A stretch of DNA of 64,000 nucleotides, from NCBI GenBank assembly GCA_001972305.1, contig BDDD01001471.1, positions 137,389-201,388 on the forward strand, read 5' to 3'. Positions 1 to 64,000 of the stretch are shown one piece after another (the first letter of the stretch is position 1; every line of letters begins with the position of its first letter). The notes under the pieces were generated by a model. It made no database searches. It saw only the letters and a program-made list of their open reading frames with translations, and was not told the origin of the DNA. A program made the position numbers and the translations under genes. This stretch comes from Cephalotus follicularis (lineage: Eukaryota > Streptophyta > Magnoliopsida > Oxalidales > Cephalotaceae).

Positions 1-390
1 ATATGCTCAAAATGAAACCCGACCCTTTCGGCATCGACACCTAACCTCTAGGAGCCAATCGTTCATATTAGTAACTTAAGCGTCGCCGATTAACCCTAGG
101 CATCAACGGTTATACCCTTTAAGCGTCGGCGCTTTAACCAGTAACCCATGTGTCAACAATTGTCCTTGACGTCGACACTTCAAGGTAAGGATCCTTGAGC
201 GTCGGTGTTCATTACTTTGTTGTCGACGCTTTGAGGTAGGACCTCAAGCGTCAACATCCACGTGTCTATCACTACGCATATTCAAACCAGGGCGTCAACC
301 CTTTCCTTAAGCGTCGACTTTTATCGCAAAGTCAGTGTACATTCCTATGCGTAACAGTCCATAGCGTCAACGCTTATCGTCTAAGCATCA
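1..390. repeat. Type A palindrome cluster
   Basis: About a dozen degenerate copies of AAGCGTCGACGCTT stand 20-40 bases apart, for example near 84, 185, 226, 310 and 365. Many are decayed at CpG (GTCAAC, CATCAA). A near-identical cluster lies at 1515-1890. Confidence 0.7.
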
Positions 391-882
391 AAGGTTAGAG
401 AAGATCAGAAACATCTTCTTCTTGAACACGTTCAATACCAAGAGATCAACATGCATAATCACACATGCAATTCGATCCACAATTATTTCAATCACAATAT
501 GCAAGGCAGGTTAGCTACTTATAGCAACCCTAACACAAATCACACCATTCACACACCAAGGGAAAATCATCCCAAAACGTGCATGCAATTCAATCCACAA
601 AGTTCACGCATTTCATCAATGATAAACACATTCTTGAACTCAAATAAATAAGTATAAATCCCCTACTATTACCCCTACCTCTGATTCTTTTTGGATCCCT
701 AGGAATGTGATCCCTATGTTATTATGTCTAGTGGTCGTAAACTATGACACTTATGTTCTTACGTTTTAATTTGGAACTTAATTATGTTTAAGTCTATCCG
801 AAAATGCAATATTGTTAAGTTTTAATGTTTCAGATATGATAAGACTGCCATGTGACGACTCCCGCCGTTCGGGGGTGTTACA
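1..882 (-). mobile_element. Partial LTR (LTR-1), minus orientation
   Basis: Read on the minus strand this begins at 882 with TGTAACACCCCCGAACGG, a typical plant LTR start, and runs off the left edge of the window. Positions 1-660 repeat almost base for base at 1492-2172, but the first 222 bases of the element (661-882) differ from the first 415 bases of the neighbouring LTR. It carries a palindrome cluster at 1-390. It is abutted at 883 by the repeat units of LTR-2, so it probably inserted into that LTR; the second target-site copy would lie outside the window. No coding potential was seen. Confidence 0.6.
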
Positions 883-885
883 GAC

Positions 886-1465
886 ACTAACCGGCATGTA
901 GCGGAGGAAAGTTCAACAAACAAATGAGTCTAACCGGCACAAGGCGGAGGATAGCTCATAGTGTGGATGTCAACCGGCACGTAGCGGAGGAAGACCATCC
1001 GGTGTGGTGTCCCTAGCCATCTCCTGGCCCCTCGAGCACAACCTGCCATTAGCGTAAGTGACAACCTCCGTCACCGCACTAACAACGTAACAATCACAAT
1101 CAATCAAACAATTCAATCATTGATGCTAACCGGCCCTGAGCTAGGAAAGCACACAACTAACTGTCTCGTGGTGCTAGGAAAGCTCAATCAATCCAAAAAT
1201 CAATCCTTTCGAAGTAATTCATAAGTTATAAAATACTTGAAATAATACATTTATTCAAAATGTAAACAGTCTTTGAAATCACGTTTCCATCCTTCGAAAA
1301 TATACATTTTTGTGTAAAGTAATGATTTGTTATAAAATCATGTATGCACTTCTAAAATGATAAAACACTTTAGAATTCAATCACATTACAATTCACAATT
1401 CAGTTCACAGTTCAATTCGTACCTACATCGACGCTAACCGGCACTAGGCGAGCAAAGCTCGACCA
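886..1465. repeat. Imperfect direct repeats TAACCGGCACGTAGCGGAGG
   Basis: Units start near 888, 931, 970, 1127 and 1435. Each combines TAACCGGC, a GCGGAGGA or related block and an AAGCTC-like end. The first three are 40-45 bases apart. They lie in the downstream half of LTR-2; a role is not known. Confidence 0.6.
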
Positions 1466-1514
1466 ATCCACAGTAATATGCAAGCAAACATATGCTCAAA
1501 ATGCAACCCGACCC

Positions 1515-1890
1515 TTTCGGCGTCGACACCTAACCTCTAGGCGCCAAATCGTTCATATTAGTCACTTAAGCGTTGCCACTTAACCCTAGGCGTCAATGCT
1601 TATACCCTTTAAGCGTCAGCGCTTAACCAGTAACCCGAGTGTCAACAATTACCCTTAACGTCGAAGCTTCAAGGCAAGGATCCTTGAGCATAAGCATTCA
1701 TTACTTTGACGTCGAAGCTTTGAGGTAGGACCTCAAGCGTCAACAGCCACGTGTCCATCACTACGCATATTAAAACTAGGAAGTCAACGCTTTCCTTAAG
1801 CGTCGACATTTATCGCGAAGTCAGTGTACATTCCTACGCGTAACAGTCCATAGCGTCGACACTTATCGTTTAAGCATCTACGGTTAGAGA
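1515..1890. repeat. Type A palindrome cluster (second copy)
   Basis: This is the counterpart of the cluster at 1-390. It has TCGA-centred units with AAGC/GCTT arms, near 1530, 1570, 1615, 1660, 1710, 1800 and 1855. Relative to the first copy the two differ mostly by scattered substitutions, several of them at CpG. Confidence 0.7.
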
Positions 1891-3684
1891 AGATCAGAAA
1901 CACCTTCATCTCCAACACGTTCAATACCAAGAGATCAACATGCATAATCACACATGCAATTCGATCCACAATCATTTCAATCACAATATGCAAGGCAGGT
2001 TAGCTACTCATAGCAACCTAACACAAATCACACCATTCACACACCAAGGGAAAATCATCCCAAAACGTGCATGCAATTCAATCCACAAAGTTCATGCATT
2101 TCATCAATGATAAACAAAATTCTTGAACTCAAATAAAAAAGTATAAATCCACTACTATTACCCCTACCTCTGATTACAAGTTAGGAATCGCAGTATCACC
2201 AGCACAGTTGAGCCGTAGGTTCAATTGCCGAACCTCTCCAATAACCGCTGAACCGAAGCCGGTTCTTGCTAATTGATCCTTTCCACTGCCAAATCCAATT
2301 TTGCTCCCTCCTTAGTATTTTCTGGTAAAATACTAAGGTATGAGTCTCGATTTTTTCGCAAATTGCGGCATAAATTATCCAAACGACCACCAAAATAATC
2401 GCAATAAAAATGTGAACATTTGGGCTTTATTGTCGCGCATTAAAAATAGGTTTTATTAGCTGGCTTAGCTAACACGATTACGACTTAAATGCGTAATGCC
2501 TTTTTATTTCACCTGGTTCTATAAATTTTATCACAACTGTACACGCACCAATTTCATAATAATTATTTATAAAATTCGGGGCGTTACAATGTAAGAGAGT
2601 ATGAAACATGGAATTGTCACAATAGATTTGAGAGTGATTAGCTTTATAGCATCTATATTCATTACGGACTTGTAAATACCTGGCCAGGTGCCGGCGGATT
2701 AGAAACTAAGTTTCTGGAAAGGTCTGCTGAAGTCGTAATATGTTTACGGATTTATAGTCGTTGCTAAAAAACTAGGTTTGACACATATCCTTTCCCTAGG
2801 CCGCGATCAAAGCTAAAGATGATCAAGGAAAAATTACACAGAAACTGACTTCAAAAAAAAGTACTGGTTTATTGGAAACGGATTATTTACATGGAAGTTA
2901 ATTTCGAATTAATTCCACGTCTATAATAATATTATATATCATTTTGGGATCATTTTAATAGTTTGGGGACAAATTAGAATTATCGTATGGAGCCTAGGGT
3001 GCATTCCGGACATTTTCCGTCTTTACCGAATTCAATTTGGACTTTCTGGTCCCACTGGGTTATCAGAAAAGTGACAATTGCTGGGCATGTGTCATTTGGT
3101 GGAGGAAAGATTCTTAGAGAAGCTACCTTGTTTAATGCTTAACTTAGGACACTTGGAAAGATCATGTGGTTGACACATGGCATGTTCTTAACCTAGCATT
3201 AAACAAATGATAAAAGTGTGAGATATTTGACTTACTTAATGGTTAAGTAAAAGATATGAGGGGCCGTCCTTGACATGGACTAAGGGGGCCAAATTTGTCT
3301 CACTCTCATTCTATTGTCTCTTGTCTCATTTATGAGTGTGTTGCCTTCTCTAAGTGTTCACCATGAGGATCTTGGAGTGAGGGAGAGAAAAGCTTGGATC
3401 TTAGAGAGAAACACTTTTATCTTCCACATACTTGATCATCAAAGGTGGTGCTAGGTTTTGTCTTGAACCTTAGCATTCTTCTCTTGATCGTAGGATAGTA
3501 TTGAGTATTTTGTGAGCTTGTAATTTCCGTTAAGGAAGCTTGGAGATCATGGGTTCAAGGAGGTTGAAGGGGGAGTTCCAATCTTAGAAGTGCAGAGGGA
3601 AACTTGAATGAAGGAGGCCTCAAATTTGGGTAACCATATTCAATCTTTTTCTTTCCTCATGAAACCCGAACCATGGGGTTGGAG

Positions 3685-3840
3685 CCCTTATGGTTAGGGT
3701 TTAAGTTTTGTAACCCTAAGGTTTGGAACCTTTAGGGTTTTTGGTTTTTTCATAACCCTAAGGGTTGGAACCCTTAGGGTTTAAAGTTTGGTACCTTAGG
3801 GTTAAGGTTTACAAACCCTATAGAACCCTCAGGGTTATAC
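3685..3840. repeat. Interstitial telomere-like palindromes
   Basis: Repeated AACCCTAAGGGTT and AACCCTTAGGGTT units stand 20-30 bases apart, built from the plant telomere heptamer CCCTAAA in both orientations. The alternating orientation and spacing exclude a true telomere tract. Confidence 0.65.
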
Positions 3841-3888
3841 TTTGGTAACATAGAGGCCAAAACTTGGCATAGCCAACATAGAGCGGGT

Positions 3889-3900
3889 CTGATACCACCA
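3889..3900 (-). other. Primer binding site, initiator-Met type
   Basis: On the minus strand this reads TGGTATCAGACC, one base from the TGGTATCAGAGC primer site seen in other elements here. It sits just after the 3' end of the LTR at 3907-6297. A minus element using that LTR as its 5' LTR would therefore extend to the left. Confidence 0.55.
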
Positions 3901-3906
3901 AACTAT

Positions 3907-6297
3907 CACTCCTCGAACCATGGGAGGACCCACCGGTCTGACATGTGGCAACCATCCATACAATTCATTCATGACATCATAACATACATCCAAAATACAC
4001 TATAATTTAAAACATAAAACACCAATAAGCATGCGGAAATAACCGTTCAATACTTTTGTAGTTAAGCCCAACAATACACATAACAACATCATATAACCGA
4101 AGCATTGCCACAAGCAGATAGGTCAATACAACTTAATTACAAACATCCATTACAAGTAGTCCGATACAAATTTCATATATGGTAGATAAAGGAAACTTTA
4201 TAGCAACAGGAGCTAGAAGACCCGTTCTGCAAACCATCCCATCTCACCCTGAGATGTCCTCTGCACTATACCCTAGATGTTGTGCCCATTTCGAGAATGG
4301 GTCAGCCAAACACAATGATGTAGGCAATACTATATGCAATGAAGTGAGCAGATGTATGCATGGCATGTGAAATGCTTGAATGTGAATTGTGGACAACATC
4401 ATTACATCAACCGTCCCTAAGCAATGAAATAGTTAACGAGTCCTAATCATATAATTTACCATCCATACACCCTTAGTCTATAGACACTCCATTAAACAAT
4501 CCATAAGTACAAACAATCCCTACTGTATAGGGTCTAAGCATCACTCTGCCTCTTCGGTTGGAGATGGTATATGCACTGTCTATGCACTTTCTGTGTCATA
4601 GTCGTGTGGGGACGAGATAACACTAACCACATCAACCCTCCCTTAATGCTAGTCCCCTTAGGTTCTAGCCCTAAGTTCCTTAACCCTCCCTTAATGCTAT
4701 TCCCCTTAGGTTCTAGCTATATTCGTGTTTCTCTTTGATACTACACACCTATAGGTCTAGCCACAATGCGGTGTCTCCCATAGGTTCACCCCTAATGTGG
4801 GTTCCTATTGGCCCCTTTAATACCTCGTGGCCTAACTCCTTTAACCATCATGATAGAAATGAAGATTAGGATTGGGTTATCTCGGCAAGTCTCAGACAAC
4901 CTCAACTAAAATCCTTAAACCTAAAACCCTTTAACCTTAAAATCATTTAAATGGTAGGGACCTAACCCTAAAGGATCATGTGGGATCTATCCGTTAAAAC
5001 CCTTTTATACCCTCTTAGTAATTCTAGCCCTCAAAGATTCTAGCCCCTAATGGTGTTCCCTTAGGTCCAACCAAACCCTATCGTATCCCTATCTCGATCA
5101 CTATCTCGGTCCCTATCGAAGTTTATAAAAAGATTTATAGAAAACCTTTTTGAAATCTGTTGAAGATCGATTTGAGTGTCGATTGTGTTTAAAAAGAGGT
5201 TCTCATCGGTTACACGACCTTAGGGACACTTCCTATAGAACCCATTTGAAGATAAAAGGGATTGGCTTTGAAAACATTTCATTTCGTATAAAAATAGGGC
5301 GCCAAGCGCCGACCCTTTAACCAAGCATCGAAAGTTAGCGCTACAAAGCGTCGACGGTTTGATGCCAAGCATCGACGGTTTATGCGCTTAAGTGAAAACG
5401 TCAATGATAGAACAAAGCGTCGACAGTTCATGTGCTAAGCAAAGCGTCAACGATTATGTTCAAGAGTCAATGGTTTGAGCTGGTGTCGACAGTCAACAGC
5501 TAAGAACAACGTCGACGCTTCCATTAAAGCGCCGAAGATTTCAGACTTAGCTGTTAGTCGCCATATGGTTGTTTAACAGTCCAAAAACAATTTAAATCTC
5601 TTTAAATCCCTTTAAAACTCAATCAGAAGAAAGCTATGAGCCCCAATGGTCGATTATAGCTTGAAAACAACTTTAAACCCTTAGATCTATACTCTTAAGC
5701 CCATGATCGAGAGAGAGAACATAGATTAGGCAAAAGTCCCAAATTCACTAATCTCTCTCTAATCTCTAGACTAAGCATTAATTGACCATATAAATCAGCA
5801 TAAATCATGCATCTAGCATGTATATATCAATCCTTAATCATACAATCACTCCATTTCATCAATATGCATGCATTAAAAGCATATATGTAGAACCTACCTC
5901 AAAATTGTTGAGCTGAAGATCATGAAGGATTTGCTTTTGAATCCTTGATATGATCCTTCCTTCAAGTTCTACACTCTGCCATGAATCCAATGGCTCCTTC
6001 CTTGCTTGATTATGACCTTTATCTCTCTAACTCCCTCTCTCATTATCTCTCCAGAAATGGAAAGAGAATCAAAAAAAATGAGAAGGAATGAGAGTTATTC
6101 ACCTATATATACGCTCCTTTATGGAAAAAATTGAAAAACTCGCCTTAGGTTTGATTGAACCCCTACTACCCATAAACAGTCATAAAAAAGAAAATATCAT
6201 AATACTATATACATTCCATGTCATGCCATAAGTACAATATAGTATAATATTGTATATAAATACATACCATTTCATACATCTAAAACTCGGGGCTTAC
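3907..6297 (-). mobile_element. Gypsy LTR (LTR-3), minus orientation
   Basis: About 2.39 kb between a primer site on its left (3889-3900) and a pyrimidine-rich tract on its right (6298-6312, polypurine on the minus strand). It therefore has minus-strand retroelement signals on both sides, as a shared LTR in a tandem array would. Both ends have lost their canonical dinucleotides: the minus start reads AGTAAGCCCCGAG and the end reads GAGTGATA. A type A palindrome cluster lies at 5298-5540. No coding region was found; the short ORF at 4179-4370 looks spurious. Confidence 0.6.
5298..5540. repeat. Type A palindrome cluster in LTR-3
   Basis: About ten units, including AAAGCGTCGACGG and AAGCATCGACGGTTT, spaced 15-35 bases. 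On the minus strand the cluster starts about 760 bases into the LTR. Confidence 0.7.
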
Positions 6298-6312
6298 TTC
6301 CTCCCTTCCTAA
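6298..6312 (-). other. Polypurine tract
   Basis: Plus-strand TTCCTCCCTTCCT reads as a purine run on the minus strand, directly upstream of the LTR at 3907-6297. This fixes that LTR as the 3' LTR of the pol fragment to the right. Confidence 0.55.
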
Positions 6313-6359
6313 AAGAAATCTCGCCCCTAGATTCCCTAAGATAAAAACAAGTGAGGGTA

Positions 6360-7640
6360 TAATGCTCTCACCTCTTCCTCACGCTCCCATGTCGCTTCCT
6401 TAAGCCCGTGATACTTTCATACCACTTTAACCAAAGCAATGCTCTTATTCCTTAACTATTTGATCTGACGATCTAGGATCTGAACAGGTGTCTCCTCAAA
6501 ACTTATTTCCTTCCTCAACTAAAATATTTCAAACTATAGCACGTGAGAAGGATCTGGATGATACTTCCTCAGCATCGATACGTGCAAGACATCTTTCACT
6601 TCTGACAGGCTGGGCAGCGAGTCAAGTGTGTAGGCAACTGTAACTACTCTCTCAACGATCTCAAAAGGTCCTAAATACTACGAAGCTAACTTTCATTTCT
6701 TGCCAAACCTCATAATCCCTTTGGTTGGTAAAACCTTAAGGAATACATGGTCTCCCACTGAGAACTCTAAGACTCAACTTCGATGATCTGCATAACTCTT
6801 TTGTCGACTCTAAGCCGTTGGAAGAGTTTCTTCGATAAACATGGCCCTTTCCAATGTCTCATGCACATGCTTTGCCCTAAAAGAGTCTTCTCACCAACCT
6901 CAAACCAACAAACTGGGGTTCTACACTTCTGACCATAAAGAGCCTCAAACGGTGCCATACCGATGCTATCATGGTAACTATTGTTGTATGAGAAGTCCAC
7001 TAAACGCAAACGCTTATCCCAACTGCCACCCCAATCCATCACACACGCCCGGAGCATATCCTCAAAAGTCTAGATCCTTAGCTCAGACTGACCATCTGTC
7101 TGGGGATGAAACGATGTATTGAAGCTTAATTGAGTACCAAAAGTTGCTTGCAGTTTCTTCCAAAACCGCGAAGCAAACTGTGGGTCCCTGTCATACCCAA
7201 TACTGACTAGTACTCCGTGAAGCCTAGCAGTCACCTCAACATATAAGGATGCCAACCATTCAAGAGAATAAGTCATCTTGATTTCTAGAAAAAGTGCAGA
7301 TTTCATAAACCGATCAACGATGACCCATATGGCATCACGGTTAGTCCTCGTCCTTGGCAACCCTATCACAAAATCGATTGAGATGTGCTCCCATTTTCAC
7401 TGTGCTATTGACAACGGTTTAAGCAATCCAACTGACGTCTGATGTTCTCCCATGACTTGCTGGCATGTGGAGCAGGAAGAAACATACTCCACTATCTCCC
7501 TCTTCATGTCATACCACCAATAGCTTAGCATCAAGTCTCGGCATATCTTGGTACTCCCAAGATGTACTGAGAAATTGGAGCGATGAGCCTATGACAAAAG
7601 CTTATCCTTTAGCTCCTTACAGTTAGGAAGATAAACCGTG
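6360..7640 (-). pseudogene. Gypsy integrase and chromodomain remnant
   Basis: In minus order: a zinc-binding region near 7500-7440 with CSTCQQVM; the catalytic core from 7369, with IVDRF and YDRDPQFASRFW carrying the second Asp; HPQTDGQSE with the catalytic Glu near 7070; then IGMAPFEALYGQKC near 6940-6970. The end (6600-6360) keeps eroded VLRRHLFR and RKRHGSVRKR remnants where other elements here have the chromodomain-like tail. There are stops and frameshifts throughout. The RT upstream joins almost directly to the zinc region, so the RNase H is deleted at about 7690. Integrase would insert the cDNA; this copy cannot be functional. Confidence 0.85.
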
Positions 7641-7699
7641 CCCTAAAACCCAATAAATCCCTCACCATGAAGCGAGATTTCAGGTTTTAACCTTCCTTG

Positions 7700-8357
7700 A
7701 CCATCTAATGCAACCTTGAGCAAGATTCCATCAATACCTTGAGCCTCTCCGATTCTAGCTTTGCTGGATCCACTAATGAATTGGCACTGGAGATAACGTG
7801 ACCAAGAAAAGCCACCTCTGACAACCAAAACTTCCATTTTTTTAACTTGGCATACAACAAGTGGTCTCTCAAAACTTGTAATGCCAAATGAAAATGTTTC
7901 TCATGCTCCTCTATACACTTGGAATACACCAATATATCATCGAAGAAGGCCACGATGAACTGGTGAAGACGTGGACTAAACACTCTGTTCATAAGGCTCA
8001 TAAATGCAGTAGAGGCTTTGGTCACCTCAAACGGCATTAAAACGAACCCATAGTGGCCATACTGTGCCCTGAAGGTTGTCTTTGTAACATCTTCAACTTT
8101 AACCCTAAGCTGGTGATATCCCAATCTCAAATCCAACTTGGAAAACACTGAAGAACCTCTCAACTGATCAAACAATTCATTGATATGTAGGAGTGGGTGC
8201 TTGTTTTTAACAGTAACCCTGTTAAACTACTGATAATCGATACACATATGGAGGTACCCATCCCTTTCTTGAGAACAGAACTAGTACTCCCCAAGGAAAA
8301 CACTCGGTCTGATAGAATCTCTATCGAGCAATTCCAGTAACTACAGTTTCAACTCTT
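7700..8357 (-). pseudogene. Gypsy reverse transcriptase remnant
   Basis: The conserved block FSKLDLRLGYHQLRV lies near 8110-8150 (first catalytic Asp). FFDDILVYSK lies near 7920-7950 (the DD pair intact), followed by KKWKFWLSEVAFLGHVIS. The N-terminal fingers (8176-8357) are still readable but frameshifted, with in-frame stops. The reading is cut after LVDPAKLES at about 7760-7700, where the RNase H domain should begin and zinc-finger/integrase sequence follows instead. The domain order RT-(RNase H lost)-IN is the Ty3/Gypsy order. Confidence 0.85.
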
Positions 8358-8808
8358 TCAACTTTGGGGCGCCATATTATAAGGTGTTATCGATATATGT
8401 GCTGTCCCTCGTAGGAGGTCCACAACAAAATCTGTATTCCTCTCTGGAGGTAAGGATGTCAACTCCTTCGGAAACACATCCGGATACTCATAAACAACTG
8501 AGACTGCCTCCAACCTCGGCACCCATATTCTATCATTCTCCACATGTGCCAGGTAACCACTACAAGCTTGTCTCATAATCTTGTCAGCAGGAATGGCCGA
8601 TATCATCCAAACTGGCAGGTGATCTAGGGTCAACGTCCTGGCATACTGAAGATCATGACCTTCCCATAACAATCCACTCAAGCACAGTGTGCTGCTAACC
8701 AATCCATTCTTACGATTACATCCAACTCATCCATCAACAACACTATAAGATTTGTTAACAAAACACGGTCAACGATCTCCATGTTAGACATAAAGTCCTG
8801 CAAGCTAG
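8358..8808 (-). pseudogene. Gypsy protease end and protease-RT linker
   Basis: The minus frame contains LDVIVRMDWLAAH near 8700-8740, matching the DVILGMDWL end of the aspartic protease seen in other copies here. It then reads to [14 protein letters not shown] near 8440-8480, the linker ahead of RT. The catalytic DPGATH part is missing, because sequence right of 8808 is the start of a Copia LTR on the other strand. The frame has stops and shifts. Confidence 0.8.
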
Positions 8809-10494
8809 TGATGACCATGTATTTACTCTATCTTGTACATAAATGCAATAAAGATGTTTATATTTTATCATTGGTTATGAGTTCATTGTTTGAATACATG
8901 TTTATTTAATAAATGAATGTCCTGGAATAAAGTTAGAGAACCAAGTTCATGATGAGATCATGATGTGAGAATTGGAATCTCAGTATACTTTATTTCGAAT
9001 TCCTGGTCAAAGGATTGACACTCAGGGCATGATCGATCCGGATACACTAGCACGTACTGTCAGATCGATAAGAAGAGGGTGACTGATCGCACACCACTCG
9101 CATGGTTGATGCTATGACAACTACGTGGGTTCTTGTTAATTTATTAATGAGTTCACTGAAGGTGACTGTTGATAGAATTTCTATATGGAGTTTTACTTAC
9201 ATGTCTGACAGAATTCTAGTTTTACAGTAGTGCATGTGGTCCTTGGACATGACTCGTCACTGGATGTCTTGTGTGTAAGGTGCTGTGTTTTGAAGGTGCT
9301 TAAATACATATTCAATGAAGTGTATACAGGCAGTAGTTGGACATAGTACGCTTATGTATCGAGTCATGCGAACTGGCAACAATGAATCCATTGCTTCTAG
9401 TGAAAGAAGATTATGCTCAGGATGATTTTCGTTAGCAATTCAGTGCCTGACTAGGCTAGCCGCGATATCAAGAGTGTGATATCATTGGTTGAATATTAGA
9501 GGGGCACCTCTAATGTTATTCAGGATGACAAAAGATAGTCACGAGACTAAAGATTAAATTATTGGGGGGTTTGACATAATCCGTACCCTAGATTTAATCA
9601 GAGCATTGTCAATGGAAGGAATATACGTGCATGTACCTGTAAATAGTAGTTCGTAGATAATTCATATTACATGGGGGTTGTTATGATTGCTAGATGTCGA
9701 TGTCGACTAGTAGGATGCCTAAGATTAAATTGATAATTAATCTTGGAAGAAAAGAATAAAAAGAGTTTTAATTTGAAATATCTGATATAATGTTTTTTTA
9801 TGTGATAATAAATATTTAATCGGATAATCGTGAGTGTCACGATTTAATCCTACGGCCAGCGTAATATAGGGTCACACACAATATTGGCTGACATTTTTGA
9901 CACTATCATGAGAGAATAATAATTACAATATTATTTTCTAATTATGTTTAATGAGATTAAATATTCTTAATGCGATTAAGGAAAGAAAGTAATATAAAAG
10001 GAAAGGAAAGCTATTTATGTTAAGTGGGATACTTGACTAAATTAGAAGATTGAGAACTAAACGTTCAACACGTTTTTACTAGCATAAAAATAGCTGAACA
10101 TGTTTTCTTTCATCAATCACTCTACTGGCATTCCTATTTCTCTCAACTGTTTTCTTCTAGTTCTTGGAGAACAAAGAAAAACACAGTAAAACGCAACAAG
10201 AGTTGTGAGACTTGAGAAGTCACGTGTTGGAGATAGAGGCTTGGTGTGGATACCTTGGAGACCTACAATTCTTGGAGGCTAGAACCCACAAATAATCAAA
10301 GAAAGACCTACTCCATTTATGTGAGTAGATTCTGCCTACTCTTATTGTTTTATATGTATTGTTTCTAACTGTATATGCATTCACAAATGATCGTAGGAAT
10401 GAACTTTATGGTTTGATTATCATGAGATGATAACACAATACTTCTAGGTTGCAAGCATCTAGATTATTTGTTTGATCACCATAAGGTTCCACCA
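8809..10494 (+). mobile_element. 5' LTR of a plus Copia element
   Basis: It starts at about 8809 (TGATGACCATG), inside the minus Gypsy protease, and ends TTCCACCA at 10494, four bases ahead of a primer site. The element continues with a leader and a Copia gag at 12338. No palindrome cluster of the kind found in other LTRs was noticed in this LTR; the cluster of this element is in its leader (10630-11000). The start is approximate. The 3' LTR is not in the window. Confidence 0.6.
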
Positions 10495-10497
10495 AAA

Positions 10498-10509
10498 TGG
10501 TATCAGAGA
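10498..10509 (+). other. Primer binding site, initiator-Met type
   Basis: TGGTATCAGAGA, four bases after the LTR end; one mismatch to the usual TGGTATCAGAGC. Confidence 0.75.
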
Positions 10510-10629
10510 GGATTCGATGCATATACACAGTTAGAATTTTATTTATGATGATATGCTTGAATTATTTGGGTTGATTTGTGAGAGAAACATGTGATGGAAT
10601 CGTGCTTGTTCAGGTTAAGGGTTGATAGT

Positions 10630-11000
10630 TTAAAGTAAACCGTCGACGCGCAAGCGCTGATGGTTTTCAAAAACTGTCGACGCTTAAGCGCTAAGCACGG
10701 ACAGTTTGCACAAACCGTCAACGCTTATTCGTTAACCGTTGAAGTTTTGAGAAAATAATCAACGCTTAAGCTTGAACCATCGACAGTTAAGCATTAAGCG
10801 CTGACGTTTTGAGAAAACAGTCGACGCTTAAGCTTGCCCCTCGACGCTTAAGACTGAGCGCTAAAGTTTTGAGAAAACTGTCGACTCTCATGTCTAAAGC
10901 GGGGATGAATATACAAAGCGTCGATGGAAGCATCGCAGCTTAGCGGGTAACCACTGACGCTAATTATAAAGCGTCGCCGCTTAAAACGGTGAAACTCGTT
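10630..11000. repeat. Type A palindrome cluster in Copia leader
   Basis: More than ten units such as ACTGTCGACGCTTAAGCG and ACAGTCGACGCTTAAGC, 20-35 bases apart. It is the only cluster found in an internal leader rather than an LTR or a 3' non-coding region. Confidence 0.75.
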
Positions 11001-11780
11001 AGCGCTTGTGAAGCGCATTCCCAGCTCTGCAAACTCGTTGAAAAAGAGTTTTAAATTACCATAATTACCCAACTTAATTATAGAAGTATAACTATCAAAA
11101 TTAATATTAGATAATTCAATGAGATTGCATTATTATTATTATTGGATAATTCAATGAGAATTAATTATATTTATGCATGATGGTTGGGTTATGGACTTCA
11201 CCTAGTTTTGTCTTATTTTACTCAAGCGATGAATGTATATTTTATATTCATACTTTATGGGTTGAAATTTTTGAGACTTGCATGTTTCTCTTCTCTCTCT
11301 TGATTCGTATCTTTAATTCTTCTTAACCTCCTTGTGACTCCCCTTGATTTAATCAAGGTTTCTATAGTTTATAGTTGGTATATGTAATTGAAGAGCGAGA
11401 TTCGCAGCAGAAGGAAGTTTGAGAAGAGCAAAGATATTACAAGACCCATGTGTGTATGGGAGGAAATGTATGATTGTAATAACATACCTAGGAATGAGAC
11501 CAGCAGCTTGTTTGAGAGTCAAATAAGTTGCAGTAGTAAAGTCCATAACCAGCCATTAGTTTTTTAGAATGTATGTGATGCATATCTAAATTATGAGGTT
11601 CCAATGGCCTCCCCACATTTTTCCATATACATGTAATTTTATTAATAACGGGTCGGCTAATAACAATAAGAGTTATATTATTATTCCTCATTTATACCAT
11701 GATATCAAGTTAAAGCGAAATGGGCACAAGATAGTGTTCAGTCATTACCTTTTGCCATTGCAACTAATATAGATGCTCTT

Positions 11781-12107
11781 GGAAATTGTGAGTGTTTTGG
11801 CCCCCATCATGGCTTACCTTTTCTGGGAACATATGTATAAGTTGAACATGAGATTGTAAATACAGATGAATTATGGATGTGAATGTTAAGGCCCCCGTCA
11901 AGATTCACATTCAGTGATTCATTGTGTGATCGATGGTAGGTGAAACTTGACTAGAATACATATGGCGTTTTGGCCCCCGTCAAGGTCATATGTAGACTAT
12001 AGGCAAAAGCAATGATCGGGAATCATGCTATTGCATGGTGGGCAAGAGTTTTGCCTAACTGCAAGATTAAGTGTAATGTTTTGGCCCCCGTCAAGGTTAT
12101 ACTGAAT
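11781..12107 (+). ncRNA. Array of four stem-loops with constant loop
   Basis: Four copies of a loop close to GTTTTGGCCCCCGTCAAGG start at 11794, 11885, 11967 and 12078. Each is flanked by arms that pair with each other but differ from copy to copy. Copy 2: 11874-11884 with 11903-11913, 11 pairs including one G-U. Copy 3: TACATATG 11957-11964 with CATATGTA 11987-11994. Copy 4: AGTGTAA 12070-12076 with TTATACT 12097-12103, one G-U. Copy 1: GTGAG 11788-11792 with CTTAC 11813-11817, plus five further pairs beyond two mismatches. Conserved loop with changing but compensated stems suggests RNA structure. The ncRNA type is used because no better class fits; it would be part of the element transcript. 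Confidence 0.6.
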
Positions 12108-12337
12108 ATGTTGCCGGACACCGATCCCCACTCGGAAATGAGATCCATGAGACTTGTATTGTTGTTTCTCGTCTCCCATATTTATAAGGGTTTTGGGATT
12201 CACATAAAAAAGTGGGAGCCTAAGAGGAAAATACACCTAAAAGATTAAAAGACCAAATCCTTAAGGTTATAAACATTGAAATTGAATTTATCTGATTTAA
12301 TTATTGTTGTCTTCTTTTTATATCTACAGACATCGCA

Positions 12338-13319
12338 ATGACAAACTTACTTGCTGTTATTCTTGAGAAGAATCAGCTCACAGGTACTAACTATGTGGAC
12401 CGGGTACGGAATGTTAGAATAGTTCTGAATTCTGAGGACATAGATTATGTCCTAGAGGCCCCTATGCCAGCACTGCCTGCTGCAGATTCCTCAGTTGAGG
12501 ACCATGCCATTTATAACAAATTGGCAGCAGATGACAAGAAAGTAAGATGCTATTTGATGGCTTCGATGAGAAATACCCTACAAGTCCAACATGAGACGCT
12601 GCGAGACTCTAGGGCTATTCTGCTGCACCTCCATGAGTTATACAGAGTGAACAGTAGGAATGCTCGGTTCCAGCTCACTGCTGAGCTGTATGGCACTAAA
12701 ATGGCTGAAGGATATTTTATCAATGATCATGTGCTGAAGATGATCAATGCGATTGAACGTCTTGAAGCTCTAGGCATCGTTCAGGATGCTGAATTGAGCA
12801 TTGATCTTATCCTTCATTGGCACCCTCCTTCATTCTCTGGTTTCATCACCAACTTTAACATGAATAGGATATCAGCTAGTTTTGCTGACCTCAGAAACAT
12901 GCTGAGGGAAGTAGAAGCAAACATGTATAGGGACAAGGTGCCAGTGATGATGGTAGGGCAGTCCCGAAGACCCAAGAGGAAGGGAAAGCTAGCTTCTACA
13001 AAGGGGAAGGCTAAGAGTGGGATGTAGCCACCACGACAGGCATCCTTTAACCCAAGGACAGCCATACCACCTAGTCAGGGAAAGCCGCAAGTTGTTACTG
13101 TGCCAGATACTGATACAAGAGTTGCACATGCTGAGGAGAGTACCTCAGAACCTCCTGCTAAGGGACCCTGCTTCCACTGTGGGTAGTCGAGACATTGGAA
13201 AAGGAATTATGTGACATTGGAAAAGGAATTATGTGACATTCTTATATAGAGGTGAATATGTACATACCTGATTAATCTTCCTCGATTTTAGATAGTGGAT
13301 GTAGCACTCACATATGTTC
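12338..13319 (+). pseudogene. Copia gag (UBN2-type), zinc knuckle and protease start
   Basis: An open frame from 12338 to 13027 (229 aa) starts MTNLLAVILEKNQLTGTNY, the usual start of UBN2-type Copia gag. It continues through the capsid-like region (YFINDHVLKMINAIERLEALG near residues 128-147) to a basic tail (RRPKRKGKLASTKGKAKSG). After a stop at 13025 the frame resumes: CFHCG at 13170-13184, a stop, then SRHWKRNY, a CCHC knuckle whose last Cys is Tyr. A 22-bp tandem duplication (13191-13234) follows. LDSGCSTHICS at 13288-13320 is the Copia protease start with the catalytic DSG. It is cut there by the minus Sirevirus-like LTR, and the rest of pol is not in the window. Confidence 0.85.
13191..13234 (+). 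repeat. 22-bp tandem duplication in gag
   Basis: GACATTGGAAAAGGAATTAT plus GT occurs twice without change at 13191-13212 and 13213-13234. It duplicates the end of the zinc-knuckle codons and shifts the frame by one base. Confidence 0.9.
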
Positions 13320-13989
13320 TGAATAAACTACAAGGGGGGGGGGGTGAATTGTAGTTTCGAAAAATTAATTATCTTTTTGCAATTCTAAGTTAAAATCAAT
13401 GAACAATATATATGTGCAATAAAAAATAAATAAGTAAACTAATTTCAAGAGAGAGAGTTAGAGAGTTTGCAAACACGGTTTTAGCGTGATTCAGCTTAAC
13501 TCTTGCCTACGTCCACTTTTCCCAAGGATACCCTTTGGGTTTCCACTAGTCTCCGAATAAATTTCCTGGTGCTATTCGGTACACCATGGTGATTGACCTC
13601 AATCACTTACAATTCTCTTTGGGTTCACTCCCCAATTTTTCTTAGGGTTCACTCCCCTATTACAATAAGAGAGTAAAAAGAACAATGATTGTTCTTAACC
13701 TCTCAAAGGTTAGATTTTACAAGATAATATCTCTCAATTTAAGTGGGAACAAATATATGCTAAGACACAAGACAAGAGCTTTTGAAAGAGACTTGATGAT
13801 TTTGAATGCTTGTTTTGTTTTTGCTTGAATTATCTTTGTATTTGTGTTCTTTTTTTATTCTTGTTTTTGTTCTTCCTTAAAAACTCTTGCTTATAGCCGT
13901 TTATTTCTTCATAAATCCGTTGGATGTGTCTTGAAATTTTTTGCTTCAAAAATGGAGCATTAAAACTCTGTCATAAATTTTTCCAGCCA

Positions 13990-14140
13990 TGCAAAACGTC
14001 GACAGTTTGCCTTAAAGCATCACCGCTTATATGACCGTTGGGCAGTTCAAATTTGCATTCTAGTCAAAGCGCTGGCGTTCTGGATTTTGGAGTCGACCGT
14101 TTCCTCAAAGCGCTGACGCTTTGTGTTGAGCGACTAAAGA
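13990..14140. repeat. Type A palindrome cluster in Sirevirus-like LTR
   Basis: Includes AACGTCGACAGTTT, AAAGCGCTGGCGTT and AAAGCGCTGACGCTTT. The central variants CTGG and CTGA also occur in the solo LTRs at 22336-22680 and 40770-41105, although those are not Copia-like. Confidence 0.75.
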
Positions 14141-14221
14141 AAAGAAACATGCATGATCACACAAATATAAGAAACAATGCAATAAAATAAAGAACAAATG
14201 GGTAGGGTTTACCGGATATGA

Positions 14222-15053
14222 TCATGGAGGCTCGAAATAACGAGGCTCATGAAAGTCCATGGCCTCTTCAATCAATGCAACTTTAAATTTGAAAACCGTT
14301 AGTGCTTGCTTCCTTAATGCTCGCTTCCTTTTCACTTTGAACGCGTCTCCAATACCTGTCTTAGCAAACTCAAAAAGGCATAGGTTTAATAATATAAGCA
14401 TCATCCCAAAAGGATGTCCACCAATGAAATTCACCATCAACAGAACCATAATGGTTAGAAACATTTTCAACAATAGAATAATCGTCCCAATAGGATTTCC
14501 ACCAGTAAAAACAATGAAAAGAACACAAATAATCACGGACAACCAACCAATCACACACATGGTCCATACGAATGCACATCCTCCATCCTAATTGATCTTA
14601 AGTAAAGCAAAAGTTATTTTCAAGGATGGTGTGAGGGTGGGATGGCGTGCTAAGTTTGTGAGTGAAATGGGACAGATCATCCCCTTGAACTTCCAAAATC
14701 GAATCAACGTCCCCATCGTCAAACCAACTCAATATCTCCTTTTGTGTGGCCTCCAATTCCTCGAACTCCCTCAAGCATTCCATGAAGTTATTATCAAAAT
14801 ATTCGTCAAAGTACGTTTGGTCGGGCGTGGCCAGTTTGTGTGTATAATGGGATAGATGATCCCATTCACTATCCGATGTTGGCTCATAGAGCTTACTTTC
14901 TAACCATGCTAATGCTTCCTCATTTTCTAGCCACTGCAATCTATCTTTTTGCTTAGCTTCCTCAATCTTGAAGTCTCTCCTGAAATTACGATCAAAGTCG
15001 ATATTAAAATACGAATGATTTAGCACTTGTACATGAAAATCAATATAACACAA
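14222..15053 (-). pseudogene. Degenerate ORF of unknown function inside an LTR
   Basis: I do not recognise this protein. The first part (15053-14598) is 151 aa, acidic, and holds two related segments: LSHYTHKLATP at about residues 68-78 and LSHFTHKLSTP at about 126-136. After a stop at 14598 a second stretch (about 14579-14370) has another internal repeat, WWKSYWDDYSI and WWTSFWDDAYI. A frameshift then leads into a basic tail, KVKRKRALRKQ, ending near 14222. Reading length, composition and internal repeats look protein-like, but it lies wholly inside an LTR, where no gag or pol is expected. It may be a captured gene fragment or an element-specific ORF. The true start is unknown. Confidence 0.4.
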
Positions 15054-15242
15054 CCAAAGTAGTCTATTCCAAACATAAAAATATCACGAATAACACATTA
15101 AAAACAACACATTTTTATGCTAAACAGTTGTTTCTGCACTTTTCTTGCTGTTTTGCGCACATTCTATCTTTTTCTTGCAAAACTTTGTTAAAACACAAAT
15201 ATGTTATCATCAAAACTAGGATTGAAACATAAATGTCAACAA

Positions 15243-15275
15243 TCTCCCCCTTTTTGATGATGACAAAATTTGCTT
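15243..15275 (-). other. Polypurine tract, Sirevirus type
   Basis: On the minus strand it reads CATCATCAAAAAGGGGGAGA, directly upstream of the LTR start at 15242. Further CTCCCCC blocks at 15348-15375 and 15429-15436 may be the duplicated tracts typical of Sireviruses. Confidence 0.75.
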
Positions 15276-15720
15276 CATTTTAAACAAGTTTTAAACAATA
15301 TAACAATAATGCACAAGTATAAAACAAAACATATTCATGTATACATGCTCCCCCTTAATTCAATATCTCCCCCTTAGTAAAACAATAAGTGTTTACTTAT
15401 CATTATTTCCCATCTTTTCCTATACTTTCTCCCCCTTTTTGTTATCATTTCAAAAAGGATTGAATTTGTTACAATTAAAACTATTTATGATTATAAAGCA
15501 TTGGCATTATAACTTTGAATCATTCACATTGCACACCAAGCATTCATTAATACAATTCAATACATTAACACAATATCATTCACATTAGATAAAATGCATA
15601 GTGAAATATTACAAAGTTGATGATTACATCACAAGTTCACTTTAAAATCACAATCCATAAAATGTTTTTCAAAACAATAAATAATCATGACATGCATAAT
15701 GAATCATGATATGCATGAGC

Positions 15721-16956
15721 TCAATCGTCCATTGGAGTGTCTTCATTATCTCCAACTATATCACCTTCAAAGTCATATGTCCCTACATCATCTCCCTGAA
15801 TGTCATCGTCTTCTTGGCTTGAAGAGGAGATAAGGCCTTCGTTGCCAATAATTCATGTTTCCTCAAATCTCTTTGCCATCCTCTTTTGCCTTCTTTTAAT
15901 TGATTCAACATTCACCTTCATTTCTTGGACATTTTGCTGTAGGCCTTTAATTGCCTCAAAGATTTCTTTGAGTTTAGTGCTTGGTATGTTGATATTTGGT
16001 GTGGGCTCTTCTTGGGGCTCTCTTGCTTCAGTTTGAGCTTCATCACACATTTCCGCTTCTCCTTTTTCTTCAACGACTCTGTTCTAGTCCTCCTCCCTAG
16101 GGATCCATGTCCCAAGTCTTTTATGTTTCTTGAACCCCATTCATCAAAGGGTTCCCTTTCCTAGCTTGTCTGCACTTTGAAGTGGGTGATGTATCTCTCC
16201 AGTTAGGTCAATTTCAACAAATTGAAGGATTTTGGTGATGATGTTACTATAACCCAGTCTGGCATTCTCTCGATCGTGGATTGCGTGTATATGGTTGATT
16301 ATAAGGTAAGGGACATTGATCTTTTTTCCAGTGATGAGGTGATACATAGTATACGCCTCAATGTGTGTTACGTCATCAAACCCACCAGCCTTAGGCAAAA
16401 TGTGTGTGCAAATAGCACGATGTAGCAACATATGATGTAGGCTAAGGTTCCTAGTGTACATTCGTTCCATAAAGTTGTCATTTTCTCCGAATAGCAACTT
16501 AACACATTCTTCTTTGTCAAAATTGTCATTTATCAACCAATTCCTTTGATTCCAACCTATTGGACCTTCACGTGGGATTCCTAGAATATTTGCTAAGGTT
16601 GGTACATCAAATGCTATCTCCGAATTCTTGACTTTTATGGTTAAATCTACCCTAGTGGTGGCTAGTATGTGAACATAAAATTCCTTGATTAGCTATGGAT
16701 AACTTAAAAATAGAGGTTCTAACCCCTGTGCACTTAACCACTAAACAATGGGGAAACCCTAATTGTTGCAAAAATCAAAGTCTAACACTTAGCCTAAAAT
16801 TATTTTGCAATTGAAGTAGGCTTCGGGATACCTTGGGAGTGAAGGAGTCGCTTCTGGTGTGTCTGGCAGTGTGCTTGCACCCTTGCCCTTGCATCCAACC
16901 GATTTTCTCCTCTTTCTAGACCCTTCCCCAGCTTAAATGTTCTTAGTATTAGGCAT
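15721..16956 (-). pseudogene. Env-position ORF of Sirevirus-like element (putative plant transposon protein type)
   Basis: A single minus frame, broken by at least seven stops, runs from an ATG at 16956 to a stop at 15721, about 410 codons. It starts MPNTKNI and has a basic segment (RKRRKSVGCKGKG). The central domain contains HHMLLHRAICTHILPKAGG and YHLITGKKINVPYLIINH (about 16440-16300). I place this in the family usually labelled putative plant transposon protein domain. A predicted coiled coil follows (LKEIFEAIKGLQQNVQEMKV, near 15960), then an acidic end (DDDIQGDD). It lies between the RNase H and the 3' LTR, the position of the env-like ORF of Sireviruses. No signal peptide or membrane segment is evident. 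Its function is unknown. Confidence 0.65.
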
Positions 16957-17069
16957 ATTTGATGTTGGTTTAATGTTTAACAAAGATTTTCGACAGAAAG
17001 GAGGTTCGAAATCGCCAGAGACTGTGGTTTTTGAGTTAGGGATTTGATTTTTAGGGGTAAAATGTGTTG

Positions 17070-17215
17070 ACAGACGGCGCTTTATGTTTTAAAATATGAC
17101 TAAAGCGTCGACGGAGTCGGGTAAAGCGTTGGCGCTTTTATCAATTTACCTAATTCGAACCCTAATTTTTATGTAAAGCGCTGACGCTTTCATTCCAGGC
17201 GTCGGTGCTTTGCTC
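17070..17215. repeat. Type A palindrome cluster between pol and env-position ORF
   Basis: Units include AAAGCGTCGACGGAG, AAAGCGTTGGCGCTTTT and AAAGCGCTGACGCTTTC. This lies in the internal region of the same element whose LTR also has a cluster (13990-14140). Confidence 0.75.
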
Positions 17216-17324
17216 TGTTTTTCTGCCGATTTTTCCAAAAACGCGTATGAATGAATGAAAATGATGTAAAACTCAATATTCAAGCAATTCAAGCAAAAAT
17301 CATACAAGTATACAATCATATTAA

Positions 17325-17992
17325 TCATTCAATTTCACACAAACCTAGTTCCATTCTAAATTTTGAGAAAGTTTGTTCATCTAAGGGTTTTGTGAAAATG
17401 TCCGCGACTTGTTCTTGAGTAGGAATGAAGACTAATTCAATGTCACCTTTTTCAATATGGTCTATTATAAAGTGATACCTAATATCAATATGCTTTGTCC
17501 TAGAATGATGTATGGGATTATGTCCTAGACAAATTACACTAGTGTTGTTACACCTAATTAACACTTTCTCAAAATTAAAGCCGTAATCAAGAAGTTGTTG
17601 TTTCATCCACATGATTTGAGCACACCAACTTCCCGCAGCAATGTATTCAACTTCGGTAGTGGAAAGTGCTACCGAATTTTGTTTCTTGCTAAACCAAGAA
17701 ATAAGCATATTGCCTAAGAATTGACAAGTGCCACTTGTACTTTTTCTATCTACTTTGTATCCTCCGAAGTTGGCATCGGAGTATGTATGTAGGTCAAAAG
17801 ATGAGTTCCTAGGATACCATAGTCCTAAAGAGGGAGTATATGCTAGATACTTAAATATTCTTTTTAGCGCATGCAAGTGAGATTCCATAGGGCATGCTTG
17901 AAATATAGCACATAAACACACACTAAACAAGATATCCGGCCTACTAGTCGTTAAGTAAAGCAACGAACCTATCATTCTTCTATAAAGTTTTT
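17325..17992 (-). pseudogene. Copia RT end and RNase H (5'-truncated)
   Basis: An uninterrupted frame from about 17992 to the stop at 17325. It begins in the connection after RT (LYRRMIGSLLYLTTSRPDI) and includes HTYSDANFGGYKVDRKSTSG with the RNase H Asp. It then reads SWFSKKQNSVALSTTEVEYI with the catalytic Glu, SRTKHIDIRYHFI, and ends QEQVADIFTKPLDEQTF, the characteristic end of Copia pol. No stop lies within it, so it is younger or better preserved than most copies here. The upstream part (gag, protease, integrase and most of RT) is cut away by the Gypsy LTR that inserted at 17993. It belongs with the Sirevirus-like LTR at 13320-15242. Confidence 0.9.
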
Positions 17993-18179
17993 TGTAACAC
18001 CCGAGATTTTTCCTATGTTGTAATTTCATAATGTAATGTGTTTTATTGAGGGATTAATAAAGGATGGATTTCCAAGACTTTGATGATGTTTTCCAAACTC
18101 TAATAATGTTAATTTTAGAGTAAAAATGTTAAAGGAATGTTAAAAGGGCAAATAGATGTAAAACGACACTGTTTTGGGG

Positions 18180-18335
18180 AAAACATATCGACGCCTTTCG
18201 GAACGCATCAACGCCTTTGGAACTGAGAGACGCACTAATTGCATGCACATGCACGTCGATGTAGGTAGGGACATCGACGCCCTCATGTAAAAGGGGAAAG
18301 ACGTCGACGTCTTCTAAAAAGACGTCGATGCGTAA
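18180..18335. repeat. Type C palindrome cluster I
   Basis: Units such as ATCGACGCCTTT, GCATCAACGCCTTT, GACGTCGACGTCTTCT and AGACGTCGATGCG, roughly 190-340 bases into the LTR. Confidence 0.8.
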
Positions 18336-19104
18336 CATTGAATGTCAGGCATGTTACTCTGCTGACGAAATAATGTGCAAGGGGGCACTATCCAGGCATC
18401 TTAGCATGCAGATCATGACATGTTGAGCATGCAATATGGTAACCTAAACTGCTAGGACTGAAATGGCAGAAGTGGGAAGGCATGTGAGAGCATGGATTGG
18501 CCTTGGAAGCAAAGGGGAGACACCTGGTGCGCCATGCAACCAGGTGTGGAGAAGGTGTGAAGAAAGAGGGAATATTTGCATGGATGCAGATGGGAACAAA
18601 CTTCAATCTGCATAAAAAAACTCCCTTCTCTTCCCAAAACGAAGAAGGAGAAAAAGAAGAGAAAAGAAACAGTGATAGTTGGTGGGAAACACACGACGAA
18701 TATCAAAGAGAGGAAAATAGTGAGGTAGGATAAACGTTTCCACCATTGTTGAACTTGGTTGGAGCTTGGAACTGGGAGCTGGTGGCTTGCAGCAGCGGGG
18801 CGGACCTGGGGGCTGCTGTGACCAGTTTGGAACGCAAAGAGGTGGACTTTCTAGTTCCTAACTTGGAACAAAAAGGTAGGGGAAGCCATAACTGTATTCT
18901 TGAGATTAATGTTCATGCATGGACTATGGTTTTGGTGTATAGATTGAATAATTCTTGGACTATTTCTGCTCACTGGATCAATGCCATGTTATGCTAGATA
19001 TGAGATTTGTATCTGCATGTTGGTTTCCTGCCTTGATTTCATGTTGTTTTGCATGTATGTGGTTTGTAATGGCCACTGTCTGTTACGTCGTGAGGAAGAA
19101 GACA

Positions 19105-19465
19105 ACTGACACTCGAAACACGCCGACGCCTTTTAAGAACATCAATGCCTTTGGGTTATTTGCTTGGTTACTGACATGAAACAGGTCGACGACTTTGGAA
19201 AAACATCAACGCCTTAGGCTATCTGCTTGGGTTTTGATGTATTACACGTCGACGCCTAAGGTTCCTACCTTAACGCGTTGATGCCATAAGTAATACGCTA
19301 ACGTTTAAAGGTTCCAGACTTTGAGTGTCGATGCGTATAAAATGGACATCAACGTCTTTAAATAGTAGAAAGCACTGACACTAAGGACTTAGACATCGAC
19401 GTTGATGGACAAAGACATCGATGCCTTTTAATAGGCATCGACGTCTTTTGGTACTGTTTGGAGGT
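19105..19465. repeat. Type C palindrome cluster II
   Basis: About twelve units, including CGCCGACGCCTTTT, ACGTCGACGCCTAAGG, AAGACATCGATGCCTTTT and AGGCATCGACGTCTTTT. It starts about 1.1 kb into the LTR. Confidence 0.8.
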
Positions 19466-20603
19466 TTCCTTATTTAACGATGCGAAACGATCCCGATACA
19501 TGTTAGGGTGCATTTGAGCATTTGTATGCATTGCATATACACTGTTTACTGCATGTTTGGTTACTATTTGTAAATTGTTTATGATTTCTAAAACTATTAT
19601 ATTTAGAGTTGCATATGTGAAATCGGAATGCGCCTTTTTTAGTATGAAAATATGTATTGACTAATAACGTATTTTCGAACGAACTGGAAAGAGATTTCCA
19701 CTACTGAATTGTTAAGTATTTTCTATCCATTAGAAATACATATTTCAAATATTATCACTTCCAAAATATTTGAAAATGAACTGCCTGTTGTCGATCTAAA
19801 CGATCATCATTGTACTGTTTACTGCACTGTTTACTGTTTTGATTCATTGCTTGCTTTGTGAATTCCCTGTGGTTGTGCTTGAGCCACTGGTTGCATGGCA
19901 GAGACTGCCAGTGCCGGCTAGTGGTAGGGTTGACCTAGGGGCCAGGAGTTGGCTAGGTGACTCACTGTACTGTAATGTTGCCTCGTTTGGTTGCCTGGAG
20001 TAGGGACCGAAGTGGGAGTGAACGTGGGGACAGGAGTTGGCGACATTACACATACAGCCTGACTGTTGTGGTCCTTTTATAAACTTACTGTACTGCTTGT
20101 TGGTCCTTTTCGAACATTACTGTGCCTGTTGATGTAACACTAGCCGGGTTATTACTGTACTGTTATTGCTTACATATATTTTTCATATATATGTACCCAC
20201 TGTTATTTTTACTGAACTGCTAAAATATTTATATCTTTTTCATATATATATAAACCGGTATTTCCTGCACTGCATCATTTATGCATACATTACATGACAT
20301 GCATTTAATGTTTATCCCGAGCTACTTTTATAACTTAGCCGAGTGAGGACAAAGGCTAACTCCCTACTTTACAGATTGATGCAGTGGACCGATTGGACTG
20401 GCATGGATGAAGAATAAGTCGTTATGTTGTTATTGTTCTTGGTTTTACTTATTCTAAGTTGTAATAAATTGTTTTGCCAAAGGATTTTTGATGTATTGTA
20501 CTTATGGCTTTTTAACGATGGGTTGTATTATTTGTTTTATGGTTCACGCTCCGTTTTGTGGGCTCTTAACAATGACAAATTTTTTTTGGGTAGCGTGCAG
20601 TAT

Positions 20604-22913
20604 TGTAACGCCCCCGATCCGAGCCCACTTTATCTCAAAGCGAACCTCGGGGTCGGTGCGTTACATGGGTGTGACCTTTGACCGTCAAATCATTTAATCA
20701 TTTAACGATCCATTTCATATCATTTAATCTTAACTTAGATCTAAAACCTAACATTATTACTCAATAACTTCACAGGATCACATATGCTTACATCTTTGAA
20801 ACACCAATTTCAAAATGTCATATTCTCATTATCATGATCATTTCTAATTCCTTTACATTTATACATCACTTAACATGTAACCTTTCACAGCGGAAAACAT
20901 AACTTATTAGATCATAAAAAAATCATATACTCACCTTTACTATTAACTTCTCATACCCTCACGTATGTTCAATAACTCTTGATATCATCATCTTACATAA
21001 AAACATCATAACCTAAAGCATTCATTTATATACATTCACATCTTTACATCGTCTATCATAAAACATTACACAGCGGAAAAAATGAACTTATGACATTAAA
21101 ACCAAATGTACAAAACATCATAGCATAACATACTTCCTTTCCTTACACTTCTTTTACTAACTTCCTCTAAAACTCGCAATTCCACGTTCAACAATTCCTG
21201 GAAGATTTGTTTGAAAACAAGACATTGAAAGGAGTGAGCTTTAAAGAACTCATTAAGTAACATAGTCATAAAATGTTATCGAAATCCATTGTTTTTGATA
21301 AACTTTATCAAAACATTTCCAGTTCATACATTTCGAAACATCTTTGAAAATCATCTTCTAGTTTTATAAAACCAGAACATTTTACTATGAAAATACACTT
21401 TTCTGATAACTTTCGTAAAATCTTAACTCAAATGCATTCATAAAACATTTCTCTTCATTTGAGTACTTAACTCAAATGCATTCATAAAACATCATTGTAA
21501 AACATTTCTAAAACTTGTTTCTCATGTGGAAACATTCATTTCATTTCATTTCACAATCATAAAACATTTCTCATCACTTTGAGTAATTAACTCAAAAACC
21601 TTTATAAAACAGCATTGCATAACTTTTCTAAAATAGATATTTCATATATAAATAATCACTTTCATAGAAAACTTAAAACATAAACATTAAAGTAGAAATC
21701 TTTACAGAAAGCTCAAGATCATAAAAATTGGTTGAGAATCGAATCCGTTATGAATTTTTGAAAGTGGCTGGTTCCATATGAAAATAAGGCATGAGCAGTA
21801 AAATGAAACATTGATTCTCATCAAGAATTTGAAAGAATGTCGATATGCATAAACATAACAGTTAAAGTAGACATCTTGAAGTTTCCAAAACATTAAACCA
21901 TTCAAAATTTCATCAAGAAATGAGCAAGATATGAATAAAACTATCTGCTACATAATTTGGAAGTAAAACAGAGGAAACTTTGATGAAAAATGGGTATACA
22001 ATCTCCTTACCCCACTTTGATCTCCTTCTCTCTTGCTCTCCCACGAATTCTCCTCTCCAAACCCAGCAGAAAAACTAACCTTTATCAGATAAAACCATAC
22101 CCATATATATAGGAAAGACAAGCTTGGAGGCCAAGCTTGGATGGTGTCATCCATAACCTCACCCAAGTGAGGTGTCCCCTTAGCAGCCCATGTGCTCATT
22201 TCCTCCAATCCAGATGATGACACCTGCCCTTTAGCCACAAAATATCATAAGACTTTATTTCCTTGCTTGCCATGTGTCCCTCAATCCATTAATTCCTCCA
22301 CAATTGTCATAAAACTTAGAATTCTGTAACTGAAACAGGGCAAAGCGTCGACTCTTTAGTTAAAGCGTCGTCGGTCACGGGCTTATCCTGAGTTCTTCAA
22401 CTTACTTCCTGACTAAAGCGCTGGCGCTTTCCTACAAAGCGTTGCCACTTTAAGTCTCATCCAGGTCAAGTAAAACACTTGATCTTCAAAGCGTCGTCCG
22501 TTAAACTTGAAGCGCTGGCGCTTAACTTCAAAGCGCCGCCGCTTACGTCCAAGCGTCGTCGATTAGAGGCACTTGTCCAATTTGATATCGCACTGGTTTA
22601 AAGCGCCGTTATGAGGGGCCAAAGCGTCGCCCGTTACTACCCAAGCGTCGACGCTTGAAGTGGAACTATCGTCGCTTAAGACAGTTTAACTTCTCATCAC
22701 TTAGCCAAATTCCATTTTCTTCCAGGGGCGCTGCCCCCGAGCCCTTGCCCGCTGACCGAGCAGCGGGACCCCCCATCCGCTCACCGGGGACCGGAACCCC
22801 CGAACCCCCCGAGCTTAGGGTCAAACTATGGGTCCCTTGTAGAATTTGTCAACTACACAATAACAATCATAGTTCCATAAATAAACTCTTTAATGAAAAT
22901 TAGGGTCATTACA
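20604..22913 (-). mobile_element. Solo LTR nested in the Gypsy LTR
   Basis: 2310 bp, TGTAACGCC to TCATTACA, flanked by AGTAT on both sides and with no internal region. I infer minus orientation: on that strand a TATA-like CTATATATATGGG lies near 22115-22095, followed by a GGGGTAAGG donor-like site near 22010. A GC-rich block (22728-22830) with CCGCTCACCGGGGA recurs at 41160-41250 in another LTR of this family. Only spurious short ORFs are present. Confidence 0.85.
22336..22680. repeat. Type A palindrome cluster in solo LTR
   Basis: About a dozen units with well-kept arms and a variable centre: AAAGCGTCGACTCTTT, AAAGCGCTGGCGCTTT (22415-22430), AAAGCGTTGCCACTTT, AAGCGCTGGCGCTT, AAAGCGCCGCCGCTT and AAGCGTCGACGCTT. 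Confidence 0.85.
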
Positions 22914-23080
22914 AGTATGGGATGCACGTTACAAGTTTTCAGCTTATGAGTTTAATGCTTTCGCAACTGATATCATGTTTAAAAGTTTAAATTTTATGGT
23001 ATTTACATGAGCTGAATTTATATGTTAATTGCCTTTACCGCTTTAATGTTGTCTTCTTGGAAAACGAGGTGTGACAAGAG

Positions 23081-23092
23081 TGGTATCCGAGC
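23081..23092 (+). other. Primer binding site, initiator-Met type
   Basis: TGGTATCCGAGC, one mismatch to TGGTATCAGAGC, four bases after the LTR end at 23076. Confidence 0.75.
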
Positions 23093-23189
23093 ATATTCCA
23101 AATATGCTTAGCTAGGAAATTTTCCTCGACAATTAATCAAGTTGTTTTCCTAAAATTGTGACTAACCATCATCCTTCTTAAAGAAACTA

Positions 23190-24078
23190 ATGGACCGAAG
23201 GAGAACACGTGCTAGGGCTAGAGCTGTTGAAGCCAATGCCCCTAGGGAAGCAAATATTCCGCAAGGAATGAATGTTCCCCAAGATGACAGAGATCCGATG
23301 GCCCGGATTGCGGTTTATTTTCAGCAACAGATGGCCTTTAATAGGGCTAATGCGAAGGAGATGCACCAGTACTACACGCAAGCTGAGCCGCAACATAGAG
23401 CTCCCGACCACTACCCGAGAGAGGATAATAACCAGTTTGGGACAGACATTGAAAAGTTCATGAGGCTGAATCCACCCTGTTTCCGGAGGGAACTTGATGC
23501 TACTGTTGCTGAGAGATGGCTGTAGGACTTGGAGAAAATCTTTGAAGTAATAAACTGTACTGACACTCAAAATCTGAAGTTTGCTGTATACCGTCTATGG
23601 GGTAAGGCCACTCATTGGTGGGAGATGGTCAAAGCAAAATAGGAATCACAGAGACTGGATAGCACTTGGGACAGATTCCAGAGGGAGTTCTTGGAGACTT
23701 ATGTTCTTTGTATTGAATAAGAGCGACGAGAGACGAAGCCCTTGGAGTTCCGACAGGGAGAGATGACTGTGGCTGAGTATCAAGCGAGGTTCATGGAGCT
23801 CGCCAAAAATTCACCTTATCTGGTAGCTGATGAAGTGAAGAAGATACGGAGATTCCTGAGAGGTCTGCGACCGGATCTTCGATCAAGGATTAGAGCTATG
23901 GAACTAGGGACTTTTTTGGAGGTTTCTCAGAAAGCAAGAATACTAGAGACAATATCCAGTGAAGACCGGGCTGGGAGAGCTCGCGCATAGCAGAATAAAC
24001 AGGGTCCTACACAGTCCTGACCAGCATCGTCGAAATGGAAAAATGGTGGTTCTCCGGCGAAGTCGTCTAAGAACAAGT
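23190..24078 (+). pseudogene. Gypsy gag (5' part)
   Basis: Starts MDRRRTRARARAVEANAPR, a basic N-terminus. The retrotransposon gag domain follows, with FGTDIEKFMRLNPPCF (near residue 85), TWDRFQREFLETYV, EFRQGEMTVAEYQARFMELA and FLRGLRPDLRSRI. There are in-frame stops at 23523, 23640, 23718 and 23988. The frame is cut at about 24078, before the zinc knuckles, where it meets a small antisense piece of a different Gypsy integrase. It is clearly diverged from the gag copies at 33397 and 53209 (VFRRELDATVAER versus TFNGELNATVAEQ type), so it belongs to another subfamily. Confidence 0.85.
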
Positions 24079-24153
24079 CTCAACTTAGTACCCAATGCTT
24101 CTTGCAAGCTCTGCCAAAATCTGGAAGTAAAACGGGGGTCTCTGTCAGATACT
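24079..24153 (-). pseudogene. Gypsy integrase core fragment (left piece of split gene)
   Basis: Only about 75 bases. On the minus strand they read [20 protein letters not shown] and then GTKL, the integrase segment with the second catalytic Asp. It continues the integrase whose upstream part ends LHGVPLSI at 49269-49300. The Copia element 24154-49263 separates the two halves. Its left end joins the plus gag at about 24078 with no visible duplication, so that junction is a rearrangement or deletion scar. Confidence 0.8.
24149..24153. repeat. Decayed target duplication, left copy
   Basis: ATACT here and ATATG at 49264-49268 flank the Copia element. Both are one change from ATACG, the base order expected in an intact integrase codon context (minus CGTAT). 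The CpG would explain one of the two changes. Confidence 0.55.
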
Positions 24154-26616
24154 TGTCTGGAACGCTTGGCCCACGCGCAGTGGAAGACTTATCAATTCAT
24201 ACATTAGGGTTTAGGGTCGCTTAACTTTAACTTTTCACCAATAGATTAATCCCCAAGCAATGGGATGCTCTAATCTAAGTCTTAATTGCACCAATGAGTG
24301 CCAAGGAACCATAATTGAACAACCAATCAAACCAAACCCAAAACCAAGCATAGGGCAAAATGGCTCGAAACATTAAGGTTGCCATAAACCCTAGAAATGG
24401 ACTCCAAACATAGGCTCACAAGAAAACACACAAAACCCTAGACTACAGTCCAATCAACACATACCCTAAGGGAGGAGAAACAAAGCAAGCCATGGAGCAT
24501 TAGCTAGGGTACACACACCCTACCACCCACCCACTGCCATGGTGCCAGAGAAGGGAGAAGAATAAGCGATTCTTACCAATGGTGAAGACTCCTTCCTACA
24601 AGACAAGCTCCCTCCACTCTTTATCCCCATAAGCTCCATGCTCATCCACAAGCCACGGATGGGAGAACCAAGGATGCAAGCCAAGTGTTTAGACCTTTAC
24701 TAAATCACTCTATGTGTAGATAACATGCAGTGTACAAGTTATCTCCACCTATAATGACCTTTGAATGTTGAAAGGAGGCTTGAAAATGGCTACAAAAAGC
24801 ACAAGACGACGTGGGCATCGATGTGTAGGTGATAGGCATCGATGCGTATGCAAGATGGGAGAAGAGGGCGCACGACATGGAAGAGAGAGAAAGAGAAAGA
24901 CTCAAAAATTTTTGAAGAAGCTTCTGTCAAGCTTTCATAGTCAGACTTTCTCTCTCCTACTGTAACCGCGCATGAGCCTGTCTAGGCATCAACACCATGC
25001 GTATCATATTATCTAGGCATCAACTCCATGGATAAGATGAAACAGGCGCCAAGTCTCATTTGTCTTCTAGTCGATGCGTAAAACCCATAGCGTCAACGCG
25101 TAAACCTACTAGTTTTTAAAACGTCAATGCCATGCTCTCTATAGCGTTAACGTCCAGCGGCTTCATCCGGTTATGGCGTCGACACATGCTCTCCATGGCG
25201 TCTACATATAAAGCTACTGGTTTTTTCAGTGCTAATGCAATCTATTCGCGTCAATGCCCAGAAACTCAACCAGACATGGCGTAGATGCTTGCTCTTCATG
25301 GCGTCGACGCCTAAGAAAAAATTGCACATTCTATTCCTTTTTCAAAGCCCTTCTCAGGTAATATTTCATCTTGGCATTGCATGGACCTAAATACATCAAA
25401 TGAAATACTCACTAGCAAAACAACATCTTCCATGGTGTTGTCCTTTCACTAAATGATATGTGTCCCACTAGATATCAACCTGTTCAAAGTCAGGCAGGAC
25501 TCGAAAGCCTGTCGTTCTCCGGTATGATGATAAATTCCCAGGACATCCCGATTCCTGGTATGACCACTCAAACAGTACACCGACAATCAGAGCAGCCCGG
25601 TGTAAGCACAAGTCAACCCCTAGATTCGTGTATTACCACGTTTATCAATCATAGTCCGAATATCCAGACGCTCTATCCAGTCATCGGCATATGTGTCATG
25701 TTTCCCTCGTCATACTTGGCTCTGATCACAGCCTAGGGTTTGGATGAATGTCAACCCTAGTATTATTGTGATAACTATGAATTGACGATTGCACTGAGAC
25801 TATCGGTAGACCTCCCACGGGAACCTCTCGTTCCCAGTCCACCTATGCCTGATCAAGAATTTTCAGTCTGCAAAGTACATAGATAAATATAGCCAGTCAC
25901 CCTCAGCCCGGGTGTGACGATCCCCTATTGCGCACTCGCCCATACTTCTCAATGCAGCTCCCTCAAGACACAAAGACAACCCTTTTGCCAGCTCCTGGCT
26001 ATTGCTGGGGAAGACAGAAATCAAAGTCAAGCAGTCACCACACAATGCATGCCAGCCGCTCAAGTCAAAGGAGACAACGTAGGCTATAGACCTACTAGTC
26101 ACCATAGACTATACACTACTGAGACCATAGGAATCCTATTGACATTGGGTATTGACTATCCAAATAGGTTTCCTATTGGTGGGTCTATTCAGTGTCACTC
26201 TCTCTAGCATACACCTCACATTTAGCTTTAGGGGTAAATCCAAATGGCTACGAGATAACCATCCTCCACTGCTAACCTGGGAGCAAGCTTAACATGACAA
26301 GTCTTCACGGTTCATCAATGGCCCAAAGAAAGTGAACCTATGACTTGGAACATTTGTCACAGGGAATAAGGATATCATTCTCATAGCCCTCTCAGCACGA
26401 GATCCAACCCTTTGGATGTGACATGGCACTATATGACATACAACTAATTATGAATAATTATTATGTTCCTTTAGGTTGACTAGGATGAGCCATATAGCCT
26501 TGCCAATTAAATTGAATATGCACATGAATATGAAAGGAAATCATAATTGCATAAATCAAGAGTGTTTATATAAAACGAGACATATCGTGGCAAAAAGGGA
26601 CACCCCTAACTTAACA
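24154..26616 (-). mobile_element. 3' LTR of the large minus Copia element
   Basis: 2463 bp, TGTCTGG to TTAACA on the plus strand, adjacent to a polypurine tract (26617-26631). It aligns along its length with the 5' LTR at 46788-49263. The two keep the same landmarks (TGGCCCACGCGCAG near the left end, GGACACCC near the right end) with scattered differences and small indels. Palindromes are at 24810-24850 and 24985-25315. No ORF of note. Confidence 0.9.
24810..25315. repeat. C-like palindrome clusters in Copia LTR
   Basis: Pair GGCATCGATGTGTAG and GGCATCGATGCGTATG at 24810-24850, then about a dozen units of the form ATGGCGTCGACGCCT between 24985 and 25315, many decayed to GTCAAC. Confidence 0.7.
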
Positions 26617-26631
26617 ATCTCCCACTAGGCC
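26617..26631 (-). other. Polypurine tract of minus Copia
   Basis: Minus-strand GGCCTAGTGGGAGAT directly precedes the 3' LTR. Confidence 0.8.
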
Positions 26632-27348
26632 TTATAGCCACGATGACCGATAGCCTAAGCCCATAGCACTCCGATGTCTCTCTAGAACAGTGCTGCTCAA
26701 AGCCTTGATCAGTGGGTCTACTAAATTTGCCTCCTTGGAAACTCTCTCACGGGTAATGTCTCCTCTGACAATGATCTCTCTAAGCAGGTGATAACATCGT
26801 TGTATATACTTGAAGCGATGATGCAACCGGGGTTCTTTGGCTTGTGCAACAGCCCCATTGTTGTCACACTATACCACAACTGGACGTGCAATGGTTGGAA
26901 CCATATCAAGTTCAGCAATGAACTTTCGCATCCAAACAGCTTCCTTAGCGACATCTGAGGCTGTAACATATTCCACTTCCATAGTGGAGTCAGTAGTAGT
27001 CTCCTACTTGGAACTCCTCTAACTCACAGCACCTTCGTTCAAGACGAAAAAAATATCCTGACACGGATTTGTGATCATCCGGATCACTATGAAGCTAGAG
27101 TCTGTAAAGCCCTCTAATCTCAATTCACTATCTCCTCCATAGACCAAGAAGGTACCTTGAGTCCTTCTCAGGTATTTGAGTACCCCTTTGACTACTTCCC
27201 AATGTTTCTCACCGGGATCAGACTGAAATCGACTAGCCATACCCAAGGCATTGGCGACATCAGGTCTAGTACACAGCATGGCATACATGATGGAGCCAAC
27301 AGCCGAAGCATATGGTTGCCTACTCATGCGAATCCTCTCCTCATTTGT
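26632..27348 (-). pseudogene. Copia RNase H
   Basis: The minus frame reads SRQPYASAVGSIMYAMLCTRPDV at 27327, the Copia RT to RNase H connection. It continues LKYLRRTQGTFLVYGG and GFTDSSF (first Asp) near 27100. It then passes through stops to STMEVEYVTASDVAKEAVW (catalytic Glu, near 26980) and VCDNNGAVAQAKEPR-type sequence with a stop before the Cys. The end (26826-26632) reads REIIVRGDI and LVDPLIKALSSTV, the usual pol end. Several stops and at least one frameshift make it non-functional. Confidence 0.85.
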
Positions 27349-28282
27349 CTATGGAGACATTCTCTTGGAGAGGTGAATTCCATGGCCAATAGGTACAAGG
27401 CCCTGCTTGGAATTCTCAAAGCCATACCGTTTCAACACCTTTCTGATGTACTGGCTTTGGGAGAGTCCCAAAAACTTATTAAATCTATCTCTATAGATCT
27501 TTATACCCAATATATAGAAAGCCTCTCCCAAATCCTTCATGGAGAAGTTCTTGGATAACCTTACTTTAACGGACTGCAACATACCCACAACATTCCCTAT
27601 GATTAGTATATCATCCACGTATAGTACCAAGAAAGTGATGTTCGCATCATCCTGTTTCTGGTAGATTTTTTATGAAACCGAAACTCTTAACGGTCTCGTC
27701 AAAACGAATGTACCAGCTACGGGATGCTTGCTTAAGGCCATAGATCGACCTTTGGATCTTACACACTCTCTGTGGATGCTCCATGGATGCAAACCCCTTG
27801 GGTTGGGACATGTAAATGTACTCTTCAAGAAAGTCATTCAAGAAGGCTGTCTTGACATCTATTTTCCATATCTCATAATCGTAATGAGCGGCAATAACAA
27901 GCAATATCCGAATGGACTTAAGCACAACGACTGGTGAGAAAGTTTCGGTATAGTCGACTCCATGTCTTTGCTTATACCATTTCAAGACCAATCTCGCTTT
28001 GTAAGTCTCTATCTTACCATCAGCGCCAGTCTTTCTCTTGAAGATCCATTTGCAACCAATAGGACCCTCAGGTGCATTGACCAAGTTCCACACTTTGTTG
28101 GCATCCATGGAGTCCATCTCGAATTTCATGGCCTCTAGCCATCCCTCATATTCAGTGCTCTTCACTGCCCCCTCATAGCTGGCAGACTCGTCATCATCGA
28201 TATCATTGAGTTCCTCAGTATCCTCAATGAGAAAACCATATCTCTCAGGAGGCATTGGAACTCTGCCTGACCTACTCGTCAA
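27349..28282 (-). pseudogene. Copia reverse transcriptase
   Basis: From 28282 the minus frame runs 211 aa: LEAMKFEMDSMDANKVWNLV, GCKWIFKRKTGADGK, TFSPVVVLKSIRILL, then WKIDVKTAFLNDFLEEYIYM with the first catalytic Asp, and SIYGLKQASRSWY. A frameshift at about 27645 then leads to the frame from 27630, which begins MVLYVDDILIIG (catalytic Asp pair intact) and ends GHGIHLSKRMSP. Apart from the frameshift the RT is complete and little eroded. It converts element RNA into cDNA in the virus-like particle. Confidence 0.9.
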
Positions 28283-28692
28283 TGGAGTGCCTAACTGAGA
28301 TCAGCTCTCAGGTTGGGAACCTTCCCCAACTATGTCTATAGAGGGTTGAATCTCTAATTCCTCCTCATCCTGTCGGCTCTCACCAGGTGATAACTCTCTC
28401 AGTTCCACCTTGCCCCCACTGCTCCCTGCAAGCAGGTATTCCTTCTATTGGAATTTGGCAGTTAGAGAAACAAAAGTCTTTTGTTCACTTGGATGGTAAA
28501 AGTAATATCCTATGCTCTCCTTAGGATATCCCACAAGTCAAAAAAGATCTGCTCATGCCTCAAGCTTAGAAGGATCCGCCCTTCTCACATAAGCTAGACA
28601 GTCCCAAACCCTCAAATGGTTTAGGTCGGGTTTCCACCCTTTAACCACCTCGTAAGGAGTGGAGGTAACGGATTTCGAAGGAATCCAGTTTA
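28283..28692 (-). pseudogene. Copia integrase C-terminal end and linker
   Basis: On the minus strand the frame reads LNWIPSKSVTSTPYEVVKGW and LNHLRVWDCLAYVRRADPSK (28690-28560). This is the downstream end of the integrase core and the start of its C-terminal region. A variable acidic/proline linker to RT follows. It is the direct continuation of the integrase at 43481-43900; the join is interrupted at GGATG by the 14.8 kb Gypsy complex. Confidence 0.85.
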
Positions 28693-28697
28693 GGATG
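28693..28697. repeat. Target duplication GGATG, left copy
   Basis: GGATG here and at 43476-43480 flank the insertion 28698-43475. Joining the flanks restores the Copia integrase reading AVYILNWIPSKS across the gap. Confidence 0.92.
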
Positions 28698-29269
28698 TGT
28701 AATAACATGCTTGAGGTTAGTAATTTCTGGAATTGAGATAGAAATGGTAAATGGTTCAATAAAGGTTGAGACTTATGACCCAATGATAAGCCACTAATTG
28801 GATATTAGGCTGTTAGTGGATTAAAAATACTGAAGATGGTAATATGTACATATCCACTGATAACAGGTTTATGAGTAATTAAACCTGGAAACTAAGAGGT
28901 ATTGAGAAGTTGGTTAAAAAATGTAAAGGAGAGACTTAATGAATTATTGATGAGCTACTGTTGGAGTAGTAATTGTAACCAGATAATTAGTTAAACTTAC
29001 TAATTACATGACTGAACCTTCGAGCATGCATTGTATAGATCAATCCTGCTGAGATTGGAAGGTTAAGTTGGTAAAAGAGCTTTGGACTTTAAAGAGAGAA
29101 ATCAATCCAAATTGATTTAGGGATAGCAATTGAGGTAGGGGTAATGACATGTTTTTAGAAGATATATTATGCATATCATGTATGGTTAATTTTATGTTTG
29201 ATTGCATGTGTTGTTTAAGTTAGTAATTGAACATTGAAATGCATACCCTGCTACTGCCTACCAAATTCT

Positions 29270-29350
29270 AGGCAAAGCAGTTGACTGTTCTTCATTCCAG
29301 TCGACTGTTAAGAGAAAACAGTCAACTACTCAATCCAAACAGCCGACTGT
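29270..29350. repeat. Type B palindrome cluster
   Basis: GCAGTTGACTGTTC, CCAGTCGACTGTTA, ACAGTCAACTACTC and ACAGCCGACTGTCC, four units in about 80 bases. Confidence 0.8.
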
Positions 29351-29610
29351 CCTGGGTTAAAATTCTGATGCAGGATCTGATTAGGCCCCAAATTGAATGT
29401 AATTAACCTGGCCTCCATAAGGATGATTAGAACAATCAATCCTGGCCTTGTATGATTACATTTCAGAAATTAAAACAATGTATCTACTCCTTGTGAGGAT
29501 TTTACAAGAGTGACTATGGTGCACAATGACCTTATGGAACCCTTGGATTTGCTATTGTACTTACTGTTTTGCTGTATATGCTACTATTATAATTGGTATA
29601 TACTGATTAG

Positions 29611-29726
29611 GGTGTTCATTAACACTACTGTCCCTTATTTCAATGATTTAACCAAATAGTGCTTTAAGGGTGTTCATTAACACTACTGTCCCTTATTTCA
29701 ATGATTTAACCAAATAGTGCTTTAAG
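29611..29726 (+). repeat. Perfect 58-bp tandem duplication
   Basis: The unit starting GGTGTTCATTAACACTACTG at 29611 is repeated without change at 29669. It lies inside the outer LTR fragment. Lack of differences implies a recent duplication. Confidence 0.92.
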
Positions 29727-29964
29727 CACAAATATGAGTTCCTTACGGTTTTCAAAATGGAAATGTATATTGTCAAATGATTACTGTTTTCCCCTCCAAT
29801 GAGAGGTATTGTTACTGTACTGAATATCGTTGTAATAACCGCAAATTCTATTCGTGTACATTGTAATATTGATGAATAAAATGTGCACTTACTTGAATTT
29901 AATGTCCAATTATTATACGGTTGTGGTTGTTAGTTTATTTGAACATATGGACTTAAAATAACCA

Positions 29965-30065
29965 AAACAGCCATCGACAGCCGACTGTCACAGGGGAACA
30001 GTCGACTGTCTGATGCGTGCTATGACAGTCGATTGCCTGTTGAGGACAGTCGACTGGATCGGTAC
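29965..30065. repeat. Type B palindrome cluster I
   Basis: GCCGACTGTCAC, ACAGTCGACTGTCTG, ACAGTCGATTGCC and ACAGTCGACTGGATC; about 140 bases into the LTR. Confidence 0.85.
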
Positions 30066-30070
30066 AGAAC

Positions 30071-30075
30071 TGGTG
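30071..30075. repeat. Target duplication around nested solo LTR
   Basis: TGGTG here and AGGTG at 32352-32356 (one mismatch). The uninterrupted sister LTR reads CAGAACAGGTGTCTG at the same place, which confirms the insertion point. Confidence 0.85.
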
Positions 30076-32351
30076 TGTAACATCCCCCGATCTGTGGGAG
30101 TCGCCACAGGTGCATATAACGAAACTAAACATAACATATCATATTAAAACGTTCATTTTATTAAAAACGTGATGGTATAAAGCATAACCAATAACATATC
30201 GAAACTGATCATAAATGGAAACTTATTCAAAATCCAAAAGTCATAAACTAAGATAACACATTGTTTAATAAATGGTTCCACTATGACCACATAACATAAA
30301 GGGATCAGCTACTAGACGATCCTCAGACATATGGGAGTCACTCTCATCACACATTGCCCCTTTGCTCCTGATAACCTGCCGCATGGAAACAAAAACGCGG
30401 ATGAGCAAACCTCAGTACGGATATAGAATATAAAAATAGTAAACGATATTTTAAAGCAGAAAGATTTCCAAAAAGTACATTAAAACTGAAATCTTAAGCA
30501 ATAAAATAGTTTAAACATGATTAGTAAATGCCTAGAAAAATCAACTCATTTAATTTCACAATAAAGAGATGATTGCATATCATTTTGTAAACACATCATA
30601 ATTGATTTCATAAAGTCATAATATTTACTTCATAAAATATCAAATGACTTATTTCCAAAAACCCAAATATACGGAATTCATAAACCAAAAGGAAGCATAT
30701 TCATAAAACCGAGTGATAACAAAACCAGAATCTGTATTTAATCTTAAACAGACTGAAACAGTAAGAAAGTGTCAAGGAACGAAGAATCCGTACCTTGTGC
30801 GATCACAGATAAGCTTACGAATAACTTAAAAGTACCACGTAGCACACAAATCTATACAATACGAAAACATTCATATAAGGGTCTAAAATTCATTTTGAGC
30901 ATAAAACAGAATCATAATGATGTTTAGAAATAAACCCGGATCATCGGAAGAATAAACGGATGAAAACAGAAGTTTGCAGGACAAACCAGCCGACTGTTTC
31001 AAAAATCCAGTCGACTAACAAGGGATGGCAGTCGACTACACAACAGGGCCAGTCGACTACTCAACCTGGGCTTGCAGACAGTCGAATAAATCAGGGGTCC
31101 AGTCGACTACTCAACACAATACAATCGACTATTTGCACAATGCAGTCGACTACTCAACTAGACAGTCGACTTGTTCATATGGGCAGTCGACTGTTCTGGG
31201 TATCAAAACAGCAGTTCAGTGCGATTTGTGCAATTTTAGCAACCAAGACTTCGATTTTTTGACACTAGAAGGTTACCAACATGTAAAACAACTTCATATG
31301 ACATGTTAAACATTGTTGCAACACAGAATTTGACAATTGCATGTTGACAGAAAATTCTTTCAATGTGACAGGGACTTTTAAACAATAGCATACTAACATT
31401 TAATCCAATTCTGTCCACCATCACCATTACATGCATCAAGCAAAATTGTAGATCAATTCCTAGATGTCTAAAGATGGCTGCTAACACATAGTTACTTGAC
31501 AGAAGAACAAGAATGCCGAAACCATAATTAAAATCATCTCTAGCAACCAAAGTACATAGTTTTGATGAGAATGATCCAAAAACAAATCCCTAAGACATAA
31601 CAATGTAGAAAACCAACCTGTTGGATGTCAAAAACTATTGAAGGAACACCAATAAGAATGACACAATGGCTGATCAAAAACAAAACGAAAGGGAGACATA
31701 AAAATTTAAGCCTGCCAACTATACCTGCATTGCCAAGAACGATTCCTATGTAAAAACCATGAAGAACTAACCTGTTTAAAGAAGCAAAAACACAAAGAAC
31801 TCAGTGACTCTTCCAATGGCAGGTTCGGCAGGAAGGAGATATGGCAGAAACGAAGACTTGACATACATATATAACAAAGAAATCCAAAACGGAAAAGAAG
31901 AGGAGATTGGGGAAGGAATAAGGAAACAATGAGACAAAATCATATTGATAAGGAAGGAGAGGATTGTTGCCGTGTGAAATTTATGAAGGAAGGAGATATA
32001 TAGGGAGAGAGAGTTTGAGAGACAGAGATGTCGTGAGAGGGAGAGAGACTTTGAGAGTAAAATAAAAGGAAAATAAAATAAAAGGAAAATAAAGATAAAG
32101 AAAGATAAAGAAAGATAAAAAAAATTAAAATAAAGGATGGTATTTTAAAAAGGCTTTTAAAATTGATTTATGGAATTAATAATAATAATATAACTAATTT
32201 ACCTAAGCCCAAAAGTCCATACTAACAAACCCAAAATTAAGGCTGGTATCATCCAGCCCAAAAACATAAACCCAACATAAAACGGACAAATACATAAACG
32301 GAACAAATAAAACCTGTAAGAAAAATACGTACAGGTAAGCAGGGTATTACA
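30076..32351 (-). mobile_element. Solo LTR nested in a Gypsy 5' LTR
   Basis: 2276 bp, TGTAACATCCCCCGATC to GGGTATTACA, with no internal region. A TATA-like CCCTATATATC and purine-rich plus strand around 31990-32060 suggest minus orientation. It differs in sequence from the LTR it entered but carries the same type of palindrome, with the ACAGTCGACT arms. An A-rich low-complexity stretch is at 32058-32150. No coding region was found. Confidence 0.85.
30985..31200. repeat. Type B palindrome cluster in solo LTR
   Basis: Nine or ten units, among them CCAGTCGACTA, GCAGTCGACTACAC, CCAGTCGACTACTCAAC (31100), GCAGTCGACTACTCAAC (31142), ACAGTCGACTTG and GCAGTCGACTGTTC, 17-30 bases apart. On the inferred minus orientation it starts about 1.15 kb into the LTR. 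Confidence 0.9.
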
Positions 32352-32593
32352 AGGTGTCTGTGCATGTCTGTGCGACTAAATCAAAAGGCATTGCATGAGG
32401 GGCATGTGTCATGCGTGACAGTAGCTGCCAGAGCATGCAATAATGGAGTGCGTACAAGTCTTCTATTCCTCCTGCAACCTGCAGACAGAAGATGGGAAAG
32501 AGAGAAAGTAAATGTAAGCAAAGTGCATGTGAGAGAGAAGGAAATGAGAGAAAACTGAGTTATGGGAATCTGGCGAATTCAAAGGTTCCTAAG

Positions 32594-32605
32594 ACTTTAT
32601 ATCAG
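32594..32605 (+). promoter_or_regulatory. Candidate TATA box of Gypsy LTR
   Basis: CTTTATATCAGC, conserved at 36989-37000, 51926-51937 and 57478-57489 in LTRs that otherwise differ. About 135 bases downstream is TTCTTGGTAAGTCC (32726), a splice-donor-like site also conserved between copies. The transcription start is not known; this is inference from conservation and position. Confidence 0.45.
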
Positions 32606-33296
32606 CTGTTGATTTGAGAGTAAGTGTTAGAAAACACTGAAGATTGAAGAGAATTGCTGAAATTGGTGAAAGCTTGCATTTGAGGAATTGGAGAGCTTAA
32701 AGGAAGAGAATTGAAGCTTTGGAGTTCTTGGTAAGTCCTCAATTCGAACTCACTGCTAATGTGATGATAATGTAACTAGGAGGATGTTAAGATATCTTCT
32801 GTTAACATGGTTAAGCTTGACAACTTCTAGATTTGAATTTGAATGGTAAGATATCTTCTGTTAACATGGTATGGACATGAAGCATAGAAAATTTTAACAA
32901 CTATAGTTAGAATTGTAGTTGTTGTTAGTTGTCATGTTATAAACTTACAGATTCCCTTAAGTATACCTTATGTCCACACGTTTAAGATCAAAGAATCTAG
33001 AATTGAATGATATTTGACATAAGGTTCATAGAGATGTGGTAAAAAGAATAATTTATGAAGCTAATGAACTAGTAATTAACTACTGTTGAAGTGGTATTTG
33101 CCATAAGAAATCACTGAAGCTTACTGGTACTAATGCATGTGTCCGTAAACATGCATGCATAGATTGATTCTGCCTTACTGAATGCTTCCGCATATTGTTT
33201 AAGAATTGTTGTATGGAATGCTGGAATATTATATTTTAATTCCTGATATCACCACATATGTTGTCTAATGTAATGGAATAACGGGGTGTGACAGCA

Positions 33297-33308
33297 TGGT
33301 ATCAGAGC
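33297..33308 (+). other. Primer binding site, initiator-Met type
   Basis: TGGTATCAGAGC, exact, three bases after the LTR end. Confidence 0.85.
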
Positions 33309-33396
33309 ATATTCCATATATGCTAGCTGGGATAAGTTTCTCGGAGTTTAAGTGAATTGTTTCCTAATGATTATGTCATTCCATATAGGAAACTGA

Positions 33397-34560
33397 ATGG
33401 ATCTTCGAAGAGGAAGAAGAGGAAGGCGTAGAGCAGATGAAGGTGTCAATGAACCGCCGGTACCTGGAAATGACCCGGCAGTGAATGAAGGAGTGAATAT
33501 ACCTCAAGCGCATGACGAGAGGAGTCACTTTGACTGCATGGCTGACCTCTTTCAGCAACAGATGCAAGCTAATGCGGCGAATATGGAACAGATTCGGCAA
33601 ATGTACGAGGCGAACCAGACTTATCATCACGCTCCCAACGCTTGTCATACCAGTGGATTTGGCCGAGATCTGGAGCGATTCATGATACAGAATCCTCAGA
33701 CTTTCAATGGTGAATTGAATGCTACTGTGGCTGAGCAGTGGATAAGAGACCTGGAGAAAATATTTGCTGTTTTGGAATGTACTGATGATCAGAAACTCAA
33801 TTTTGCTGTGTATCGCTTATGGGGCGAGGCTACTTACTGGTGGGAAAGGACTGAAGCAAAATGGGAAGCCCGTGGACTTGACAGGACTTGGGACAGATTC
33901 CAGTATGAGTTTCTGGAGGCTTATGTGCCACAGATAGAGCGTGACCGATGGGAGACAGAATTGATGGAGTTCCGTCAAGGAGACATGACGGTAGCTCAGT
34001 ACCAGACCAGATTTGTGGAGTTAGCAACACATACACCTTATCTGGTAAAGGGTGAATCACGGATGATCCGAAAGTTTCTAAAAGGCCTTCGACCTGACAT
34101 CAGATCTAAAATGTTGATGTTGCAACTGACCTCTTTTGTTGAAGTTGCTGAGAGGGCAATGATTCTTGAAGCAGATGCCAATGAAAGGAGAGCATAACGG
34201 TCTCGAACTAATCAATCTGGGGCCGCACAGTCACAGGGGTAGGGAAGTAATAATCCTGCTAAGTGAACAAAGTCTGACAACAGAGGTCAAGGAGGTTCTC
34301 GATGCAGTAATTCCCAATCAAGGACTCCTAGCCGAAACAGTCAACAGAATGCAAGAGGATGCACTTTTTGCGGTCGTCCGAATCATGATGAGACTGAATG
34401 CTGGAAGAAGATGGGAAAGTGCTTGATGTGTGGTTCACAGGATCCCATGATGAATAATTTCCCGATGATGAGGAATCAAGCAGGCGGCCAATAGGGAAGT
34501 GCTAGTGCTAGTGGTAGTGTTACGGCTGCTCAACCGCGAAAAGACACCGAAAAAGGGGTT
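33397..34560 (+). pseudogene. Gypsy gag, element 1
   Basis: Starts MDLRRGRRGRRRADEGVNEP, a basic leader. The gag domain follows: FQQQMQANAANMEQI (about residue 50), GFGRDLERFMIQNPQTFNGE (85), AEQWIRDLEKIFAVLECTDD, ATYWWERTEAKWE, then FRQGDMTVAQYQTRFVELA and FLKGLRPDIRSKM. The first stop is at 34195. The same frame continues through a Ser/Arg-rich segment and the zinc-knuckle region (CTFCGRPNHDETECW-like, about 34365-34410, in a shifted frame) and another stop near 34491. Gag forms the particle. The frame leads directly into the protease. Confidence 0.88.
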
Positions 34561-35249
34561 ATGAAAGGTAGGGTCTACACCTTATCTAGAGATGATGTGC
34601 CAGAATCTACTACTGTTGTGGGAGGTACTATTTACATATCTGGCATACTAGCTCATGTATTGATTGACCCTGGTGCGACACATTCATTCATTGCATCTGA
34701 ATGTACTCGAAATTTGTATGGTATTACATCTAGATTACCTTATGTACTGGAGGTGAGTACTCCTACGGGTACTAGTCTTCTATCTGATACTGTTATGAGA
34801 GATTGTGAGATCATGGTAGCTGGGATTCAGTTATCTGCAGACCTAATAGTGTTACCTATCCGGGATTTCGATGTAATCTTGGGAATGGACTGACTGTATG
34901 CTCATCATGCTTGTGTTGATTGCTACAATAAGATGATGACATTTTACCTTCAAGATGGGACTGAGTGCAAGTTTATCGGGGAGAAGAATGTTTCTGCTCC
35001 GATCATTTCATATACTCGAGCACAGAAGTATCTCAATCATGGATGCGAAGGCTATTTGGCGTATGTGATCGATCATACGAAAGGTACGCCTAGTATTGAA
35101 CAAGTGCCGGCTGTATGTGAATTTCCTGATCTGTTTCCAGATGAACTCACTTCGTTACCACCGGAGAGGGATATAGAGTTCAGTATTGAGTTGTTACCTG
35201 GAACTGCTCCTATATCCAGAGCACCGTACCGAATGGCTCCTGCCGAACT
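34561..35249 (+). pseudogene. Gypsy protease and linker, element 1
   Basis: Reads [20 protein letters not shown], then [16 protein letters not shown] with the catalytic Asp intact, and DFDVILGMD before a stop at 34891 in place of the Trp of MDWL. The linker follows: [20 protein letters not shown] and [17 protein letters not shown], ending at MAPAELK. At about 35249 the sequence jumps to the middle of RT, a deletion of about 220 bases with a frameshift. The protease would cut the Gag-Pol polyprotein. Confidence 0.88.
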
Positions 35250-35975
35250 GAAAAGCTTGACCTAAGAACAGGTTATCATCAGTTGAGGATCAGACAGGGT
35301 GATGTGGAGAAAACCGCATTTCGAACCAGATATGGGCACTATGAATTTTTGATACTGCCATTTGGTTTGACGAATACCCCTACAGACTTTATGTGCTTGA
35401 TGAACAGAGTGTTCCAACCCTATCTTGATCAGTTTGTTGTTATATTCTTAGATGACATCATGATCTACTCAAAGAGCATTGAGGAACAAATGCAACATTT
35501 GAGAATTATATTGCAGACACTGCGAAAGGAACAGCTATACGCCAAATTCAGCAAGTGCGAATTTTGGCTGGATCCTGTGACTTTCCTAGGTCACATTGTG
35601 TCAAGTGAAGGATTGTCAGTGGATCCTTTGAAAATTGAAAGTACTGTGGATTGGCCACAACCGAGGAACATTACGGAGGTTCGTAGTTTCTTGGGATTGG
35701 CTGTCTACTACCAGAGATTCATCAAAGGGTTTTCGAAGCTTGCTGCACCACTGACACAGTTGACTCAGAAGGAGTCCAGTTTTGTGTGGGATGACTCTTG
35801 TGAGGCAAGTTTCCAAGAGTTGAAGAGTCGGTTAATTTCGGCTCCAGTGTTGGCATTACCGGAGGCTAATGAGGGTTTCACTGTCTATATTGATGCTTCT
35901 GGGAAAGGATTGGGATACGTTCTTATGCAACATGGTAGGGTGATTGCATACGCATCAAGGAAGTTAAAGCCGTAA
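35250..35975 (+). pseudogene. Gypsy reverse transcriptase (N-terminus deleted), element 1
   Basis: After the deletion the frame enters at [20 protein letters not shown] sequence (35256), then reads [35 protein letters not shown] and [13 protein letters not shown], with the catalytic Asp pair intact near 35450. It continues [20 protein letters not shown] and [15 protein letters not shown], then the start of RNase [19 protein letters not shown], ending at a stop at 35973. The fingers of RT are missing, so this copy is inactive, but the palm is well preserved. Confidence 0.9.
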
Positions 35976-36379
35976 GAGAAAAATTATCCCGTACACGATC
36001 TTGAGTTGGCAGCCATAGTGTTTGCTTTGCAGAAATGGAGGCACTACCTTTATGGTGCGCAGTTTGAGATCTTTACTGACCATAAGAGTTTGAAGTATTT
36101 GTTTTCCCAGAAGGAACTCAATATGAGACAAAGACGATGGGTGGAGTTCTTTAATGACTACAACTGCAATATTCAATACCACCCGGGAAAGACGAATGTA
36201 GTAGCTAATACGCTGAGTCGCAAGGCAATGATTGCTGGAGTAATGGATTCACAGTGGAAGCTATTGGAAGAATTTCAGAGATGGAATCCGTTCATGGTTT
36301 CCCGTGGAGTTATAGTGGCAAGTTTGAGAGCACAACCGGAACTTCTGGAGCGTATTCTGACTGCTCAGTATAGAGTTGT
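35976..36379 (+). pseudogene. Gypsy RNase H and spacer, element 1
   Basis: Same frame as the RT after the stop at 35973: [20 protein letters not shown] with the RNase H Glu, [20 protein letters not shown] with its Asp, and [20 protein letters not shown]. The usual Asp of VADALS is Asn here. It ends ERILTAQY at about 36378. It then joins directly to the last codons of the chromodomain region, so the whole integrase (about 1.2 kb in related copies) is deleted. Confidence 0.88.
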
Positions 36380-36464
36380 GGCACTTTCACGGAGCGGAGG
36401 AAGCTACGTGGGAGCGTGAAGAAGAAATGAGGGAGACATTTTCCCACTTGTTCGGAATGTAATG
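36380..36464 (+). pseudogene. Chromodomain-like C-terminal tail, element 1
   Basis: Short remnant reading [19 protein letters not shown] and then SHLFGM in a different frame from the RNase H, matching the end of the intact tail at 56750-56832. It marks the downstream side of the integrase deletion. Confidence 0.8.
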
Positions 36465-36490
36465 TAAAGGCTAAATTCGAGGAATTTTCT

Positions 36491-36505
36491 TTAAGGAGGG
36501 GGGAA
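36491..36505 (+). other. Polypurine tract, element 1
   Basis: TTAAGGAGGGGGGAA immediately before the LTR start at 36506. Confidence 0.85.
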
Positions 36506-36649
36506 TGTAATAACCAAAAATTCTATTCGTGTACATTGTAATATTGATGAATAAAATCTGAACTTACTTGAATTTAATGTCCAATTATTATACGGTTGTG
36601 GTTGTTAGTTTATTTGAACATATGGACTTAAAATAACCAAAACAGCCAT

Positions 36650-36740
36650 CGACAGCCGACTGTCACAGGGGAACAATAGACTGTATGATGCGTGGTATGA
36701 CAGTCAACTGCCTGTTGAGGATAGTCGACTAGATCGGTAC
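36650..36740. repeat. Type B palindrome cluster I in middle LTR
   Basis: GCCGACTGTCAC, ACAATAGACTGTA, ACAGTCAACTGCC and ATAGTCGACTAG. Compared with the sister cluster at 29965-30065, several TCGA centres have become TAGA or TCAA here. Confidence 0.85.
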
Positions 36741-37789
36741 AGAACAGGTGTCTGTGCATGCCTGTGCGACTGAATCAAAAGGCATTGCATGAGTGACAGG
36801 TGTCATGCGTGATAGTAGCTACCAGAGCATGCAAAAATGGAGTGCTTGCATGTCTTCTATTCCTCCTGCAACCTGCAGACAGAAGATGGGAAAGAGAGAA
36901 AGTAAATGTAAGCAAAGTGCATGTGAGAGAGAAGGAAATGAGAGAAAACTGAGTTATGGGAATCTGGCGAATTCAAAGGTTCCTAAGACTTTATATCAGC
37001 TGTTGATTTGAGTGTAAGTGTTAGAAAACACTGAAGATTGAGGAGAATTGCTGAAATTGGTGAAAGCTTGCATTGAGGAATTGGAGAGCTTAAAGGAAGA
37101 GAATTGAAGCTTTGGAGTTCTTGGTAAGTCCTCAATTCGAACTCACTGCTAATGTGATGATAATGTAACTAGGAGGATTTTAAGATATCTTCTGTTAACA
37201 TGGTTAAGCTTGACAACTTCTAGATTTGAATTGGAATGGTAATGTAGGGGAGTAAGAAATATGGACATGAAGCTTTGAGAATTTTAACAACTCTAGTTCG
37301 AATTGTAGTTGATGTTAGTTGTCATGTTATAAACTTACTGATTCCCTTAAGTATACCTTCTGTTCACACGTTTAAGATCAAAGAATCTAGAATTGAATGA
37401 TATTTGACATAAGGTTCATAGAGATGTGGTAAAATGAATAATTTATGAAGCTAATGAACTAGTGATTAACTACTGTTGAAGTGGTATTTTCCATAAGAAA
37501 TTACTGAAGCTTACTGGTACTAATGAATGTGTCCGTAAACATGCATGCATAGATTGATTCTGCTGGAATTGAAAGGATTGTTTGGTGAAAGAACTTTGGA
37601 AACTCAAAGAGAAAGATCAACCCCAATTGATCTTGGGATAAGCAATTGAGGTAGGGGTAATGACATATTTTGGAAGATATGAGTATGCATGTCATGTATG
37701 TTTATTTTCTACTTGATTGCATGCACTGATTGAATTGTATTAGACTTTGGAATATACAAACCTGCAACTGCCTGCATTTCTGGGCAGAA

Positions 37790-37915
37790 GCAATAGACTG
37801 TTCTTCATGAAAGTCGACTACTCAACCCTATCCACTCGACTGTTAAGACAAAACAGTCGACTGCTCAATTAAAACAGCCGACTGTTCTTGAGAACAGCCG
37901 ACTGTCCTGGGTTAA
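37790..37915. repeat. Type B palindrome cluster II in middle LTR
   Basis: Six units, for example AAGTCGACTACTC, ACAGTCGACTGCTC, ACAGCCGACTGTTC and ACAGCCGACTGTCC. It begins about 1.28 kb into the LTR; the sister LTR at 29831 has lost this part. Confidence 0.85.
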
Positions 37916-38360
37916 AGTTCTTATATAGGACATGTTTGGCCTTAATTCAAATTGCTACTGTTTTGCTATTGTTTCTGTATATGCTACTGTTAATTAGTAT
38001 ATACTAGTGACTGTTATAAAACCTATTGATTCCATATTTACACAGATTGAACAAACTAAGTGCTATATGCACAATTCATGATAATAACTATCATTTTCAA
38101 ATGAAAGATTATTGCGAAAAGAACTACTGATTTTCCTCCTATGAGAGGTACCTTCTGTTTGTTTCCCAAACCGGAAACCGCTATTGAATTGATATCGTTT
38201 TCCTCCTAAGAAATGTACGATAAATGAATTGTTTATGTTTCTAAAGAAAACAACTTATATATTGCATATTATACATATATGTGATATTATTATTGAACTG
38301 AATTGATTGTCTATGTTATTGCCGTTAGTCAAGTGATGGCAGATGTCACTGACTACGGTG

Positions 38361-38715
38361 GGGATCATAGGTGCCAGGAGTGATGGAATAGGATATACCG
38401 AGTCTGGTGCCAAAATGGACAAAGGGTGTAAAGGGTGTAGAATAAAACTTAAACATACAATCATGGTAGCGGAATAACACCATATATAACAAAACAAGTC
38501 CATATTGACACGTCCACAGATCACATGGATCACCACAGCATCTACTGAATTGAATCGGTGTCACCATTGCAAACAATGGTGACACACAAGCATGGCAAGA
38601 AGAAGAGGGACCAAAGATTATACCAGTGGGTGAAGGCTCCTTCTTTCTTTGCCGCTACAAGCTTGAGTAGATTCCCTTTGATGTTCTCCAAGCCTTAGGA
38701 ACAACTGCGTGCGGA
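38361..38715. other. Foreign segment inside the middle LTR
   Basis: Between positions that align with other Gypsy LTRs lie about 350 bases with no match to them. They include GTGTCACCATTG and CAATGGTGACAC, a 12-base inverted repeat with an AAA-type centre (38561-38586). A stretch GGTGAAGGCTCCTTCTTTC resembles GGTGAAGACTC sequence in the Copia LTRs (24582, 47232). Probably a remnant of another LTR; I cannot define its ends. Confidence 0.4.
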
Positions 38716-38857
38716 TGACTTTTACTTTATAATCTGGCTTATGGAATGCTTCCGCTTATATTATTGAATTGTTAAATGAGAATGCTGGATTATATTTATT
38801 TATGATATCACCATATATGCTTGTCTTTATGGAATTGAAGGGCGGGGTGTGACAATG

Positions 38858-38869
38858 TGATATCAGAGC
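38858..38869 (+). other. Primer binding site, element 2
   Basis: TGATATCAGAGC, one mismatch (G to A) to the usual initiator-Met primer site. Confidence 0.75.
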
Positions 38870-38963
38870 ATATTCCATATATGCTAGCTGGGATAAGTTT
38901 CTCAAAAATTAATTGAATTGTTTCCCAATGATTATATCATTCCATATAGAAAACCAAATAAAC

Positions 38964-40080
38964 CTACGAAGAGGAAGAAGAGGAAGGCATAGAGCCAACG
39001 AAGGAGTCAATACACCACCGGTGCACGAACATGATCCCCAAAGAATGAAGGAGTGAATGTTCCCCTAGTGCATGACGAAAGGAGTAACTTTAACCGCATG
39101 GCTGACCTCTTTCAACAACAGATGCAAGCTAATGCGGCGAACATGGAACAGATTTGGCAAATGTACGAGGCTAACCGGGCCTATCATCAGGCTCCTGAAA
39201 CTTGTCATACCGATGGATTTGGCCAAGATCTGGAGCGGTTCATGAGACAGAATCCTCCGACATTCAATGGTGAGCTGAATGCTACCTTGGACAAGCAATG
39301 GATTAGAGACTTGGAGAAGATATTTGGTGCCTGGAGTGTACTGATGACCAGAAACTAAACTTTGCTATATACCACTTATGGGGCGAGGCTACCTATTGGT
39401 GGGAAAGGACTGAAGCAAAGTGGGTATCCCGTGGGCTTGACAGGACTTGGGAAATTTATGTGCCACAGATACAACATGACCGGAGGGAGGCCAAACTGAT
39501 GGAGTTACATCAAGGGGACATGACGGTAGCTCAGTACCAGACTAGATTTGTGGCGCTGGAGAGACATACGCCTTATCTTGTGGAGGGTGAATCACGGATG
39601 ATCCGAAGGTTCCTAAAAGTCCTTCGACCTGACATCAGATCTAAACTGTTGATGTTGCAGCTAACCTCTTTTGTAGATGTTGCTGAGAAGGCGACGATTC
39701 TAGAAGCAGATTCTAATGAAAGGAGAGTGGAACGGTCTCATACTAATCAATCGAGGGCCGCACAGTCACAGGGGCAGGGGAGTAATAATCCTGCTAAGTG
39801 AACAAAGTCTGACAACAAAGGTCAAGAAGGTTCTCGACGCAGAAATTCACGATCAAGGACCCCTAACCGAAACAGTCAACAGAATGCAGGTGGATGTACT
39901 TTTTGTGGTCATCAGAATCATGATGAGACTGAATACTGGAAAAAGATGGGGAAATGCTTGAGGTGTGGTTCACAAGAACATATGCTGAACAGTTGTCCAA
40001 TGATGAGGGATCAAGCACGTGACCAACAGGGAAGTGCTGGTGCAAGTGGTAGTGTTGCGGCTGCTCAACCGCGGAAGGAT
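38964..40080 (+). pseudogene. Gypsy gag, element 2
   Basis: The start codon equivalent is lost (AAATAAACC instead of an ATG near 38960). The frame reads RGRRGRHRANEGVN-like sequence, then from 39053 MNVPLVHDERSNFNRMADLF, FGQDLERFMRQNPPTFNGEL and WIRDLEKIF. A small deletion and frameshift follow near 39335. From 39460 it reads ELHQGDMTVAQYQTRFV-type sequence. Two zinc knuckles lie at 39893-40000: CTFCGHQNHDETEYW, whose last Cys is Tyr, and CLRCGSQEHMLNSC, intact. The segment between WVSRGLDRTW and YVPQIQHDR is shortened compared with the gag at 53209. Stops and shifts are present. Confidence 0.85.
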
Positions 40081-40213
40081 ACCGGGAAACGGATTGTGAA
40101 AGGTAGGGTCTACACCTTATCTAGAGATGATGTTCCAGAATCTACTACTGTTGTGGGAGGTACTATTTATATATATGGCATACTAGCTCATGTACTGATT
40201 GACCCTAGTGCGA
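40081..40213 (+). pseudogene. Gypsy protease start, element 2 (split)
   Basis: Reads [20 protein letters not shown], then [12 protein letters not shown], where the Gly after the catalytic Asp-Pro is Ser. It is then cut by an assembly gap and a nested solo LTR. It resumes at 41352 with [19 protein letters not shown] sequence. Confidence 0.85.
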
Positions 40214-40238
40214 NNNNNNNNNNNNNNNNNNNNNNNNN
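40214..40238. other. Assembly gap (25 N)
   Basis: A run of 25 undetermined bases within the protease, at or near the left end of the nested solo LTR. The real missing length is unknown; family comparison suggests that about half of the solo LTR is missing here. Confidence 0.95.
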
Positions 40239-41351
40239 CTTAATTAAAATATTAACTAAAAATTAACTTCAATTAACTTCCTCCACTCAGTCAGACGGAT
40301 ATACCGATCATGTCGATGGGAAAGTTAAATTAAATTGAGATGAATACAACAAAAAAAAAATACTTTAAGAGAGTGAGTTGAAATTCCTTACATAAAATAC
40401 CAACATAAAATATATTGACAAAGTGGTCAGAAATCCTTACTAACATAAAGTACTTTTTTAGAAGAAGACTAGGGATCCTTACCTTGCTTTATCTCCTTCT
40501 CTCTTTTCTCCACACTGAAGAAATTGCTATGCTGAAATCCCAACAAAATTCTCTTTTCTCCTCTTCCCTTCTTTCTCTCTTTCTCTCTTCCTTCTCTTCT
40601 TTCTCTTTCTCTCTTCCTTCTCTCAGTAAACACTCTCTCTCAATTTTTCTACTGATCTTTCTCACAATTTTTACTGCTATTTATAGGTAAAAACACCGCC
40701 TCCATTTTTGTCATTTTCTGCCTATTTTTACCGCGTCCATTCGTTGCTCGTGGTGCACAAAACGTCAAAAAAAGACTCAAAGCGTCGACGTTTTCTCTCT
40801 AAGCGTTGACGGTCACGGGCTTGACCTGAGCATTTTCACCTCTATCCTGACTAAAGCGCTGACGCTTTCTTACAAAGCGTCACCGCTTTAAGTCTTCGTC
40901 CAAGTCAACTGACACACTTGACTTTAAAGCGTAGACATTTATATTTAGAGCGTCGGCCGTTACCCAAAGCGTTGACTCTTTATCCATAAGCGTCGACGGT
41001 GTGAGGGCTTTGTCCAATTTACCTTTGCACTGGTTTAAAGCGCAGATAGAAGGGGTCTAAGCGGTGACCGTTACTACCCAAGCGTCGACGCTTTAAGTGG
41101 AGCTGTCGGCGCTTTAGACAGTTTTCCTTCTCATCACTTAGCCAATAAATATTTTCTTCCGGGGGCGCTGACCCCCAAACCCCTGCAAGCTGACCGGGCA
41201 GCGGGACCCCCCGTCCGCTCACCGGGGAGCGAAACCCCCGAACCGCCCGAGCGTAGGGTCATACTACGGGTCCCTTGAACTATTTGCCAATTTACACAAT
41301 AGCAAACATTTTCCATAATTAATATCTTACATGGAATTTTGGGTCCTTACA
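40239..41351 (-). mobile_element. Solo LTR (partial) nested in protease of element 2
   Basis: Its right end GGGTCCTTACA (41351) abuts protease sequence TTATG. It belongs to the family of 20604-22913: the GC-rich block with CCGTCCGCTCACCGGGGA (41160-41250) and the palindrome cluster are shared in order. The minus orientation is inferred from a TATA-like CTATAAATAG near 40690-40675 and pyrimidine-rich plus strand at 40480-40640. The left end is lost in the gap, so target copies cannot be compared. Confidence 0.8.
40770..41105. repeat. Type A palindrome cluster in solo LTR
   Basis: Aligns unit by unit with 22336-22680: for example AAAGCGCTGACGCTTT here is AAAGCGCTGGCGCTTT there, and AAAGCGTCACCGCTTT is AAAGCGTTGCCACTTT. 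Arms are kept better than centres. Confidence 0.85.
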
Positions 41352-41634
41352 TTATGTGTTGGAGGTGAGTACTCCTGCAGGTACTTGTCTTCTATCTGAC
41401 ACTATAATGAAAGGTTGTGAGATCGTGGTAGCTGGGATTCAGTTATCTGCTGATTTGATAGTGTCACCTATCCGGGATTTCGATGTAATATTGGGAATGG
41501 ACTGGCTATATGCTCATCATGCTTATGTTGATTGCTATAGCAAGATGATGACCTTTTACCTTCAAGATGGGACTGAGTGCAAGTTTATCGGGGAGAAGAA
41601 TGTTTCTGCTCCGATTATTTCACATACTCGAGCT
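41352..41634 (+). pseudogene. Gypsy protease end and linker, element 2
   Basis: Continues the protease after the nested [23 protein letters not shown], then [17 protein letters not shown] and [20 protein letters not shown]. It then jumps at about 41634 to the RNase H, deleting the rest of the linker and the whole RT (more than 800 bases relative to related copies). Confidence 0.85.
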
Positions 41635-42115
41635 TTATACTGATGCTTCTGGGAAAGGATTGGGATGTGTTCTCATGCAACATGGTAGGGTGATTGCATA
41701 CGCATCAAGGAAATTAAAGCCGTACGAGGAAAATTATCCCGTACACAATCTTAAGTTGGCAGCCATAGTGTTCGCTCAGCAGAAATGGAGGCACTACCTC
41801 TATGGAACTCAATTTGAGATCTTTACTGACCACAAAAGTTTAAATTATTTGTTTTCCCAGAAGGAGCTCAACATGAGACAGAGACGATGGGTGGAATTCT
41901 TTAATGACTACAACTGCAATATTCAATACCACCCGAGAAAGGCGAATGTAGTGGCTGATGCGCTGAGCCACAAGGCAATGATTACTGGAGCAATGGTTTC
42001 ACAGTGGATGCTATTGGAGGAATTTCAGAGATGGAATCCGTTCATGGTTTCCCGTGGAGTTGTTGTGGCAAGTCTAAAAGCACAACTGGAGCTTCTGGAA
42101 CGTATTCTGACTGCT
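41635..42115 (+). pseudogene. Gypsy RNase H, element 2
   Basis: Enters at [20 protein letters not shown] with the first Asp, then [19 protein letters not shown] with the Glu, [20 protein letters not shown] with the next Asp, and KANVVADALSHKAMI with the last Asp. All four usual catalytic positions are present. The frame is open from here to 42334. Confidence 0.88.
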
Positions 42116-42860
42116 CAGTACAGTGATTCTGAGTTATGGAGTATTCGTGAGAAACTTGACACTGATTCTGAGTTCTCCATTCATACTGATGGCATACTGA
42201 GGTTCCGAGGAAGGATATGTGTTCCGGATGACGAGAGCATCAGGAATAAACTACTGCTACAAGCTCACAAGTCAAAATACAGTGTTCACCCGGGAAGTTC
42301 CAAGATGTGGCATGACCTGAAAAAGAACTACTAGTGGAGTGGTATGAAAAGAGAGATTGCTGAATACGTAGAAAGATGTTTGACCTGTCAGAGAGTGAAG
42401 CCTGAACATCAGAAACCTGCTGTACTGCTGCAATCGCTACCAGTGGTTGAGTGGAAATGGGTGCATGTGACCATGGACTTCGTATCAGGATTGCCGAGGT
42501 CACGAAATTAGCATGAAGCAGTGTGGGTTGTAGTGGACAGACTCACTAAGTCTGCTCACTTCCTTCCGATGAACATGACGTATTCTATCGAGAAGATTGC
42601 TCGATTGTATATCCGGGAGATATTGAGACTTCATGGGGTGCTGGTCAGTATTGTTTGTGACCGAGATGCTAGATTTACTTCAAGGTTCTGGAAGAAGTTC
42701 CAATCAGCAATGGGAACAACCTTGAACTTTAGCACTGCATTCCACCCACAGACTGACGGATAGTCCGAGGGTACTATTCAGACTCTGGAGGATATGCTAC
42801 TGGCTTGCATGATTGATTTTGCTGGGAGTTGGGAGGATCATCTGGAACTGATTGAGTTCT
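42116..42860 (+). pseudogene. Gypsy integrase, element 2 (3'-truncated)
   Basis: Starts with the spacer SDSELWSIREKLDTDSEFSI. The zinc region follows: HKSKYSVHPGSSKMWHDL, a stop at 42332, then CLTCQRVKPEH. The core has WVVVDRLTKSAHFLPMNMTY, VSIVCDRDARFTSRFW (second Asp) and STAFHPQTDG, then a stop in place of Gln before [10 protein letters not shown] (catalytic Glu). It is cut after LELIEFS near 42860, where LTR sequence begins; the GPY/F-like and chromodomain parts and the polypurine tract are gone. It has the zinc region that the copy at 55780 lacks. Confidence 0.88.
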
Positions 42861-43475
42861 CCTCATCTTCGGAGTGAAGGGTGATAGATAGGTGGTGCAC
42901 AGTTGGTGCTAGGAGTTAGCGACATGTGACACCCAAACCACTGTACTGATTGATTGTACCCTTGTGCGGTATTCTTGGATTGTATAGTCAATGGCCACTT
43001 GTCATGGTTGCTTATACATTGGAATACTTAATTATGTTATTTTCAATATAAGATGTCATACATGTTGCATTTATATATTCCTTCTCATGGCATTATCTTC
43101 CTACTTAGCCAAGTGAGGACAACGACTAACCCCTACAATTTCAGATTAAGCAAGGGCGTTCAGAAAGTGCTACTGAAGCTTTTGAAGGCTTCTATATTCG
43201 GCGTAAGGTTGTTATTTTATGTTGTACTATATTTGTATTGAACGGTTCACACTCCGTTGTTGTTATCGTTGTACTTTCCTTGTGTAAAAGTTTATTGTTG
43301 GTTATGTATAAGCACGTAGTATGGGCTGCGTGCGGATGACTTTTACTTTATAATCCGGCTTATGGAATACTTCCACTTATATTATTGAATTGTTAAATGA
43401 GAATGCTGGATTATATTTATTTCTGATGTCACCATATATGCTTGTCCTTATGGAATTGAAGGGCGGGGTGTGACA
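42861..43475 (+). mobile_element. Gypsy LTR fragment (right end of the complex)
   Basis: The last 615 bases of an LTR, ending GGGCGGGGTGTGACA at 43475, followed by the target copy GGATG. The final 140 bases are nearly identical to 38716-38854. It is either the remnant of the 3' LTR of element 2 or the right part of the outer LTR that starts at 28698; target copies at 28693 and 43476 fit the latter. Confidence 0.75.
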
Positions 43476-43480
43476 GGATG
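43476..43480. repeat. Target duplication GGATG, right copy
   Basis: Pairs with 28693-28697. Copia integrase sequence resumes immediately after it. Confidence 0.92.
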
Positions 43481-43900
43481 TATACCGCCGCGTGCAGCGC
43501 ATAACCCCAGAATGATATAGGAAGATCCATGAAAGACATCATCGACCAGACCATGTTCATCAAAGTCCGATTCCTCCGTTCAGACACACCATTATGGTGT
43601 GGTGTTCTTGGAGGTTTCCACTGAGAGAGAATTTCGTTATCCCTCAGATAACCCTGGAATTCAGTAGATAGGTATTATCTACCTCGATCAGACCGGAGGA
43701 TCTTAATGGGTTTACCCATTTACTTTTAGTCTGACTTCTTTGAACCTCTTAAAGGCTTCAGACTTGTGTTTGATCAGAAACACATAACCATACCATGACA
43801 AGTCATCGGTGAAGGTGATGAAGTAGGGAAAACCTCCACTAGCATTGACCGACATAGGTCCGCAGACATCAGTGTTGACAAGAGCCAGTATGTCCACAGC
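43481..43900 (-). pseudogene. Copia integrase core (upstream part of split gene)
   Basis: On the minus strand from 43897: NTDVCGPMSVNASGGFPYFI with the first catalytic Asp, FTDDLSWYGYVFLIKHKSEA and then stops. Next come a PPRTPHHNGVSERRNRT-like segment with the catalytic Glu (about 43620-43560, shifted frames) and WGYALHAAVYI at the end. It continues at 28692 after the 14.8 kb insertion. The region of the second Asp (43700-43660) is badly eroded. Confidence 0.85.
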
Positions 43901-43906
43901 CTTTTC

Positions 43907-44527
43907 TCATACCTTGGAAAATGGTGATTTAGTCATCTTGCCAATAAGACAAGGCTCACAAAATGGACAGGACTCCACGTCCTGGATGACTAAAAGACCA
44001 TCCCGAACCAAACGTGTTAGTCTACCGAGACTAGGATGACCTAATCTACAATGCCATATATATGAAGGGTTTACATCGCTTATCTCTCGTTGTCTTTTAG
44101 CGCTTGTTCCAATATGAATTGTTAAAGCCATTTGTACATTAGTATTTAAAAGATATATCCCATTGTCAATGTGTCCATCACATAAAAGAACATTGTTATG
44201 TATAAGTCTACAGCCATATGCAGAAAAAGTGAGCACCATGCCCATCTTATACAAATAAGAAACAAATACAATGTTTCTAACAAGGTTCTTGACAAAATAA
44301 CAAGGATCAAATTTAATTACATGGCCATTACAATAAGACAATTCAAAAATGCCTATTGCGGTGGTGTGAATCCTCCATCCATCACCTAGACGCAAGTCCA
44401 AAGCTTTAGCCTCTCTCAGCTGTCTAGCGCCTATTAGCCCCTGCAAAGAGTTACAAATATTAGTTCTACAACCTGAATCCAAAACCCAAGTTGAACTAAC
44501 ATTGGTAGTTAGAAAAAGCTCAATCAT
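43907..44527 (-). pseudogene. Copia protease and GAG-pre-integrase domain
   Basis: 206-aa minus frame. STWVLDSGCRTNICNSLQGL (residues about 12-31) is the Copia aspartic protease start with the catalytic DSG. RLGDGWRIHTTAIG and LLCDGHIDNGIYLL follow. SYIWHCRLGHPSLGRLTRLV and then ESCPFCEPCLIGKMTKSPF form the HHCC zinc region ahead of the integrase. A stop separates it from the integrase core at 43900. The domain order protease-integrase-RT is the Copia order. No stop within the frame. Confidence 0.9.
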
Positions 44528-45438
44528 GAAAGCACATGACCTTGAGGCACCTCCTGACTTGGACTTTTGGAACGCACTGCACTATGATCTCCAATGTCCG
44601 TGGTTCAACAGTCATCATCGTGTAGCTGCTGGATCATATCAAGGACTTATCCCCCAACAACTGGCCCCGCCGGCGTAGATGCTCACTTCTCTTTCTTATT
44701 CTTCCATTTAGGTTTCATGGGCGCCTTGCCATTGGACGTAGATCCTCTCGATCCACTCCCTCTTGGAGCTGTCCAGGAAGAAGTAGATGGAAGATACATC
44801 ACATCAGACTAGGACCTCCTGTGGCCCATGTCAGCTTCAACCATACGAAGCAATTCCACAAGTTCAGGCAGATTAGTGTCCAACTTGTTCATGTGTAAAT
44901 TTGTGATGAACTCGGAGTATGATTGAAGGAGAGATGATAGTACTAGGTCAATGTAGAAATCATTGTCCATGGTAAGGTCTAACTGAGCCAACTACTCAAC
45001 AAGATGAATCATCCTCAATCCATGTGCGTGGATTGAAGTTCCCTCGGCCATCTTCGTACAGAAGAACTGACGGGACAAGTTAAACCGCTCGGTCCTTGAC
45101 CTGGATCCATACAATTCCTGAAGACGGAGAAGTATAGCTCCTAGGGTATCAAGCTTCTCGTGCTATCTTAGAAATTCTGGGACCATACCCGAAATTGCTA
45201 GGCAACGATCTTGCTCATCCTTATCTATCCATTTGGCCCTCTTGGCCTTAATCTCTTTCGACAGGTTGGCTCCCAGTTTAGAGGGGCTCTCAGTCATGAC
45301 ACAAGCAAGCTTCATGCTCGTGAGTGCTAAGCGCAGATTGCGCTGCCAATCCAAGAAGTTAGGACCCGTAAGCTTGTTTGTTTCAAGAACGCGTGATAGT
45401 GCCTTGCCAACTGACATGGTTACAAAATATGGTGACAA
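44528..45438 (-). pseudogene. Copia gag of the large minus element
   Basis: Starts at 45438 with MSPYFVTMSVGKALSRVLET and NKLTGPNFLDWQRNLRLALT, the usual UBN2-type gag start. A stop lies at 45163. It then reads ERFNLSRQFF-like sequence and, from 44991, MAQLDLTMDNDFYIDLVLSS and LVELLRMVEADMGHRRS. A basic/glycine region follows. The zinc knuckle expected before the protease is not recognisable near 44650-44600. Several stops and frameshifts; inactive. Confidence 0.85.
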
Positions 45439-45442
45439 CTAG

Positions 45443-46772
45443 CAACCTATAAAAGAAGAAACAAGAGAGAGAAATTAGCAAATCAATCCATTTATATTAT
45501 TACCATAACACTTGGTCTTTTGTAATTATTGTTCCTCCCACCATTCTAATCGTATCCCACACCCCAATATGGAATTCGGGAAGCCTCTCGCTTCCTAGTG
45601 GGGATCAGAATCTATCCAGAATACTATAGTCCTGACTGTCGTCATGCAAACCATAATACCTGGATAGGTAGGTACGTATACCAATTTACATTAGGACCAC
45701 TCGCCCATATGTAAGATCCGATACAAGATTCGGCTTACCGGCCCATATGGTACCAACTGTAGCTGTGCAAACCATATGATCCTAGTATAAGTCAAACCCA
45801 TAATCCTCAAAAAAATTAACTTGTTTTGAAACACTCACACGTGTCGATGTCCTGATGACAAAACAAAGTCATTTCCTTCCAGTGTACCTCACACTGAAAT
45901 TGAACAGAAATGGTCATACTGGGGTCCTCTGCTGTCATAGTGCCATCCCAGTATGTCCACACCACTTAACGATGACTGTGGAAGGCCAATGACAGGGCAG
46001 CCATATGCCCCGCCGCTTATGGTCTTATTATTTTGCAAATAAGAGGGATTTAGTCTCATCAATTTTAACAAATTACCAAATCCGTTTTAGATTAATTTTA
46101 ATCTTCCAATCCATTTAGATGGCTTAGCACGCGTGGACGTGTTTGGATTGTTAAAAGAAAAACATCCATCTCATGCACCCTAAAAATGGCCTGACATGGG
46201 ACATAAGCTATAAGTGATTACGTGAGGCAACGTGACAACTAGGTCTCCTAGGTCTACTAATTTAATTAACTCTATTACAATTGCTACCACGCATACATGG
46301 CCTTCAACTGGTCTTGAAATCTTCTTGATCTCCTCTTTATTCTTGATTGGTCTCCATTATTCAATTTACAACCATAGTAAAATTAAAAGAAATGAAATAC
46401 AATTGAGGGAAAAAGAGAATTCTACTCTAAGAATAAAAGAACAAGAAAATAAATAGGACGCACGTAGGCAGCCTTATTACAGATCGATTGAATTCCATTA
46501 TTGTAACAAAGAAATTAAATCAACCACACGGGGAAAACACGAAGATAGTCTGAGTCCCAAGCCTACCAGCATGCATGAGAAATTCAAAAATATAACCGAT
46601 ATATAATTGAATAAACACGTAACAATCTGGCATTCAATGGCTCATCGATTTCATTAGTGTGACCAATAAGCAACTCCTACTAAACGCAGGGCTACAACAC
46701 ATCGGCCAAAACACATATGCAATCTCCAATACACTAAACATCAAATTGAGGTCTAATTAAAGTCAATTAGGT
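45443..46772 (-). other. Untranslated leader of the large minus Copia
   Basis: About 1.3 kb between primer site and gag. No ORF worth naming and no palindrome cluster was seen. It has an uneven composition with repeated CATATG-type words near 45700-45780. Confidence 0.6.
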
Positions 46773-46787
46773 GGCTCTGATACAACT
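46773..46787 (-). other. Primer binding site of minus Copia
   Basis: Minus strand reads TGTATCAGAGCC at 46773-46784 next to the LTR end; one mismatch to TGGTATCAGAGC, as expected for initiator-Met priming. Confidence 0.75.
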
Positions 46788-49263
46788 TGTCAGTAACACG
46801 TGGCCCACGCGCAGCGGAAGACTAATCGATTCGCACATTAGGGTTTAGGGACGATTAACTTTAATTTTTCACCAATAGATTAATCCCCAAGCAATGGGAT
46901 GCCCTAATCTAGGTATGAATTGTCCCAATAAGTGCCAAGGAACCCTAATTGAACAACCAATCAAACCGAACCCAAAACAAAGCATAGGGCAAAATGGGTC
47001 TGAATGTTAGGGTTGCCATAAACCCTAAAATTGGACTCCAAACATAGGCTCACAAGGAAACACACAAAACCCTAGCCTAAAGTCCAATCAACCCATACCC
47101 TAACATCCCTAACCCTAAAGGATGACAAACAAAGAAATCCATGGAGGTTTAGCTAGGGTACACATACCCTAGCACCCACCCATTGCCATGGCACCACAAA
47201 AGGGAGAAGAAGAAGAGATTCATACAAATGGTGAAGACTCGTTCCTTCAAGACAAGCTCCCTCTACTCTTTATCCCAAAAAGCTCCAAGGTCCTCCACAA
47301 GCCACGGATGGGAGAAACAAGGATACAAGCCAAGTGTTTAGACCTATACTAAATCACTCTAGATGTAGACAACATGCAGTTTACAAGTTATCTCCACCAA
47401 TAATGACCTTTGAGTGGTGAAAGGAGGCTTGAAAATAGCTACAAAACACACCAAGCGACGTGGGCGTCGACATGTAGGCGATAGGTGTCAATGCGTACGC
47501 AAGACGGAAGAAGAGCATGCACGACAAGGAAGAGACAGAAAGAGAAAGAGAAAGAGTCAGAGTTAGTTGAAGAAGCTTCTCTCAAGCTTTTATAGTCAAA
47601 CTTTCTCTCTCCTACTGCAGCCGCCCATGAGCCTGTCTAGGCATCAACGTCGTGCGTATCATATTATCTAGGGGTCAACACCACTGATAAGATGAAACAG
47701 GCGTCGAGTCTCATTTTTTTTCGTGTCAACGCGTAAAACCCATAGAGTCAACGCGTAAACCTACTAGTTTTAAAACGTCAACACCATGCTCTTCAAATCG
47801 TTAACGTTTAGCGGCTTCATCCGGTTATGGTGTCGACGCATGCTCTCCATGGCGTCGATGCGTAAAGCTACCGGTTTTACAGTGTTAACGCAATCTATTC
47901 GCGTCAATACCCAGTAACTCAACCAGACATGGCGTCGATACATGCTCTTCATGGCGTCGACACCTAAGACAAAATTGGACATTCTCTTCCTTTTTCAAAG
48001 CCCTTTGCATGGAATATTTCATCGTTGCATTGCATGGACATAAATCAATCAAATGAAATACTCACTAGCAAAACAACATCTTCCCAGATGTTATCCTTTC
48101 ACTAAATGATATATGGCCCACCACATATCAACCTGTTCAAAGTCAGGCAGGACCCGAAAGCCTGTCGTTCTCCTGTATGATGATAAATTCGCAGAACATC
48201 CCGATTTCTGATAAGACCACTCTAACAGTACACCTATTATAAGAGCAGTCCCGGTGTGAGCTCCAGTCACCCCCCTAAATCCGTGTATTACCACATCTAT
48301 CAATCGTGGTCCGAATAGACAGTTGCTCTATCAAGTCATCGGCTTATGTGTCATGTTTCCCTCGTCATACTTGTCTACGATCACAGCCTAGGGTTTGGAT
48401 GAATGTCACCCCTAGTATTACTGTGATAACTATGAATGTATGATCGTACTGAGACTATCGTTATACCTCCCATGGGAACCTCTCGTTCCCAGTCCACCTA
48501 TGCCTGATCAGAGCTTTTAAGTCTGCAAAGTACACAGATAAATAGAGTCGATCACCCTCAGCCCAGGTGTGGCAATCCCCTATGGCGCATTCACCCATAC
48601 ATCTCAATGCAGCTACCACAAGATCCAAAGAAAACCCTTTTACCAACACTTGGCTAGCAAAGGGGAAGGCAAAAATCAAAGTCAAGCAGTCACCACACAA
48701 TGCATGACAGGTCAAAGTATAAAACGCAGGCTATAGACCTACCAGCCACCATAGACTATACACTACAGAGACCATAGGAATCCTATTGACATTGGGTATT
48801 GACTATCCAAATAGGTTTCCTATTGGTGGGTCTGTACAATGCCACGATCTCTAGCATACACCTCACATTTAGCTTTAGGGGTAAACCCAAATTGCTGCGA
48901 GATAACCATCCTCCAATGCTAACCCGGGAGAAAACTTAAAGTGACAAGTCTGCACAGTTCATCAATGGCCCAAACAAAGTGAACCTATGACTTGGAACAT
49001 TTGTCACAGGAATAAGGATCTCGTTCTCATAGCCCTATCCGCATGAGATCAAACACATTGGAAGTGACAGGGCGTTATATGACATACAGTTAATTAATTA
49101 TAATTATTATGTTCCTTTCGGTTGGTTGGGATGAGCCATAGAGCCTTGCCAATTAAATTTAATATGCACATGAAGATGAAAGGAATTCAAAATTGTATAA
49201 ATCAAGAGTGTTTATATACAAACGAGTCATATCGTGGCATACAGGGACACCCTTAACCTAACA
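46788..49263 (-). mobile_element. 5' LTR of the large minus Copia element
   Basis: 2476 bp, TGTCAGTAACAC to CCTAACA on the plus strand. It matches 24154-26616 throughout. Differences are scattered substitutions and short indels (for example one extra ACATCCCTAACCCTAAAGG-like block near 47102), so the insertion is not recent. Palindromes are at 47455-47500 and 47640-47965. Confidence 0.9.
47455..47965. repeat. C-like palindrome clusters in Copia LTR
   Basis: GGGCGTCGACATGTAGG, ATGGTGTCGACGCATGC, ATGGCGTCGATGCGTAA, ATGGCGTCGATACATGC and ATGGCGTCGACACC. Same positions as 24810-25315, with different units decayed in each LTR. Confidence 0.75.
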
Positions 49264-49268
49264 ATATG
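49264..49268. repeat. Decayed target duplication, right copy
   Basis: ATATG, partner of ATACT at 24149-24153. Confidence 0.55.
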
Positions 49269-49605
49269 ATACTAAGGGGAACCCCATGTAGCCTGACTAT
49301 GTCATCCACATACAGTTGAGCCAACCTCTCAAAGCTATAGTCCATCCGTATCGGTAAAAAGTACGCCCACTTCGTTAGTCGGTCAACTATGACCCATATG
49401 GCATCACATCTTATCTGGGTCTGAGGAAGACCTGAAAAAAAATCCATGGAAATGTGTCCCCACTTCCACTCTGGAATGGGAAGAGACTGCAATGGGCCTG
49501 AGGGTTTCTGCCGTTCTGCCTTCACCTGCTGGCAGGTCAAACACTTAGCCACATATTTTGTAATCTCCCTCTTCATGCCTCTCCACCATAGTTTTGTCAT
49601 AGATC
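49269..49605 (-). pseudogene. Gypsy integrase, N-terminal half (split gene)
   Basis: On the minus strand: MTKLWWRGMKREITKYVAKC, then CLTCQQVKAERQKPSGPLQS (zinc ligands), WGHISMDFFSGLPQTQIRCD with the first Asp, WVIVDRLTKWAYFLPIRMDY and IVRLHGVPLSI, where the frame is cut by the Copia insertion. The next residues, with the second Asp, are at 24079-24153. No stop in this part. Confidence 0.9.
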
Positions 49606-50268
49606 CAGATACATATTTGTACTACAAGGATGCATCGACCATGCCCAATAGTGTGCTTCTTCCAAGATCTCTCACTTGATAGGATCCACATGTAGCACAC
49701 AGATCCTCTGGCCAAACATCAGAACTCCATTCTCATTGATGTGGAAGTCACTCCAAAAACCTTCTCTGACTTGTCTTATGAGCTTAACCAGCAGCCAATC
49801 CTTCTCCTGGGATTCACTGATTCAGTCCACTAGCATCGATCTTACCTGCAGGGTAGCTAACATTGCACCATTATCATCCACAGACAACTCCACACCCGTA
49901 GACCTCAATTGCTCCAATAATGATAGATAAGCCAACTGTACATGAGCAAGGGAAACATAAGACTTCTTGCTCAACGAATCTGCCACTACATTGGCCTTGC
50001 CCCGGTGATAATCAATAGTGCAATCATAATCCATAATTAACTCAATCCATCTCCTCAGCCTCAAATTTAGGTGTTACTGGGTCAATAAATACTTCAAACT
50101 CTGATGGCCAATAAAGATTTTGCAAGATTCTCCATACTAATAATGCCGCCAAATCTTTAGAGCGAAATCCATTGCAGCTAATTCCAAATCATGCGTAGGA
50201 TAGTTAAGCTCATGCCTAGAAGCATAAGTTATAACTTTCCCCTACTGCATTAGAACACATCCCAAACC
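49606..50268 (-). pseudogene. Gypsy RNase H and spacer (older minus element)
   Basis: The minus frame from 50064 reads MRLRRWIELIMDYDCTIDYH and GKANVVADSLSKKSY with the last RNase H Asp. The middle part (50268-50065) has stops but retains [23 protein letters not shown] sequence. The stretch 49820-49606 is the spacer before the zinc region (LVKLIRQVREGFWSDFH-like). Clearly diverged from the plus Gypsy copies in this window. Confidence 0.8.
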
Positions 50269-51008
50269 TTATTTGAAGGCATCACTAAATACAATGAATC
50301 CACCACCTCGAGATGGAAGAGCAAAAACTGGTACTACGGTTAGTCTGCGCTTGATTTCCAGGAAGCTTTTTTCAGAATTATCTGACCACTCAAACTTAGC
50401 TTCCTTTCTTGTTAGCTTGGACAGAGGGGCCACTAACAAGGAAAAACCTTCTATAAATCTCCTGTAATGACCGGCCAACCTCATAAAACTATGTATCTCC
50501 GTAACATTTATGGGCTGCTCCAAAGCCAACAAAGCCTCAACTTTCTCCGGGTCTACTTTAATACCTTGACCCAAGATTACATGCCACAAAAATGTTACTC
50601 TGTCCAGCCAAAACTCACATTTGCTCGGCTTAGCATATAACTTATGATTTCTCAAGGTCTGCAAAACAATCCTTAAATGTTCTCCATGATCGGCCTACCT
50701 ACGCGAATACAGAATCACGTCAACGATGAACACCACTACAAAACTGTCTAGAAAAGGCTAGAAAACTCGATACATTAAATCCATAAATGTTGTCAGGGCA
50801 TTGGTCAGCCCAAATGGCAAAACCAAAAACTCATAGTGGACATAACGCATTCTAAAGGCCGTCTTGGGAACATCTTGTTCTCTAATCCTCAAATGATGAT
50901 ACCCAGAATGAAGATCTATCATCTAGAATACACAGGTTCCTTGCAACTGATCAAATAAGTCATCGATACGCGGCAATGGATATTTATTATGTATCGTGAC
51001 CTTATTTT
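50269..51008 (-). pseudogene. Gypsy reverse transcriptase (older minus element)
   Basis: It begins (minus) at about 51003 with [20 protein letters not shown] and a stop, then [40 protein letters not shown] and VVVFIVDVILYS, where the catalytic Asp pair has become Val-Asp. From 50664 the frame is open: [20 protein letters not shown] and LTRKEAKFEWSDNSEKSFLE, ending at the RNase H start. The upstream half of RT, the protease and gag are cut away at 51008 by the start of a plus Copia LTR. Confidence 0.88.
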
Positions 51009-51318
51009 TGTTAGAGTAAGGGTGTCCCTGCATGCCACGAGGTGGATCTGCATAAATATATATGTATGTATGAGATGCACTCCTTAACTGGAGATAACTC
51101 TTTAAGCTGAAGGACGGCTGCATGTATGTATATTACACTCTCTATTTATACAATCTGAATTCCTTTTCGTGTTTAATAGTGCATATTCAATCAATAATGG
51201 CAACCCGCTATATGTATATCCCAAACCATCTTAAATGGATCGGGTGATCACCATATCATCCGAGTACACATATAGTGCCCTGTCGTCGGACCATACCAGG
51301 AATAAATTCTACAGCAAA
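51009..51318 (+). mobile_element. Start of a plus Copia LTR, interrupted
   Basis: Begins TGTTAGAGTAAGGGTGTCCC and then TGCATGCCACGA. The large minus Copia LTR starts, on its own strand, TGTTAGGTTAAGGGTGTCCC, so this is a related LTR in the opposite orientation. It inserted into the RT of the older minus Gypsy. At 51319 it is interrupted by the next Gypsy; only about eight bases (58946-58953) may belong to it on the other side. Confidence 0.65.
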
Positions 51319-51323
51319 ATCGA
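51319..51323. repeat. Target duplication ATCGA, left copy
   Basis: ATCGA here and at 58941-58945 flank the Gypsy element 51324-58940 exactly. Confidence 0.92.
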
Positions 51324-51494
51324 TGAAATAACCGCAATTTCAATTAATGTATCTTGTACCCATCAATGAATAAAATGTCCTTTTGAGATGTTACGTTGGT
51401 TACCTTTTTAATCGAATGAAGTTGGAATAAAATTCTTAAATGGAAAAAAAATAAAGAAATAATTTCTGGTGTTAAACCACCGAAGCCTAAAGTC

Positions 51495-51655
51495 ACACCG
51501 TCGACGCTTTAAGCCCTGACACGTGCACAATACGCACAGTTGAAGGCTGAGATTAGGCGCCAACAGTCGACTTTTAAATGCCTAGCATCGACACTTAAAG
51601 GCGTATAAGCGTCGACGCCCACGAAGTAACCGGCGACGCTTTAGATGTGTTCTGG
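51495..51655. repeat. Type A palindrome cluster I, 5' LTR
   Basis: ACCGTCGACGCTTTAAG, AACAGTCGACTTTTAA, AGCATCGACACTTAAAG, AAGCGTCGACGCCC and CGGCGACGCTTTAG; about 170-330 bases into the LTR. Confidence 0.85.
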
Positions 51656-51925
51656 CGCAAGAACATGTGCCAGTTGGAGTGAAATGGCAGAGTTAAAATG
51701 ATGAAAGTATGGGCATGTGTCCTATAAACGTGTCAATGCTTATCAGAAGCCTTCACCAGCTGGGTAACATGCAAGGATGGAACCTTGCATGTGATCTGAA
51801 CCTGCAACCTGCAAAACACAGAAGAAAAGTGAGAGAAAAACAATGAATGAATGCATGCAAGAGGGAGAGAGAAATATGCAATGAAAGTTAAACTAGCTGA
51901 GGAAATTAAAGGCACGAAATTGAGT

Positions 51926-51937
51926 CTTTATATCAGC
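51926..51937 (+). promoter_or_regulatory. Candidate TATA box, 5' LTR of element 3
   Basis: CTTTATATCAGC, as in the other plus Gypsy LTRs. GGTAAGTAATCC at 52071, a splice-donor-like site, follows about 140 bases later. The spacing matches 32594/32730 although flanking sequence differs. Confidence 0.45.
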
Positions 51938-52574
51938 TAATCCATGAGCTGATTGAGTGTTAGAAACACTGAGAATTAGAGAGACAATATGGACAATTGC
52001 TGGAGGATTGCTAGAGGTAGAAGGAGCCTAAAGTTCAAAAAGGGGAAAACTTGGAGCATCACCTGGAATTGGTAAGTAATCCAAAATTTATTGATGTTGT
52101 TACATAGTTAATAGTATAATACTCTGATGTTAGCAACCACTGCCACTGTTAACATGATTAAGAAGGATAAAGCATGGAAGAGGAGATTGAATGTTGTATT
52201 AGTTAGAAGTTAGAAAGTTGAACTTAGAAATTAATGCTAACTTCTGATTAAATTTCCTCGATGTTGTCATAGTTAGATAACTAGCTAATGTACTGGAAGT
52301 TGCATCTAAAACCTGCAACATGCGATTATATAGATAAATTCTGAAATTTTGAAAGATTGAAGGAAGGTGAAGAACTTTGGACATAGAGAGAGAAATCAAT
52401 TTGATTTGATTTCGGGACTGCCTTAAAGGTAGGGGTTCTTGACATGTTTTTGAACCTATGACATGTACAATAAGTTGTGATGGTCAATACTTGATTTCAT
52501 GTGGAATTGAACTGAATTGGGTTGAATGTGTGTATTCCCCTATTTCGAAATTGCTCCTGGAATTCGTATGAGTG

Positions 52575-52735
52575 CCAGAAGCGCCGACGGTTACACAGAC
52601 ACTGTCAACGCTTTGGTACGAGAATGGCATATTAAAGCCTAGAAGGTAGACGCTCAAGTGTGTAGTGTCAACGCTTAGGCTCAAACCATCGACGCTTACA
52701 CAGAAACTGTCAACGCTTTAGAACAGTAGGAATAG
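52575..52735. repeat. Type A palindrome cluster II, 5' LTR
   Basis: Units AGCGCCGACGGTTA, ACTGTCAACGCTTTGG, AGGTAGACGCTC, AGTGTCAACGCTTAGG, ACCATCGACGCTTAC and ACTGTCAACGCTTTAG. In the 3' LTR the corresponding units more often keep GTCGAC. Confidence 0.85.
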
Positions 52736-53208
52736 AATTCTTAGGATCGATCGATTGATTTAATTATGGATGTAACGACCCTTGATTGCTATATTGTAGC
52801 TATTATCACTGTTATTCAATGAATTTTTCTACTGTTATGAATACATATTAAAGAATTCTACCAACCTAATGCTTTAAGCATAAATAATGATTTTTAACAG
52901 TTTTCTAACGGAAAATCTTATTATCCTACAACTGTTATTTTCCTCTTAATAGAGGCACTGCTACTGTTTAGTTCTCACAAGAGAACCACTGACTGAATTG
53001 GTACGTTTTCTACAAACGAAAGCTACTGTATATTGCATAATATATCTTTATGTAATATTATCACTGAATTGAATGAATTGATTGTCTATGTTATTGCCGA
53101 TTAGTCGAGTGATGGCAATGTCACTGGCTAACGGAGGTGGTCCTATGTGCCAGGAGTTGGCTAGAGTACACACCAAAACTGCCTGCAATGCAGAGCTTGA
53201 TTGTTAAC

Positions 53209-54117
53209 GGTGGATTTGGCCGAGATCTGGAGCGGTTCATGAGACAGAATCCTCCGACATTCAACGGTGAACTGAATGCTACTGTGGCCGAGCAGTGGAT
53301 TAGAGATTTGGAGAAGATATTTACTGCTTTGGAGTGTACTAATGAGCAGAATCTCAACTTTGCTGTATACTGCTTATGGGGCGAGGCTACTTATTGGTGG
53401 GAAAGGACCGAAGCAAAGTGGGAATCTCGTGGATTTGAAAGGACTTGGGAGAGATTTCAGTATGAGTTCCTTGAAGCTTATGTGCCACAGATAGAACGTG
53501 ACCGGAGGGAGACTGAACTGATGGAGTTACGTCAAGGACATATGACGGTAGCTCAGTACCAGACCAGATTTGTAGAACTGGCAAGACATACACCTTATCT
53601 TGTGGAGGGTGAATCACGGATGATACGAAGGTTTCTCAAGGGCCTTCGACCTGACATCAGATCTAAGTTGTTGATGTTGCAGCTAACCTCTTTTGTAGAT
53701 GTTGCTAAGAGGGCGATGATTCTTGAAGAAGATGCTAATGAGAAAAGGGCGAAACGGACTCGTACTAATCAATCGAGGGCCGCACAGTCACAGGGGCAAG
53801 GAAGTAACAATCCTTCTAAATCAGCAAAGTCTGGTAACCGGGGACAAGGAGGTTCTCCAAGCAGTAACTCACGGCCAAGGACTCCTAGCAGAATCAGTCA
53901 ATAGAATTCAGGTGGATGTACTTGCTATGGTCGTAAGAACCATGATGAGACCGAGTGCAGGAAGAAGATGCGAAAATGCTTGAGATGTGGTTCACAGGAT
54001 CACATGATGAATAATTGCCCAATGATGAGGGATCAAGCAAGCGGCCAACAAGGAAGTGCTGGTGCTAGTGGTAGTGTTGCGGCTGCTTAACCGCGGAAGC
54101 ACATAGGGAAAGGGATT
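53209..54117 (+). pseudogene. Gypsy gag with two zinc knuckles, element 3
   Basis: Enters inside gag at GFGRDLERFMRQNPPTFNGE. An ATG at 53137 opens the frame inside LTR sequence but is a product of the deletion. The frame contains ATVAEQWIRDLEKIFTALEC, ATYWWERTEAKWE, TWERFQYEFLEAYVPQIERD, LRQGHMTVAQYQTRFVELAR and FLKGLRPDIRSKLLMLQL, then a basic Ser/Gln-rich tail. A stop at 53902 is followed, in the same frame, by CTCYGRKNHDETEC and CLRCGSQDHMMNNC, both complete CCHC knuckles. Another stop is at 54088. The frame leads unbroken into the protease. Confidence 0.9.
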
Positions 54118-54690
54118 GTGAAAGGTAGGGTCTACACCTTATATAAAGATGATGTGCCAGAATCTACTACTGTTGTGGGAGGTACTATCTATATATCTGG
54201 CATACTAGCTCATGTATTGATTGAACCTGGTGCGACGCATTCATTCATTGCATCTGAATTTACTCGCAAATTTCATGGTATTACTTCTAGACTACCTTAT
54301 GTATTGGAGGTGAGTACTCCTGCTGGTACTTGTCTTCTATCTGATACTGTTATGAAAGATTGTGAGATCATGATAGCTAGAATCCAGTTATCAGCTGACT
54401 TGATAGTGTTACCTATCCAGGATTTTGATGTAATTTTGGGGATGGACTGGCTGTATGCTCATCATGCTTGTGTTGATTGCTACAACAATATGATGACATT
54501 TTACCTTCAAGATGGGACTGAGTCCAAGTTTATCAGGGAGAAGAATGTTTCTGCTCCGATCATTTCATATACCCGAGCACAGAAGTATCTCAAGCAAGGA
54601 TGTGAGGGCTATTTGGCGTATGTGATCGATCATACAAAAGGTACGCCTAGTATTGAACAAGTGCCTGTTGTATGTCAATTTCCTGATGTA
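54118..54690 (+). pseudogene. Gypsy protease and linker, element 3
   Basis: [20 protein letters not shown], then [20 protein letters not shown]: the catalytic Asp of the related copies is Glu here, which should abolish cleavage. [20 protein letters not shown], then the linker [17 protein letters not shown] and [14 protein letters not shown] follow. The frame has no stop in this part and continues into RT. Confidence 0.9.
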
Positions 54691-55184
54691 TTTCCAGATG
54701 AACTCACTTCGTTACCACCGGAGAGGAATATAGAGTTCAGTATTGAGCTATTGCCTGGAACTGCTCCTATATCCAGAGCACCGTACCGAATGGCTCCTGC
54801 TGAACTGAAGGAGTTGAAGACTCAATTGCAGGATTACCTTGACAAGGGATTTATCAGACCGAGTGTATCACCGTGGGGAGCACCGGTCCTGTTTGTGAAA
54901 AGGAAGGATGGATCGATGCGGGTATGCATCGATTACCGGCTGCTAAATCAGGTGACTGTGAAGAACAAGTATCCTCTGCCACATATTGAGGAATTGTTCG
55001 ACCAATTGCAAGGCTCAAATGTATTCTCCAAACTTGACCTAAGAACGGGTTATCATCAGTTGAGGATCAGAGAGGGTGATGTGGAGAAGACCGCATTTCG
55101 AACCAGATATGGGCACTATGAATTTTTGATACTGCCGTTTGGTTTGACGAATGCTCCTGCAGCCTTTATGTGTTTGATGAACAG
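54691..55184 (+). pseudogene. Gypsy reverse transcriptase (palm deleted), element 3
   Basis: [96 protein letters not shown] (first catalytic Asp), and [18 protein letters not shown]. It then jumps in frame at about 55184 to [20 protein letters not shown], removing the segment with the catalytic Asp pair (about 390 bases relative to the copy at 35400). This copy has exactly the fingers region that element 1 has lost. Confidence 0.9.
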
Positions 55185-55772
55185 ACTGACTCAGAAGAAG
55201 TCAAGTTTTGTGTGGGATGATTCCTGTGAGGAAAGTTTTCAAGAGTTGAAGAGTCGGTTGATTTCGGCTCCAGTGTTGGCATTACCGGAGGGTAATGAGG
55301 GTTTCACAGTCTATACTGATGCTTCTGGAAAAGGATTGGGATGCGTTCTTATGCAACATGGTAGGTTGATTGCATACGCATCAAGGAAGTTAAAGTCATA
55401 TGAGGAAAATTATCCTGTACATGATCTTGAGTTGGCAGCCATAGTGTTTGCTTTGCAGAAATGGAGGCACTACCTCTATGGTGCGTAGTTTGAGATCTTT
55501 ACCGACCATAAGAGTTTGAAGTATTTGTTTTCCCAGAAGGAGATCAACATGAGACAGAGGCGATTGGTCGAATTCTTTAATGACTATAATTGCAACATTC
55601 AATACCACCCGGAAAAGGCGAATGTAGTGGATGATGCGCTGAGTCGCAAGGCAATGATTGCTAGAGCAATGGTTTCACAGTGGAAGCTATTGGAGGAATT
55701 TCAGAGATGGAATCCGTTCACAGTTTCCCGTGGAGTTATTGTGGCAAGTCATAGAGCACAACCGAAACTTTA
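55185..55772 (+). pseudogene. Gypsy RNase H and spacer, element 3
   Basis: [20 protein letters not shown] with the first Asp, [18 protein letters not shown] with the Glu, a stop at 55486, then in the same frame [12 protein letters not shown] sequence ([20 protein letters not shown]) and YHPEKANVVDDALSRKAMI with the last Asp. It ends at ASHRAQPKL and a stop near 55771. At that point the spacer and the integrase zinc region are deleted. Confidence 0.88.
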
Positions 55773-56832
55773 ATGGGAGCATGTGACCATGGACTTCGTT
55801 TCGGGATTACCGAGGTCACAAAATCAGCATGAAGCAGTGTGGGTTGTAGTGGACAGACTCACTAAGTCTGCTCACTTTCTTCCGATAAACATGACGTATT
55901 CTATCGAGAAGCTTGCTCGATTGTATTTCCAGGAGATCGTGAGATTGCATGGGGTGCCGGTCAGTATTGTCTGCGACCGAGATGCTAGATTTACTTCGAG
56001 GTTCTGGAAGAAGTTCCAAACAGCGATGGGAACAACCTTGAACTTTAGCACTGCATTCCACCCACAGTCTGACGGACAGTCCGAGCGTACTATTCAGACT
56101 CTAGAGGATATGTTACGGGATTGCATGATTGATTTTGCTGGGAGTTGGGAGGATCATCTGGCACTGATTGAGTTCTCCTACAACGACAGTTTTCACACCA
56201 GCATTGGAATGGCTCCCTATGAAGCTCTATATGGGAGAAAGTGCAGATCACCTATTTGCTGGGACGAAGTAGGTGAGAGACAAGTGTTGGGACCGGACTT
56301 GGAACAGGAGATGACCGATAAAGTGGAGATAATAAAGAAGAGATTGCTAGCTGCACAAAGTCGGCAGAAGAGTTACGCCGATAGCAAGAGAAGAAAGCTA
56401 GAGTTCGAGAAGGGGGATCATGTCCTCCTGAGGATCTCGCCTTCGAAAGGGATACACCGTTTTGGCCTCAAAGGGAAGTTGGCTCCGTGGTATATTGGAC
56501 CTTACGAGATACTGGAGAGAGTGGGGGAGGAAGCATATCAGATTGCTCTACTGCCTAGTTTGTCGGATGTGCATAACTTATTTCATGTTTCAATGTTACG
56601 GAAATACGTACCCGATCCATCTCACATTTTGAGCTATGACCCTAGATTTATTAGCCCTAGATTGACATATGAGGAAAGGCCGACAAGGATAGTGGATCGG
56701 ATGGAAAAGGTACTAAGGTACAAGACCATTCCTATGGTAAAAGTACTGTGGCGTTTTCACGGAGCAGGGGATGCTACGTGGGAGCGTAAGGACGAAATGA
56801 TGGAGACGTTTCCCCACTTGTTCAGAATGTAA
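55773..56832 (+). pseudogene. Gypsy integrase core with GPY/F-like and chromodomain-like tail, element 3
   Basis: A 349-aa open frame (from 55783) in phase with all upstream parts. TMDFVSGLPRSQNQHEAVWV gives the first Asp, SIVCDRDARFTSRFWKKFQT the second, and [20 protein letters not shown] the Glu. Then come YEALYGRKCRSPICWDEVGE, a GPY/F-like stretch (KLAPWYIGPYEILERVGEEA), LFHVSMLRKYVPDPSHIL, and a chromodomain-like end (RIVDRMEKVLRYKTIPMVKV, LWRFHGAGDATWERKDEMME). The core and tail look intact. The HHCC zinc region is absent because the frame starts WEHVTMDF straight after the RNase H spacer. The tail suggests a chromovirus of the Tekay/Del type. Confidence 0.92.
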
Positions 56833-56860
56833 GGGCTAAATTCGAGGATGAATTTTCTTT

Positions 56861-56874
56861 AAGGATGGGGGGAA
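56861..56874 (+). other. Polypurine tract, element 3
   Basis: AAGGATGGGGGGAA directly before the 3' LTR. Confidence 0.85.
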
Positions 56875-57029
56875 TGTAATAACCGCAATTTCAATTCATG
56901 TATCTTGTACCCATCAATGAATAAAATGTCATTTTGAGATGTTACGTTGGTTACCTTTTTAATCGAATGAAGTTGGAATAAAATTCTTAAATGGAAAAAA
57001 AAATAAAGAAATAATTTCTGCTGTTAAAC

Positions 57030-57195
57030 CGCCGACGCCTAAAGTCACACCGTCGACGCTTTAAGACCTGACACGTGCACAATACGCACAGTTGAAGGCT
57101 AAGATTAGGCACCAACCTTCGACTTTTAAACGCCTAGCATCGACACTTAAAGGCGAATAAGCGTCGACGCCCACGAAGTAACCGGCGACGCTTTA
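57030..57195. repeat. Type A palindrome cluster I, 3' LTR
   Basis: CGCCGACGCCTAAAG, ACCGTCGACGCTTTAAG, CTTCGACTTTTAAACG, AGCATCGACACTTAAAG, AAGCGTCGACGCCC and CGGCGACGCTTTAG. Confidence 0.85.
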
Positions 57196-58124
57196 GACGT
57201 GTTCTGGCGCAAGAACATGTGTCGGTTGGAGTGAAATGGCAGAGTTAAAATGATGAAAGTATGGGCATGTGTCCTATAAACGTGTCAATACTTATCAGAA
57301 GCCTTCACCAGCTGGGTAACATGCAAGGATGGAGCCTTGCATGTGATCTGAACCTGCAACCTGCAAAACACAGAAGAAAAGTGAGAGAAAAACAATGAAT
57401 GAATGCATGCATGAGGGAGAGAGAAATGTGCAATGAAAGTTAAACTAGCTGAGGAATTTAAAGGCACGGAATTGAGTCTTTATATCAGCTCATCCATGAG
57501 CTGATTGAGTGTTAGAAACACTGAGAATTAGAGAGACAATTTGGACAATTGCTGGAGGATTGCTAGTGGTCGAAGGAGCCTAAAGTTCAAAAAGGGGAAA
57601 ACTTGGAGCATCACCTGGAATTGGTAAGTAATCCGAAATTTATTGATGTTGTTACATCGTTAATAGTGTAATACTCTGATGTTAGCAACCACTGCCACTG
57701 TTAACATGATTAAGAAGGATAAAGCATGGAAGAGGAGATTGAATGTTGTATTAGTTAGAAGTTAGAAAGTTGAACTTAGAAATTAATGGTAACTTCTGAT
57801 TAAATTTCCTTGATGTTGGCATAGTTAGATAACTAGCTAATGTACTGGAAGTTGCATCTAAAACCTGCAACATGCGATTATGTAGATAAATTCCGCAATT
57901 TTGGAAGACTGAAGGAAGGTGAAGAACTTTGGACATAGAGAGAGAAATCAATTTGATTTGATTTCGGGACTGCCTTAAAGGTAGGGGTTCTTGACATGTT
58001 TTTGAACCTATGACATGTATAATATGTTGTGATGGTCAATACTTGATTGCATCTGGAATTGAACTGAATTGGGTTGATTGTGTGTATTCCCCTGTTTCAA
58101 AATTGCTCCTGGAATTCGTATGAA

Positions 58125-58275
58125 TGCCAGAAGCGCCGACGCTTACACAGACACTGTCGACGCTTTGGTACGAGAATGGCATATTAAAGCCTAAAAGGTC
58201 GACGCTCAACTGTGTAGTGTCAACGCTTAGGCTCAAACCGTCGACGCTTACACAGAAATTGTAGACGCTTTAGAA
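58125..58275. repeat. Type A palindrome cluster II, 3' LTR
   Basis: AGCGCCGACGCTTAC, ACTGTCGACGCTTTGG, AGGTCGACGCTC, AGTGTCAACGCTTAGG, ACCGTCGACGCTTAC and ATTGTAGACGCTTTAG. Confidence 0.88.
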
Positions 58276-58940
58276 CAGTAGGAATAGAATTCTTAGGATA
58301 GATTGATTGATTTAATTGTGGATGTAACGACCCTTGATTGCTATATTGTAGCTATTATCACTGTTATTCAATGAATTTTTCGACTGTTATGAATACATGT
58401 TCAAGGATTCTACCAACCTAATGCTTTCAGTATAAATAATGATTTTTAACGATTTTCTAACGGAAAATCTTATTATCCTACAACTGTTATTTTCCTCTTA
58501 ATAGAGGCACTGCTACTGTTTAGTTCTCACAAGAGAACCACTGACTGAATTGGTATGTTTTCTACAAACGAAAACTACTGTATATTGCATAATATATCTT
58601 TATGTAACATTATCACTGAATTGAATGAATTGATTGTCTATGTTATTGCTATTGCTGCTAAAGCGTGGAAAGCTTCTTTCTATCTTAAGGTTGTTATTAT
58701 TATGATGTACTGTAATTGAAATGAACGATTCGCACTCCGTCAATGTTGTACTTTCCTTATGTAAAAACGATATTGCTTGTATTGTTGAGCACGTAGTATG
58801 GGCTGCGTGCAGATGAATTGTAATCCAGTTTTAATTGCTTCCGCTTATATTAATTTGAATTGTTCTTGGAAATGCTGGATTATTACTTATTCCTGATATC
58901 ACCATATATGCTTGTCTTGACAGAATAACGGGGTGTGACA

Positions 58941-58945
58941 ATCGA
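58941..58945. repeat. Target duplication ATCGA, right copy
   Basis: Partner of 51319-51323. Confidence 0.92.
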
Positions 58946-58953
58946 TCTCTCTC

Positions 58954-60924
58954 TGTGACACCCCGTGTCACATTTACGAGGTTGTTTTGCATAAGACGGG
59001 AGCATATTTGTTGTTATTAATGTTGTATGATGATTATTATTATTTAAAAAAAACGAAAACAGGGCGTTTTCTAGAAGGCGCTATACGCCTTAGAAATGAA
59101 AAGAGAGAGACCCAGGCATAGCGCCTGGGAAGGATGAAAGCAGGAGAGAAACAGAGGGAGGATGGCGTCGGGGAAGACGAAGGCGCCGACACCGGGGAGA
59201 GGGAGAAACGGTGAGCTCCACTACCAGGTACTCCTATTCTTTTTCTTCCTCCATTTTCCTCTTTTCTTTTTCTTCTCTTTTGTGCCCAAGGACACTGGCC
59301 ATGAGTTTCCACCACCATTAATCGCCATATATGGAGCTAATCTTCTTGGCTTTGCCTATTTTGACCCCAGCTTGGGCGTTTTTCGGCAGTTTCGGCGTTG
59401 GTAGGAGGACTAAGTTGGATATATGAGTCCGACACGAGTTGAGAAGCGGTGTTGCGTTTGGGGGCGAGTGACAACGAGTCTGGAGCAGAGTTGAAAAGAT
59501 CAAAGCCTACAGTGGCCCGTGATGGCTTGGTCAGAACTATCGCTGTGGTGAGAGACAACTCAATGAGTGTGACTCGGCGCAGACAGAGGTTATCCGTTAG
59601 GCGTCGAGTCTCCGACGAGGCGTATTCTTCCTGCTGGGTAGATATTTGCCTAAATTGTGAGTTTTCTTATTGTTACTTGTTAATTAGTTGATATATGCAT
59701 GTTTTCACTTTCTGTAGAGGTTTTAGTTTAGATAATAAAGAATTGAGAAGATATGTTCATACGCAATCATAGAATTGAAAGTGTTTAAGGGTTAAATGAA
59801 TGGTATTTGTATGAATATGTTAAGGCTGGAATTATTTGAGTTTTGAGTGTTAAGAGTAGAGACTGAATGGATATATGAAGATAACTTGCATATGTGCATA
59901 TATAGATGAAACATGGAAACTATTAGTGGAAAGTGTAAAAAATGAGATAGTAAGGTTATGTAAGTGGTACAGTGCATTTATAGGCGATAAGGAGATTATG
60001 TGAATACGTTGAAATTGTGTTATAAGTTGCTAAGAGAGTACATGTGAATGGTGTGCCAATGAATCTTTGAGGTTCATGGATGCTAGAGATTCTAAGTGAG
60101 TATAAAATGGGGAATATAGCTATTGTATAGCCTATATGTACATTTTATGTATCTCTCGTATATAAGCATGGAAAGTATGCTTATGGATATTGTTATGTAA
60201 TAACGTTGTAGACTGAGAATCCTGTATTCGATCTGGAGCTATCGAGGAGTTAACCAGCGATTGTTACCTTCTGTAAATCTGTGAGTACAACATCTCCTTC
60301 CTTACTTTATCTTATTTGTTCTTGATATTCCTTGATGATGGATATTGCCTCTATTGTGATCCTTAAAATCATTTGATTCGTTGATAACCTAATTTGAAAT
60401 TAATTCCTACACTTATTGATAGTCTTCATTGTTTGATTCTATCATGCGATATAGCTTGTTATATGATGATTCCATAATGGTTTTCTTGGAATCCTTTATT
60501 GACATGATTTGTTGATAGCCTATTTGTTGATTCTAACTTGTTGATATCCCATATCAACAATTCATAAGCTTGTCGATAGCCCTTGTGGTTGGTTTCCATC
60601 ATTGGTTATTCAAATTCCTTTATTGGGCATTCTTGATTAAACTCCCATATTGCTAAGAGATAGTTGTGATTGCATATTCATTTTACCTTGCTTTTATCTC
60701 AGCTTGGCTCCCGCGGATGGATATTGCTTCCTGTTATCATTATATTCATTCTATTTTCATAACATCATATTGAGAGTCCTGTTGTTTGCATATGTGCCAT
60801 GTGTTCTTGTGATATGTGATATTGGTCGGGATTCGTATTCCGTTTGCCTTTTGTTGATATATTCATTGGTTTGTGATATGATTCCGAGCGGGTATATGCT
60901 CGATGTTCTGGGTGACTTGGTCAC
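58954..60924 (+). mobile_element. Gypsy-like LTR fragment with type D palindromes
   Basis: Starts TGTGACACCCCGTGTCAC, an LTR-like 5' end. Near its start are two GC-rich palindromes (59074-59129). A pyrimidine-rich stretch (59238-59280) and a GGTGAGCTCC donor-like site near 59210 follow. The 60290-60620 part repeats TTGTTGATAGCC-like words. It is cut at 60924 by the minus Gypsy LTR. The right part is not in the window. The ORFs at 59040-59690 are not family-like and are probably chance. Confidence 0.5.
59074..59129. repeat. Type D palindromes
   Basis: AAGGCGCTATACGCCTT (59075-59091) has arms AAGGCG and CGCCTT. CCCAGGCATAGCGCCTGGG (59111-59129) has arms CCCAGGC and GCCTGGG. Centres are not TCGA. 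A partial GGGCGTTTTC at 59062 may be a third unit. About 110-175 bases into the LTR. Confidence 0.75.
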
Positions 60925-62234
60925 TGTCACACCCCGTTTATAGAAACGCGACAATAAGGAGGTAAAGGCAATTAACATATAATACAGCTCATGCGAAAAC
61001 CATGAAATTTAAAACTTTCCAAGAACAGCAGTTGCGGAAGCATCTCAAAACATAAGCCGTAAACTCGTAACGTGCGTCCCATACAACACGCCACACAAAC
61101 AAGTTATCACAGTGTTAATCGCCCATAAAACGGAGCGTGAATATTACAGTACAATATAAAATTCCTTCAGATACAAACCATAACATTGGCACATCCAAAA
61201 ATCATAATCCACAGAGGTTAAACAAAACAATAAGATAACAAGATCAAAAATATGACAGCTTGATCTTTGTCCATGCCAATCCAAATGTCCACTGCATCAA
61301 TCTGTAAAGTAGGGGGTTAGCCTTTGTCCTCACTCGGCTAAGTCATAACAGTAAATCAGGATCAACATAATGCATGTCATGATATGAATGCATAAATGAT
61401 GCAGTGCAGTGGAGACCCAGTTTATACGTATATGAAAACATATATACGTATAACAGTACAGTAAAATATCAGTGTTACATATATAAGTAATATATGTGTA
61501 CAGTAACAGTGCAGTAGTAACCCGGCCAGGGCTACGTCAACAATCACAGTGATGTCCGTAAAGGACCAGTAAACAGTACAGTATAGTATGTCCACATAGG
61601 ACCACAACAGGCAGTATGTCCACATAGGACCACAATAACAGTTATAGCGCCGCCAACTCCTGGCCCCATGCTACACTCCCACTACGATCCCCACATCGGG
61701 CAACTGAGCGAGGCATCAGTACAGTGAGTCACCTAGCCATGCTCCTGGCCCCTAGGTACAACCCTGCCACTAGTCATCACTGGCAACCTCCGCCATGCAA
61801 CTAGAAGCTCAAACACAATCACAAACAGTTCACAGAGTAAACAGTGAATTTAAACAGTAACAGTACAGTGAACAGTAATGATCGATTTGATCAAGAACAG
61901 GCAGTCATTTCCCAAAATGTTTCCAAAATTGACAACATTTGAAATTAGGTATTTTCAGTAGAAAATATCAGTAAACAGTTTCAGTAGTGTAACTTGTTTA
62001 TCCGTTCGGTTGAAAATACGTTATTTGATTAATACATATTTTCATACACAAAATATCTCATTCCGAGTTCATATATGCATTTCTAAAGTATTAACACATT
62101 AGAAATTATAGACAATACACAAACAGTACACAATCAGGCAGTAAATAGTACATATGCAATGCATACATATGCTCAAATGCACCCAAGTAGGAATTGGGAT
62201 CATTTCGTATCATTGGATGGAAAACTCTCCAAAC

Positions 62235-62460
62235 AGCAACAAAGACGTCGACGTCTTTACCAAAGGCGTCGATGCCTTCCAGGTCAGGCGTCGATGTTCA
62301 AGCCTCAGTGTCAGCGTGTTCTTTCCACAGAAGACGTCGATGTCCATTTCCCACACGACGACGTTCAAGGTCTGGAACCTCAAAAAGACAGTGTATCACT
62401 TGATGTCGTCGATGTCTAACTAAAAGGCGTCGATGCCTTTTCAACAGTGGTCGTCTTCTA
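62235..62460. repeat. Type C palindrome cluster II
   Basis: Contains the perfect 18-base palindrome AAAGACGTCGACGTCTTT (62241-62258) and the near-perfect AAAAGGCGTCGATGCCTTTT (62422-62441). It also has AGGCGTCGATGTTC, AGACGTCGATGTCC and GTCGTCGATGTC. Confidence 0.92.
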
Positions 62461-63194
62461 CCTCACGACTTATCACACAGTGGCTTTAACAATCCACAAT
62501 CATGCATAACAACAGGTTTTCATGGCAAGAAACCAACATGTAAATACTATAAACATATCTAGAATATCATGGCATCAATCCAGTAACAGTATCAATCAAA
62601 GAATCATGCATTTTTATACATTTAGAATTCATAAACCATACATGAATATCAAGCTCGAATTTACAGTATGGCTTTCCCCTACCTCTGGCCTCAAGTTAGA
62701 AGCTGAAAGTCCACCTCTTTTAGTATTCCACGAAGTCACTTGAGTCCCCAGGTACGGCTTGGAAGCTCCCTGGTTCGTCCTAGCAGTTGGTGTGTAAGCT
62801 TCAAGCTTCCTTGCTCAACAATGGTGGCACTAACACACTCACTGATTTATTCCTTCTCTCTCTTCTGGTGATATAAAACGAGAGAGATAGGTGGGGAAGG
62901 TTATCTTTATGCAGAAGGCTCCCCCCCGACATTCATCTCCTGGCATGAAATGGCCACGTTCATAATCTCTCCCACTTTCCTTCATTATGCATTTCTTTTG
63001 TATTCTTTAACTATTCTTTTCTTTACAGGTAGTAGGTGAGGATTCCTTTGCATGTTCCATGTGGGGAGCATGCTCAGAGCATTCCTGGCAACACACCCAT
63101 ATGCACAACACGTCACAGGGCACTTGAAAAGGCATCTGGTAATGCCTCCAAACAAACCCCCTCGCATGTTACTCTGCCGATAAAGAACGTGATG

Positions 63195-63370
63195 GCCATT
63201 CTTACAAAGGCGTCGACGTCATTCCTTAGACGTCGATGTCTTTTCTCCTTTCGTAAGAAGGTGTCGATGCCTTCTCTCAAGGTCGATGTGCATGCCACGC
63301 ATCCACGCATACCCCAAACCCCAAAGGCGTCGATGTCTTTTCCAAAGGCGTCGATGTCTTTGTCCCAAAA
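63195..63370. repeat. Type C palindrome cluster I
   Basis: AAAGGCGTCGACGTCATT, AGACGTCGATGTCTTTT, AGGTGTCGATGCCTTC, AAAGGCGTCGATGTCTTTT (63324) and AAAGGCGTCGATGTCTTTG (63344); 160-335 bases from the LTR start on the minus strand. Confidence 0.92.
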
Positions 63371-63529
63371 TAGTGCCGTTTCAAGCATTAACATACTCAT
63401 CCATTCCCAAGTCCATAAATAGGGTTTGTAAACATCTTTTGAGTCCAAAAACTCAACATCCTCATTAAATCAAGTTTAAGATTACATCATAATCGAAATA
63501 TTACATTCATGAAAATACCGGGCGTTACA

Positions 63530-63545
63530 TCCACCCGTCCTTCAG
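63530..63545 (-). other. Polypurine tract
   Basis: Minus strand CTGAAGGACGGGTGGA just before the LTR start. Confidence 0.8.
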
Positions 63546-63574
63546 GAAATTTCGTCCCCGAAATTAACACAATA

Positions 63575-63998
63575 CTACAACAAGTGCGGGTAGTGTTCTC
63601 GGATGTCCTCCTCACGCTCCCAAGTTGCTTCATTAGGTTTGTGAAACTGCCATTGAACCTTGACCATGGAAATGGTTCGGTTCCTCAAGGTCTGCGTCTT
63701 TCGATTGAGAATCCGCACAGGCAACTCCTCACAAGATAGATCATCCTGTACAGGAACAGCATCATAATCCAGGATGTGTGATGGGTCCAGGATATACCTC
63801 CTCAGCATAGATATGTGGAAGACATCATGCACGTTTGACAGTGCAGGAGGTAAGGCAAGCTGATAAGCTACCTCCCCGACTCTCTCCAAAATCTCAAAAG
63901 GACCAATGTAGCGTGGAGCCAATTTGCCCTTCTTCCCAAACCGTTGCACGCCCTTCCATGGTGATACCTTCAAGAACACGTGATCAGCCACGCTAAAG
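63575..63998 (-). CDS. Gypsy integrase C-terminus with chromodomain-like end (partial)
   Basis: An open minus frame that enters from beyond the window and stops at 63575. It reads VADHVFLKVSPWKGVQRFGK, then KLAPRYIGPFEILERVGEVA (GPY/F-like), VHDVFHISMLRRYILDPSHI, and [40 protein letters not shown] and HYPHLL (chromodomain-like). No stop or shift is seen in 141 codons, so this is the best preserved coding end in the window. It could belong to an element with an intact pol. The tail is thought to guide insertion to marked chromatin in chromoviruses. Confidence 0.9.
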   Translation of the reverse strand, partial: FSVADHVFLKVSPWKGVQRFGKKGKLAPRYIGPFEILERVGEVAYQLALPPALSNVHDVFHISMLRRYILDPSHILDYDAVPVQDDLSCEELPVRILNRKTQTLRNRTISMVKVQWQFHKPNEATWEREEDIREHYPHLL

Positions 63999-64000
63999 AC

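Follow-up and report, generated by a model that had tools for sequence, protein, structure and literature searches.

According to the accessible text of PMC2829016, Sirevirus LTRs carry family-specific palindromic repeated motifs (RMs) that are called Sirevirus-specific; the units are commonly more than 85% identical and have a core CGG-CCG signature, which the RM of Tnd-1 lacks, and an extra RM cluster lies upstream of the env gene. Two RMs in Table 3 of that paper, Vitis CGGTCGACCG and Tnd-1 ACAATCGATTGT, have TCGA at their centre. In maize, the Sirevirus palindromes are small-RNA hotspots, as stated in the available parts of PMC5311732 and PMC10760457, citing a follow-up (Genome Res 2016 26:226). 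PMC10760457 also places a maize palindrome, CACCGGACNNNGTCCGGTG, in structured regions of both Copia elements and Helitrons.

We describe here arrays of dyad-symmetric units in a 64,000-nucleotide stretch of the Cephalotus follicularis genome (the window), carried by Gypsy, Sirevirus-like and other Copia elements. The Sirevirus RMs are the closest known system, which the arrays resemble, as far as the accessible text of that paper goes, in that a repeated motif with dyad symmetry forms clusters within the LTR. They differ in their halves (CGCTT, CTGTT and YGYCTT, not the CGG-CCG core), in carriers that extend to the LTRs of chromovirus Gypsy elements and to a non-Sirevirus Copia with the polypurine tract (PPT) AGTGGGAG, in greater degeneracy (arm identity of about 0.6 within an LTR vs more than 85%), and in a spacing of about 21 bp and type switching between close relatives. 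The array at 17040-17230 lies upstream of an ORF matching PF20167, a position that may or may not correspond to that of the extra Sirevirus cluster upstream of env. Like the maize palindrome CACCGGACNNNGTCCGGTG, the arrays show one palindrome across superfamilies within one genome, but the maize sequence is treated in the part of the paper available as RNA secondary structure, with neither coordinated types nor a spacing rule.

Three other systems share some of these features, judging from the accessible portions of the papers concerned. VANDAL transposons carry short motif arrays in non-coding DNA that diverge together and differ between VANC targets (PMC5735166), which is similar to the joint divergence of units between relatives seen here; however, VANDAL motifs are in one orientation, owe their spread to tandem repetition and are recognised by a protein that the DNA transposon encodes, whereas the Cephalotus units are dyads in retrotransposons, with unrepeated spacers and no such gene in the element that we scanned. 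In the Tnt1 superfamily the coding region is conserved while the modular regulatory U3 diverges between subfamilies (PMC1838419), as in Cephalotus, where in contrast a palindrome array of about 350 bp is exchanged within sequence that is 85-93% identical and the code is common to several superfamilies. The heat-responsive elements of Brassicaceae COPIA LTRs are likewise cis-regulatory sites evolving in LTRs, but without palindrome arrays or type switching, and the word 'palindrome' is absent from the main text (PMC5059998). The initial annotation of this DNA had stated that no described system of this kind was known to it, which is too strong given the Sirevirus motifs (PMC2829016, accessible text). 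In a literature covered chiefly as titles and the beginnings of abstracts, we recognised no description of Gypsy LTRs bearing palindrome arrays that switch type; what is new here is the chromovirus Gypsy carriers, the sharing across superfamilies, the spacing of 21 bp and the replacement of arrays as the mode of switching.

The units consist of half-sites around a YYRR centre, namely AAGCG/CGCTT in type A, AACAG/CTGTT in type B and AAGRCG/YGYCTT in type C, and hybrids also occur. The arrays and the elements that carry them are listed below.

1 to 420, minus strand: F1 repeat copy 1, type A array; the bounds are those of the array, not of the whole element.
1490 to 1910, minus strand: F1 repeat copy 2, type A array, 92% identical to copy 1; array-level bounds again, not the whole element.
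5280 to 5560, minus strand: type A or hybrid array that lies downstream of a Gypsy pol with the same orientation; bounds of the array, not the element.
10600 to 11010, plus strand: hybrid type A array in what is probably the 5' leader of a Copia element, with a PBS-like site at 10498 and gag at 12296-13027.
13960 to 14160, minus strand: type A array of a Sirevirus-like Copia, within its 3' LTR, which starts at about 15241.
17040 to 17230, minus strand: Sirevirus-like linker carrying a type A array upstream of the PF20167 ORF (16147-16692).
17993 to 23079, plus strand: C7, an LTR 74% identical to C16 over 1.5 kb and split by A8; type C arrays at 18189-18326 and 19124-19439.
20604 to 22913, minus strand: A8, a solo LTR inside C7 with the 5-bp target duplication AGTAT; type A array at 22349-22670.
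24151 to 26618, minus strand: Copia LTR adjoining the PPT AGTGGGAG (non-Sirevirus form); variant array at 24790-25330.
28937 to 29375, plus strand: E2-like LTR fragment; type B array at 29282-29344.
29831 to 33293, plus strand: 5' LTR of E2, split by the solo LTR B30; type B array at 29982-30051.
30076 to 32351, minus strand: B30, a solo LTR nested in the E2 5' LTR; type B array at about 30991-31188.
36506 to 38854, plus strand: E2, a Gypsy LTR of type B (AACAG-YYRR-CTGTT) that is related to E1; arrays at about 36657-36730 and 37795-37899.
40778 to 41351, minus strand: A12, the start of an LTR 79% identical to A8; type A array at 40786-41107.
46787 to 49265, minus strand: second Copia LTR copy, 87% identical to that at 24151; variant array at 47440-47990.
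51323 to 53097, plus strand: 5' LTR copy of E1, 96% identical to the 3' LTR and truncated; arrays at about 51502-51634 and 52585-52711.
56875 to 58940, plus strand: E1, a Gypsy LTR (TGTAATAACC...GGGGTGTGACA) with hybrid units AACYG-YYRR-CGCTT; arrays at about 57033-57186 and 58137-58263.
60925 to 63529, minus strand: C16, a chromovirus 3' LTR, type C (AAGRCG-YYRR-YGYCTT); arrays at 63214-63352 and 62249-62431.

The cluster coordinates given in the initial annotation were correct, and most of the arrays do lie in LTRs as it proposed, including LTRs that adjoin a Gypsy pol with a chromodomain. The array at 17070-17215 is instead in the Sirevirus-like linker, and that at 10630-11000 is probably in a 5' leader because it follows the PBS-like site at 10498 (one mismatch) and precedes the Copia gag at 12296. 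The Sirevirus-like label for the minus-strand element at about 13.3-18 kb refers to its PPTs and polyC signal: four AGGGGGAG PPTs are present at 15436, 15374, 15355 and 15251, the last of which starts 10 bp before the 3' LTR, and the LTR has a polyC-rich 3' end, C11 at 13344. Relatives of its PF20167 ORF are named as hypothetical, putative plant transposon or uncharacterized proteins. Two class assignments were revised. The arrays at 51495-52735 and 57030-58275 had been called type A and are hybrid, with mostly AACYG on the left and CGCTT on the right, and those at 24810-25315 and 47455-47965, described as similar to type C, are indeed arrays but of a weaker Copia variant with the unit GCG-YYRR-CGCCAT.

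A type-neutral scan of the whole window, the patterns for which were derived from the same data and are thus circular, gave 137 dyad units in 23 clusters spanning 6.4 kb, compared with a mean of 5.4 and a maximum of 13 in 40 shuffles of the clusters and with 18 units in the remaining 57.6 kb. This circularity is lessened by two other results. When every one of the 1024 five-base arms was scanned as a-N4-rc(a) with at most one mismatch, the top dyad in the window was AAGCG-N4-CGCTT (33 occurrences, where 12 dinucleotide shuffles averaged 0.33). Furthermore, where one half-site is perfect, its partner inside clusters has a mean mismatch of 1.20 (n=50) or 1.29 (n=66); beyond the clusters the corresponding means are 3.75 (n=59) and 3.91 (n=44). 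Against 20 shuffles of the window, type A was found 81 times at up to two mismatches (12.2 expected), type C 34 times at the same threshold (8.3 expected; eight of the 34 being type A units that match C as well) and type B 20 times at up to one mismatch (5.2 expected). The palindrome clusters are therefore non-random, as had been claimed, and shuffling does not reproduce them.

The units had also been described as TCGA-centred palindromes. Their dyad symmetry stands but their perfection does not: there are only six perfect TCGA-centred palindromes of at least 12 bp in the window, so the perfect-palindrome reading was dropped and imperfect dyads were used instead. The centre is mostly YYRR, chiefly YCGR together with probable products of CpG decay. 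The half-sites may resemble MYB (AACNG) and NLP/RWP-RK (GACNCTT) sites. In type A the right half was the better one in E1 and in A12 (8 vs 1 and p=0.039 in each, uncorrected), but the remaining 12 of the 14 sets showed no significant asymmetry and none is claimed. One protein scan against viral contigs found nothing, an exact 16-mer match to three viral contigs was taken as chance, and a search with the translation of one type B array returned no relatives.

At several clusters Tandem Repeats Finder reported short arrays with periods of about 20-23 bp and 62-63 bp, which would suit low-complexity DNA or common tandem repeats passed on by descent, with the types as family markers. It can be seen that the arms and the spacers behave differently. 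Arm identity is 0.598 between type A families and 0.599 within one LTR, while the identity of spacers and flanks between units is near chance (0.267 between families, 0.289 within LTRs); since the arms are shared and the spacers are not, these are not simple tandem repeats, which the initial annotation had named as evidence that would refute it. The only match between B30 and E2 is 57 bp long and falls within the array. Although type is constant in 8/8 E1-like and 14/14 E2-like copies, the arms are common to different families and related elements can be of different types, their arrays being no more similar than by chance, and we give inherited tandem repetition hardly any credence.

Aligned copies gave varied results. 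With units marked on one copy per family, conservation was 0.953 in unit columns vs 0.910 in other columns for 15 E2-family copies, and 0.957 vs 0.857 for nine E1-family copies. Units also exceeded near spacers in 15/15 and 9/9 references, a comparison that is biased because the units were picked in the reference copy. Units were more conserved than flanks between C7 and C16, hardly better between E1 and E2 (0.78 vs 0.74) and no better between A8 and A12 (0.78 vs 0.82) or between Cop9 and Cop13. In the recent pairs L1/L2 and E1 5'/3' they were less conserved than flanks, probably as a result of CpG decay.

Adjacent unit centres were 20-22 bp apart in 43 of the 83 gaps in the window, and the remaining half or so vary. 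Within clusters of at least three units there were 42 such gaps, whereas simulation gave a mean of 6.1 and a maximum of 14. The same spacing accounted for 79/168 gaps in 200 kb sampled elsewhere (40/89 once de-duplicated) and was found in types A, B and C alike. Helix phasing beyond 21 bp was weak in the window (mean cosine 0.21 at 10.5 bp, 31 gaps), and in the wider test reached p=0.0005 with redundant clusters but was not significant after de-duplication (p=0.12). Together with the shared arms and the better conservation of unit columns in two families, the recurrent spacing suggests that something constrains the sites, as the initial annotation had supposed.

Judging from the sequence, we consider it probable that the arrays are dyad-symmetric binding sites, most likely promoter-proximal enhancers or cis-regulatory cassettes of LTR retrotransposons that are exchanged by recombination. 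Each unit would present two half-sites back to back around YYRR to a putative dimeric protein, and with neighbours about 21 bp (two helix turns) apart the bound dimers would share one face of the helix. The cassette would sit in the LTR, although some Copia elements have it in the 5' leader or in the linker that precedes a second ORF. TATA-like boxes, recognised by sequence only, lie downstream of several arrays. The arrays could instead be insulators or chromatin boundaries. A Su(Hw) array is present in the leader of the Drosophila gypsy element, and the array of one Copia-like family is similarly in the leader just after the PBS, as, probably, is that at 10600-11010; however, most arrays in the window are in LTRs and several are upstream of TATA-like boxes, and we consider a role of this kind improbable.

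The symmetry might alternatively be kept for pairing at the RNA level, with array transcripts that are strongly structured serving as RNA signals or as siRNA precursors that the host recognises. Twelve array segments folded with a mean z of about -2.3, compared with about -0.6 for six controls, although one array gave +0.17; the small-RNA hotspots at maize Sirevirus palindromes (accessible parts of PMC5311732 and PMC10760457) fit such a role, and the leader position in the Copia-like family, where the array would be transcribed, would too. Any palindrome array folds stably, though, and pairing explains neither the spacing of about 21 bp nor a code common to unrelated families. In E1 and its relatives, moreover, the halves differ systematically (AACYG and CGCTT), so perfect pairing is broken. 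We regard an RNA-level function as unlikely.

Array type is mostly uniform inside an array, yet may differ between related elements. With clusters labelled by majority and 5 of the 57 left out (four mixed, one Copia variant), half-site purity was 44/45 for B, 151/168 for C and 303/333 for A plus hybrid. The two clusters of one LTR share a type (permutation p=0.0005 over E1, E2 and C16), which bears out what had been noted by eye. Type is mostly stable in close relatives, being the same in 9 of the 12 cluster pairs with flanks at least 80% identical; the hybrid form was present in all eight other E1-like copies examined. Two 'different type' pairs with flanks this similar were set aside: W:37772/L011:6541 depends on 326 bp of the E2 LTR that are seemingly absent from E1 and recur in L023, and the difference in Cop9/Cop13 comes from labelling (P vs mix).

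That related bodies can carry different types, so that type does not strictly follow the body, was supported by E1 and E2, by L009, in which a C16-like LTR has type B in both clusters, and by the L015/L022 pair described below. The E1 and E2 arrays align at chance (z of 0.7 and 1.7) while the bodies give 9.8. Of the three bodies that had been called related, those at 36506 and 51324 are, whereas that at 17993 is only weakly so: it has no significant match to the other two beyond short stretches, and its relative C16 is 63.9% identical to E1 over 490 bp.

Types that change together recall VANDAL arrays, which diverge together and differ between VANC targets (PMC5735166, accessible text), and the arrays could by analogy be targets of a retrotransposon-encoded anti-silencing protein with the types marking its specificities. 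The E1 ORFs scanned held gag, protease, RT/RNase H and integrase domains and no gene beyond these ordinary ones, though a distant autonomous element could encode the protein. One code is common to Gypsy and Copia, and VANC motifs are arrayed in one orientation, not as dyads, in the text available. We think such an anti-silencing target quite unlikely. A code common to Gypsy, Sirevirus-like and other Copia elements suggests that the putative reader of the binding sites is most likely a host protein or small host family.

How a type may change is seen in two Copia-like copies, L015 and L022, which are 85-93% identical in every 100-bp bin outside the array over about 2.3 kb and lose similarity solely across the array of about 350 bp, where one copy has type C and its partner type A (array alignment z=1.3, flanks 26 and 31). 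In this family, which shows the clearest replacement, the array is in the 5' leader just after the PBS, not in the LTR. Among 22 copies, with mixed arrays under their majority label and no class contributing more than its first 40 pairs, body identity was 0.884 for A-A, 0.889 for A-C and 0.929 for C-C pairs, and array identity was 0.630, 0.546 and 0.800, respectively. The seven pure-C copies form one clade, and in another supported clade four copies are mosaics in which C units are flanked by A-type units. A candidate donor of the swapped array is L022:2244-2394 (72% over 151 bp, with shared spacer words).

We conclude that type differences between relatives likely arise by block replacement of the array, spacers included. 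The initial annotation had proposed that a shift in specificity, or in half-site spacing, changed all copies together, which is not supported in that form; the cases that can be resolved are block replacements and not changes site by site, so a shift in the specificity of a binding factor is not needed, although selection for such a factor may still account for the agreement of both clusters of an LTR. Arms would change as a set because the array behaves as a cassette, swapped wholly or in blocks while the surrounding element is unchanged, by template switching between co-packaged RNAs or by gene conversion.

We tentatively extend this to a broader possibility, namely that most Gypsy and Copia families of this genome read the same few dyad codes of one host dimeric factor or family and exchange whole arrays between codes. 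Array type rather than phylogeny might then set the regulatory or silencing network of an element, in a shared cis-regulatory market driven by conflict or competition over the factor. If the arrays are exchangeable cassettes with a code that crosses superfamilies, they give a countable record of transposons gaining and replacing regulatory input, one that also bears on a host DNA-binding protein as the driver. Copies with the same body, two array types and mosaic intermediates make modular LTR promoter evolution directly testable, and the sites are an unbiased bait for the putative binding protein.

Across the genome, twenty arbitrarily placed 10-kb stretches ranked dyads by excess over three shuffles with AAGCG 1st, AGACG 4th, AGGCG 5th and AACAG 25th, AT-rich and other dyads also being among the top ranks. 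The three patterns have about 200,000 near-perfect matches in the 1.58-Gb Cephalotus follicularis genome, of which those to A and C may overlap: 43,621 for type A, 13,666 for type B and 149,975 for type C, as against 75, 37 and 940, respectively, for the reversed patterns.

The window (C1471:137389-201388 in a genome of 1.577 Gb) is plant DNA rich in LTR retrotransposons, and the initial annotation had described short palindromes in nearly all of its LTRs. We found that three types of unit, each with two half-sites around a centre that is YYRR in most cases (type A, AAGCG/CGCTT; type B, AACAG/CTGTT; type C, AAGRCG/YGYCTT), were each in excess over shuffled sequence in the window, although few of them are perfect palindromes. 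An unbiased scan of the window for five-base dyads around four central bases had AAGCG-N4-CGCTT at the top of the 1024 possible (33 against 0.33; 12 shuffles). A type-neutral scan placed 137 units within the 6,378 bp of clusters and 18 in the remaining 57.6 kb, and shuffling the clusters left a mean of 5.4 units against the real 137, so that shuffled sequence does not give as many palindromes, a possibility that had been raised initially. The dyad symmetry of the units is real, because the partner of a perfect half-site carried on average 1.20 or 1.29 mismatches in clusters, compared with 3.75 or 3.91 outside them.

The units are also abundant genome-wide. With at most one mismatch, AAAGCGTCGACGCTTT, AAACAGTCGACTGTTT and AAGRCGTCGACGYCTT had 43,621, 13,666 and 149,975 genome matches, against 75, 37 and 940 for control patterns (the same pattern backwards, likewise palindromic); the type C pattern is degenerate and A-C intermediates may match both, so the three counts should not be summed or strictly compared. 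Twenty arbitrarily placed 10-kb stretches (L008-L027) held 288 units and 29 clusters, compared with 102 and 2 in one shuffle.

Adjacent unit centres in the window lay 20-22 bp apart in 43 of 83 cases, and clusters with at least three units held 42 such gaps against a simulated mean of 6.1. It can be seen that the gap of about 21 bp is common to types A, B and C despite their unlike arms; Copia variant arrays have gaps of 22 and 30-31. The same 20-22 bp accounted for 79/168 gaps in L008-L027 (40/89 de-duplicated). Helical phasing of the longer gaps gave p=0.0005 with redundant clusters and p=0.12 after de-duplication, when none was significant.

We rejected a reading of the arrays as tandem repeats: arm identity was 0.599 inside LTRs and 0.598 across type-A families, and flank identity 0.289 and 0.267, respectively. 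Units were chosen by half-site pattern match, which inflates arm identity generally and leaves the equality of the two arm values unaffected. Unit columns were better conserved than other columns in the families of two Gypsy LTRs, E2 (type B; 0.953 versus 0.910, 15 copies) and E1 (hybrid units; 0.957 versus 0.857, nine copies), also when CpG/TG/CA columns were excluded (0.963 versus 0.907 and 0.963 versus 0.857). The related type C LTRs C7 and C16 agreed, their units being better conserved; units were without higher conservation in the A8/A12, Cop9/Cop13 and recent pairs compared.

The carriers are diverse. E1 and E2 share 87% gag identity across 180 aa, and C16 adjoins a chromodomain-bearing pol end, which shares 59% identity with the integrase end of E1 across 140 aa. 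Further carriers and associated features are as follows.

Carrier elements and associated features in the window
20604-22913, solo LTR A8, inside C7, with 5-bp target duplication AGTAT
30076-32351, solo LTR B30, inside the E2 5' LTR
13310-18053, minus strand, Sirevirus-like Copia remnant with four AGGGGGAG tracts and a polyC signal
16147-16692, PF20167 ORF in the linker of the Sirevirus-like element

The last AGGGGGAG tract begins 10 bp ahead of the LTR, and this element has type A arrays in both LTR and linker. Its PF20167 ORF matched 107 proteins, every one named Cephalotus follicularis, which makes this species almost certainly the source of the window. A further Copia LTR at 24-27 kb, with a copy at 47-49 kb, has a PPT of non-Sirevirus form. 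Gypsy, Sirevirus-like and other Copia elements all carry arrays, and a single motif code is therefore common to them. The host LTRs of A8 and B30 each bear palindrome arrays too.

As had been claimed initially, the two clusters of one LTR are of the same type (permutation p=0.0005; E1, E2 and C16). Arm identity between them was 0.57-0.73 (E1, E2, C16 and C7), C16 and C7 arms were alike (0.64-0.66), and values between E1, E2 and the C group were 0.29-0.48. Under a 60% rule 52 of 57 clusters from window and sample were each assigned to one type (A, B or C; four mixed, one Copia variant), seven of the 57 sitting in loci fetched via the type A pattern. The claim that related bodies carry different types likewise held: E1 and E2 LTR bodies are collinear (63-77% identity), with clusters at similar offsets (~150-310 and ~1260-1400), and differ in type. 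Array type is stable inside these families, being kept in 8/8 E1-like and 14/14 E2-like copies (drawn from 39 and 38 other places, respectively, among the 40 best matches listed for each). In L009 a C16-like LTR (70-73% identical in blocks) is of type B in each of its two clusters; each cluster has five units, and in the second just one of the five has both halves B. For cluster pairs whose flanks were homologous and collinear (59 in all), types agreed in 9/12 with flanks of at least 80%, two of the three discordant pairs being set aside, and in 17/47 below 80%, which were compared in bulk and include an array labelled mixed in 8 of the 30 discordant pairs.

L015:6992-9265 and L022:6012-8377 are copies of a single Copia-like family, with Pol_BBD in the ORFs downstream (E 3e-16 and 4e-17), a domain also present in the window Copia ORF 43910-44581. 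They are 85-93% identical in all 100-bp bins outside L015 ~7492-7892, and their arrays, type C in L015 and type A in L022, align at chance (z=1.3; flanks, 26 and 31). The PBS is perfect at L015:7425 and has one mismatch at L022:6502; the array lies about 150 bp past it and therefore sits in the 5' leader rather than the LTR. With 20 copies fetched from 39 other scored places (577 first-look candidates), majority vote labelled 13 of 22 copies A, two of them (L050 and L064) with merely 3 and 2 units, and nine C. In a tree built on the 585 bp following the array, seven pure-C copies formed one clade (99/98), and four copies with mixed arrays (L051, L056, L058 and L069) a separate clade (97/97) amid A copies. 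The mixed copies have a C-type run with A-type or hybrid units on either side, and their best matches were pure-C copies (78-88% across 198-337 bp, left end included). Given a chance-level array in a body 85-93% identical, together with these mixed copies, the array in this family has been replaced whole or in blocks. E1 and E2 gave the same picture, both arrays aligning at chance and the body above chance. The initial proposal that arms change as a set stands for the change itself; block replacement is the likely route, rather than a coordinated shift at each site.

The L015 array was 72% identical over 151 bp to that at L022:2244-2394, with common spacer words, and the cluster-flank comparison found no homologous pair between the flanks of the latter and L015; this likeness may point to a transfer from one family to another. 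The spacer word CCTGTAACTTT is common to type C arrays (matching places L015:7590-7765 and L022:2225-2410) and is perhaps a second binding site. The arrays fit putative cis-regulatory sites, which would be exchanged from element to element as cassettes and be bound by a dimeric DNA-binding protein that may activate, silence or insulate. Among described systems the Sirevirus RM (PMC2829016) comes nearest; the arrays depart from it in carriers, core, spacing and switching.

Several smaller features accompany these elements. The interval 29831-43475 has an LTR-internal-LTR-internal layout in which the LTR 36506-38854 is seemingly common to two internal regions, which suggests recombination between elements. 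A stretch of ~325 bp in the E2 LTR (38381-38704), seemingly absent from E1 and matched at 83-84% in L011 and L023, is possibly a small nested repeat. There is a 25-N assembly gap (40214-40238) inside a Gypsy internal region and a 58-bp perfect tandem duplication at 29609-29726. TATA-like boxes at 37921-37930, 40685 (minus strand) and 47594 (minus strand) sit downstream of palindrome arrays, some 25-100 bp away.
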